From the NCBI RefSeq assembly GCF_964340395.1, contig NC_135554.1, positions 14,620,592 through 14,684,591 of the forward strand: a DNA stretch of 64,000 nucleotides, in the 5' to 3' direction. Below the pieces are notes generated by a model. The model was given only the letters and a program-made list of their open reading frames with translations, was not told the origin of the DNA and searched no databases. Position numbers and translations under genes: made by a program. This DNA is from Glandiceps talaboti (lineage: Eukaryota > Hemichordata > Enteropneusta > Spengelidae). This document shows, one piece after another, positions 1 through 64,000 of this stretch. Every line of letters starts with the position of its first letter. The stretch's first letter is position 1.

Positions 1-135
1 ACATAACACATAACACAAAACACATAACACATAACACATAACACAAAACACATAACACATAACACATAACACATAACACATAACACATAACACATAACAC
101 ATAACACAAAACACAAAACACATAACACATAAACA
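1..135. repeat. CATAACA simple tandem repeat
   Basis: The 7-base unit CATAACA, with scattered CAAAACA variants, repeats from the window edge to about 135. It probably lies in an intron of the arylsulfatase gene, because the first exon seen begins at 262. The array is cut by the window edge, so its full length is unknown. Confidence 0.9.
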
Positions 136-261
136 ATGAGCTTGCGATCAATTCTGAAGACTGGACTTTCGATCCTTACAATCAATGATGATAATTATGA
201 TGAATATTTTTTTATCAATTTCAGTGTAGTATATTCTATAACTTGTTTTTCATGTCGTTAG

Positions 262-2419
<2,158 letters not shown>

Positions 2420-2610
2420 GATGCATAGGGTGTCGGTGCGTGGCCCCTGTTTAGTTGTTTCGTATTCTTGGTCACAAACGTCGGAACTGAACTACCAGTA
2501 TTGAAATGTCGGAGAGATTTATACCTTTCATTATACAATCCAAGTTATTGAGTTGCTTTAAATTTTGAGCTTATCGTTACACTTTTTATCATGAAGATTT
2601 TTAGTTTGTC

Positions 2611-2616
2611 AATAAA
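2611..2616 (+). terminator. Poly(A) signal AATAAA of the sulfatase gene
   Basis: A canonical AATAAA lies 192 bases after the sulfatase stop codon and is followed by a TG/T-rich stretch (TGTGGTGTGTGTTTTTTATT) suited to a downstream element. It is the first AATAAA after the stop. Confidence 0.6.
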
Positions 2617-2834
2617 ATCGAATTATTTTCTCACAAAATGTGGTGTGTGTTTTTTATTTAGATCCTCAACTGTAAAAGGAAAATATTTCACTTTCTTTAG
2701 AACTGTACAGCTGCATTGTTCAAGTGTTATCATACATTATTTCCATTATTAAACACTTGAAAAGGTTGCTTTTGTTCTTTTTACGTATAAATATACAGAA
2801 TATGTGATGGTGTATTACAATACATAACATTACA

Positions 2835-2936
2835 TAGCCTGGAATCCGTGTGAAATGGGGATTTTGAATTAGTTATTTCCCCATGAATTGGAAATCAAAC
2901 TTCAAAATCCCCAATCGCCTGGATTCTAGTAGGCTA
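2835..2936. mobile_element. 102-bp hairpin MITE with 9-bp target-site duplication
   Basis: The ends TAGCCTGGAATCC and GGATTCTAGTAGGCTA are inverted, as are the inner blocks ATGGGGATTTTGAA and TTCAAAATCCCCA. Both sides are flanked by the same nine bases AACATTACA (2826-2834 and 2937-2945). A 9-bp duplication is the habit of Mutator-like (MULE) transposons, so this is best read as a non-autonomous MULE-type MITE. The superfamily is inference from the duplication length only. Confidence 0.8.
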
Positions 2937-3810
2937 AACATTACACGATGTAAGATTACCCCCCCCCCCCCTCCCACTCAATTTTAATGTGTACCTGTAC
3001 ATGTATGTAGAATTGATGAAACAACTATTGTATCTGCCTTATTCCATCTAAAATCACATGGTGACGTAAATCTAAGACCATGACACTCTTTCGAAAATTT
3101 CACGTGTAAATTAATTATCGCCATAGTTACTGAAGTTATTAATTTATTGATTCCACGCTAGCTGCATAAAGTCTTTGGAAACGTCTGACGACGAGTGTCA
3201 TCTGTAGAGAATGTGTGCAATAAGTCTCTCCATTGTTGCTATGGTTTCAGTGCTTATCGATGTCTTCCTCATTGAAATAAAATTAACTATTTCCTGTCAT
3301 GTTTAGAAGATGATTTGTGAACCATACAACACGACAACAACTTGTATCGCTTACCATCAAACCTTTTGTAATTGTAGAGGGCGCTGTAACTCAAATCCTC
3401 TGAATCTGTCTAGTATCAAATGCACGGGCACCATTTAATATGTAATAAATTTAATTTTCAGTAATAGAACCAGCCTGCTCAAGCAGGCCTCTTCAGGGCT
3501 CTACTCTATTGAGCATTCTTTTATAAATGTAACAAAAAAATTAAATAACAGACCTTGTGTATAAACAGTTTTATGTGTGTTCTATAAAATTCAGATACCA
3601 CTCACGTATATAGGGTGACTGTGTTAATGACAAGCAAATATTATATATGTATATGTTCATTGATTATTGTAACATTCTGACAATCGTGCAGCGTTGATTC
3701 GATATGCTTAAAGAAGGCTCATAAACTTACTAGTATGTGTCAATAATATCATGGGCTCGAAGACTGGAATCGCATTAGAAAAATATGTTCGATCTGCATG
3801 TAATATCATA

Positions 3811-3813
<3 letters not shown>

Positions 3814-3902
<89 letters not shown>
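3814..3902. repeat. TA dinucleotide microsatellite
   Basis: About 44 uninterrupted TA units, upstream of the MFSD14 promoter. The Tyr-Ile frame across it is an artefact of the repeat. Confidence 0.97.
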
Positions 3903-3907
<5 letters not shown>

Positions 3908-4449
3908 AAAAAGTATTTATAAAACAGAGTCGTGAAATGAATATCTGTCCAGTACAGAGGGTGGTTTATTGAAATGCGTATTACAAAAAGAGACGGGTAT
4001 TTCCCTTTCACCTTTCAACTTCAGACTTTTTAGATCTTTTTACCTTAGGCTACCATTTGTCAATTGTATACGAACAAGCACATTTAAAATGTTTCATGTC
4101 ACTGTTATATTTGTTTTAATTAGTTCTTCCTCCGATAAAGCTTACATCGAACTTACTACTGTTGTATATGGAATTATACTTTTGATTGACAATGTCACTC
4201 GGTGTCATCACGTCATTTTGCAGCCGGAGTCACAATCATTGAATGGATTGACATTTCTTTATATCGACTCTCACGAATAATATACATGTTTCATTCTTCA
4301 ATTCATTTCAGTTTCAATAGTGATTTTATCAAACGATTTTTTAATACTTTTCCTGAGAAGTCATCCCTCGCATCATGCGCATGGTGCCCCCGCTGTCCTT
4401 AGAGAAAACAATATCCATCATGATTCATCATACGATCGAATCAGCGGCA

Positions 4450-4596
4450 TAAACACACGTGACGTCAGAATTGAGATGCATTCTGGGATGGAAATAATGG
4501 CGACCTTCTGTAATCACCTGATATGCACTCACAGCAACAGTACAGCCAGATGGTGAAATTATACAAGAAATTGCTAATATTAACAATAATTTCAAG
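4450..4596 (+). promoter_or_regulatory. MFSD14 proximal promoter and 5' leader with a short uORF
   Basis: A full CRE palindrome TGACGTCA lies at 4460-4467, and GCATTCTGGGA at 4478-4488 matches the core of the ZNF143/SBF motif found at many animal housekeeping promoters. An upstream ATG at 4497 in good context (AATAATGG) opens a 19-codon uORF that stops at 4554-4556, 40 bases before the main start at 4597. The transcription start is not visible directly. If it lies upstream of 4497, the uORF would be expected to damp translation of the main frame. Confidence 0.5.
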
Positions 4597-7500
4597 ATGA
4601 TTGGGAAGAAGAGAAAGAGGCAATCTCATCCTATGGCATGGAACAAAAAGACACTCATAAAAGACAGCGGTGGGACGGTGAGTCTTGACGTACGTGTGTA
4701 CGTACGACGACTTCAATACACGTCGGTTATGATCGAAAGTGAATCCATACGAACAACTCACTATCACTAGTTGTGAAATTTCATGGCGTCACGCAAATAT
4801 CTTTTCTCAACAGTTTTTATTACGATCTTTCAGTCAAAAGATAAATATTATATAATCGATTCTGTTACAATGAAATCGTATATTTTATCCAATCTGCGAG
4901 TATGTCCCCGTATTCATGTATTTAACAAAGAACACGTATGGTTAACGTTGTAACAGGAAATGGTAAAACTTGTCGCTGATATTCGAAATGACAGGTATCG
5001 GTTGACGAAATGTACTGTTTTTTACGTCCACGGAGAACCAGCTGTTTGACTGATTTCCTCATGCCACTCAGTAAAACACAACTTACATGATTGTGTAATA
5101 CACTTTACTTTCAAACATTTGCAAAAATTGTTTATCGACACAACCACGGAAGTAACTTTAAAGTGCAGTGTTTCTGAGAAATACTAAATATAAAAAACCT
5201 TACTTCATTGAAGTAGTTACAGGGATTTGAGGACACCCCAAAATGAATAAGTTACTGCCTTTATATCAGTACTTTATAATTAAAAAAAATCAGTCATTTT
5301 GAACAGTCTGTTAATTCTATGTAATACCATAGACTGTATATCATACTACATATGTATATGTAGACTGTATTGAACACTTATGTGGCAGGGTTGGTATTAA
5401 CCGTACACTATTTGTGTAGTAGTAGAGATAGACCTACATTATATCTACAGTGCATGTATTTTAAAAGCAACGATGTGAACCTAGTATAAACAATAAGGGA
5501 AATCGTTCATAACAGACATTGTACTTTGATATTCTGGTTGTAGATTACCCAAAGCGTGAAAGGTCATATTAACAAGTAATATCAAAGTAATATTTCAACC
5601 ATTTTACATTGAACCAGATGATAAACATAAATCCGGTAGGCAGAAGTCCAAACTAGTTAGATATTATTGAGTTCATTAGGACATAACAATAGGTGAGAGA
5701 TAGAGTGATATATACTAGCTTAGGAGCTTTGTGGATTTTGACTCTGGTCATCTGTGTTGAGAGGTCATTGTCAAAATCAAACAAGCAAAGGTCAGAAGTT
5801 AGATACATATACATGTAGTGTACTACATTACATGATCGACCTGTAGTGTTACAGTCACTACAGTCAATGGAATACCAAACTGTTGATTTTTTATCAAGAA
5901 ATTAAATTATAAGAATTTAAAGTGCAGTCTCAGTCTGTCAGGTTATTATTATTATGACTAAATGTGAATTTGAAATGTTGTGACTCATTGGAGGTGAAAA
6001 CAGTGGCTTCTCATCAAATGAATGCATAAAACATTATACGTTCATGAGGAAATCAATTTGTCATGTGACATCAACATTTAACAATCACTTCTACATATTG
6101 TACGTCAATTTTTATGATTCTGACTACATTGTATATCAGGACAGAGGTTTGGATGGGTTAATTGCCCTGTAGTGAAAGACAAAATTTTGTTGAGTGTCAA
6201 AGTGATAAAAACTAGGCTTTCTTGTGAGTCAACATACTGCCACTGTAAGGGATAGGGGAAAGCCAAGTTTTGATGGGTCACAACTTCACAAGCATTTGCT
6301 GTGTGTCAGTGGCACGTAGAGGGCATACTGGTAATGAGTGAGGTCTATGATTATATGACATATTTACCATAGTATATGTACATGTATTAAAACATGTCAT
6401 TTACCAGTCTTGAGCATACTTCAAAGACACTGGGCTTAGCTTTATATTATAGAAACATTTTGCAATGGTTTCTGTACAAAACCTTTTGTGAGCACCAAAG
6501 AATTTTATCTACATAGCCTGTATACTGTAACATCAATCATCCCTAACCCTAATGTCATACTTTTTTTCATTTTGTCTGGATTACAAAACTATGTAAACAG
6601 TGTAGGCAACATAACATATTATCTAGGCCATGTATTCTCCAGTATCGCAGTCTTCAATTACAAATATAAGAATGTAATTGTATTTATCACAATGAACCTT
6701 ATCTGACAGTAGATGTTATAATTCTATTATCTTACAGGGTATAGGAAATCCAAGTATTTACCATGCACTTATAGTCATCTTTTTAGAATTTTTTGCCTGG
6801 GGATTATTAACATCCCCGATGATCAATGTAAGTATAGTCTAACTTTATCATCATCTAATATCTAGTGATTTACAGTCAGTGACATTTAGTTCTCCTTTTT
6901 ACGTCTGTGTAACTGTATGACGTCTAATGAATGTAATGACAGGAAAGATGCAGTCCTCTATGTGAAAACATACTAGTATATATTGAGGATATTGGTCTGA
7001 CTGGATTGTGTTCCTCTGGTATTGATGATGTGTGTCTAATTATTGATTGTGTGATCTTTAGAAATCCATTACTTCTACCCAACCAGAAAGACTATAGAGT
7101 TTCAAAATAGGCAACACGTTATTTTCTACATCTCACACAACGTTTCTTGTGACGAATTACATGAATAAAATAAGGCACTGATAGCGTTAACACACATGAA
7201 AGGTTATATTTTATCTCACTGTGAACACAAATAAAACTGTTGTGTTTGGATCTTCCTTGTTTCATCTGATATAAATGTTGATTTGTGTTCACATTGAGAT
7301 AAAATATACCATTTTATATGCTTACATGCCATCAGTGTCTGATAGCTGTTTGTGTATTTTGTAATATGTAACAAAAAAATCTTGTGTAAAACATAAAAAA
7401 GCATCATGCTGCCTAATTGAAACTCAATAGTCTCTCTGGTTTGGTAGTAGTTTAGAATACCTGACATTATGACTTGTAAACAGTGAATGTAGGATACTAG

Positions 7501-8744
7501 GCTATATCATGACAAATACATACTTGCTATGCCCACACACTTGATAATTGTGTAACATGAAACTGAGATTATGAAGTACTAAACAACATGTAAATTCCTC
7601 ATAACACACTTCCTGCATACACTGATACAGTCTGCAGTGACTAGTACATGCACACAGAAATGGTATATGATTGTCACATACTAACTTTTGATCAGAACGG
7701 TGCTTAATCAAGGGTGGTTAATTGTTTAATCACTGCTGGTCAGTTTGAAAGTGCCAAGAATTCTTCTCCTTTGGGGGTGAGATCAATAGTTCAATGTAGG
7801 ATAAAAACTGTAATTCCTTTAGTTAGGAATGGGAGATTGAACTATTTTAGTTTTCGTCTGATAAAAGTGATTTTATTTTTAATGGAACCTAGTTTTTACC
7901 CATAAGTATTAATATGTCGTCAAATCAAGAAATGGAAGACTTTTTGTTATTATAACAATGGAATGGCAATGAAATACATTCAAGTGTCAATAAAAGAGAA
8001 ATTTTCTCACAACAAACTGGCTTTGTATTTATAGTGCATACATTATTTTATATCCATGTCTTTATAGTATTGTAATAGTAATAATGCAACACATTATTTC
8101 ATAAATATACATTATGGTATATTTGTGTCTTTATTATTTATTTCTATGATAAAATATCTTTATTCAAGGTAAAACTCAATAAGCATTGCAAACAATGCAG
8201 TGTTGAAGGCAGCAGGGTCAGCTTGCTTCCATTGCCCTAGTACATCAAACCGATAATATTACCACATTTGATGAACATATTTTATGTTGTATTTATGTCT
8301 CCTATAGCCAGTGCATGATATGGTACATTTTGTGAATAGCTTGTGTACATGTAGATTATATTTATATATTTCTCTTTCAGACATTACATGATACATTTCA
8401 TGAGCATACATTCTTAATGAATGGATTAATACAAGGAGTAAAGGTAAGAACACATTAATGGAATTACAGTGTTCAACATTTTGATGACACTTAAGGTTTC
8501 AGTCGTGATGTGAGTGGAAGTCTAAATTTCCCACATGTAGGTTCTTTTTTAGTTTACTAACTAGGTTTTTAAAACATGGCATATACTAGCAGATCATTTT
8601 GTCATGGGGATAAGTTAAATTCAGAATCCACTCAAAAGTAATATTTTGATGACTTTCCTACACAGACTGTATATAATGTGTGTGTGTATGTATGTATGTA
8701 TGTATGTATGTATGTATGTATGTATGTATGTATGTATGTATGTA

Positions 8745-8794
<50 letters not shown>

Positions 8795-11700
8795 CATGCA
8801 TGCATGCATGTGATCAAGTGTATGCATGCAAGCATGTATGTTTGTCTGTCTGTGTCTGTCTGTATGTATGTATGTATGTCTGTCTGTCTGTCTGTCTGTC
8901 TGTCCACACATTTTAAAATTTATGAAATGATTGAAATGATTAAGATGTCAAAATTTCATATGCATTTTCTATATTCATATTTAAAGATATTGATAGAAAA
9001 GATTGATCTAGGTAAAGTGAATATGAAGGAAAGACAGTGATATACTATGTTTTCATGAAATATCTCAATAACTAACATTTTTCAGTTATTCTCAAAAACA
9101 TTAGTACTAGACAAAAAAAATGAATATATGTGATAGAAACATGTGAATATAAAGATTATAAAAAGAGGGAAATGACATTATTTTATTATGACTTTAGAAA
9201 AACTGTGTTGTTGATTTAAGATAATATATATTTTGTTATACCACACACATGTCAAGTTGAATGCATTCAAACACAAAATATGGGATTTATACTCAGGTTA
9301 CTGTATGTCATGACATACATCTGCAATACTCAACATATGAGTTAAAACCTTCAAAGTCACTGTTATACTAATACTTACTACAGTCTTCCCAATTTTTCAT
9401 AAATTATGCTTGCACAGGTAGATATTATTCCCCAATATTTTTCTTGATTCAGCCACAAAGTAGTCATGATTTTAGTGTACTGTCAAATATTTGACTTGAA
9501 AAATGACAAGGCAGTCCCCTTTATAGGTCATCTGTATTTTCTTAGGCTGAACTAAATTTTTTTGGGGAATGATACTGTTTATTTTGGCGCATGAGAAATT
9601 TGGCAGAATGGTAGTTTAGGATGTGTCAGGGGTACTTTAATTTAGTGAATATTGCAAGGGGAAAGTAGACACTATTTATAAACATTTGATCCAGTCAGCC
9701 TGCCATATTCAATGCAACTGTTGTTGACACCTTTAACAACAGCTGAATATATAGAAATATGACAACTCATAAGGTATGTTAGCGGGACTTATTTCCGTGG
9801 AAAAAGCTTTTGCACATATTTAGCTAAAATGAATCTAGTGCTGAAAAACGTATGACTGCAGTATGAGACATCATTGCTATGTTGTGGACATAAGTAATGA
9901 ATGCTATTAAAGATAAAGCTGGTTTAGGGGAGATAGTCAAACCTTATGTTTAATTCATGATGCTAACAGATGAAATTGTAACGTCAGTACATGTACAAGG
10001 ATATAGTCCATTTACTACAACCAGCTGTCTGTCTCTAGACAAGGTTGATTTTATTTCATTGTTTATTTAACCTTCTTCAGTTTTAAATTATGAATACATA
10101 TGTGGAATGCTGTTTTGGAAGGAAACTGGTGATGGTTTGGTAGACATTTTTTTGGGGAGAGGAAATATGTATATAATTGGAAAAAAAAAGGGTTTAAAAC
10201 AGCTGTTCACTGTTCAGTGATTATCATTAAATGATGCTATCACATTAATATATATGTGTACATGTATAGGTACACTACAATGTGTAAGAAGTATTGGTCC
10301 ATGTAATCCCCAGCTGCTATTATGCAGGCTGTTTGAATTCAGTAATTGTTGTTTGCTTAATATAGATTGTAGAAGGTCAGCTCTCAATGCTGTGTTCTAT
10401 TACTTTGAAATACTGTCATAATGTAATGCTCCTTCTCTGGGTATCCCCTCCCTCTAACACTCCCCCTCTGGGTATAACTTCACTGTAACACTCCTCCTCT
10501 GGGTATCCCCCCCCTCTAACACCCCAACACCCCCCCTTATCTGGCCCCTCTCTCTAACATTCCCCCTGGGTATCCCCGCATTCAAACACCCTCCCCTCTG
10601 AGTATCTCCCCCCCCCCCCCCTCGTAACACTCACACTCAAGTTTTGTTTTTCAAGCTAGGTTGACAAATCAGACTAAATTCAGTCTATTCATTCATTCAT
10701 TCATTCATTCATTCATTCATTCATTCATATATATATATAAAGAGTAGTCTTAATATTTGATTCAGTAGTTTTTAGCAGTTAATTTATTCTAAAGAGTAAA
10801 TAAGAAGAGATAGGATGTAAACATTCATTCTGAAAATGTTCTAATACTAGACTTATAATATAGGCAAAGTGTTTGTAGCAGACAATTCAAATGAGTTGTT
10901 TTTGAAGAAAATGAAAACAATTGAAATTCTGGTTGACTTGTTTAAACATGGCTCTGACTATCACAAAATAGTCTTGCAATGGACAGTATATGTAGCTTTG
11001 TAGAATTAATTCTATTCTACCATCTGTCTTGTATCATTCCTTCAATTTTCATGCATCCATATTTAGAAACTCTCTGTTCTGAAAGTCTATGAATGTTTGA
11101 GTATATAATATTATCTTTATATTTAAAAATACATAGTATTAAAATGTCCATATGGACAAGGATTTGGTATTTATTTTTTATTTTTTATTTATAAAGCAAT
11201 TTTATCATGGCTTCCTACTTGAAAAAATGAATTTGAAACAACATTGACCAAGTCTGTGTTTGTATCTCAATAAACTGCAAAAGATTAATAAAATGTGTAA
11301 AATGTTTGTTATTGTGCGTACATTAACAAACTTTTTACACATTTTTTAGCTTTTATGCAAGGTATTGAGTTACAAACACAGACTTGGTCTTTGTTATTTC
11401 ACAGTGATTTTACAAGTAGAAAGCCATGATAAAATTGTTTTTTAAATTAAAAAATCCAAAACAAATACCCAATCCTCATCCATATGGCCACTTTAACAGT
11501 TGTCAGTATGTGTGGAAGGTAGTTTTGTATACTATAAACTATATAATATATATAACTAGTGGCGTATGGCTATAAAGAACAGTGTATGATAATGAGTGGC
11601 AGGAGTCTCTGAGTATGAGACCTTGTAATATCTGTATGCAACAGTTTAAAACATGGATATTATATACTTTTATGCTGGTATGTGTTGTGAAATAAATAAA

Positions 11701-14700
11701 TTATTGACTACATAAATATATCAATTTACAAAATCTAAAACTAGACATTGAATCTTCATGAATTTATTCCAGACTACAGTCATTTATGAGGTCTTGCATT
11801 GTCTGTATGTAATACATGGATGCAATATACTTATATACTGGTATATGTTCAATTTACAAAATCTTAAAGTAGGTAGTGAATCACCATATTTCAGAGTGAA
11901 TGAGATGACCTCATCACCGTTGTAAAGGTCACACTTTACATACATGTAGTGATTAAAATGATATCAAAGTTTGTTGGCCCAGGTATTGACTAAAACAGAC
12001 CAAAGGACTACCTTTTGTTGGATAGTTTAAAAAAAAAAAGACAACAGTTTATTGACCCTTGGTTTACATTTCTAAAAGTCTATACATTGGAACTGCATTG
12101 TTTTTCATGATTTTATTTGACAATAGACACCAATTATTGTACTTTCTTTCATCAGTGAACAAAGTGTAATGTGTTAGTTACTTTACTAGGTGTGATGTAA
12201 TCAGATACCTGTTAGGATTAACTGAATTTCATGTTTGTTCAGGAAATTAGCATGACATAGTTTTATGAACATAATAATTCATGTCAAATATTGTAAATCC
12301 AGTTGCCACTGCAGTCATATTTTATTATAAATACAACAACATAGTACGTTGTCATTTTTGATCACCAAGTATGGACAAAATTATTTGTTATTAGCCATAT
12401 TTACCATGTATGATAAACGAATGTGGACAGAATTATTTGTTATTAGCCATATTTACCATGTATGATAACCGAGTATGGACAAAATTATTTGTTATTAGCC
12501 ATATTTACCATGTATGATAACTGAGTATGGACAAAATTATTTGTTATTAGCCATATTTACCATGTACGATAACCAAGTATGGACAAAATTATTTGTTATT
12601 AGCCATATTTACCATTTATGATAACTGAGTATGGACAGAATTATTTGTTATTAGCCATATTTACCATGTATGATAACTGAGTATGGACAGAATTATTTGT
12701 TATTAGCCATATTTACCATGTACGATAACCGAGTATGGACAAAATTAATTGTTAGCCATATTTACCATGTATGATAACCGAATGTGGACAAAATTATTTG
12801 TTATTAGCCATATTTACCATTTATGATAACCAAGTATGGACAGAATTATTTGTTATTAGCCATATTTACCATGTATGATAACCAAGTATGGACAAAATTA
12901 TTTGTTATTAGCCATATTTACCATTTATGATAACCAAGTATGGACAAAATTATTTGTTATTAGCCATATTTACCATGTATGATAACCAAGTATGGACAGA
13001 ATTATTTGTTATTAGCCATATTTACCATGTATGATAACCAAGTATGGACAAAATTATTTGTTATTAGCCATATTTACCATGTATGATAACCAAGTATGGA
13101 CAAAATTATTTGTTATTAGCCATATTTACCATTTATGATAACCAAGTATGGACAAAATTATTTGTTATTAGCCATATTTACCATGTATGATAACCAAGTA
13201 TGGACAGAATTATTTGTTATTAGCCATATTTACCATGTATGATAACCAAGTATGGACAAAATTATTTGTTATTAGCCATATTTACCATTTATGATAACCA
13301 AGTATGGACAAAATTATTTGTTATTAGCCATATTTACCATGTATGATAACCAAGTATGGACAAAATTATTTGTTATTAGCCATATTTACCATGTATGATA
13401 ACTAAGTATGGACAAAATTATTTGTTATTAGCCATATTTACCATGTATGATAACCAAGTATGGACAAAATTATTTGTTATTAGCCATATTTACCATGTAT
13501 GATAACTGAGTATGGACAGAATTATTTGTTATTAGCCATATTTACCATGTATGATAACCAAGTATGGACAAAATTATTTGTTATTAGCCATATTTACCAT
13601 TTATGATAACTGAGTATGGACAGAATTATTTGTTATTAGCCATATTTACCTTGTATGATAACTGAGTATGGACAGAATTATTTGTTATTAGCCATATTTA
13701 CCATGTATGATAACTGAATATGGACAAAATTATTTGTTATTAGCCATATTTACCATGTATGATAACTGAGTATGGACAAAATTATTTGTTATTAGCCATA
13801 TTTACCATTTATGATAACCAAGTATGGACAGAATTATTTGTTATTAGCCATATTTACCATGTATGATAACTGAATATGGACAAAATTATTTGTTATTAGC
13901 CATATTTACCATTTATGATAACTGAATATGGACAAATTTATTTGTTATTAGCCATATTTACCATTTATGATAACTGAGTATGGACAAAATTATTTGTTAT
14001 TAGCCATATTTACCATTTATGATAACCAAGTATGGACAAAATTATTTGTTATTAGCCATATTTACCATGTATGATAACTGAGTATGGACAAAATTATTTG
14101 TTATTAGCCATATTTACCATTTATGATAACTGAGTATGGACAAAATTATTTGTTATTAGCCATATTTACCATGTATGATAACCAAGTATGGACAAAATTA
14201 TTTGTTATTAGCCATATTTACCATTTATGATAACCAAGTATGGACAAAATTATTTGTTATTAGCCATATTTACCATGTATGATAACTGAGTATGGACAGA
14301 ATTATTTGTTATTAGTCATATTTACCATGTATGATAACCAAGTATGGACAAAATTATTTGTTATTAGCCATATTTACCATGTATGATAACTGTGTATGGA
14401 CAAAATTATTTGTTATTAGCCATATTTACCATGTATGATAACTGTGTATGGACAAAATTATTTGTTATTAGCCATATTTACCATTTATGATAACCAAGTA
14501 TGGACAGAATTATTTGTTATTAGCCATATTTACCATGTATGATAACCAAGTATGGACAAAATTATTTGTTATTAGCCATATTTACCTTGTATGATAACTG
14601 AATATGGACAAAATTATTTGTTATTAGCCATATTTACCATGTATGATAACTGTGTATGGACAAAATTATTTGTTATTAGCCATATTTACCATGTATGATA

Positions 14701-17700
14701 ACTGAGTATGGACAAAATTATTTGTTATTAGCCATATTTACCATGTATGATAACCGAGTATGGACAAAATTATTTGTTATTAGCCATATTTACCATGTAT
14801 GATAACTGTGTATGGACAAAATTATTTGTTATTAGCCATATTTACCATGTATGATAACTGAGTATGGACAGAATTATTTGTTATTAGTCATATTTACCAT
14901 GTATGATAACCGAGTATGGACAAAATTATTTGTTATTAGCCATATTTACCATGTATGATAACCGAGTATGGACAAAATTATTTGTTGTTAGCCATATTTA
15001 CCATGTATGATAACTGAGTATGGACAAAATTATTTGTTATTAGCCATATTTACCATGTATGATAACTGAGTATGGACAGAATTATTTGTTATTAGCCATA
15101 TTTACCATGTATGATAACCGAGTATGGACAAAATTATTTGTTATTAGCCATATTTACCATGTATGATAACTGTGTATGGACAAAATTATTTGTTATTAGC
15201 CATATTTACCATGTATGATAACTGAGTATGGACAAAATTATTTGTTATTAGCCATATTTACCATGTATGATAACCGAGTATGGACAAAATTATTTGTTAT
15301 TAGCCATATTTACCATGTATGATAACTGTGTATGGACAAAATTATTTGTTATTAGCCATATTTACCATGTATGATAACTGAGTATGGACAGAATTATTTG
15401 TTATTAGTCATATTTACCATGTATGATAACCGAGTATGGACAAAATTATTTGTTATTAGCCATATTTACCATGTATGATAACCGAGTATGGACAAAATTA
15501 TTTGTTATTAGCCATATTTACCATGTATGATAACTGAGTATGGACAAAATTATTTGTTATTAGCCATATTTACCATGTATGATAACTGAGTATGGACATA
15601 ATTATTTGTTATTAGCCATATTTACCATTTATGATAACTGAGTATGGACAAAATTATTTGTTATTAGCCATATTTACCATGTACGATAACTGAGTATGGA
15701 CAGAATTATTTGTTATTAGCCATATTTACCATGTATGATAACTGTGTATGGACAAAATTATTTGTTATTAGCCATATTTACCATGTATGATAACTGAGTA
15801 TGGACAGAATTATTTGTTATTAGTCATATTTACCATGTATGATAACCGAGTATGGACAAAATTATTTGTTATTAGCCATATTTACCATGTATGATAACTG
15901 AGTATGGACAGAATTATTTGTTATTAGCCATATTTACCATTTATGATAACTGAGTATGGACAAAATTATTTGTTATTAGCCATATTTACCATGTATGATA
16001 ACTGAGTATGGACAAAATTATTTGTTATTAGCCATATTTACCATTTATGATAACTGAGTATGGACAAGATTATTTGTTATTAGCCATATTTACCATGTAT
16101 GATAACTGAATATGGACAAAATTATTTGTTATTAGCCATATTTACCATGTATGATAACCAAGTATGGACAAAATTATTTGTTATTAGCCATATTTACCAT
16201 TTATGATAACCAAGTATGGACAAAATTATTTGTTATTAGCCATATTTACCATGTATGATAACCAAGTATGGACAAAATTATTTGTTATTAGCCATATTTA
16301 CCATGTATGATAACTGAGTATGGACAAAATTATTTGTTATTAGCCATATTTACCATGTACGATAACTGAGTATGGACAAAATTATTTGTTATTAGCCATA
16401 TTTACCATTTTTGATAACCAAGTATGGACAAAATTATTTGTTATTAGCCATATTTACCATGTATGATAACTGAGTATGGACAAAATTATTTGTTATTAGC
16501 CATATTTACCTTGTATGATAACTGAGTATGGACAAAATTATTTGTTATTAGCCATATTTACCATTTATTATAATCGAATATGGACAGAATTATTCATTAT
16601 TAGCCATATTTACAATGTATGATAACCCGAATGTGACAAAATTATTTCTTTTCAACCATAGACAATGATTATGTCACAAGTTATATAATCATAAATGGTA
16701 AATATTATTGGGTAAATAAATAAATGATATGTTTGTTTGTGTATTTCAGTATGTTTTTTTTTTAATCTCTTAACAGTACCCCTGGTATTAATGAGTTGTA
16801 TATGTTGACTTTGAAATTTGGTGTTTGATGTACTAAATATAGATATAGCCTCAGAATTTTAATTTGAAAGTGGGGTTATTAATCAAAGAGATGGAGGGTG
16901 GAAGGAAGGGGAGAAATGAATGGATGGATGGACAGACTGATAGACAGACAGACAGACGGAGGGAGGGAGGGACAGGGATGAGGGAAGGTAATTCATAGAT
17001 AGTTCTATTTTTAATAGCATATTGTAACAGATTAATATTCCTGTAAGTATAACCTTGAGGCTAAGCCTTGATGTGACACTTTATACAATGTAAGTACCTG
17101 GATATCAGTGACCTTACCATAGTTAAATAGTTAATACAATGTATAAATGAGACAATACTAGGTACCTAGATTTCTAAATGATACCATTGTGTTTATTTGC
17201 AGGGTTTTTTATCTTTTCTAAGTGCTCCATTATTAGGAGCTTTATCAGATGTATGGGGAAGGAAATCTTTTCTTTTGTTAACAGTGTTTTTTACCTGTGC
17301 TCCGATACCACTCATGAAAATAAGTCCTTGGTAAGTATGTGCATTTTATATCAAGGTGACTTTTTTGCCTGTTTTATTTTCAAATGAGATCCATGTACCA
17401 ACTAGAATTTCTCTATATTTCGGTTTTAAGCATTTAGAATGAATGACAAGTAAAAAAACAAAACCAACTGTTGTTGTTGTTGTTGTCAGTTGAACAGTAA
17501 TCCAATAAATCAGTACATTTTAATTAAGCATGATATAATGGACTCCAGAGGGAATAAAACATCCTTTCAGTTGTTATCTTGTAATTGCAAGCTGTCCAGT
17601 GATTGGTCCAGAACAAGTCACATGAGGTAAACTAGATTACCATGGTTCCCAGAATGTGTAACTCTACACTAGTGTTCATAATGCAGAGTGACATGTATAG

Positions 17701-20700
17701 ACTCTCTGTGAATAGAGTTAATAGTCTTGTGTTGGTGTTCTGATATGCTGATGTCATTGTGCTAGGTTTTAATGACAGCTGGGTTATTGTAGCACTATCA
17801 TTGCCTTGATATTTGTGCTATGTTTTAATGACAGCTGGGTTATTGTAGCACTATCATTGCCTTGATATTTGTGCTAGGTTTTAATGACAGCTGGGTTATT
17901 GTAGCACTATCATTGCCTTGATATGTGTGTTAGGTTTAATGACAGCTGGGTTATTGTAGCACTACCATTGCCTTGATATGTGTGCTAGGTTTTAATGACA
18001 GCTGGGTTATTGTAGCACTATCATTGCCTTGATATGTGTGCTAGGTTTTAATGACAGCTGGGTTATTGTAGCACTATCATTGCCTTGATATGTGTGTTAG
18101 GTTTAATGACAGCTGGGTTATTGTAGCACTACCATTGCCTTGATATTTGTGCTATGTTTTAATGACAGCTGGGTTATTGTAGCACTATCATTGCCTTGAT
18201 ATTTGTGCTAGGTTTTAATGACAGCTGGGTTATTGTAGCACTACCATTGCCTTGATATTTGTGCTATGTTTTAATGACAGCTGGGTTATTGTAGCACTAT
18301 CATTGCCTTGATATTTGTGCTAGGTTTAATGACAGCTATGTTATTGTAGCACTACCATTGCCTTGATATTTGTGCTAGGTTTTAATGACAGCTGGGTTAT
18401 TGTAGCACTATATATCATTGCTTTGATGTTTGTGCTATTTTTGTTGATAGGCTGTTTTTCACAGTGCTGTCAATGTCTTCATATTTTTGCCTTGTTTTAT
18501 TGACAGGTGGTTTTTTACAGTGCTGTCAATGTCTTCATATTTTTGCCTTGTTTTATTGACAGGTGGTTTTTCGCAGTGCTGTCAATGTCTTCATATTTTT
18601 GCCTTGTTTTATTGACAGGTGGTTTTTCGCAGTGCTGTCAATGTCTTCATATTTTTGCCTTGTTTTATTGACAGGTGGTTTTTCGCAGTGCTGTCAATGT
18701 CCGGCGTATTTGCTTGTACATTTTCCATAGTGTTTGCCTATGTGGCTGATATCACTGATGAATCTGATAGAAGTGCTGCCTATGGACTAGTAAGTTTATC
18801 TTTACATCCAAGTCTTAAAGTAATGCATGATATCCTTGGGCAAGGCTTGTATCTCCATGGTAACAAGTCTTATCCTTCTAGAATTATCTGCCAGCTTACA
18901 TGTATATCCTTTCAGAGTACTACCAGAGTCTAGCTATTTCATCTCTTTGTAATGACATTTTCAGATCATTATAAAGTCTCTTGCAGTGAAATTTTGCGAT
19001 CTAAGCTAAAAACAGACATTTGTCACATTTATGGTGGTGAGACCGTATTACTGATTTAATTGAAATTAACCAATTATATCTGTCATACTTTATTACTTCA
19101 GGTTTCTGCCACCTTTGCTGCAAGCCTTGTAACCAGTCCTGCAATTGGTGCTTATCTTGGAAATATTTACAATGATAATCTAGTCATATTTGTAGCATCA
19201 GTTGTTGCCATGGCAGATATATTATTTTTATTGGTGGCCGTGCCAGAATCTTTGCCAGAAAAAGTACGACCAGCTTCATGGGGTGCTGCTATCTCCTGGG
19301 AACAGGCTGATCCATTTCAGGTAAATTAAGAATACAAATGTTAGTGGAGGCTGGTATTCTGTGAGTAATTTGATGCTTAGTATAGAACTCACAAGGCTTT
19401 GTTTAAGGTTTGTGTATGTGAGTGCAGTGTGATGTAACTGCTGGATCACGAGTTTAAAGTCATTAACTATCTCATGTTATGAGAATGGGGATGTGTTCTA
19501 AGTCAAATACATCTTTGCAATTGACACGATGTTAGATTTCATTATGTGTTATTGTAAAGTGAACTAAATGAACCCTACCTACAGGGCATTTAATGTAAAT
19601 CATACCATTGATGACTCTTTGATTCAGACACAAGCTAGCAAAATTTATTGAAGTAACTGATGTGTCATTACTAACCCCCTATCTCTGTATTATATTGTAT
19701 TTCTGTCATTACTTGCCCTTATCTCCTATCTTATAATTATGTATTCTGTCATGACTGACCCCTATCTATTTTGTATTTCTGTCATCGCTGACCTCCTATC
19801 TCTGTACTGTTTTGTATTTCTGCTCTTACTTGCCCTTATCTGCTATCTTATAAGTATGTATTTTTGTCATGACTGACCCCCTATCTATTTTGTATTTCTG
19901 TCATCGCTGACCTCCTATCTCTGTACTGTTTTGTATTTCTGCTCTTACTTGACCTTATCTCCTATCTTATAATTATGTATTTCTGTCATGACTGACCCCC
20001 TATCTAACGGTATTTTGTATTTCTGTCATCGCTGACCTCCTATCTCTGTACTGTTTTGTATTTCTGCTCTTACTTGACCTCATCTCCTATCTTATAATTA
20101 TGTATTTTTGTCATGGCTGACCCCCTATCTATTTGTATTTCTGTCATGACTGACCCCCCCCCCCCTATGTATTTGTATTTCTGTCCTTACTGACCCCTGT
20201 CTTATTTGTATTCTTGTTATTATCAACTGCCTGTGTATTGTGTCTGTCTTTAATGACCACATATCTTATTTGAATTTCTGTCATTACTGACCGACTATCT
20301 CTTTTGTATTTGTGTCATTACTGACTCCCTTTCTATTTTGCAAAATAACATAATGTTAATGGTATATGGTATATATAATGGTATATACTTTCTATTTTCT
20401 TTTATGTTATTACTTACCCCTATCTATTTTGTATTTCAGTCATTACGTAAAGTAGGCCAGGACCACACAGTACTGTTGTTATGTGTTACTGTGTTTCTTT
20501 CCTATCTACCTGAAGCTGGCCAGTACTCTTGTATGTTTCTTTATTTAAAACAGGTAAGTAAAAAAGATGTAATTTAGTTTAATAACACATACAAAAGGGT
20601 ATATGTTGTATGGCTATGACAATCTTAGTGTTAACTCGCTAACTCAAAGCAATATACCTTGCCGTGGCTATCACATGTGTTATCTAGAGAATAAACGTGT

Positions 20701-23275
20701 ACACTGTAGTTGGAAAGTTAGGAGTTTGTGTGACCAACAAAGGCTGCATAGTTTGTAAATTTTGTTGTTTAAATCAATGTATAGCCTTCAATGAGTTCAA
20801 TGTCAGTATGCCATCTCATGTAAGGATTGATATAAGCGTGATGAACAAAGGTGAAATTCATTTATTTCTTTTGTCTTATGTTAATCTTAGGTGATGAAAT
20901 TTTCAGCTGAAGACATTGCAGCATTTATTGCAGTTATAGGAGTCCTTTCAGTGTTTGCACAGGTAAGATGGTAACGCTGCATTTTGACTTTCAGAGAGGG
21001 GAGGGGGCTATGTGCATATATTAAATTATGACTTTCAAAAAGAGGAGGGAGATGGGCTGGTGAGGCTGATAGGGAAGGGGTATTGGCATCAGTAAGTTAT
21101 TTACACTACTAATACATTTTGAGTTCACAGAGGGAAGGGAGATGAGCTTGTGAGGGTGAGGGGGTAGTTTCACAGTTGAGATGATTGTACTACATTCAAA
21201 AGAGGGGAGGAAGATGGGCATGATCGAGAGAGGTGGATAAAACGATGGCTGCAGTTTGGTAGGAATGTAATCATGGTATTGTAATCTATACTCAAACAAT
21301 GTGATTGGGAGGAAGGGTTAGAAAGGATGGTGTCAGAGTTATATATATTGTTATGAGTGGACGTGGATGGACTGTATGTGTCCTGTGCAAGCTGACTTCC
21401 TATTTCTCTTTATGTCACAAAAATATTTACAGAATTCTTTTCCATTTCAGACATATATTTTGGTTCTGCTCATGAGAATTATTTTCTGTACATGTATCAC
21501 AATTTTATGTACCTTTATTTTCCATTTGTAGACATTGTTGAGAATATTTTTTCTCTGTACAGCATAATTATATCAGTAATGTGTTTTTATATCCTAATTC
21601 TAGACATATGTCCTGGGTCTGTTGATGAGAACAGTTGGTAACAAGCATACAATACTGATAGGTTTAGCATTTGAAATGTTAGAGTTGTTATGGTTTGGTT
21701 TTGGATCTCAGTACTGGATGATGTGGGCAGCTGGTGCCGTGGCATCAGTCTGTAGTATTACATACCCAGCAATCAGTTCACTAGTCTCAACGAATGCTGA
21801 AGCTGACCAACAAGGTAAGATGTGAATCGATCTGTTGTGAATGGAATTATTTATGTGCATCATTTGAGATGAAAGACAATTATATACTGTTAGATGCTAA
21901 TTTAATTTGGTAGATCAACAATTAGAGACTTTTGACAACAGAGATGGATTCTACTGACATGTTTTTTCTTTCAAGACGATATTGTTCACCTCTATGGACT
22001 GGAATTTTTTCCATTCTAAAGCTCTAGTGTCTTTCAGGACAAGAAAAGTTTCACTTCTAAGTATTTTGATATACTCTTTTGTAATCCTGACAGGGTTAAA
22101 GAAAGATTTCAACATTCTCTCATTGCATAAAATGAACTGTATTGACTCATTCAGCATTATGGTTTTACTCTGCCAGGTTACCAAACACCTGTTTAAAATT
22201 ATAATTTAAAAAACTTGGTAGTTGTAAAGTGTTACACCCCCTGAGCTGTTGCTATGATACCAATGGTATGTTTTATTCTATGTAAGTTAAACTGTGTGGT
22301 ATTAGCCATGTTAATGTCGTATACACTTTTCAATTTCCAACACAGACAGTTTTAGAAAGCTGTGTCTAATGGTTTTGTCCTTTTACAAAGGACTTTCATC
22401 AACAGACTGAAGTATGCACTAAAACAAAGGTGTAGCCCGAGAATTCACATCACTCACTTGCTTAGTTCCCAAGTATGTGAAAGATTAAACAGCCCCCGTC
22501 CCTGTCCAATGATAAGTTGTTATGTTTTGTTTGATAGGTGTAGCCCAAGGAATGATAACAGGAATTCGTGGACTTTGTAACGGATTAGGTCCAGCCCTCT
22601 TTGGATTTGTGTTTTATCTTTTCCATGTGGAACTAAATGATTTAGATGCACCAGAACTTCCTGCCGACACAGATCAAAAACAGACAGAACCACATCTAGA
22701 GAACCCAATGACATTGGTAAGTTTGCACTTTTAGTCCTGTCCTTTCTTGTGAATCTATTTCCCTGTGACATTTTATGAATGATGAAACATTTTGAAAACT
22801 ACATAAACTAAAAAATTGCATTCAGAAAATTTCAGAAGTTAGCTCATATCTTGCAGTCATGCCAAGCTATTTGCATGCAGCACAATTAACAGAAATAACA
22901 GTCAGGAAATGGAGACTTGCAGTCTGTCATAGAATTATCTGATACATATGTAGTATACATATGTTACTTCTTATCACATTAGAGTTAATTTTGTTTTCTC
23001 TTTTCCTTTGTTTTCAGAGTATTATGCCAGGACCACCGTATATCTTTGGAGCATGTGCTGTTCTACTTGCACTTCTTATTGCATTTTTCATTCCAGTTAA
23101 GCCCTCCAGTCATAGTCATTCACTAAGACCACCTAGGTCACCCATTAAAAGAACTAACAGCAACTCCAGTGATTTTAGTGACGGTGCAACTGTTATACAT
23201 GTTGATGATAATATAAGACTTACACATGAAAAAGAACCTTTAATGACTAGTGGTGATCTCTCAGACTTTTCATAG
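4597..23275 (+). CDS. MFSD14A: MFSD14 / HIAT1 major facilitator superfamily transporter, 11 exons
   Basis: Coding exons: 4597-4677, 6738-6827, 8381-8443, 17203-17330, 18675-18789, 19102-19320, 20440-20553, 20891-20962, 21604-21814, 22538-22716, 23018-23275. All junctions are GT-AG and in phase, giving 509 residues against about 490 in human HIAT1. The read follows the family from end to end: IKDSGGT then GIGNPSIYHALIVIFLEFFA (28-47), HTFLMNGLIQGVKGFLSFLS, the MFS motif A block GALSDVWGRKSFLL (about 90-103), FAYVADITDESDRSAAYGLV, SPAIGAYLG, VAVPESLPEKVRPASWGA, QADPF, VFLSYLPEAGQY, and QGMITGIRGLCNGLGPA. The order implies 12 membrane helices. The cytosolic tail (about 440-509) is Ser-rich and ends in a KEPLM acidic stretch like vertebrate KEPLLQ. 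The human paralogues MFSD14A/B are orphan transporters proposed to act in endosome-Golgi membranes; the substrate is not established. Introns 4, 6 and 8 contain acceptor-derived repeats, and intron 3 (8.8 kb) is mostly satellite. No AATAAA was found between the stop and 24460. Confidence 0.96.
8684..8906. repeat. ATGT / TG / ATGC / GTCT compound microsatellite
   Basis: In intron 3 of MFSD14, about 240 bases after exon 3: TATG units, then TG, then ATGC, then TATG and GTCT units. Frames open on both strands across it are repeat artefacts. Confidence 0.95.
9420..9582. mobile_element. Degenerate hairpin element, related to 33060-33231
   Basis: The left end ATTATTCCCCAATATTTTTC followed by GATTCAGCC is the inverse of a right end reading GGCTGAACTAAATTTTTTTG then GGGAATGAT. 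The left arm closely resembles the arm of the hairpin in DCAF15 intron 4 (CCCAATATTTTCCTTCATTC then AGTCA). This looks like an older copy of the same non-coding family, in MFSD14 intron 3. Confidence 0.5.
10430..10738. repeat. C-rich repeats and ATTC microsatellite
   Basis: Degenerate copies of a CCCTCTAACACTCCCCCTCTGG-like unit of roughly 28-35 bases run from about 10430 to 10630. ATTC units (about 10686-10728) and a short AT tract follow. All lie in MFSD14 intron 3. Confidence 0.8.
11143..11492. mobile_element. TTAA-flanked palindromic MITE, copy A (350 bp)
   Basis: The two halves are inverted copies: AAAGCAATTTTATCATGGC pairs with GCCATGATAAAATTGTTTT, and ACCAAGTCTGTGTTTG pairs with CAAACACAGACTTGGT. 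TTAA stands immediately outside both ends (11139-11142 and 11493-11496), and the right end is GGCCACT. A second copy at 24463-24808 has the same ends, middle and TTAA flanks. TTAA targets are typical of piggyBac-like transposons. Non-coding, in MFSD14 intron 3. Confidence 0.85.
12355..16655. repeat. 52-bp minisatellite, about 82 copies (4.3 kb)
   Basis: The unit reads GATAACTGAGTATGGACAAA, ATTATTTGTTATTAGCCATA, TTTACCATGTAT. It repeats from about 12355 to 16655 with very little length change; one copy near 12745 is shorter. Variable sites are few and recurrent: ACTGAG/ACCGAG/ACCAAG/ACTGTG, GACAAAA/GACAGAA, CATGTAT/CATTTAT. The edges are more divergent than the interior. It fills about half of MFSD14 intron 3, with stop codons in the unit, so it is not coding. 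Confidence 0.97.
16895..16990. repeat. Purine-rich GGAT/GACA/GGGA microsatellite
   Basis: Short runs of GGAA, GGAT, GACA and GGGA units about 200 bases before MFSD14 exon 4. Confidence 0.8.
17740..18674 (+). repeat. 56-bp array derived from the MFSD14 exon 5 acceptor
   Basis: About 16 tandem units fill most of intron 4 and end exactly at exon 5. The last units are near-perfect copies of the end of the intron plus the first 24 or so bases of exon 5 (TTTTATTGACAG then GTGGTTTTTCGCAGTGCTGT). AG sites fall at an exact 56-base spacing: exon-like starts at 18451, 18507, 18563, 18619 and the true one at 18675. Older units to the left (TTTTAATGACAGCTGGGTTA type) are diverged but keep the 56-base period and align to the same unit. 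Using any upstream copy would add 56n bases and soon meet a stop. Confidence 0.93.
19660..20439 (+). repeat. Repeats derived from the MFSD14 exon 7 acceptor
   Basis: About 20 degenerate units built on CTATCTATTTTGTATTTCTG then TCATTACTGACCCC occupy most of intron 6. The real acceptor reads CTATCTATTTTGTATTTCAG then TCATTACGTAAA: the decoys match the intron end and the first exon bases but mostly carry CTG instead of CAG. There is internal higher-order structure of roughly 110 bases between 19735 and 20110. Confidence 0.8.
21440..21603 (+). repeat. Diverged duplicate(s) of the MFSD14 exon 9 acceptor
   Basis: At about 21447-21482, CATTTCAG is followed by ACATATATTTTGGTTCTGCT and CATGAGAAT, a diverged copy of the true exon 9 start (TTCTAG, ACATATGTCCTGGGTCTGTT, GATGAGAAC). 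It encodes TYILVLLMRI against TYVLGLLMRT in the real exon. A shorter third trace (GTAGACATTGTTGAGAAT) lies near 21528. The copy lacks the rest of the exon and has no nearby donor that I can see. Confidence 0.7.
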
Positions 23276-24458
23276 CAGTAATATTCTATGTAGTGTGATG
23301 TGATGGCTCACTTTTTCATAGTGTTAATGTCATGTGTATAGCACTATGTGAGTACTCACTTTTCATACTGGTTGTAGCATGTGAAGCTCTGTATGAGAAC
23401 TCACTTCAAGATGTATCATTCCAAGACAGTCAAAGAAGGACCAATGGTTGCCAATTGTAGTGGATGTTGACTTGGTTTTGTATGGATATGATTTGTATGG
23501 TAATTCATGTTGAATGCACTCCATGCAGACCTACGTAGCAGTAGCACCGAAATCACTGTGTAGAAACTCAGACTCTGTCATAAAGATGTCACAACTCTCT
23601 GTCATAGTGAAATCAGTTCTTTCCATATGATGAAGTCATATAAAATGCTAGTATTTTTTATGTGCGATTTAAACCAGTGTTACTAACTGTCTGTAAGCCA
23701 ACTGAATTCTTGTGGCATGTTGTCAAATATATGTATAAATGTTTGTGACAGTTTTACAAGTTTATAGCTGTGGCACTTATAAAGTGTACAGTCTTTGAAA
23801 TGTTTAAATTCCTCCTCAACTCAGGTTGTTATTTCTGTATATGAGAGTGTACAAATACTGCGCCATGATTCTCAGTGCATAGCCACCATTTCAGCATTTG
23901 TTGGTGTATGTATGCTGAACTGTGGTTCCCCAAAACTAGCATTTCTATATATTGCACCATTTCTACATGCACTGGTGAGCATCCAATGTGGAGCTGTAAA
24001 TCTGGATAGCTATCATTTTCTGTATTTGATGTATCACATACTTACTGAACAGAGATTCCTAATAGCTGCAATTTCAGTATGTATCACATATCAGCTGAAC
24101 CATAGATCGGTCATGCATGGGTCTATGGCTGAACAGATATTGTTGATAGCTGCCATTTCAGTATGTATTATATATCAGCTGAACCATAGACAATGCACTG
24201 GTCTATGTCCTGTTACTACAACATTTCTATAATGTATAAACAGAAGTAGCCAAAATACTGAAAACAATGCAAGCCTGAATTGAGCACATATTTTGTTTAA
24301 ATTGATTCAGAATCTGTATTTTTGTATTTAGTATATGGTAGTCACCACACTAAACTAACGTTGTTGTATATCATAGGAAGTGTTTAATATTGAATGAATT
24401 TGTTTTATTTTTGTTGTCTTTATAGTGTCATGCAAGTATTCCAAATACATAGTGGTAA
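23276..24458 (+). other. Probable MFSD14 3' UTR and downstream sequence
   Basis: No exon-like match was recognised. A 145-codon frame at 23795-24232 has no known counterpart; its second half is a tandem duplication (two copies of a block encoding IAAISVCI-YQLNHR), so it is best taken as non-coding. No AATAAA was seen up to the MITE at 24463. Confidence 0.5.
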
Positions 24459-24462
24459 TTAA

Positions 24463-24808
24463 AGTGGCCATGTGAATGAGAAGTGGGTATTTATTTTGGA
24501 TTTTTTATTGCTAAAACAACTTTACTGTGTTGCTACTTGAAAAAAAACAGTGTGAGATAACATATAGCAAGTCCTTGTTTATAACTCAATAAATTGCAAA
24601 ACATTGAAAAAATGTGTAAAATTGGTTATTGTTGTACATGCAATAACAAACTTTTTATACTTTTTGCACCTTTTTGCAATTTATTGAGTTATAAACAAGG
24701 ACTTGCTATATGTTATTTCACATTGTTTTTTCTAAAAACACATAGTAAAGTTGTTTATATCAATTAATAATCCAAAATAAATACCCACTTCTCATCCATA
24801 TGGCCACT
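24463..24808. mobile_element. TTAA-flanked palindromic MITE, copy B (346 bp)
   Basis: Same family as 11143-11492. The ends are AGTGGCCATGTG and its near-inverse ATATGGCCACT, with TTAA at 24459-24462 and 24809-24812. AACATATAGCAAGTCCTTGT pairs with ACAAGGACTTGCTATATGTT. It includes an AATAAA near 24589 that a read-through MFSD14 transcript could use. Confidence 0.87.
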
Positions 24809-25380
24809 TTAACTTATAACTGTCCTCTCATGTATTCCAAAAATTTGTATCTGAGATATTTTTTTGTTGAGAAATGCATCTTTTATTTCTACCTCTGTAC
24901 GCTAAATGTCAAACAAATTTTAGTATTAGCATTATTAATCCTCCAAATTCAGTCACACAGTCATTGGTCTTATAGAGATGGAGCCCACCATCTGATGCTA
25001 ATCTTGAAATTTAAAAAAAAAACCAAAAAAAAAAACCATTGTTACATTCCTTCCCTTTATCATATTCAGAGTCATTTGTGTTTTCAAACAGTGTGTCAAA
25101 GCAACCTATCGTTCCAAATATGTTTAGAACAAATCTTACTTTGATACATTATTTACATTTTGTTTGGCTTGTTTAATACATTGTTGTGTTACATCAGTAG
25201 TTGCTATAGCTTTTAGCCCTCAAAACCAACTACTTTGTCATGAGAATCGTTAGAACTGATTCAGTAAGCCATAACCTCCTAAGTCATCATCAAACACTTG
25301 TGTATGTTGAAATAATTACATGTAAATTATCACATGCACAGTTCACATGCTTAACTCCCGTGTTCACCTATGCTGTGCAT

Positions 25381-25635
25381 GTACATTTACATAATGACCT
25401 CATTTGAATAATGTCATGGTTGTAATCAGGCTACTGGGTGTACATTTACATAATGACTTCATTTGAATATTGTCTTGGTTGTAAGCAGGCTACTGGGTGT
25501 ACATTTACATAATGACTTCATTTGAATAATGTTGTCTTGGTTGTAATCAGGCTACTGGGTGTACATTTACATAATGACTTCATTTGAATAATGTTGTCTT
25601 GGTTGTTATCAGGTTATTGTGTGTACATTTTCAAA
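25381..25635. repeat. About 62-bp minisatellite, four copies
   Basis: Four units containing TGTACATTTACATAATGACT, TCATTTGAATAATGT and AATCAGGCTACTGGG. The first and last are the most diverged. Intergenic. Confidence 0.9.
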
Positions 25636-25639
25636 TTGT

Positions 25640-27410
25640 AATTACCACTGTGTTCATGTTCTCATAACAAGCCTTGGTTTTGATGACTGAGAGGTATGTT
25701 GACAGCTACCAATGTAACAACAGCATAGGTAAATGGGCTATCTTTAATTTAATATGGTTGTACACTCAGATCGACGTCAACAAGTTGTGGATATCACACA
25801 ATTACTGAAAGTAAAATTTGTATGTATTTGCTTGACACTCAGGATTACTTATAATTAGCAGTATAAATGAGTACAAAACCAGCTTCAATCTTTGGCTAGC
25901 TTCATATCTCGGCAGGCTTTTTAAGAAGTTTTGATCCTCATCACAGTGAGACATGGATTTACATAGCAGATGCCGAATACAACAAAAGCTTATATATTTA
26001 TTGTATGATAATCTATCAATGTGATATAAGCAACATATAGGGTATAAGTTATAAAACTTTGTAACAAGGTAAACTTTTACAAGTATATGGGTTTATATAG
26101 AAACTCTCTGCATGTTGTCAGAATACACTCGTTGCAGTAAACCCTTTGTATTACATGATAAGGGTGATGAATATGCTCATGTCTTAGGTGATAAAAATGG
26201 GTTTCCTAAACATAAATGTAACAAATCTGCTACCTATGCTGTCACTGTCATTTCGCTTCATTTCATATTAAAAGTACATTTAATTTAGTGCATTGGTTCT
26301 TAAGAAAGTAGAACAAAGGTGAGGTTGATTTGATCTCAACTACATTTCTTTATGCTCAGGGCTCCGAGAAAAGCATTCCCGCAAACCAGGGCTGCGTGTT
26401 ATTTCTTTTGCAGCAGCTGACCTCTTTTAAGCCAGATTTAGCAATTCTAGAACTATATTTTAGAGGTTGTGCAATGCAAGGTTGGTGAAAAATGACCCAT
26501 CTAGTACCCAAAGTAGCTAGGAAAAAAACTGAGCCTCACCTTTTGGCTTGCTGAAAAACACCTATAGTAAGGTTTATTAACTCAACACAAGGTTGATGAG
26601 TATTATGCCTTCTGTTCCATGGTTATATATGAATTTGAGAAATCAAACCTATGTGTGTTTATATACCGGTCTCCCTCCTGTGATCATCTAATGCATGTAG
26701 GCTTTAGAGAGGAGAGGTCAACTACCCTATCTATCCTCAAAGTATGACCAATGTTGTCAAGAATGTTACGATTTAGTAAAAAAAATAAAGGTGGTTAGTA
26801 TATTCATGGGTATATTCAAGAAAAGCGATTGGAGTTAGAATATTTTTTTTTTCTTTTATACATTAAATCATAAGCCGCTGTTTGATACTCTGTTCATGTA
26901 TTTAATTGTCAGTGAAATACTATATTTATGTTGAAAAGTTCTGTAAATGGTTATGATGTAACAGAATTTCAACTTGAGTACTAGGAGTATGTGTTTATCT
27001 AGAGATATGTGTATATGTTAGTGGCAGCTACATGGTAGTCATGGTAACCAACAGGCAATTGTAATGTCCACAAGAAAAGTGACAGCCATATTTGTTGTTT
27101 GTTGCTAAATAGCATCATATCGTCCTGGAGACTTTCAATACAAACTTTTAGAAATTATTTTATTACATTTCCAGAAGTGAAGTGAGCATGATTGTCATGG
27201 AGAATCGTCGTATGAATTTCGAATCCTTCAATTTGAATAATTTGCATATTATGAGTTTTATTTACATCGTGAAGTTGAATCATTTTATCATATTCTGAGA
27301 TGTATTTCACAAGAAATAAAACAATTATGTAGTTGTTAGTAATTTCATGCATTACTTGATGCTACCACAGTAAGAAAGAAATGAATTAATAAAAGATTTA
27401 AACAGAGTTT
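25640..27410. other. Intergenic stretch with no recognised feature
   Basis: Read on both strands; no conserved exon, RNA gene or structured repeat recognised. Open frames are short and have no familiar protein motif. Confidence 0.5.
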
Positions 27411-27419
27411 TTGACAATG

Positions 27420-27830
27420 CACTGTGTGGTTTCTGCTCTCTCTATCTCCGAAGCAACTTACATTTAAACAAGCACACACAGTCAGATCTACAAGACAAAG
27501 AACTGGTCCACCCATTCTGTATGAACCACCATTCAATAAAAACTTACTATCAATATTTGCTGTATCCAAGAACAATCTGCGAATGGAATGTGCTACCTCC
27601 CACTATCCGTGCTGCCAAGAACATCGAGTCAACTCCTTCAAAACATTACTACAACAAGCAAACTTTAAGACCTAACCAGAGCTCATAAACTTTAAACATT
27701 TACTAGGACATCATCTCCACACTGACCTGTGCTTCATAACTGCAAGATGTTTTGCACAGTATCAAGCAGAAGCAGAAACAGAAGTGGTCATTCTACTACG
27801 CATCCTTCCTGTACTAAACAAATAAACAAG
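27420..27830 (+). mobile_element. LINE 3' remnant (reverse transcriptase C-terminal tail)
   Basis: The plus strand encodes, with a frame change, STRQRTGPPILYEPPFNKN and then YPRTICEWNVLPPTIRAAKN. This matches the end of non-LTR retrotransposon polymerases (R....K.SFFPRTIREWN.LP..I..A). It is short and decayed and lies in intergenic DNA between MFSD14 and DCAF15. The clade cannot be fixed from this piece; CR1, L2 and Rex1 groups all carry this tail. Confidence 0.7.
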
Positions 27831-28859
27831 TCAACAAGAATTCATTTTTCATAAAATATTGAGCCATCATTAAAGCCCACCTTGAAGTTTGTTTAAAAAA
27901 CAATTGTTTGGCAGAGCTGTAGAGAAGGTGTGCCCAGAACTATAGAATTGTCCAATGTAATCATAATTGCTTTACTGATGCATGTAAGTATGTAGTCTGG
28001 ATGGTCTCTAACTAAACTAGGTGTAAATTGTAACGATACCGTAAAGGAACTAGATAACATTATTACATCTACTTGAGATTTAAACATAGACCTTTAAAGC
28101 TGCCTCATGTTATCCCAGTGCCACCTTGTGATCTCTCTAAGACCATGAAAATCACACCAGTAATATTACACATGCATCGTCACAAACCATGACCATTTTA
28201 TGGTACCGTTCTTAATGAGTCGCTCCCTACTCGAAGTGTAGCAGAAGAACTAATAGCTCTGGTTTGCGAGAATGTGCACATGTAGCTTTATGCAATATAA
28301 GAACTCATTTCCAGAATTCAGTTTTAATACAGAACAATTAAATCCAGTAAATTTTGTCGGATTATATCAAATATTGTACAGAGAAATGTCTTGTCATAGT
28401 CCACATCAAAATGAGCATAGATAATCATGAATCCTAAATAATCCCAATAAAGTTGCCATGAATAGCAATTGCTATAATTGTATGTCAGTGGTGATCAATA
28501 ATACAGCTGATTTATGTAAAGCTGGTTTTGAAAGTGCCAAGAAGTTATACACACTAAAACATATGATATTCAAGTCTTGCTACAGATGGCTCATCAAACT
28601 TTTTTATTTCAGATTGTATTCCTATAATGGTTTTGTAAAGTTTGTTCTAAAACGTAAAACTTGCGATTTATCTACAAATTTGATATATAAAATAGATATG
28701 CATAAACATTTTTTTCCAGAGTTAATTACATGGAATGAAAGTTACATGTTAGTCATAGCAGCATCAAGTCCATTTCAAGAAGTTGTCTTTTATGTTTCTT
28801 AGCAACGCTGTCTAATTTTAATAGGAGAAAGTTTCTTAAGAAAGATTAGATGGTTAAGT

Positions 28860-28932
28860 GGCCCATGCATTGAAACTTCCACGAAACTGGAGGGTAAAAC
28901 CACGCCATAATGAATTGTGGGAAATTAAAATG
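28860..28932 (+). promoter_or_regulatory. DCAF15 proximal promoter / start region with YY1-like site
   Basis: The start codon sits inside TAAAATGGCGGCAAC, which resembles the YY1/TISU motif (AAGATGGCGGC) found at start codons of short-leader animal genes. GAATTGTGGGAAATT lies just upstream. An in-frame upstream ATG at 28858 would add 24 residues (MAHALKLPRNWRV...); I prefer 28930 because of the motif and because the extra residues look like non-coding sequence. Confidence 0.5.
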
Positions 28933-31900
28933 GCGGCAACTACGAGCTGTCGTGATTCGATATCTCGTAAAACTGGCAATTCGTGGCGAAAATACAAATC
29001 GTCGTATAATGTGGTGAATAGATTACAAGTTCGAGAGGTAAGTAATGTTCATCTTAGATAGATTTCCAAAGTTATGTGAAACAAACCCACAATGTATTTG
29101 TAGTGGCAGCGTAAACACAAGGGACTTTGTTCGCAAACACAATAATTGTCAAACGCACACGCACAACCAAAACACTGCCTGTAACAGTTTCTCACCTACC
29201 GAAAACAGAATTACAGAAATCAAACGGTTTCCTAGATGATACAGAAACTATGGATGATGTATGGCTGTGGGGAAAACAACTTCAATATCAGCAACGACAG
29301 AGTTGTTTGAAAAGTCAAGTTGAATACACAATGGTCACACGCCATCCTCCATGGGTTTTAAATTTACTTGATCCTGATATTGCATTGTTCATTTACGTCT
29401 GTTCTGCTAACTTGTTGAAGATGGGCGCACAATAAGTTTTATTTAGCATACAGTTAATGAGGAGGGAGTAACAGTTACTAAAATGTCATAGAATCTTGAG
29501 TCATGCCAAGGCTATTGGAATCATTCTGACTCAGAATAGGGTCATTAACTCGTCTCATGTAAAATGTGACTGCGATGAAATTGTTTATTTTGGTTTGGCG
29601 CCCTCACTTGGCCAACGTTCACGGCAGTGCCTCCAAACACTCAATTGTTAATACTAATAATAGATTCGTGTAATTCTGATGATGTAGGTAGAAACACAGT
29701 TCTTCCTGCATGTTTTGATGTGTATTTATTTCACAGATGAGTAAGAAGTCTTAGTGTAAAGTATTTCCAATTGGAATGTTATGTCCGACTCATTGGAATA
29801 TTACACACATAGTCTTTCTGTGCTCACTATCACAGGCTAATACTTCCACCAAACAGTTTTCAAGCCAAATAGCTACATCTTTGGGTTATGTAAAACTAAG
29901 ATGAAATAAAAAATATCCCCTGGCTCTATACTACCTACCACTGCCAGTGTATGCATGTGAGGTCTACCGTCTAATGCACACTGTGTTCATACTAGTAAAT
30001 ATAACCTTCATACCATTGAGTGGGGAATGGGTAAAAAGATGAAAACAGTCAATATCTATAAATGTAAAACTTTATGTAAGATCAAACTTTGATGAATCAA
30101 CCATATTTTTACAATCAAAATTAACAACTGAGGTAAGTATAATCATCCCATTAGGACAGAGGTTTTGCTAACAATACTGTATGCACAATAGGTGTAGCCA
30201 GCTGAAGTGGTTCACATAGTCACTGAACTGACTCAGTCTGAGTAATTCGTTTTTATATAGTGCTTTTCCACTTTGTGCTCAAAGCGCTTTATAATTATTA
30301 CCCCTGGCATGGATCTACAAATGTATAGTGGCACAACGGCCCTCAACTCCCTGGGGAGCATACAATCCATTGCAGTCTTTATTAAGGCATAACATTAAGC
30401 ATTCATATTACAACCTCTATCCTACCAGGTCCCCAATTATACAGCTGGGTTGACTGAGGCACAGTCATGGTTCAAATCTTGCCCAAGGACTTAAGCCACT
30501 CAGAAACAAACAGCAGGCAGTGATGGGGCTCGAACCTGCAAACTGCAGATTCCAAGCCGGCCACTCAAACCATTCGCCCATCATTACTCCATGTACAGGT
30601 CACTAAGATTAAGAAAGAAAATGAAACCAAATACTCATAACAGCCAACCAATAATCAGGAACCCTGTTTTTTTTACAGAAGTCTATATGAAATGACTACA
30701 AAAACATTAATTACATTGACAAAATAAAAACCTGTATGTTTGTGTTCCAATATATAAAGCTGTGAACTGCAGCAAATAGTGTGTACTGTACATCATGTAT
30801 AGTGTATAATTAATACTATACTGAGAGATACGTAACTTAATTCATAAAAAAACGTGTACATGTAGAGTTTCTTGATTTCTTTTCATTTGGATCATGTATG
30901 AATATATTGTTAACATAATCTTTTACTTCTACATTTCTTAGATACATGGTTCTCTGCAGCCATCCAAGTACCATTTCCCACAGTATAGATCTGTATTTGG
31001 TAAAATCCCTGGTAGATTATGCATTCCATTGAAAGACATTGTAGATCTTACCAGTCTGTTTGATGAAGGGTATGTAGTGGAAGTGAGAAGTGGGTGATGT
31101 TCACATTCTACATGTATGAGTGGATTATGAAGTCCACATCATGTCCAATCATAAACATCAACTCTGCTTCTTTCCTAGAAATTATTCACTTTATGCTTCA
31201 AATGTGTGAAGTCTGTTGTGTGCAGGTCAAGTTAATATCATATGCCAGGTTGTTTTTGTGTCATGCACAGTTGCTAGTTTTGATAGCTATTAGCATTATG
31301 AGGAAAATTTGTCTGTAACTTGTTGTTATAGTAGTAACTCGTCCTAAACATGAAATGGTCGTGATGTCAGAAAAATGGAAATTCATGAACTGTTCTGCCC
31401 ATTGATAGACTTAATAGACAGAAAAGGGATGCCAATGTGCAATTATTTACCTAGATTAATTGTATGTACTAATAATTGTACTCGGATATCTGTGGACTGT
31501 TTGCCAAGGATACATAGGCTGACATGTTACTGCGATGCTCTGTGTTATTGTGACACTCTATGTAGTTGTTGAGGATGCACAGTACAAGGATATTCGAGTA
31601 AAATTATGCGATAGATATAATTGATACATACAAAGCAGCCCTTCCTGCTAGCGATGCTCCCGAGGCTGTGAGAAAGTCTATCAGATGCATTCCAATTAAT
31701 GCAGAGTTGACTAATTGATCTATTTTCATTCTATTATAGACACGTGTTCCTAGGATTCACTAAAGATGGTCAGTTTATCTTGTCATACACACTACGTGTT
31801 GAAGCAGATGAACACACAGCTCTACCAGTGTATGTCTATAGATTACACTGGTGGCATTTCAAGTATTTTGAACCAATGAGAAAGGTAAGTTGTGATGCTA

Positions 31901-34900
31901 GCTAACTTTAGTGTCAACTTATATGAATAGATTGGTTATGCGTATTTGATAAATTAAAGTTCTTTTGATAAAAAATTACAATGTGCACGAACTTAATTAT
32001 ATATATATATATAAAAAAAATATCTGGTTGAGAATGTCACCAGTTTTTCTGAAGAAATTTTGATTTTTCTGCAGGAGGCTGTAGTTTTCCACTATCATGG
32101 GCTTCATTTCTGGTCCAAGGACTTCTCCTGAACAGCACCCCCAGTGCCCAAATTATGCAGTCTTGTGTTTCTTAGATCTGTCTGGAATGGAAAATGAGAT
32201 CTGATAATGTAAAACTCATTAGGATAGATTACATGTATGACATGTACTAATATTATGTGTATTGATAAGAAACAGAGCAACTCCCATGACATGTGAGTGC
32301 AAGTGTGACATACCTGGGGTATTTACATTGAGTACATTGACACTCACAGTGCGTGGGATTCTGTTATCATTACATGTTTATCTGATATAGCAAATTTCCA
32401 TAAAATTTGTGTTGTGCTATCACACGGTTTTGTGTGTAAGCAACAACTGCCCCTTACAACGGTTGCATGCAGGAGGTATGTAATAATGTTTTCGGTATTG
32501 CACTACAATGCAAACACCACTAGTATGTGCATCTGTTAATCTCTGGTACATAGGTAATAATACACATTGTATGTCTTATTTAAGTTTTTTTATTTATGCT
32601 AACTATTATTATGCCGTATATGACTTTCTGTTTAGGTATCTGAAGTCCGGCTGTTTGGTGAAGAAGAAATACAAGATGATCTGTGTATTGCTGTGTGTAG
32701 CTGGCCAGCTGATTCTACTAAAGTCTTTGTATATGGAAGGTATTGTATGTCATATGTCATATATAGGGTTGTCGGTGGCCGAGTGGTTAAACCACTTGCC
32801 TCTTACCACTGCGGTCGGGGTTCGAACCCCCTTTCAGGGTTCGATTAAATTTACCATGCTGTAAGTAAGAAGAGTGTCGTTCAGTTTGACTCTACCGAAC
32901 AACGCAGGTTTTCCCCGGGTACTCCGGTTTCCTCCTGCATTAACACTGAACCCACGAGGGATGGCCCTCACTGGACTTCTTGGGAGACAAGTGTTTATAT
33001 GCTTAAAGAACTATCCAGTATAAATAAAGATTATTATATGTACATCAAATAAAACTAAGGGTAATTAGATGCTATTCCCAATATTTTCCTTCATTCAGTC
33101 AAGGAAAATATGAGTGATCTAAGGGGTCGTTGTCACTACTCATCTAGCGACTTGTAGTGACAACCCTTAGGTCACGAGTACTTTCCCTGGCTGAATGAAG
33201 GAAATATTGGAAAATAACGTAATTATACCATTGCCAGTAATATCAAAGAAAAATCGGGGAAAGTAATGGCAATTTTGAATGTTTTGATTCATATTTTGAA
33301 CACAGCAGAACCAGTGATGTAGACACGCCACTGTCGTGACATAGACGCATGTTGTCATGACGTAGAATGACCTGAGTATATATTCCCTATTTTTTGTTCA
33401 ACTTGGCTTGTGCGTTGTATAAGTTGGATGTGATGTGATACAGAGATTTGATACCAGACATTTCTTAATTTCTTTTTTTCTAGTTGTCCAAGTGGGGGGA
33501 GTGGAGATGAGAAGAGACAATGTTATATAACAATCACTGCTGTGCCTTCAGTGGTTCCATGTATTGATTGTACCAATCTTAACAAAGCAGCATCCAGTCA
33601 TAACAATAACAACTACTTCAGAGATGGTAAGTATCACTAGCCTTGTTCACACCAAGTTTATCCTGTTGCAGGCACTATTCATAAGTTGTAATAGAGGTAG
33701 GATAGGTTTGCATGTAGATATTAATAGAAGAAATAGGGTTGGTCAGTATCACTTTCAAAGAGGCAAAGTACATCAATTAGTAAGGTATTCTATAATGCAG
33801 GAGGATTTCATGAGACCTTTTGTAAGTCTGGAGGAGTCGATGAGACCTTTTGTAAGTCTGGAGGAGTCGATGAGACCTTTTGTAAGTCTGGAGGAGTTCA
33901 TGAGACCTTTTGTAAGTCTGGAGGAGTTCATGAGACCTTTTGTAAGTCTGGAGGAGTTCATGAGACCTTTTGTAAGTCTGGAGGAGTTCATGAGACCTTT
34001 TGTAAGTCTGGAGGAGTTCATGAGACCTTTTGTAAGTCTGGAGGAGTTCATGAGACCTTTTGTAAGTCTGGAGGAGTTCATGAGACCTTTTGTAAGTCTG
34101 GAGGAGTTCATGAGACCTTTTGTAAGTCTGGAGGAGTTCATGAGACCTTTTGTAAGTCTGAAGGAGTTCATGAGACCTTTTGTAAGTCTGAAGGAGTTCA
34201 TGAGACCTTTTGTAAGTCTGAAGGAGTTCATGAGACCTTTTGTAAGTCTGGAGGAGTCGATGAGACCTTTTGTAAGTCTGAAGGAGTCGATGAGACCTTT
34301 TGTAAGTCTGAAGGAGTTCATGAGACCTTTTGTAAGTCTGGAGGAGTTGATGAGACCTTTTGTAAGTCTGGAGGAGTTGATGAGACCTTTTGTAAGTCTG
34401 GAGGAGTTCATTAGACCTTTTGTAAGTCTGAAGGAGTTCATGAGACCTTTTGTAAGTCTGGAGGAGTTCATGAGACCTTTTGTAAGTCTGGAGGAGTCGA
34501 TGAGACCTTTTGTAAGTCTGGAGGAGTTCATGAGACCTTTTGTAAGTCTGGAGGAGTTCATGAGACCTTTTGTAAGTCTGGAGGAGTTCATGAGACCTTT
34601 TGTAAGTCTGAAGGAGTCGATGAGACCTTTTGTAAGTCTGGAGGAGTTCATGAGACCTTTTGTAAGTCTGAAGGAGTTCATGAGACCTTTTGTAAGTCTG
34701 GAGGAGTTGATGAGACCTTTTGTAAGTCTGAAGGAGTCGATGAGACCTTTTGTAAGTCTGGAGGAGTTCATGAGACCTTTTGTAAGTCTGGAGGAGTTCA
34801 TGAGACCTTTTGTTAGTCTGGAGGAGTTCATGAGACCTTTTGTAAGTCTGAAGGAGTCGATGAGACCTTTTGTAAGTCTGGAGGAGTTCATGAGACCTTT

Positions 34901-37900
34901 TGTAAGTCTGGAGGAGTTCATGAGACCTTTTGTAAGTCTGAAGGAGTTCATGAGACCTTTTGTAAGTCTGAAGGAGTTCATGAGACCTTTTGTTAGTCTG
35001 GAGGAGTTCATGAGACCTTTTGTAAGTCTGGAGGAGTTCATGAGACCTTTTGTAAGTCTGGAGGAGTTCATGAGACCTTTTGTAAGTCTGGAGGAGTTCA
35101 TGAGACCTTTTGTAAGTCTGAAGGAGTCGATGAGACCTTTAGTAAGTCTGAAGGAGTTGATGAGACCTTTTGTAAGTCTGGAGGAGTTCATGAGACCTTT
35201 TGTAAGTCTGGAGGAGTTCATGAGACCTTTTGTTAGTCTGGAGGAGTTCATGAGACCTTTTGTAAGTCTGAAGGAGTTCATGAGACCTTTTGTAAGTCTG
35301 GAGGAGTTCATGAGACCTTTTGTAAGTCTGGAGGAGTTCATGAGACCTTTTGTAAGTCTGGAGGAGTTCATGAGACCTTTTGTAAGTCTGAAGGAGTTCA
35401 TGAGACCTTTTGTTAGTCTGGAGGAGTTCATGAGACCTTTTGTAAGTCTGGAGGAGTTCATGAGACCTTTTGTAAGTCTGGAGGAGTTCATGAGACCTTT
35501 TGTAAGTCTGGAGGAGTTCATGAGACCTTTTGTAAGTCTGGAGGAGTCGATGAGACCTTTTGTAAGTCTGGAGGAGTTGATGAGACCTTTTGTAAGTCTG
35601 GAGGAGTTCATGAGACCTTTTGTAAGTCTGAAGGAGTTCATGAGACCTTTTGTAAGTCTGGAGGAGTTCATGAGACCTTTTGTAAGTCTGAAGGAGTTCA
35701 TGAGACCTTTTGTAAGTCTGAAGGAGTTCATGAGACCTTTTGTAAGTCTGGAGGAGTTCATGAGACCTTTTGTAAGTCTGGAGGAGTTCATGAGACCTTT
35801 TGTAAGTCTGGAGGAGTTCATGAGACCTTTTGTAAGTCTGAAGGAGTTCATGAGACCTTTTGTTAGTCTGGAGGAGTTCATGAGACCTTTTGTAAGTCTG
35901 GAGGAGTTCATGAGACCTTTTGTAAGTCTGGAGGAGTTCATGAGACCTTTTGTAAGTCTGGAGGAGTTCATGAGACCTTTTGTAAGTCTGGAGGAGTCGA
36001 TGAGACCTTTTGTAAGTCTGGAGGAGTTCATGAGACCTTTTGTAAGTCTGAAGGAGTTGATGAGACCTTTTGTAAGTCTGGAGGAGTTCATGAGACCTTT
36101 TGTAAGTCTGGAGGAGTTCATGAGACCTTTTGTTAGTCTGGAGGAGTTCATGAGACCTTTTGTAAGTCTGAAGGAGTTCATGAGACCTTTTGTAAGTCTG
36201 GAGGAGTTCATGAGACCTTTTGTAAGTCTGGAGGAGTTCATGAGACCTTTTGTAAGTCTGGAGGAGTTCATGAGACCTTTTGTAAGTCTGAAGGAGTTCA
36301 TGAGACCTTTTGTAAGTCTGGAGGAGTTCATGAGACCTTTTGTAAGTCTGAAGGAGTTCATGAGACCTTTTGTAAGTCTGGAGGAGTTCATGAGACCTTT
36401 TGTAAGTCTGGAGGAGTTGATGAGACCTTTTGTAAGTCTGGAGGAGTTCATGAGACCTTTTGTAAGTCTGGAGGAGTCGATGAGACCTTTTGTAAGTCTG
36501 GAGGAGTTCATGAGACCTTTTGTAAGTCTGAAGGAGTTCATGAGACCTTTTGTAAGTCTGGAGGAGTCGATGAGACCTTTTGTAAGTCTGAAGGAGTCGA
36601 TGAGACCTTTTGTAAGTCTGGAGGAGTTGATGAGACCTTTTGTAAGTCTGGAGGAGTTGATGAGACCTTTTGTAAGTCTGGAGGAGTTCATGAGACCTTT
36701 TGTAAGTCTGAAGGAGTTCATGAGACCTTTTGTAAGTCTGGAGGAGTTCATGAGACCTTTTGTAAGTCTGGAGGAGTTCATGAGACCTTTTGTAAGTCTG
36801 AAGGAGTCGATGAGACCTTTTGTAAGTCTGGAGGAGTTGATGAGAACTTTCATAAGTCAGAAGCAGATTTAGTAGACCTTTTTGTAAGTCAGTAATTAAG
36901 GAGACCTTAACACTCTCTTCTAAGATTCAGATAAAAGTCTAACCCTCCTTGATCTGATAGTTGCATATTTCATTCATATTACAGAAGACAACTCATTTTG
37001 GAATTACCCAGAAGTGCCTGAAAGGGACTCGTCCCCAAAAGTATTACCAAGGTGTATCAGGCATAGTTTTGTTGTGCACACAAAATATGAACTGTCACCC
37101 CCATTTCCTTTATTTGCACCCAAGTTCAGCCTCAAGAGAGATGGTCTTGCTGTGATAACTACTGGATATTCTTTGATAGCTCTGGGTATAAAGGTGAATT
37201 TGTGTTCTCCTGTATCCAGTACACAAAGTAGTCTGTACTCGGCTACCAACACTGCCACCGTCACTCAGACAGGTCAGGATAGCATTACTACTGCCACAAG
37301 TACTTCTCATGGAATACACACAATGTCACAGACTTCACTTGATACTAGTGATTCAAGAGAACTTGGTTGTAATTTACACCACACACCACATACCATTTCT
37401 ATGCAAGATAACTATGTCAATAAAATGGAGTCATCCTCTGCAATGGCTAATCCACAACACCCAGCTGTCAATAAAACTGAAGAAAGCTGTTCATTTGTCA
37501 ATCAAGAAGACACTACTGTCAACAGAATAGAAGCAAACTGTTCATTGGCTAATCAAGAAGATACCAGTGTCAAGCAAAAAGAAGTGAGTTGTTCATTGGC
37601 TCATCAAGAAGATACTAATGTCAATAAAGCAGAGCGGTGTTATTCAATGGATAATCTAGAAGAGGATAAGCTTCCATGTTCACAGATGTCTCAGGAACCT
37701 TTATTTGATTCAGTGAGTGACTACCACAGTGTACAGTCTGTCCGTATGGATTGTGCATTACCTGTAGATAATAAGAATCTAACCCAGAATGTAGTAGTAC
37801 GAGAACGACAACAAATTGGTGAAATGTCATACAAAGTTACCTCCACTGGAAAGAAGAGAGTATTGGAAATACACAGTGATTCTAAGTTAAGTGACGAATA

Positions 37901-40900
37901 TAGGGCCACACAACCTAGCCATGTACACCCAAAAGAAAATGATCAGATTTTTTCCATGCTGTTACCAGAACTAAGATATTCCATGACTGTGAATCCTGGG
38001 TCTCCAAATGAAGACTATGAGAACGCAGACAGTGATGTGACATGCATCTCAGAAAATAGTAATCCTGGACACAGTCTGTCAAGAGACAATATGCAGTATG
38101 GTGATTCTCAAGCCAGTGATGTTCCTGATGAAAATGAACCTACAGAAACTATCAGTGCTTGTAATAACTGCATGGAAAAGAGTCTTGAAAACTCAAAACA
38201 GATACCACTACGAATACTCAACAGTAACCTATATAGTCCAAGTTCAAGCAGTGAACATCACCTGTTTGAGACAAACCATATCAACTATCAGTCCAATTCA
38301 GCCATGCCATTCACCAGACACTCACATCCATGTAAGATAGAAACTAAACACAGTAAACCTACAAACACTCCATGGAGTCAAAGTCAAGATGAACGCATTA
38401 AATTCAGTTGTACCGACAGTGACAATATTGGGTGTGAAATTGATCAAAGTTGTCCTATTCATGGTGCTACTACTATTAATCTGACCTGGAGTATCACCAG
38501 TTCAACTGATTTGGATAAGTGTAACTGTCAACAAAGAGGCTTTAACTATTCTGTCAGGAGATACGTAGAATGGGTTCCAGATTCAGATTCACCATTGGAT
38601 ATAGAAGGTGAGAACAAACTAACATGAGATTACAATGTGAGAACAAACCAACATGAGATATAGAAGGTGAGAACAAACTAACATGAGATATGTAGAATCA
38701 TAGACCCTCCACCGACATTGGTGGAGGGTCTATGTTAGAATGGGTTCCACAGATTCAGATTCACCATTAGATATAGGTGAGAATAAACTAGCATGAGATA
38801 TACTAAGTAGAAGGTAAAAACAAACTAATACAGGATGTAGGTGAAAACAAACTAACTCTAGGTATAGGTGGGAACAAACTAACATTAGATATGTAGACGT
38901 TAAAGTTAGAACAAACTAAGACACGGTATCATTGTGATCCATTTTGCCAAAATATACATGTACATGCTGTAGATACTAAATAACATGTCAAATCGTTCTC
39001 ACTTATAGATGAATTTCACAGTATGCTGCCTTTGGAAGTCCATGGTGCAGGATATTCAATGATGACAAGAACAAGGAGAAGTCCAGAAACACAGGTAAAA
39101 CTGTTTATATGTATGATTTACAAAGGTTATAACACACACACTCAGCAGTTCAAACATATCTATGTTTATATAATAATAATGTTGGGTTCTTATATAGCGC
39201 TTTCCCACGCCGTGCTCAAAATGCTTTACAATGTATTTATATGTATGTGTACAATGTACACAGGTTATTTCAGGTTGTGTAAGTACTTTGTTAGTACCTG
39301 ATGGCAAAGGACTGCAGTGATAGGAATCAGTTCAGTCTATTTATCTGTTCATTCTACAATACATGTAGAACTGATGAACCCATGGTAACGTTGTAGAACT
39401 TTGACTGAAATAGTGGATTTTACTATGTAAATACATGAGTAGTTCTGTACTGGCAAAGGAGCGGTAGGATTTGGTTCATGTCAGCCTGATTTGATGAATA
39501 CATTATAATTCAGGTGTAAACACCTATAGTTGAGCTCATGATGTGTGCTCATTACAGGCTTATTATCACTTGTGTGAGCATGTGTGAGGGTGTTTTCACA
39601 CAGTTGAAAGCTTCTGCAGAGATGTGGAGGGAAACCAACATTTGGCATCTAGAAGGGGCTATGGCAATGAATCCTGTCTGCCCATCTGTAGTTTCGATAA
39701 TGTGTGTATTGTAGGTGTATACTTAGTGACCTACAATTAATTTCATCCACTGGTCTTTTTGATATCAACAGGGTACATACATTGAAGTCAAACAGTTAAC
39801 AATGGATGCTGAGCAGTATATCAGTGAAGCAGTCAGATCACATGCAAAGTGGCAAGACAGATATTTAGATTTTACAGACTATGACATGCAGATCCTAGAT
39901 GTAAGTATCTATAGGTAGTGTATATATTAGTATGGTACAGATCTGTAATTGTAGATTTTACAGATAATGACATACAGATCCTAGATGCAAGTATCTATAG
40001 GTAGTGTATATGTTAGTATGGTACAGATCTGTCATTGTAGATTTTACAGATAATGACATACAGATCCTTGATGTAAGTAATCCATGGATGTAGAATGGTT
40101 TTTGTTAGCCCTCAATGGGCACTGCCCAGAGGGACTATTATATTTGGTTCTGTCTGTCCATGTGTGCATATGTGTGCACATGTTCACCTCATATCTCTGA
40201 CATGCACCAACTTTTTTCAACCAAACCTGGCACAATGGTTTTTATGTACAGGTATGTCCAGATATAGATGCTGGCAATGAGATAGTGTTGATCTGTAGTC
40301 AACATGAAACACTAATCTGCATGTAAGAAAGATCTGTACTATGCTTGACATAAATCTTGTCGTTATGTACAGGTATGTCCTGATTCCTGCAATGTGATTG
40401 TGTTAATCCTGGCATTAGTGAGAGCCAAGCCAGAGTATGATCCATGGAGTCTGGATTTTGAGACAGAAGAGTAAGTACAATAGAAGACAGTAAGGGCCTA
40501 AACCTGAAACAGAATTCTGGCTGGCTCAACAACAAAAATTAAAAATAATTGCACTACATTTTATTGTCTGGCTGGACAAAAACATAACTAAGTCTGCTAC
40601 ATTTCATCATCTGGAATGAATAAAATCATACCAACATTTTCTTTGCATGGGCTACCATATACTCTCTGTACAGCCAGGTGACATTCAGTTTCAGTCTGAC
40701 TAGCTTGTAATGTAAAAGATACCTTATTGCTTGTGTAATATGTGATTTTTGTACACCTTATACTGGTAAGTTTAAATGTGAAATAATATTGGGCCAACTT
40801 TTTCAACTCTGGATATCTGCATATCTTATTAGTCTATATTGTGAAATGTACACACTGTGTGAGTGTTGTTGTGAGATTAATTAATGCTAGTTGGAATGTA

Positions 40901-43900
40901 TCTATAACTTTAAGGATACTTTCCTTGACAAAGCCTGCTGTAGTAGTAAGCTATTTAGATGGTTGTACATGTACTCAGTTTCTACTTATATTGTGAGATA
41001 AAGTGCAGTCAATTTTTAAAGTGGAACAACACTCCTGTCTCCAGGAAATAGACATTTTCATAAACTTTGGGTTCAGTAGAGTAATTTCATGATTTAACAT
41101 CACATACATTGCACATTTCCCAAGAAACATCAAATTGAAACTTGTGTTATATTCATTGTCATTGTGCCATTTGTACACCTACACCTGCAATGATTTCATC
41201 ATGTAGCATGATCATGGCCAACAATAGATATTCATAACTATTTATTGTTCATCTAAGACATATACATTTCTGGTGACTCCCATGAGGCAACACTGAACAA
41301 CTGCTATTAGACAGTTGCAGAATGTTTCAGAAAATAAACAGCAAAATCATTTTAAACAAGAAATATGACTATAAACAATTATGATTAATATTACTATGAA
41401 GCATTACAACCAGTGATTGATGAGTTACTTATGTTGTCTTTCAGTGAAACTCCAAGACTTTACCAGACTGGTTTTAAGTTTTCTTGGAATTTAAAAACAG
41501 GTAAATATATTGATATATAAATTTATGCATATATTTATGTTGATTTGCTTACACTAAAATCACAAGGTTAGTTTGTTTATTTGGTTTGTTTACACTGAAA
41601 TCAGTATATAATGATTTGTTTATACTAAAAATGAGATATACTTTGTTCACACTAAAGACAAGATAGATTCAGTGATATCAACTTATATTAGAAATATGTT
41701 TTTAGAATAAGATTCACAAAACTTAGTGTAATAACTAGGTGAATAGGTAAATTTAGACATTTTTGTGACCACAATACATGATTTTTTCCCAGCTTAGCAG
41801 ATAAACTTGACAAGTATAGACAAGTACAGTGAGAAAGCTACATGGTTTTGACATTCATTTTGTGCCAACTTTATTTCCAAGACCCAAATGCTGCAGTTTT
41901 TTTAAAAAAGAATACTGAGTAGATAAATTCTAGTGTTCTTAGAATTTTAGCAAGATTGTGGTAAAAAATTTGATAGCCAAGTGTTACCAGATTTACCCCT
42001 CATTTTATACTATAGTTGCCAAATTTGACAACTTTGCCTAAATGTAGGTCTACATGAGTGAAAGTCTTTCTACAGGGTTGTATAACACACTAGAGATAGA
42101 AGATCTAAAGGAGTTTGACCAAGCACAATTATGGTATGTATAACTGTAATTTCTGTCAGACACATTTTAGCTTTTAGTACAGTACCACACTTGCCAGCTA
42201 TAAACTTGGAGGAAAAGTCCAGTCAGACTGATTTCTGCCTTCAGTACACTTCTATTGATTACTGCTATCAATCTAAAGGCAAAGGTCCAGTCAGACTTAT
42301 GTCTGCCTTTAGTACACGATTACTGCTATCAACTTACAGGAAAAGTCCAGTCAGACTGATTTCTGCCTTCAGTACACTTCTATTGATTACTGCTATCAAC
42401 TGAAAGGAAATGTCCAGTCAGACTTATTTCTGCCTTCAGTACACTTCTATTGATTACTGCTATCAACTCAAAGGAAAAGTCCAGTCAGACTTATTTCTAC
42501 CTTTAGTACACTTGTATTGATTGCTGCTATCAACCTAAAGGAAAGTTCAGTCAGACTTTGTACTGATCATTGCTATTAACATGCATTATTTATTTTATTT
42601 TTATTTATTTATTAACTTTATTGCCATAAGTATAAAATTATACAATGGAATTCGCTTTGGTTATATGTAGCTCGGTTAAAACACAAACAGTGTGGATATG
42701 AATAACAATTAAAAGTGGAAAATATGTACATATACGCTAAAACAATTACGAATCATTTAAAATACGAACTGACAGAGGATAAAAACTATTTTTGAAGCGA
42801 TTTGTTTTGGTTTTGATTGATCTATATCGAGTACCAGAGGGCAGCAGTTCGAACAATGTGTGGGCTGGATGGTTTATGTCCTTAATTACAGATTTTGTTT
42901 TCCTGGTGACGCGTGAATTAAAAAGTGACTCCACCATTAAAGTCTTCAGGAATATGTTCTAAAATGTCTAAAATAGGATAACCATCCTTCTGGCACTCAC
43001 CAACATTTGTCCTGATGTGAAGTAACTCTTGTGCAATGCTGACATGCAACACACAAATAAAAGTGAGAGTAAATACAAAATAACTGGAGCTCGCATAACC
43101 GTGTCGCCATTGACCGGCGCCATTGTACTAATGATTTAGGTTTATGAAAATAGCAACTCAAATTGGAAATCATTCTGTTAGATATAAGTGACACACATAA
43201 TATACACAGAGTTAGCAGCAGTTGTTATCAACCACAACTTTAGTACTGTAATCTGCAGTACTTTATTAAATACAAATGTTCAGAGTCAGTTGTTTGTATA
43301 TAGTTTTACCTTGCCATAACCGTACGGTATTTTCACTTTATAGCAATCTGTGGAACCCAGGCAGGTACTTATGTCAGAAACTTCAACGTGATTGGTCAAC
43401 TCCTCAAAGTTTTGTCAGAAGCATTCATGTACTTACAAATGAAGCTGTGTGGAAACGTAAGTATTTATGGCTTTTGTACTTACAATGTGGAAACAAGTCT
43501 TCATGGTTTATATATGTATGAAATGAGTGTGTAGAAAAGGCAGTGTTCTCCTCATTATAGAGAAAACACAGTGTTAACACTATCCTTGCCACTAAGACTA
43601 CCATTCTTGGTAGGTAAGAGGTTTCTGCCATACTTCAAAAGTGTTCTATATCATCCTTGAAATTTAGTAATCTTTGAATGGCAATATTATAATAATACTT
43701 TCATATGAAGAGAAATGGCTGATCCCAATGTCCATGTGTGTATTAAATACAAACATCTCAGATTATGTTTTCAATGTTGAAGACATACATGTATGTATAT
43801 GCTGATCATTATGCAAATTATAATGTTAATGATATCAACATTGTTATGCAAATTACCCACCATCCTTGCAATCTACACTGAGAACACTGGAAGTGTATAT

Positions 43901-44246
43901 GTATATGTGCATGTGTATGAACATTTCAGGGAATGGGAATATCTACATATTTCATTTACATATACAGACATGAACTTCTTAATTTCTTATTTTATGCAAA
44001 GATGTGATATACTCTAAACAACACACAAATTGGTTTTAAAAAATTCCTTTTTTTAAAGCCAAGTTTTTGTGTCATGTGATTTATGTCTCTGTCGATAATT
44101 TCTTCACATTATACGTACAATTGTGAAGATTCTTTTTTCACCTTTTTTTGTTGTATTTGTGTAACTTCTTATAACTCATTTATTTTACAGGCCAGTCTCT
44201 AAAGAAACTTGTCCATCCAGTCCATTTTGTGGCAATTACTTTGTAA
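28930..44246 (+). CDS. DCAF15: DCAF15, CUL4-DDB1 substrate receptor, 13 exons
   Basis: Exons: 28930-29037, 30942-31069, 31740-31884, 32636-32739, 33484-33626, 36985-38607, 39009-39094, 39772-39900, 40373-40470, 41445-41500, 42076-42133, 43344-43456, 44191-44246. All are GT-AG and in phase, giving 948 residues; human DCAF15 is 600. Matches include RLCIPLKDIVD, HVFLGFTKDGQFILSYT, YVYRLHWWHF, VRLFGEEEIQDDLCIAVCSW, RHSFVVHTKYELSPPFP (human RHGFMLHTKYQVVYPFP), FTDYDMQILDVCP (human FSDYDIVILEVCP), FKFSWNLKTG, and TNEAVWK near the end. DCAF15 recruits substrates to the DDB1-DDA1-CUL4 ubiquitin ligase and is the human target of aryl-sulfonamide degraders of RBM39. The extra length is the giant exon 6, whose middle (about residues 250-730) is Ser/Thr/Asn-rich and probably disordered, with a tandem CSLANQEDT-type repeat. 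Introns 5, 6, 8 and 11 carry tandem repeats, several copying the exon edge. Confidence 0.95.
30243..30590 (-). mobile_element. tRNA-derived SINE, minus strand
   Basis: On the minus strand a tRNA-like head contains the B box GGTTCGAGCCC near 30530. A body containing CCCAAGGAC-type sequence follows, and the tail is AAAGCGCTTTGAGCACAAAG, TGGAAAAGCACTATATAAAA. That tail is typical of SINEs in marine invertebrates and fish that borrow an L2-type LINE 3' end. It lies in DCAF15 intron 1. A fragment of the same tail recurs at 39163-39232. Confidence 0.75.
32766..33045 (+). mobile_element. tRNA-derived SINE, plus strand
   Basis: The head GTCGGTGGCCGAGTGGTTAA contains an A box (TGGCCGAGTGG), and GGTTCGAACCCC gives the B box, resembling a Leu/Ser-type tRNA. 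A central domain with CCCCGGGTACTCCGGTTTCC follows, and the tail ends AATAAAGATTATTATATG. The head lacks a proper acceptor stem pairing, so it is a SINE and not a tRNA gene. It starts about 27 bases after the exon 4 donor of DCAF15. Internal Pol III promoter boxes look intact. Confidence 0.85.
33060..33231. mobile_element. Hairpin MITE, about 170 bp
   Basis: Left arm CCCAATATTTTCCTTCATTC continuing to AAGGGGTCGTTGTCACTAC is inverted in the right arm GTAGTGACAACCCTTAGG continuing to GAATGAAGGAAATATTGG. The outermost bases TAATTA are also inverted. It lies in DCAF15 intron 4 directly after the SINE. A related older copy lies at 9420-9582. No target duplication could be fixed. Confidence 0.78.
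33795..36870. repeat. 30-bp minisatellite, about 101 copies, in DCAF15 intron 5
   Basis: The unit ATGAGACCTTTTGTAAGTCT GGAGGAGTTC repeats with no length change from about 33800 to 36850, so two units fill every 60 bases. Variation is limited to a few positions: GGAGG/GAAGG, TTCA/TCGA/TTGA at the unit end, and GTAAGT/GTTAGT. Because 30 is divisible by 3, frames stay open on both strands for over 1000 codons (period EEFMRPFVSL on plus). The DCAF15 frame leaving exon 5 meets a TAG 10 bases into the intron and is in another frame, so the array is intronic, not protein-coding. Every unit has a donor-like GTAAGT. Confidence 0.97.
38560..38900 (+). repeat. Duplicated exon 6 end and donor of DCAF15
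   Basis: Exon 6 ends GTAGAATGGGTTCCAGATTC ... ATATAGAAG and then GTGAGAACAAACTAACATGA. After the true donor (38608) come several copies of GATATAGAAGGTGAGAACAA plus ACTAACATGA with GT donors kept. Near 38735-38785 a longer copy of the exon end itself (TAGAATGGGTTCCACAGATT, CAGATTCACCATTAGATATA, GGTGAGAA) appears. Copies farther out (to about 38900) are worn. Confidence 0.85.
38699..38734. mobile_element. 36-bp perfect hairpin insertion with direct-repeat flanks (copy 1)
   Basis: A 15-bp perfect stem (CATAGACCCTCCACC / GGTGGAGGGTCTATG) with a 6-base loop GACATT. It interrupts a duplicated copy of the DCAF15 exon 6 end: the empty version reads GTAGAATGGGTTCC, while here GTAGAAT precedes and TTAGAAT follows the hairpin before GGGTTCC. 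The flanking repeat is therefore TAGAAT, 6-7 bases. It shares length and termini with the hairpin at 62106-62141. Confidence 0.85.
39163..39232 (-). mobile_element. SINE tail fragment
   Basis: TTCTTATATAGCGCTTTCCC followed by ACGCCGTGCTCAAAATGCTT is the inverted 3' tail seen in the SINE at 30243-30590. Only the tail remains, in DCAF15 intron 7. Confidence 0.65.
39868..40085 (+). repeat. Exon 8 end and donor of DCAF15 triplicated (86-bp period)
   Basis: GATTTTACAGACTATGACAT then GCAGATCCTAGATGTAAGTA starts at 39868, spans the true donor at 39901, and recurs at 39954 and 40040 with a period of 86. The second copy has GCAAGT at the donor and the third has GTAAGT. Copied coding bases differ by only a few changes, such as GACTATGACATG to GATAATGACATA. 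Confidence 0.92.
40247..40412 (+). repeat. Diverged copy of the DCAF15 exon 9 acceptor
   Basis: TTTATGTACAGGTATGTCCA with GATATAGATGCTGGCAATGA and GATAGTGTTGATCT (about 40247-40294) resembles the real junction TTATGTACAG / GTATGTCCTGATTCCTGCAA and TGTGATTGTGTTAATCCT at 40363-40412. Only the acceptor and about 35 exon bases are copied. Confidence 0.65.
42150..42575. repeat. About 64-bp minisatellite in DCAF15 intron 11
   Basis: Five to six units of AAAGGAAAAGTCCAGTCAGA, CTGATTTCTGCCTTCAGTAC, ACTTCTATTGATTACTGCTA, TCAACT begin about 20 bases after the exon 11 donor. The first unit is the most worn. A lone copy of half a unit recurs at about 59296-59331 in FANCC. Confidence 0.88.
42585..43000 (-). 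mobile_element. LINE 3' fragment (CR1/L2-like), minus strand
   Basis: On the minus strand, SRVTRKTKSVIKDINHPAHT then LFELLPSGTRYRSIKTKTNR and FKNSFYPLSVRILN is the conserved C-terminal end of CR1/L2-type reverse transcriptases (HPLH..F.LLPSG.RYR....KTNR.K.SF.P.A...LN). A short 3' UTR and an AAATAAAT-type tail follow (plus-strand ATTTATTT near 42590-42612). It is truncated at its 5' end, as LINE copies usually are. In DCAF15 intron 11. Confidence 0.85.
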
Positions 44247-44332
44247 AGAGTATCAAAGAGATAACAAGGGAAAGCTGAAAGAGATAAGTTGAAAGTTGAA
44301 GTCACGCTGCCAAAGTGTGGAAGACATTCACA

Positions 44333-44338
44333 AATAAA
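44333..44338 (+). terminator. Poly(A) signal AATAAA of DCAF15
   Basis: AATAAA lies 87 bases after the DCAF15 stop and is the first one downstream. Another AATAAA near 44605 could give a longer 3' UTR. Confidence 0.6.
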
Positions 44339-47151
44339 TCTACAGTTTAAGTGTATTTCACTCCATCAATCCATGATAAGGAATAGCTGCACACTGCCAA
44401 TCTTTAGATTACTGTTTTATTTTTGAAGTACACAAGTTTTTGTTGAGTCCTTGTATATCTGTCAGTGTTGTTTCTGTGGCATTTCTATGCTATTGCAGTG
44501 ATTTTGCCAACCTTTGCTGCAAAAAAAAAAAAAGTGTGTGTTTCGAGCAACTTGTTAAGTTTCAAATGATACCAATGCAGACAATATAATTCTAGACACA
44601 GACAAATAAAGAGACAGAAGTAGGGAATGAAAACATCTATATACCGTGAGATTGGACCAAGATACTATAGCAAGAATCAAGCTACATGTGTTGGCAAACT
44701 AAGATTGACACAGACAAAAACTATTGTTGTTCAATGTGATAGATTATACAGGGGGGGGGGGGGGGGGGGTTGAGGTGCCTTGGTTATGTGGATATAATCA
44801 CCCTGTAAGAAAGTGTAAACACTGAATGAGGTTGAATGTATGACCAATTCAGGATAAATTACTATCAGACACAACCGTACTGTTGGGTGTTTTTATATCA
44901 ATGTCTGTTGATAGCTTATATCAGAAATGCCACCTTCTTGTGAGTGTAATTACATCAATGTCTACCCATACTAATTTGTATCTTATCTTACAATTGTGTG
45001 CCTGTAGTCTGCAAGGATGTCATGACAGGGCGCCCTCACACTCCATTGTGAGAGAGGCTGGTGAGGTCAGAGGGACACAACGTATCTTACAGTCTAAGTC
45101 TGCCTATAGTTTGATTATTGTACTTGTATCAGTCAATAGCGGTGTAAAAAACATTTCATTAAAGATTCTAGCAACAAAACTAATTATTTTATTTTGATGT
45201 GTGTATTAAAGTAACATCACAAGTTGTGGTTATCAACCTGTCTGGTTTGAGTTGCAATAATCTGCCAAGCAAGCTTTTATCAAATTATCAATTGGAATAA
45301 AAGTTGATCAGATATAAAATGACCTTGGTCAAAAAAAGTTGAAAATACGTTACATTTCAGGACAAACCCTTCAAAGAGCACAAGTCCTCTCACTAATGAA
45401 ACTGGGATAGGTATTGGGGTGTCTGTACTTAATTCTTGGTTTCTCATAACACCTTAAAAATGATGGGTAGACCAGTCAGTTAAAAATTTAAAAAATTTAT
45501 TAAAAAATTAAGCGTGTGTACATGTTGGTGGTACTTTCAGTTCATAATCATACTCTAACAGTCTAACTCTGAACCTATCTTTTTGATGGTAATCTTTTAT
45601 TAGATGTGTGCTTATCATTGTATAATAAGTGATGAGATTTTTTCCTAATCCTGCCATAGAGGGCATCATTTAAAAAAATATTTCACCTGATTGGAGATAT
45701 CCATACAAGGGTTGATCAGGTCATGAGAAACATAGAGTTAAGTAGAGCCACCCTTATGAATTCCAATATCAATGGAAATAACCTGATATTCTCTACATGT
45801 AAAGAATAGAAAATCATCACTACCTCTGTCTACATTTGTATCACTTGCAGCTGCACGAGCTGCAACTGGACCATTTTTTGGAAAATGTACTGTTAGGTAC
45901 AATAACTTTCTCACAATATTGTACATTGACTATGAACAGTATTGCATTATCTGTGAATAAACAAATTTTTTGTAGCTGTATACAATATAAATCAATATGA
46001 TTTTTGGGTCTTAGTCCTCTGTGGCAATCACAATTTCAACCTGTTTCTGTACTGCTTACAGATAATACCAACCTTCTAATTAACATCTGCAATGTCTAAT
46101 TACTGGTATTTTAACCATTTTCATACATCATGCTTATCTGATAATAAAAATGATACTCCAGTTACAACAAGTACAATTTTGAACATGGTGACAGATTCAA
46201 AACAGCTTTCACTCAAGATTTAAACTTGCCACTATACTATCTACAGATCATATTGACCACTAATTAACAGATACAATGTCTTTTTATAAGTAATTGACCA
46301 ATTTTTAGTGAATATATCTTTGGTTATTTGATGACAAAAATGTCCCAGTTGCAGAATGTGCAGGTTTCACAAAGATTTTATTGACAGGATAAAGATATCC
46401 TGACAGTGATTCGGTACAAATCTCTCCCTATTCTTGAATAATTGAACTCAACCATAGTGTAACACATTTTGGACATTTTACACACCAGTTGCCTATCATA
46501 TACATTGTTCTATGTTTTCCTATTAGAAGTGAAACAAGGTCTTGTTTAAAGTTGTTTTGTAAATAAACCATGGATGGAGGTTCTCTGATCAGTCAATTAT
46601 TTGATTTTCATGTTTATTGGTTGATACATGTACATCAAAGAGATGACGCAGAGTTCACTCTCAGTGTAGCCATGCTTTAGTTATGATTTGTGTATCATTG
46701 TTGAATTTATTTAGTTTTTGTCTTCAGTGGGTAAATCCAGATACCTTTTATTGTCCAAGAAGTTATGGAAACTTTTGAATTAAAGTTTAAAGTTTTGTTT
46801 CACAAAAAACTGAGTTGATGCATTACTGATAGTACTATGGAAAACCAGCTATCAAGCAAACTATGATAGACACTGAGGCCTAAAAAAATACTTTGGTTCC
46901 AGTTACCCGACCCCCACCTAGTTTTCACAGCTGAGCCTAAACTTCTTTTTACCAGAAAAAAAAAAAAAATCATGAAAATTGTGAATTCTCGCAAGAAATA
47001 GTGGATGCAGAAACTGACGTCAACTTAAAAAGACAATATAAAACTGTAATGGCTGTACATCTGATGAGAAGAAACCAATAACACAGAGACCATATGGAAA
47101 ACAATGAAACATAACTACCTGAACTAACACTCGCATGCAAAAAATAAATAA

Positions 47152-47187
<36 letters not shown>

Positions 47188-47380
47188 AAATGAAAAATCT
47201 ACCTACCCCACCTATTCTTAAATTGAGCATATTTGAAACCACATCATTTTTTTTTGTTAGGCCTGACCTCAACTATTTTGTTACATGTAATAAATTACAT
47301 TAACTGGATGATGGTTATGTGGATATAATCACACCGTAAACACAATGAGATTTAATGTAGCCATTTAAAGCAAAACGTGC
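44339..47380. other. Convergent intergenic region, DCAF15 to FANCC
   Basis: No exon was recognised. Contents: a run of 19 G (44751-44769), a dispersed repeat beginning GGTTATGTGGATATAATCAC at about 44779 and again at about 47313, and a short TA tract at 47157-47182. The rest is AT-rich unique sequence. Confidence 0.5.
44751..44769. repeat. Poly(G) run of 19
   Basis: Nineteen consecutive G on the plus strand, able to form a G-quadruplex. Homopolymer length may be uncertain in the assembly. Confidence 0.9.
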
Positions 47381-47632
47381 AATAGGGAACTTGCAAACCC
47401 GCCATGTTGAATGTTGCATCATGGGAAATGTAACAATAAATACTAATGAATTAGTATTGTAAACAATATTGTTACATTGTTTGTAACCACAAATAATCAA
47501 TTCATAGTCACCCTGACCTTTGTGGAAGGTTTATTTTATCAGTAGCTCCAGATTAGGTATTACGGTAACCACAGATAATCCCATAGTCCTTTGCATCTGA
47601 GCATGCTCAGTCTGGATTGCGAGTTCCCTATT
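47381..47632. mobile_element. MITE with about 18-bp terminal inverted repeats, 252 bp
   Basis: The left end AATAGGGAACTTGCAAACC and the right end GGATTGCGAGTTCCCTATT are inverted with two mismatches. The interior is non-coding and carries further small palindromes (AATACTAATGAATTAGTATT). No certain target duplication beyond TA/TTA. Confidence 0.65.
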
Positions 47633-47799
47633 AGAGAAGCCCTACATGACAATGTTTTTTGGTAGGTTATATCAACATGTTGCAGCAATAATTTTAGTTT
47701 GTTCTAACTTAGTTGATATCTTGCTTTTCCATAGTAGTAGTAGTAGTACAATGTATAGTGGTTTTATCATGACCAAAAAATGTTCATCAGCAAAATGAT

Positions 47800-48100
47800 T
47801 TACAAAGGTTAGAACACACAAGCAATTCAAAGTTTTTAGCATCGAGCTTTCGATCTTTCTTGGTCGACGATCCTCTTCAGAATGACAAATTCAATATAGT
47901 TACAGCTGACCACTAGGTGGCAGTATAATCAGTCGATTGTTGGTAGTTCGAAGACCTCGTCTCTGTTGATCTTGGGATTGTAGTGTCTGATGTTGATAGC
48001 CTTCCTGATCTTCCTCGGGGAAATCATGTGGGGATGTATCAATAATGAAAAGAGTCCCAGTCAATGTTATGATTGTGGCTACGGACGTGTTCAGCTTTAT
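47800..48100 (-). mobile_element. Penelope-like retroelement remnant, C-terminal GIY-YIG region and 3' end
   Basis: The minus strand encodes fragments AEHVRSHNHNIDWDSF and KIRKAINIRHYNPKINRDE, which match the end of the GIY-YIG endonuclease domain of Penelope-like elements (EH....H.IDW, KIREA..IR...P.LNRDEG). Downstream, CTGAAGAGGATCGTCGACCA resembles the usual post-coding hairpin of these elements. It is short, decayed and non-functional. It lies just beyond the 3' end of FANCC. Confidence 0.7.
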
Positions 48101-48437
48101 ATTATGTTACTCAAACATGGTAAACCTTTATACTCTCCCCAATTACAAAAGTCTGCAAATTTTCCATCTAATTTGTTCCTGGAGATCTAGATTTTGCACA
48201 TTATTGAGTCTGGTGCAATCCATATACCGTATGTATAATAATGTAACAAAAGACACATCGAAGAAAAAGTACGGTCAGCAATATTTCTGCTGAATCAAGT
48301 CAGATGCCAGTCAGCACACAATAAAAATATTGAATACACATCATGCAAAATACATGAAAGAAAGAAATGTGGATTAAAATTCCACTTGATATTATATGTA
48401 AATGCCAGAATTCTATACAAATGATTTTCTCAAAAGG

Positions 48438-51400
48438 TTATGATCTTTGCAAGGATGCAATGACTTCATCACATCTACGTATAAGTTGATCTGTGTGTGC
48501 TTGTCTGTAAATTTCTTTTGCGATGTTTTTGGATACTAATATTTCTGATTGATAACTGTCTTTCAGTTTTATCACTACATCAATAATAGCTTGTACTTTA
48601 GCTGATCCAAGTTGAGCTATTTGTATACTGCCAGAGAATTCCAGGAAAATCTCTATCAATTCTAGTAAGGTTGCAAGTCTGTCATCGGTACTGACGTACG
48701 GAAACTGTAGGGATATAAAGGAAAGATGGATACATATGAAATAAGTTTGATTGAATCAATTTATTGTTTTTATCTACCACATCTTTAATCTTAGTTAATA
48801 AATGTATTTATCTGTACTTACCAAGTCTATTATTTCCATGGCAATGAGGTGCCCTCCTGAAGATTTCACCAGAAATAAGACGAGCAGAGATGTTATTATA
48901 TGGGTCACCTGATTAGAATGACTAGTTTGATTGGCAGATAATGCATACTGTAGATCACATGACTGGAGATAAACCTTTGATTGGAGAACTCTAAATGCCA
49001 TGATAATTTCTCTCAATGAATTCTGAAATTAAAAGTAAAATATGTTTATTTTTCAGAAGTCATCAATTTTGAAAGATTTCTATTCTTTGACATTATATTA
49101 CTATAGTTGTCATTGTTACTGCGTGTAAAAGAAACCAGTACACTCAACATATCAGGGGTCGAAATAATGAAAAAATTTCGCTTGTCCACTGGGCAAGTAG
49201 AAAACAAAAAGTACTTGCCCAAATCAAAAAGTGCTTGCCCATTCCAAATAGTGGGTATTTTTGTGTGGCTTACAAATGCACTGTTGTGATTGATTGGGCT
49301 TTCTTTTGTTTATTATCAAAAAATGTCATTTTGAAAGTTTCTGTGGGTACTGAAAAGTTCTCTCCACAATAAACAGGTGTCCTAAATAATATTATTTTCA
49401 TGGCCTAATCAATATTCTTACTATAGCATAGCATACAATTTTTTGTTCACTTGTAAAAAGTAGTAGTTAAAATAATGTTTTCAGCACTTTCATAAGCTAT
49501 CAATATAAAAATTAACATTTACTTCAACACTGATGTAAAATTTTTCTAAGTATTTCCTTTTCCACGATGTCAATATATTTTCTTTCCTTCGTCATCCACA
49601 CCAACTATTTTTCTCCCAGTATGATTTGTTTATATTTTCCTAGTAGTATTTTCAAATACAATTGACTGTTGTAAAATTTGCAGTTGATTCAAACACCCAA
49701 AACCTGAAAAATCATGCTGTAATTTACTATTGATGAACAATATTCAATGAGTCACTGGTCATTCCAGGTATGTTTTCTTGATAGAGTAAATAAAGTACGT
49801 CAAGGACAGCTGGTCCAGATTGTTTTGAAAAGTGATCAGTCAAGAAAGATGTCTTCTCAATATTGATACAATGTTATAATTTTCCAGACTTGTTGGCACC
49901 ATGGTTATACAATGTATCCAAAGTCCTATCAGACATGTGCAGTGTGTAATAAACTACAGCATGAACACAGGCAAAAACATATCCCTGATCAATAATCATA
50001 AGAAATTCTCCTTGCCCCTTGGGACAAGTACTTTTCAAAACAACTTGCCCAAGCCTTGAAATCACTTGCCTGGGGCGAGTAAAAGGCCATTATTTCGACC
50101 CCTGAATATGCATATGAAAATAGAAAAACAGTTCTACTTCTACTAGTTTTGTGACAATCAATTATTATAGCAATGTTTCAGTTCAAAGTGCTAGTGATGT
50201 ACTATTTAACTATTGTATTACCAGGTAGTTAACAGTGTTCCCTCTAGGTCACTTTGACAACTTGTGTTACACAGCCAGGAGTCAATGTTTGGACACTTTC
50301 TTAGGCCAATGACACTTTACATAATGACCACTCTCACCTGGCCTGTTAGTCTAGCTGCTAGACCTCAGGCTTTCTTCTGATAGATATGAGGATGGAACTC
50401 CTGAGGGCGATCTTCGTGTCCTTCTCAGAGAGCACAATAGCCCGCAGGGTCTAGCAGCAAGACTACTGGCCTGTGAGTACGAGTATATGCTTTCAACTTA
50501 CTGTTTTAAGTGACTGTACTACAAAATCACCTCTTTAAAAGAGTCAAAGTTACCTTTTGAAGTTCAAGTTCCTCTGGTGACAATGGCAGGAAATACCAGG
50601 ACAAAAATGTCAAGGTCACTTCAAGGTCAGTATCAGGATATAATGCAGGGTTCGCACGGTCCTGGAAAACCCTGGAAAACCCTGGAATTTCAAACCCTCC
50701 CTGGAAAACCCTGGAAAACCCTGGAAAAATGCGCCCTACCCCTGGAAAACCCTGGAAAATGATCATGTTCAATCGATCGATTAATATTGACGATCGTCAT
50801 GTCCGTGCTCGAGCCACCCATTCATATGATTCTGAATCTCGTAAATGTGAAATCGCGAAAATATTTTCAAAGTCATTCGCCACGCTGGGTGATGAATTAA
50901 AATTCACGCCGATTGAACCCAGACAGTCAAGCGATCGTTCCACGAGACACTTTGCCCCACAGACCGTGCGTATTAGTTGAATGGGCGCCACAGGGTTTCT
51001 TTCGATCTTGCTACTCCGTACATCTCCCAGTCGTCATTTCAGGGACATGATATTATAACAGTCCCGGCCGGGGTAACATGTACAGTAGGTCTGTTAACAA
51101 GATTATCGTAACACTGTAGCGAGTATCAAAGCATCATCAACCTCGATTAGAAATTGTTACAAGTTCGGCGCACGAGTCGACTGATACTACAAGCTAGGGC
51201 TAGGGCCTAGGGAAGTGCAGTTGAATTTCCGGGTTGTGGAAGTACGGTTGTGACTTTTATTTTGTCGAGAAATGGGTATTTGTGTTACATGTTCTAAAAG
51301 AATAAACTACTGTTTTATGTTGTCGGTACAGTAACATTCGTCAATGGTCAAATTTGAGTTGAAATCGCGATGTTCCGCAACTCGTGGCATCGGTACATAA

Positions 51401-54400
51401 ACATCGAGACGCAAGCGATGAATGTATTTAGTTATTCATAGCTCGAATTTTCGTAACGTAAATGACGTTTTTATTCACAATTTTGAAGAAAAAAATTATT
51501 TTAGGTGACTTATAAATCTAGTAACATCAAACCATACAATAACGAGGACAAACTTTAGTTTTTGATTTATTTTTCGGGATATGTCTGAATTAGACTGACG
51601 AATGCTGCGACTCAATCTTACACGATCAATGCACAAGCTTGACGAAACGGCTACTTAGGGGGTAGGACAGAGGTTTCTCCGTTAATCTTAGCGTGTAAAC
51701 GTGGTTTTGAAACCAACATCTTGCATAGTGTCGATTGTCTTTAAAATGTTTTGTCACATATTATGGGAACTGTTGTTGATTTTTCTCGTCCACATCAGAC
51801 AATTAGATGTCATTCAAAAAATATACTTTAGTGTCAACACCCCTGGAAAATGGCCAAAATTAATATGAATACCCCTGGAAAACTGACGAAAAACCCCTGG
51901 AAAGTCCTGGAATTTTGTTTTGCTTTAAGTGTACGAACCCTGTAATGTCAGTTCTACAGCTTTATAAAACCATAAATTAAATTGTACCAGAATCCAGCAC
52001 AGATCTGTACCCCCCAAATTATTGCTTGTAGACAATAGCTGCCTAATTAGTGTATTCATACATTGTAATTGGTGGTAACATCCAGAATTAGACAACCCTA
52101 CAAGAAAACATTTACAGAATTCAAATATAGGGCAAACCACTATTGGGGAATTAATGTATTCAGACGATATGTATGCAGAAGACTGATGGAGTGATTGTCA
52201 GCAACTGAGAATGTGATGTGTTATAAAACAGTTATTGTCTGGCCATATTATTGTATTAGGGCACTATTTGTGTTATTTGTAACAACTATTTCTCTGAGGC
52301 TTTCAAGTTTCCAAATGGTTCATACATTACAATGTCTGACTACACGTCTGTCATAGATGGTGAATTTGATATCAATTTCTAACTGACACTAGCCTCTGAT
52401 ATCACTGGCTGACTACCAGTCTATAAAAAACACACACCTTGTGGCTGTATTGCTAACAGATGAACCAAGGGTTGTAATGTTCTTGGAAAGAAAGAGCCAA
52501 GTTGAATGTGTGGCTGAAAATAAATGAAAATGTTACTATTAATGATTTGAAAGTGTCTTGTAATAGCTGTATGCTACGATCAATCAATCAGTCAGTCACT
52601 TTAGAAGATAATATTTGCATTATGACAAATCAAAGACATTAACATTATATATTGTGTTTAAGAAATGATGAAATAACAAGCAATTTGTTTTGACCAATTC
52701 AAAAACAAACAATATCACTGTTATGAAGCTATTTCGATGTCGAGTTTTACCCAGAGTTTGGAGCTATTTTCTTAGCTACACCGTTATAAACTAAAACCTC
52801 TTTTATGACACTGTCCAAGACGCACTGCACCCGTGATATTTCACAGTGTCGCAGAAGAAATATTGACTGTATTTGCGAGAATGCTAGAGTTTGACTGAAA
52901 TTGTGACCTTTGGAAGTAGGGAATTAGATAAATTCCTCTTAATTATAACAACATGAATATCCTTGCTGTATCAATCAATATAATGGCTAAGCCTTCAACC
53001 CAGACCTATCTATACTTTCATAAATTGTACAGTTTTGACTGTCTTACCTCTGTGACATCAGATGACACTGCATCAATCAAAGACAACAAGAAGACACTGA
53101 TCAATCTCAGTACAAGACAGTTGCCATGACAGCTCACATAGATTGACTTCAGAATGGCATTAACTGCATGGTAAATAGCTGGGTTCTCAACACATGCTGT
53201 TGGCTGTATAGTACAAGATAAATAATATCAAAATGTTTATTAACATAATTATGAGATTGATGACAATTTTTAGACAGGATATAGATAGTGAAATTTAAAT
53301 ATGAACTGTAGTCACATACATTAAGTCAATATCATTGATATTTCACTATCAGTATAAAATGTATCTGAATACACAACAAATCAGTTTACCTTTCCATGAC
53401 TAAAATGTAATAGTTGATATGACATGTTTTCTACACATACATGTAGAGTTGTTGCGAATCAGTCAGTCACTTACCAAGTTCCTTACATGACATGTTTTCT
53501 ACACATACATGTAGAGTTGTTGTGAATCAGTCAGTCACTTACCAAGTTCCTTACATGACATGTTTTCTACACATACATGTACATAGTTGTTGTGAATCAG
53601 TCAGTCACTTACCAAGTTCCTTACATGACATGTTTTCTACACATACATGTACATAGTTGTTGTGAATCAGTCAGTCACTTACCAAGTTCCTTACATGACA
53701 TGTTTTCTACACATACATGTACATAGTTGTTATGAATCAGTCACTTACCAAGTTCCTTACATGACATGTTTTCTACACATACATGTACATAGTTGTTGTG
53801 AATCAATCACTTACCAAGTTCCTTACATGACATGTTTTCTACACATACATGTACATAGTTGTTGTGAATCAGTCAGTCACTTACCAAGTTCCTTACATGA
53901 CATGTTTTCTACACATACATGTACATAGTTGTTGTGAATCAGTCAGTCACTTACCAAGTTCCTTACATGACATGTTTTCTACACATACATGTACATAGTT
54001 GTTATGAATCAGTCACTTACCAAGTTCCTTACATGACATGTTTTCTACACATACATGTACATAGTTGTTGTGAATCAATCACTTACCAAGTTCCTTACAT
54101 GACATGTTTTCTACACATACATGTACATAGTTGTTGTGAATCAGTCACTTACCAAGTTCCTTACATGACATGTTTTCTACACATACATGTACATAGTTGT
54201 TGTGAATCAGTCACTTACCAAGTTCCTTACATGACATGTTTTCTACACATACATGTACATAGTTGTTGTGAATCAATCACTTACCAAGTTCCTTACATGA
54301 CATGTTTTCTACACATACATGTACATAGTTGTTGTGAATCAGTCACTTACCAAGTTCCTTACATGACATGTTTTCTACACATACATGTACATAGTTGTTG

Positions 54401-55645
54401 TGAATCAATCACTTACCAAGTTCCTTACATGACATGTTTTCTACACATACATGTACAGAGTTGTTGTGAATCAGTCACTTACCAAGTTCCTTACATGACA
54501 TGTTTTCTACACATACATGTACATAGTTGTTGTGAATCAATCACTTACCAAGTTCCTTACATGACATGTTTTCTACACATACATGTACATAGTTGTTGTG
54601 AATCAATCACTTACCAAGTTCCTTACATGACATGTTTTCTACACATACATGTACATAGTTGTTGTGAATCAGTCACTTACCAAGTTCCTTACATGACATG
54701 TTTTCTACACTTACATGTACAGAGTTGTTGTGAATCAGTCACTTACCAAGTTCCTTACATGACATGTTTTCTACACATACATGTACATAGTTGTTGTGAA
54801 TCAGTCACTTACCAAGTTCCTTACATGACATGTTTTCTACACATACATGTACATAGTTGTTGTGAATCAGTCACTTACCAAGTTCCTTACATGACATGTT
54901 TTCTACACATGCGAATCAGTCACTTACCAAGTTCCTTACATGACATGTTTTCTACACATACATGTAGAGAGTTGTTGTGAATCAGTCACTTACCAAGTTC
55001 CTTACATGACATGTTTTCTACACATACATGTACATAGTTGTTGTGAATCAGTCACTTACCAAGTTCCTTACATGACATGTTTTCTACACATACATGTAGA
55101 GAGTTGTTGTGAATCAGTCACTTACCAAGTTCCTTACATGACATGTTTTCTACACATGCGAATCAGTCACTTACCAAGTTCCTTACATGACATGTTTTCT
55201 ACACTTACATGTAGAGTTGTTGTGAATCAGTCACTTACCAAGTTCCTTGACTTAATGACTGACATGACATATTTTCTACTAATCCATGGTTTTTGAACAA
55301 CTGTGACTTTCACAAGATTGTAGACTTCTTGTTGTAAAGCTGGTAGATGTCTCAACCAAAGCTGAACTCGTCCTCTGTAACTTAATTTTAGTACTGAAAG
55401 AAAATACAAATACTAGATCAATCCTCCAGTTTCACAGTTGACCTTACATTGTTAACTTTTGGAGTAGAATGTCCAAATTAAACAGACAACCAATCTGTCA
55501 GGGAATTATTTGAGTTTACAACTTGTGACCAAAATTCACATTTTTATATTGTTTGCAAAACAAAATCCAATCATTTTGCCTTAAAAAAGCCACTTCCCAT
55601 TGAGTATCATAACAAGTGGCCAGCAGTTTATGACAAGAGTTGTCT

Positions 55646-55676
<31 letters not shown>

Positions 55677-58600
55677 AACATACACACACATACACATACA
55701 CAAACACACACACACACACACAGACAGACACACACACAGACAGACAAGAGTACTTCACTCCCTTAATTTACTTATCAAATTTGTAAACTTTTACAAAAGG
55801 TGATTGTTCTCTTCATCATGAGTATGTGAGTGAATCTGTTCATGGGTATCCTGAACAAGTTACCACCAATTAAAACAGGAAAATCATTCTAGGATCACAA
55901 TATATGCTTGACCCTTTTTGAAAACACAGGAGAGATGTAGTTTTATGCACTTCTCAACTCAAATCCACATAATACAGACAGAAATAACAGGCCACATGAT
56001 TTCAAAATAAACATCTCTGACACCATTACAACTAAATACAAAACGTGAAACCATTTTTGTCAACTACTTACCACAATTTTCTTTTGAATAACAATCATTT
56101 TGAAGTTCTGTTACAGTGTTTAGAAATGTAGGTGACAATTCTTCTAAAGTTGATGCTGAGTGACAACTAAGTAAACTTTCTATGAGTGTCAATGTTTGAG
56201 GCATATTTATCAATGGAAGACACATATTTGAAATCTCAGTCAGGGTATTATTAGTAATATTGTCTGTTAGGGTATTATTGCCTATATTGCCTTCTCTGTA
56301 GTTGTCATCGTATCTGCCATCTATGTTTCCTGATGCACCATCTGGGTTACCACTGAAATTCCTGTGTATATTATTTCCTACTGTAAGGTCCTTGTGGTTG
56401 CTTAAGTGACATCTCACAGGTACAAGACAACTGAAACACGGTATGAGGTAATAACAAGATAAATACCTATTTAGAATAAATATTATTTTGAAATACATAT
56501 AACATGTTAAATTACAAATTGTGAATTTGTCAAATTATGTAATGTAAGCGAAAATACCCTGCAATACGCCATATTCTAGTTATAGGAGAGATAAAAGATT
56601 TCATGGTTTGGCCACTGGGAGTGCTGTTCGCAAGCTGTTTGGTGACAAAAAGTGAGAATAGCAGAGTATTGTAGCATAAAGACAGCAGACATGAAGATAT
56701 GACTTGATTTCCACATCGTTACTCCAGTAATCAAAACATGCCTTAAACCATTACTGTAATACAGAAGTTCTTTTACAGCTACACATTGAAATTGAAATTG
56801 AAATTTATTCCACCAGAAAAGAAAAATATATACATAAACTTTGAAAGCAACGGGTAGAACATTTCTGGTGAGGGCCATGGAAATAGTTTGCAGGAACTAA
56901 TCAATGTCCATGGACCGTGCGTGCAGATAATAAATACAAATTTGGGCTGGTATGAATTTCACAATAACAACAAGAATACAATTCTTAGTAATTAAAGAGG
57001 TATGTTGGTGGCAAACATTTGTTCAAGGCTGCATGCATTGCCACACAATAATTGATTCATCATTTGACAAGTCAAAGCAAATTAACTTACTTGGTACCAG
57101 AGTTCCATTTCCTGAGGCACTGACTCTCCAGATCGGCTTGGATTGCACCTATCAACTAATGAAATATGGTACATCTTTGATTTACATCATATGCATTCTT
57201 GCATGTAAGGTAATGTTTTTTCTGCTGACACAATAAAAACCATAGCCATCATCATCTTTATTAACCTTGTCAACTGCTCATTGGTTAAATTCACCAGGGT
57301 TATAAAACCATATCATTATCAGCCAACACTATATTTGCTGCCCTTCAGTCAATATCAAGTTCACTAACCTTGTCATTATTTGTTTGGTTAAAAGCCATCA
57401 TATCAGTCAATAACATCTTTATTAAACTCATCAACTGCTCATTGATAAAAATTCATGGGGGTGAGCCATCATATTTAATAACCTTGAAAATAAAGCCATC
57501 ATATCTGTCAATATTATCTTTTCTAACTTTCAGTCAATATCATCTTTACTAACCTTGTCAATTGCTATATGGTTAAAGTACTCGGGTGAATAAGCCATCA
57601 TATCAGTCAATATTATCTTTTCTGACTTTCAGTCAATATCATCTTTACTAACCTTGTCAATTGCTATATGGTTAAAGCCATTGGGTGAATAAGCCATCAT
57701 ATCAGTCAATATTATCTTTTCTGACTTTCAGTCAATATCATCTTTACTAACCTTGTCAATTGCTATATGGTTAAAGTAATCAGGTGAATAAGCCATCATA
57801 TCAGTCAATATTATCTTTTCTGACTTTCAGTCAATATCATCTTTACTAACCTTGTCAAGTGCTATTTGGTTAAATTCATCAGGTGAATAAGCCATCATAT
57901 CAGCCAATATTTATCTTTTCTGACTTTCCGTCAATATCATCTTTACTAACCTTGTCAAGTGCTATTTGGTTAAATTCATCAGGTGAATAAACCATCATAT
58001 CAGTCAATATTATCTTTTCTGACCCTCAGTCAATATCATCTTTACTAACCTTGTCAAGTGCTATTTGGTTAAATTCATCAGGTGAATAAGCCATCATATC
58101 AGTCAATATTTATCTTTTCTGACTTTCAGTCAATATCATCTTTACTAACCTTGTCAAGTGTTATTTGGTTAAATTCATCAGGTGAATAAGCCATCATATC
58201 AGTCAATATTTATCTTTTCTGACCCTCAGTCAATATCATCTTTACTAACCTTGTCAAGTGCTATTTGGTTAAATTCATCAGGTGAATATGCCATCATATC
58301 TGTCCTGAATGGATTTTCTGTTGGCCTGTAGCCAGCGACATGTTTTACTTGTGACTGCATAAAACAACACATATACACAACCTATCAAAAATCTTGACCA
58401 TCAAATCACATCACATTTTTGAAATGTATGTTGGGTTGAATTACAGAAATGTCTCATTTATCCATGTATTCAAAAGTTCAAAATATATGTCAAGTATAGC
58501 CTGGAATCTATAGTCTTGTTCTACAATTCAGTGTGAAGGTGTCAGTATAGTAGGGATGCTACCTCAAGGTCAGTATTTGTAGGGTGTGGCTGAGGCCTAA

Positions 58601-59703
58601 TATCTTAGTTTTACCTCACTCAATTACACATTATTCCATAACTGACATTTTGGCTCCTATTTTTTTTTTGGTATTCACTTCTGTTAATCATTGATTTACC
58701 AATTGTTGCTTTGCTACATGTATTGTGGTCAGATTTGGAAACTTGAATAATTTTGCTGACTTCAATCTGCGGTAATCCATTTTAAATACAATTTACAAAT
58801 ATTAATATTTCTAGACTGGTACAACTTTGATAAATGTTAATAGATTAACACTGCAATGATTGATATGTAAATTACTAATCATATACAAATCTGCTTACGA
58901 ATATATTGTTCCTTAAAATATTTTATAGTATCTCTCTTCTTCAAATGATATATTTAGCTCCATTAGCCCTCGACACTACACTAGAACCCTTTATAAATTG
59001 TAAATGTTCCTCAGTCTAAAACCTATAATTATCCACTCTGTATCACTACACTTATGATACTTACATGTGCCCACTGTTTGGCTCTTTCTTCAAGTTGATT
59101 CTTTGGTTCATTTGGGGCCAATGCCAGAATACATTTCAACAAAATATTACAGGTACTCTCTGGAGAACATGTCAAGAAAATATAAGCAAATTAAAAAACA
59201 AAAACACTATGTGGTCTTGAAATAACAGGTACACAGAGTTCTGGTTTTCTCATGCATAATATCCTGATATTGTATGCACTGTAGAAATTCTTCAAAAGTC
59301 CAGTCAGACTTATTTCTGCCTTTTGATAACAAATCAGAAAATCCAAAATGATAAATTGTCATACAGTTACCATAGCAACTTCAATAACAGTCATACACTT
59401 ACCATAGCATTTCCAATTAATACCAGCAATAACCATAAATTTAAAAAATTGTGTGATAGAGGGATTGTTATTGAGTTAAATAATTTGTGAATGATTGAGA
59501 ACTGAACTTACCTGATAATAAAACTGATTTGTTACCACAAAGTCTACCAAGTAGCTGTCCAACATTTGGAAGTACATTCACTGTGTGAGATGTATCTTGC
59601 TGGTAATACAGATTACAAATATTTGAAAATAGAGCAAATAATATAATACATGTGTATATATGTACACTATATCATGTATCTCTAAAAAGTTGAATGTGTG
59701 TGC

Positions 59704-59741
<38 letters not shown>

Positions 59742-59770
59742 ATGTATGTATGTATGTATGTATGTATGTA

Positions 59771-59820
<50 letters not shown>

Positions 59821-60541
59821 ATGCTGTGGTGCCCTGTCAGTGTCTAGCCACAAATGTGTAACCCAAAGGAGAACTGCTACTGAAAGTTTCACCTATCCAA
59901 GTTTTCATACTACACTGAATCATTGAAGTACAGATGTACCAGACGGAATCAGTGAAGAACAGATTTAACATAGTAAACAACATTGTAACAACACAAATAT
60001 GGTTCCCAGCTTCTTGCATAATTGTATTGTGATGTCCAATCAGCTAAAAAGTATTGGACATCACAATGTATTCACAATTACATACAATCAGTGCAAGCCC
60101 TGTAAACTTTCTCTCACTCCTCTCGCTCCCTAATGATGAAATAAGAATACACTAACGTTAACCAAAAAAATGTATTTTAATACATTTGTTCTTGCATATC
60201 ATTTGTAGAATGAAAATATTTGTAAAAATATTCCATTAATAATGACTGACACACCCACAAAAGCCTGTGATCGAATATACACATAGGTTCAAGCGAGTTG
60301 TGCCTGTGCAAAATATTAAATACACTTGCTTATCCCTTACCCAGGTTGAAAGCAAATCGTGTAGACGATGCAGGAAACTACGGAGGTTGGGAATGTTTTC
60401 ATATGTCTCCCGTGCACTCCTCCCCGTATCTTCTTGATCCCATAATTTGGCTCGTTTTAGCCAATCAGTGACTTCTGCTCCAACTTGCGAAGTACAGTCA
60501 TAACTTTCCTCACTTGATTGTTCACCAATTTGCTCTGCCAT
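48438..60541 (-). CDS. FANCC: FANCC, Fanconi anaemia core complex protein, 12 exons
   Basis: Exons in coding order: 60541-60341, 59599-59512, 59159-59065, 58354-58250, 57155-57091, 56430-56072, 55393-55239, 53203-53048, 52513-52438, 50618-50554, 49022-48822, 48704-48438; all in phase, 610 residues (human 558). Matches to human FANCC, as remembered: WLKRAKLWDQE (human WMQKLSVWDQ), NLRSFLHRLHDLL, LPNVGQLLGRLC (FPTIGQLLAKAC), CILALAPNEP, MCLPLINMPQTL, VQLWLRHLPALQQ (VCLWLRHLPSLEK), ENPAIYHAVNAIL, LTFLSWYFLPL, and LLVLFLVKSSGGHLIAMEII ([20 protein letters not shown]). FANCC is a helical-repeat scaffold that pairs with FANCE and FANCF in the FA core complex, which ubiquitinates FANCD2 during interstrand crosslink repair. 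Extra length comes from an Asn/Asp/Gly-rich insert in exon 6 (about residues 195-245). The exon 10 acceptor is weak and 27 bases from a transposon; relative to human about 50-60 residues are missing between exons 9 and 10, so an exon may be unseen or lost. Confidence 0.92.
49153..50104. mobile_element. hAT-like non-autonomous element, 952 bp
   Basis: The termini CAGGGGTCGAAATAATG and CATTATTTCGACCCCTG are perfect 17-bp inverted repeats. Subterminal CTTGCCC-type motifs occur at both ends in opposite orientation. The CAGGG start is typical of hAT transposons. Flanks CATAT and AATAT may be a worn 5-bp duplication. No transposase frame. It lies in FANCC between exons 10 and 11. Confidence 0.85.
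50646..51942. mobile_element. hAT-like element with TAATG target duplication, 1297 bp
   Basis: The ends are CAGGGTTCG and CGAACCCTG, with subterminal CCTGGAAAACCCTGG motifs repeated at both ends. TAATG stands directly outside each end (50641-50645, 51943-51947), a 5-bp target duplication as in the hAT5 group. The interior is richer in CpG than the neighbourhood and includes an 83-codon frame without recognised domain, so it looks non-autonomous and fairly young. It is inserted in FANCC intron 9 only 27 bases before the exon 10 acceptor. Confidence 0.87.
53415..55238 (-). repeat. Array of about 28 units derived from the FANCC exon 7 donor
   Basis: The units are mostly 60-70 bases. On the minus strand each reads AGAAAACATGTCATGTAAGG, AACTTGGTAAGTGACTGATT, CACAACAACTATGTACATGT. 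The exon 7 end reads AGAAAATATGTCATGTCAGT, CATTAAGTCAAGGAACTTG and then GTAAGTGACTGATTC. The unit therefore contains the exon edge (with 13 bases missing) plus the donor and start of the intron, and each unit repeats a strong donor. Plus-strand frames of up to 353 codons across it are repeat artefacts. Confidence 0.94.
55646..55745. repeat. AC/CA microsatellite
   Basis: ACAC with ACAA, ACAT and GACA interruptions in FANCC intron 6. Confidence 0.95.
56765..56900 (-). mobile_element. Possible retroposon 3' end with ATTTCA-type tail
   Basis: On the minus strand the sequence ends GGTGGAATAAATTTCAATTT followed by CAATTTCAATG, a simple-repeat tail as seen on some LINE/SINE copies. The preceding about 90 bases are not recognised. 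In FANCC intron 5. Confidence 0.35.
57240..58249 (-). repeat. About 100-bp array derived from the FANCC exon 4 donor
   Basis: On the minus strand each unit carries GATATGATGGCTTATTCACC, TGATGAATTTAACCAAATAG, CACTTGACAAG then GTTAGTAAAGATGATATTGA. This is the last 50 or so coding bases of exon 4 plus its donor. About nine units follow the true donor at 58249. Copies next to the exon keep the coding sequence almost exactly; those beyond about 57780 are diverged (CAATTGCTATATGG type) and those below 57500 are ragged. The units bring donors but no acceptor. Confidence 0.93.
59703..59819. repeat. GTCT / ATGT / GT compound microsatellite
   Basis: Same composition order as the tract at 8684-8906. 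It lies in FANCC intron 1, about 100 bases upstream (in sense) of exon 2. Confidence 0.95.
60026..60067. other. 15-bp perfect hairpin in FANCC intron 1
   Basis: ATTGTGATGTCCAAT and ATTGGACATCACAAT are perfect inverted repeats around a 12-base loop, with outer traces (ATAATTGT / ACAATTA). Probably a hairpin-element remnant. The stem is shorter than a typical pre-miRNA. Confidence 0.6.
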
Positions 60542-61110
60542 TCTCCAAGTGTCTACACTTTATTAGGAACACTAGAGAATCTTTCGATTGTCAAAATAAC
60601 ACACTGTGTATCTTACCATGATGAAACCGAATCTCGGGTAAGTGGGATCTGGTGGGGAGTAACAAATTTGTATTGACCGCTGTTGGCTAGGGATGGCCCC
60701 TTCGCCTCGTTCTCGGCTAGAACAAACCATTATTTAAGAAAGGGACAGAGATTTCTTTATCAGCTATTAAAATATCTGTAGAGGTCGTTTTTTTATGAAA
60801 TTAAGAAAATCACAGCATAGTATACTAGTATACGTTTTACAATTTCATTTCAATCCAAAGTGTGATCATCTGGGATTTGTTTGAGTGAATAGTTTACTAC
60901 ATAAAATTTAAATCAACACCCCATTGAAAATCAACATGTCTCGGTAATTTCCGCGTCCGTTCGGGAAGCTTCGACAACAAGAGGAAGCAATATGGCTGTC
61001 TTTTTTGTTCGTGCCTGAACACAGCAAAAGAAATAACAACCGATAATTTTACTGGTAAGAAATTCTTATCGATTACCATTTTGTGTCACCTGCACACGAT
61101 ATACATTCAT
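60542..61110. promoter_or_regulatory. Probable bidirectional upstream region FANCC / SMARCA4
   Basis: The FANCC start codon (60541, minus) and the first SMARCA4 coding exon (62737, plus) point apart. CpG-containing sequence around 60940-61010 (CCGCGTCCGTTCGGG) and GAAGCAATATGGCTGTC suggest a plus-strand start area. A donor-like CTG/GTAAGAA near 61051 or GTG/GTAAGTC near 61096 could end a non-coding SMARCA4 first exon that joins the acceptor at 62721. No TATA box was seen. Exact transcription starts are not visible. Confidence 0.4.
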
Positions 61111-62105
61111 GTGTGGTAAGTCATGATTCATTGCTGTCCTGTACAAACGGGAAGGAAAAAACTCGCGATTGTTTTCTCAGTGCTTTGCTTTGTCTGTTGA
61201 ACGCGAAACCCTTCCACTCAAACTCACACAGTGGACCTTGAATGAAAATTGATTGTTTATCATATCTTGAAATTACCGGGTTGTTGACACGTGGGTAAGA
61301 GTAGCAGAAGTGTCTAGCACCAGAAGCGCTGTTTTCGTCTGGTAACATTTGAGACGTATTTCTCAGTGGTCACGTACTATCGCGATCTCTGAAAATAACA
61401 AGCCTGTCCTATCATGACCATGCTCTGGACCCTTGTTGTATATATAATATAAACGTAGCTAGCTACAGATAGGATTGGTAGCTGATTGAAAGCACAACTT
61501 TTGGCGTTGTAAGAAGATTATTGCTGTTATGTTTTCACTGAATAGTTGATATTTACTTAGAATACCGAAATGATTGTGTTATTGTATTATTCAGAATGTA
61601 TTTACTACACAACTGTTTTCATTTGTTTGTGGCTAGTACTAATACTCACGGTCACCATTCCAACCTCAACTATTAAAACCAGATATTGTGAAAGTATACC
61701 GGTCCACATCTCTCCCCCACCACATCATATCATATGGTGATATTATGTGAAGATACTCAATGCCTAACTAAATCAAAATCACTGGTTGTGTTTTGTAAAA
61801 AAAAGTACTGTAGTAGCATTGCCAGACTTTTGTTGTTCTGCTCGCAGACGGAATATGGGACTCAATATTCTGACATTGTCCCTTTACACTGTCTTGTGAA
61901 AACCTACTTAACAAGCCTATCCTGATTTTGCTTGTGTGTCAGTATCAAAAGCAATATCAGGCCATCATCATATATTAGTGATTTATTGAATTTCTACTTA
62001 TTTTACATTGCATCCATTGATGACAAAAATACCTGCTCAGATCACCAGTCTTGTTGAAATCGGAACTTTTATAATTTCAATGCACCTACTGACAGCTTCC
62101 TTAAC

Positions 62106-62141
62106 CATAGACAGTGGAGGGGAGCCTCTCCACTGTCTATG
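62106..62141. mobile_element. 36-bp perfect hairpin insertion with 7-bp direct-repeat flanks (copy 2)
   Basis: A 14-bp stem (CATAGACAGTGGAG / CTCCACTGTCTATG) with an 8-base loop. CCTTAAC stands directly on both sides, an exact 7-bp duplication. It has the same length and the same terminal seven bases as the hairpin at 38699-38734, with a different inner stem. It lies upstream of the first SMARCA4 coding exon. Confidence 0.85.
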
Positions 62142-62736
62142 CCTTAACATACATATGCCGCTTTAATGTCATTGAGGTGTATGAGGATGGTTGTTTGATC
62201 CTGGCATTTGAAATTATGAAAGTTTCAAATTTCATGACTTTTGCTTAATCCAAGTTGGGAATAGTGTAGTCAAATAGGAGAATAGTCATTGATGACTTGG
62301 TATGTTACTCTTTAGTTACCAGTATTTCTGACAAGTCCAGGTTTCATGCGTAGCTGTTCATGTGACAGAGAAGGAAAAGGACCTTGAAGTTGTCATAATC
62401 AAGTCCCAATGACTATGGCTTTTGCAGTCACAGATTTTTTAGACAAACTTGTTGCACCTTTCATTTGATTATGCATTGAACTTTGAAGATGTATGTTTTG
62501 AAGAAATTATCATTTAGAAACACACTATACAGTTACTACTACTAGTAAATATTATCATGAATGTCTTTGATTTTAACACTTGCTACTTCATTTTATTGAG
62601 CTTTTTATTATATTATGTGCCAAAGATGCAATAAATTTTTTTTGTATCTTTGTAAAGATAGGAAAGTATAGCTGTGATTTATATGTAAAATACAGAATGA
62701 TGTATATCTTTCTTTACTTAGGTTGAATAAGGAAGT

Positions 62737-64000
62737 ATGGCAGAAGGACCCCCTGGCCCTATGTCGGGACCAAATTTGCCACATCCAAACATGCAAGTAC
62801 CTCAGCCAGGTCCACCACAATTGGTACCTGGACCAGGATCTGGTATGCCATCAGTACCACCTGGTATGCCTACAGTACCACCTGGTGGAGGAATGCCACC
62901 AATGGGAGCGGGACCACCGGGTGGTGTTATGCCACCAATGGGAGCTGGACCACCTGGTGGTGGTATGCCGCCAATGGGAGCGGGTCCACCAAATCCAGGA
63001 CATATGCAGAGTGGACCAGGGCCATCACCTAGTCCAGGTGCACCAGTGCCATATGGTGATAACCTGCAAATGTTACAAAAGGTATGATGGACAAATTAAG
63101 AAAATATCATTTTTTTTGTAGATGGTAATGTATGTAGGTAAATTCAAAATGAAGGCAATATTTTGATCCATATACCATATACTACAGACCTTAATCATGG
63201 AATAATTTCAGTATTCACGGTTAATGTCTTCAAAACTGGCAGTTAATTTTATGTGTAAAATATCATCTGCAGAGTTCTCCCAGAACCTATGGTAGAGTAG
63301 TTGTCTGTAGAGTCTGTAGCAGATTTCCATAAAAATCATATTGCAATCACATGATTTTGTGTGCAAGGAACAATTTTGCCGTTATTTGTATTTATGTGCA
63401 TGGAGGTGAGCAATTATGTTTTCATTAATGGTTTGTTATTTCTTATGAAGGCTTTGAACACCATGGAAGAGAAAGGCTTACAAAATGACCCAAGATATGC
63501 TCAATTAATGGCTGTAGCTAGTAGAGCCAAACAACAACAACAACAACAACAACAAAGTCATCATCCCAACATGGGACCAGGACAGGGACCTAATATGGAT
63601 CCAACAGTACAAGATCACCCTCCAGGTAATGTCAATCTCTTGTGTGATGTAGTCAAATATTGACCATTGGATATGAAATTATGATACCATTGTTGAAGCG
63701 CTTGATTTTATGATTTCATATTGAAAGTGAGATGTCATCAAGAAAAATACAATATATCAGTGAATAAAGTATCTGTGAAAAATGGAAATGACATGAACTG
63801 GGGCTATCTAAAGATCAAATTATTGCACTGATTACCAAACATAAATTTCTACTCAAAAGCTTGGTTTGTATATTTTGTTATCAGTTTATAGTGGTCAGAT
63901 GGGTGGTAACAGACCAATGCCACCTGATCCACAGCAACAGGGCCATCATCCAGTGGGTCCACAACAGCAATCTCAACAACCACCACAGCACCAAGGGATT
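62737..64000 (+). CDS. SMARCA4: SMARCA4/brahma SWI/SNF ATPase, N-terminal exons (partial)
   Basis: Exons 62737-63081, 63451-63625 and 63885 to beyond the window edge join in frame (192 residues seen). The exon starts at an acceptor (62721/62722), so at least one upstream non-coding exon exists. The start MAEGPPGPMSGPN is followed by a Pro/Gly/Met-rich region with a tandem GGGMPPMGAGPP repeat. NLQMLQKALNTMEEKGLQND plus PRYAQL then matches human BRG1 [20 protein letters not shown] plus PRYNQM, which is the diagnostic block. An eight-Gln CAA run and further Gln/Pro-rich sequence follow. The QLQ, HSA, helicase and bromodomain exons are to the right. The protein is the ATPase of BAF/PBAF remodellers. 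Most invertebrates have a single SMARCA2/4 gene, so the symbol stands for that orthologue group. Confidence 0.92.

Follow-up and report, generated by a model that had tools for sequence, protein, structure and literature searches.

Why do so many tandem arrays abut exons in three neighbouring genes, MFSD14, DCAF15 and FANCC, that lie within the 64,000-nucleotide stretch of DNA analysed here (the window)? A sequence-only reading had named eight splice junctions at which tandem copies were said to contain the exon edge together with its splice site. When these were examined individually, copies holding both elements were recognised at seven of the eight, the exception being the junction of MFSD14 exon 7. 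The arrangement is that of mirage-type minisatellites, and we consider it likely that these arrays are local tandem duplications laid over splice junctions and tolerated with the exon-adjacent site in use.

The clearest acceptor case is MFSD14 exon 5, which is preceded by an array of 56-bp units (17757..18704, + strand; junction 18674|18675). Units combine the end of the intron, AG included, with some 27 nt of exon, in an alignment that runs across the splice site; scored on exon sequence only, this acceptor reaches 54. The array holds 12 GACAGCT sites and four exact GACAG|GTGGTTTTT sites, the true one counted. The exon 9 acceptor (21430..21633, + strand; true junction 21603|21604) is accompanied by a single diverged copy at 21430-21478, with a score of 26. 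The array found 5' of exon 7 (19663..20340, + strand) consists of intron-end sequence and was excluded from the junction arrays: it stops 100 nt short of the acceptor, has at most about 8 exon bases in common with the exon (score 16, p = 0.28) and retains the AG in none of the 11 copies listed. An additional MFSD14 array, of 82 units of 52 bp (12368..16647, + strand), lies away from junctions and was counted as intronic in the tests described below.

In DCAF15, alignments cross the splice site at two donors. Exon 6 is followed by units of 27-30 bp (38568..38890, + strand; true donor after 38607; score 62) and exon 8 by units of 86 bp (39861..40108, + strand; true donor after 39900; score 56). 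The acceptor of exon 9 (40228..40402, + strand; true junction 40372|40373) scores 29, its copy spanning 40228-40287. The gene also contains an array of 103 units of 30 bp (33800..36890, + strand), in which the donor-like sequence TTTTGTAAGTCT occurs in 94 exact copies. Neither exon scoring nor alignment detected similarity to exon 5, of which this array might have been a mirage, and it was left out of the junction arrays.

Both FANCC cases involve donors and lie on the - strand. An array of mostly 66-bp units (53379..55288) adjoins the exon at 55239-55393, which we treated as exon 7 of the sequence-only reading; it carries 28 exact CTTG|GTAAGTGA sites, including the true one, and scores 30. 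At exon 4, 99-bp units (57239..58309; true donor 58250) contain eight exact GACAAG|GTTAGTAA sites, again with the true one counted, and the score is 78. Searches of the window with Rfam at gathering scores and with ARAGORN returned no matches and no tRNA, respectively.

Copies drift with distance from the exon at some of these junctions. The proposal that the units nearest the exon are the least diverged held for MFSD14 exon 5 (1.00, 1.00, 0.96, 0.80 and about 0.70 for successive units, moving outward) and for DCAF15 exon 8 (0.91, then 0.79), and roughly for FANCC exon 4. It failed for the long FANCC array, where no gradient from the exon was seen and values stay at 0.75-0.80 in the 11 of 28 copies listed.

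The suggestion that the process extends past the window was supported. Ten further junctions, donors as well as acceptors, were found to carry copies: three in SMARCA4, three in a NACHT/TPR gene and four in two of eight myosin loci. This brings to seven the number of genes with junction copies, spread over the chromosome-scale contigs C4, C6 and C7, and supports the view that both kinds of border are hit. TTC4 showed no junction copies or arrays in either the edge or the placement test (8 exons used). Array periods range from 27 to 117 bp, and the two-copy cases measure 121 nt and 153 nt. The splice dinucleotide is lost in five first copies, having become GC at DCAF15 exon 8, AT at myosin locus L030 and at the SMARCA4 donor at 84823, AA at the third acceptor of myosin locus L032, and TG at the NACHT acceptor; the second NACHT/TPR donor copy is degenerate. 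A tendency of units to be centred on the junction was considered and discarded, the exon share varying from 0.30 to 0.90 with a mean of 0.60 (14 junctions). Three nearby arrays were not counted: one begins about 9 nt past a donor (locus L010) and another about 11 nt past a myosin donor (locus L030), neither with recognised exon sequence, and the third lies about 90 nt 5' of an acceptor (locus L031). The L010 gene is one that we take to resemble NUBP2.

To quantify the association, exon edges were compared with the adjacent intron. Scores of at least 28 were obtained for 15 of 198 edges and for 2 of 150 mid-exon controls; with a cut at p <= 0.02 the contrast is smaller (18 of 198 edges, 6 of 150 controls). 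The score threshold misses MFSD14 exon 9 and the FANCC donor at 55239 (36-nt query). Exons beyond the window came partly from a simple gene finder. For SMARCA4, 24 were used (of 40 chained exons, 22 were kept unchanged, the first was re-edged and 17 unrecognised ones were dropped; one was added); for the NACHT/TPR gene, 16 of 20, one of them re-edged; for TTC4, 8 of 11; and for myosin, 24 from seven of the eight loci, two of these having been added by eye in L032 and none coming from L028.

The placement of arrays was then compared with random placement in about 275 kb of sequence, three of the tested genes being those picked by the sequence-only reading. Rows of TRF output with a period below 20 were removed, and the test is confined to intronic arrays, setting aside those wholly exonic or beyond gene bodies (for example those at 25380, 37465, 62877, 87737 and 93307). 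Enrichment at exon edges was observed: 11 of 29 intronic arrays lie on a junction, against 2.21 expected when the shortest period is taken (p = 1e-5) and 3.57, a higher expectation, with the best-score period (p = 2e-4). Observed placement on junctions is thus 3 to 5 times the random value. Without the window genes, 7 of 17 arrays are on junctions, where 1.60 were expected by the shortest period (p = 3e-4) and 2.35 by the best-score period (p = 0.003). Within the three window genes the figure is 4-5 of 12, depending on the rule, against 0.5-1.25; for flank genes only, 3 of 8 against 0.86-1.13 is a weak excess (p = 0.04-0.08). The SMARCA4 donor at 84823, the second NACHT donor and the NACHT acceptor fall outside the TRF junction arrays of this test. 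Requiring 5 rather than 4 exon bases removes MFSD14 exon 5, because TRF ends its array 4 nt into the exon, where the alignment extends for about 27. Among the three longest arrays, two are off junctions, namely the 52-bp array of MFSD14 and the 30-bp array of DCAF15.

Could such an excess arise with no special process, duplications falling evenly over gene bodies, exonic ones being purged and some junctions covered by chance? About 8-12% of arrays are expected to touch a junction anyway, because units are long relative to introns. In keeping with this, a strong donor was present in none of 27 arrays at 18 systematic loci that had not been selected for genes (0.74 expected). Genome-wide, CAGGTAAGT occurs at 7,510 single sites and a reversed control motif at 5,869, and pairs spaced 24-54 bases apart number 623 and 264, respectively; the resulting 8.3% versus 4.5% pairs per site is a modest difference dominated by a few big arrays, and among the matches listed for C1 and for C2 up to 31.3 Mb, distinct pair loci are 11 versus 5, a weak contrast. 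Set against this, the counts reported above, with and without the window genes, exceed the chance expectation, and the excess persists among young arrays (TRF match of at least 93%), 5 of 10 of which are at junctions where 0.60 were expected. We therefore regard chance coverage as unlikely. The same young arrays bear on an account of about equal, low probability, by which duplication is even but arrays holding an exon edge are refreshed and stay recognisable, while purely intronic ones decay. The lower divergence of exon-adjacent units at MFSD14 exon 5 and DCAF15 exon 8, and to a rough approximation at FANCC exon 4, agrees with such anchoring; however, the young excess is as strong as that of older arrays (7 of 19 against 1.74), and the long FANCC array lacks a gradient among the copies listed.

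The 28 and 8 exact donor sites of the FANCC arrays might be taken to mean that copies are selected as spare or regulated splice sites. This we hold to be very improbable: the GT or AG is gone from the first copies at the five junctions listed above, and recent expansion could account for homogeneous arrays. Less probable still is an artefact of assembly, since unit sequences and periods differ from locus to locus, copies within arrays have diverged and exon edges are tracked in seven genes; in addition, COX1 recurs every 15,435 bp along its contig, which suggests a long-read concatemer.

Mitochondrial genes were used to place the source genome. In nad2, cox1, cox2 and part of atp6 (4.3 kb of contig; GC content of the locus, 53%), AAA is absent against 13 AAG, and AGG is absent. 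Each of the four cox1 ATA codons is matched by Ile or Val in one or both of two PDB chains, as in Balanoglossus, although two face Met in the other chain. The code table of PMC3121625 gives ATA as Met and AAA as Lys for cephalochordate mitochondria; for enteropneusts, Tables 1 and 3 of that paper and PMC2697986 give ATA as Ile, AAA and AGG as absent and protein genes of about 50% AT. In the genes examined, codon usage follows the enteropneust pattern and departs from the cephalochordate code. The lack of AAA and the position of ATA at Ile/Val sites therefore speak against amphioxus, which we reject as the source, and make it most likely an enteropneust hemichordate. Cephalochordate genomes also carry GFP genes; no match to these was found in the source genome, which is weak evidence since the control genomes gave none either.

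Mirages have been described in amphioxus Adh3, the globins BflGb6 and BflGb9, troponin C and PGBD5, with units of 10-160 bp, splice signals in many copies and arrays that vary in length between haplotypes (PMC3087553 and PMC3902484). The present arrays resemble them in that the tandem unit crosses the exon-intron border, here at 17 junctions of which seven are in the window, in unit size, and in affecting donor and acceptor borders alike. Acceptors had been put forward as a novel extension; this does not stand, as the globin paper already describes exon boundaries duplicated at both 5' and 3' sides (PMC3087553). Unlike those cephalochordate arrays, ours are most likely from a hemichordate, and one of them has 28 exact donor sites; in contrast to the single-gene amphioxus cases, several genes are concerned and an excess was measured. 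Searches of an open-licence library listed no report of hemichordate arrays of this type. What is new here is the second phylum, the seven genes on three chromosomes and the measured excess.

A study of potato RdRp is said to document intron gain by tandem genomic duplication. In the corresponding model, AG|GT proto-splice sites are tandemly duplicated (cited in PMC3087553). Splice-signal sequence is likewise duplicated in tandem within the gene in our case, but the copies sit in existing introns, at junctions.

We thus favour mirage-type duplication. About 30-150 bp would be duplicated in tandem across an exon-intron border; the exon-adjacent copy would stay under selection and presumably still be spliced, and the remaining copies, now intronic, would drift, and slippage or unequal exchange might expand them into arrays. 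Copies would be tolerated because the exon-adjacent site remains used. Of slippage, R-loops and tolerance, the causes put forward in the sequence-only reading, tolerance fits best, because the true site, presumably, is the exon-adjacent copy wherever a vertebrate protein or a paralogous exon allows a judgement. Neutrality of the copies, continued use of that site and the mechanism of duplication are what we infer. The excess may stem from mutational bias at transcribed junctions or from re-seeding of arrays by the conserved exon-adjacent copy. More speculatively, and with the balance against it, junctions could be hot spots of tandem duplication in some deuterostomes, through a process linked to transcription or splicing and common to hemichordates and cephalochordates; about one in 12 exon edges would then carry a duplication that spans the junction, and spare splice sites would be generated continually. 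Presence in seven genes of a probable hemichordate would make mirages more widespread among invertebrate deuterostome genomes and opens a test of splice sites as mutational hot spots. The arrays offer natural cases in which the spliceosome chooses among many identical sites, and they supply raw material to models in which introns arise through tandem duplication.

Arrays in the window were taken from Tandem Repeats Finder, and 40 nt of each exon edge were compared with the adjoining intron. Of the eight junctions in MFSD14, DCAF15 and FANCC to which the sequence-only reading had assigned arrays, seven have copies by this exon-edge comparison, and alignment shows the exon and intron portions to be duplicated jointly across the splice site. 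In the long FANCC array, 28 sites match CTTG/GTAAGTGA exactly, the real one included, and in the FANCC exon 4 array eight sites match GACAAG/GTTAGTAA exactly. MFSD14 exon 7 was rejected: its array, made up of intron-end sequence, includes no more than about 8 exon bases, and the AG is kept in none of the 11 copies listed. The proposal that units nearest the exon are the least diverged applies to some arrays, which show such a gradient, and fails for the long FANCC array, where none is seen among the copies listed. Two of the three longest arrays in the window sit away from junctions. An array in a DCAF15 intron (33800-36890, 30 bp × 103) carries 94 exact copies of the donor-like TTTTGTAAGTCT and open frames of ~1,000 codons on both strands; a link to an exon edge was not detectable.

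The assembly spans 590 Mb in 47 contigs, and the window corresponds to C7:14620592-14684591. Pfam identified DCAF15, FANCC and an MFS transporter; the start of SMARCA4, the fourth protein submitted, gave no Pfam match. We presume the identities of MFSD14 and, on the right side, SMARCA4 from the agreement of exon translations with the vertebrate proteins. A heptamer array (ACATAAC × 18.9) opens the window (1-132). Downstream of MFSD14, a nested pair of inverted repeats (24459-24812; 58-nt arms, 90%; 76-nt arms, 89%) resembles a foldback or MITE-type element. The stretch at 32768-33046 reads like what we take to be a tRNA-derived SINE; ARAGORN found no tRNA within the window, this stretch included.

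DNA unseen in the sequence-only reading was drawn from the right flank and from a myosin-head search, the best 8 loci being cut out from its 78 exon matches. SMARCA4, whose first 1.3 kb lie inside the window, has three donor cases, all beyond it: arrays at the exons ending KEYQ (36 bp × 13) and NPHQ (106 bp × 2.7), and, for the exon ending ASEQ, a copy found by exon-edge comparison. A NACHT/TPR gene has a donor array (63 bp × 2.7), a second donor copy that is degenerate, and an acceptor copy. Three acceptor cases occur in L032 (myosin locus, contig C4) and one donor case in L030 (myosin locus, contig C6); TTC4 showed no junction copy among its exons examined. Thus the process extends past the window, as had been suggested, and affects donors and acceptors there too. 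The window contributes 7 junctions and the DNA beyond it 10, making 17 in seven genes; carriers are five of the six genes followed full length and two of the eight myosin loci (about 3.3 kb each).

Some other arrays at the fetched loci differ in content. Those at L010:7425-7521 and L030:1303-1489 begin about 9-11 nt past the donor, seemingly with intron sequence only, and may form a related class. The array at L015:3329-3521 (33 bp × 5.8) has open frames on both strands and is possibly a coding repeat; its gene looks like that of a PKD/REJ-type protein.

An exon-side copy scoring at least 28 was present in the adjoining intron for 15 of 198 exon edges, versus 2 of 150 mid-exon controls (18/198 versus 6/150 at a laxer cut of p ≤ 0.02). 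In a second test, each array's unit was set randomly over the gene body, positions wholly within exons being excluded, and the expectation was calculated with the shortest and then the best-score period. The enrichment named as a check in the sequence-only reading is present across the genes and loci followed, with 11 of 29 arrays at junctions versus 2.21 or 3.57 expected, both tests sharing exon models, overlap rule and period of our choosing. The corresponding values are 4/12 for window genes (expected 0.62 or 1.22), 3/8 for flank genes (0.86 or 1.13) and 4/9 for myosin loci (0.74 or 1.22); flank and myosin loci pooled give 7/17 (expected 1.60, p = 3e-4, or 2.35, p = 0.003).

Motif counts point the same way, not strongly. 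Genome-wide, CAGGTAAGT is repeated at 24-54 bases 623 times versus 264 for the reversed motif; single sites number 7,510 versus 5,869, giving pair rates per single site of 8.3% versus 4.5%. Large arrays dominate these counts; among the matches listed, those on contig C1 and on C2 up to 31.3 Mb represent, as we read them, 11 versus 5 distinct loci. A set of 18 systematically placed 10-kb loci gave 27 arrays, none with a strong donor (expected 0.74); therefore, arrays in general are not junction-derived.

Where comparison can tell, the predicted functional site is the exon-adjacent one. For MFSD14 exons 5 and 9 and SMARCA4 KEYQ and NPHQ, the real site was placed by way of vertebrate proteins; for L030, the paralogous exon of L026, another fetched locus, served as reference. 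The other copies drift, the first having lost GT or AG at DCAF15 exon 8, L030, the third L032 acceptor, the SMARCA4 donor at 84823 and the NACHT acceptor. These features fit a scheme in which a tandem duplication would span the exon-intron junction, be tolerated because the exon-adjacent splice site persists, and then expand into the intron as further copies. The spliceosome would pass over the intronic copies; normal splicing is reported for the amphioxus counterparts, termed mirages (PMC3087553, PMC3902484). Junctions might act as anchors that keep arrays alive, or as mutational hot spots for duplication. Array age leans towards hot spots, since the excess is equally present in young arrays (match at least 93%; 5 of 10 at junctions versus 0.60 expected) and older ones (7 of 19 versus 1.74), a split made with a 4-base overlap rule.

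The mitochondrial genome bears on the source of the DNA. COX1 gave three matches on C40, a 51-kb contig, at a spacing of 15,435 bp; therefore, C40 seems to be a tandem mitochondrial concatemer, likely a trace of long-read assembly. The order around cox1 (nad2, tRNA-Asn, a tRNA with anticodon TCA, tRNA-Ala, tRNA-Tyr, cox1, tRNA-Ser(TGA), cox2) is what we take to be the chordate/hemichordate type, unlike that of echinoderms. In nad2, cox1, cox2 and part of atp6, AAA and AGG are absent, AAG occurs 13 times and ATA is common. All four cox1 ATA codons align with Ile or Val in at least one of two PDB chains compared, the other chain having Met at two of them. In Balanoglossus AUA is Ile and AAA and AGG are absent, while in Cephalochordata AUA is Met and AAA Lys (PMC3121625); ATA as Ile is common to echinoderms and hemichordates (PMC2697986). 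By these correspondences in code and codon usage, the animal is most likely an enteropneust hemichordate. A GFP gene search gave no match in this genome, a result that agrees but is weak, since control genomes also gave no match.

Acceptors had been put forward as a new extension of mirages; amphioxus mirages are already described at 5' and 3' boundaries alike and suggested as possibly general in cephalochordates (PMC3087553), and PGBD5 was added as a case, with Adh and troponin C cited (PMC3902484). The likeness lies in the duplication of both donor and acceptor borders, and the kind of repeat is, by these accounts, already known. Searches of open-licence papers listed neither a hemichordate report nor a genome-wide measurement of junction arrays. 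Three things are new here: a second phylum, how many genes carry such repeats, and a measured excess.
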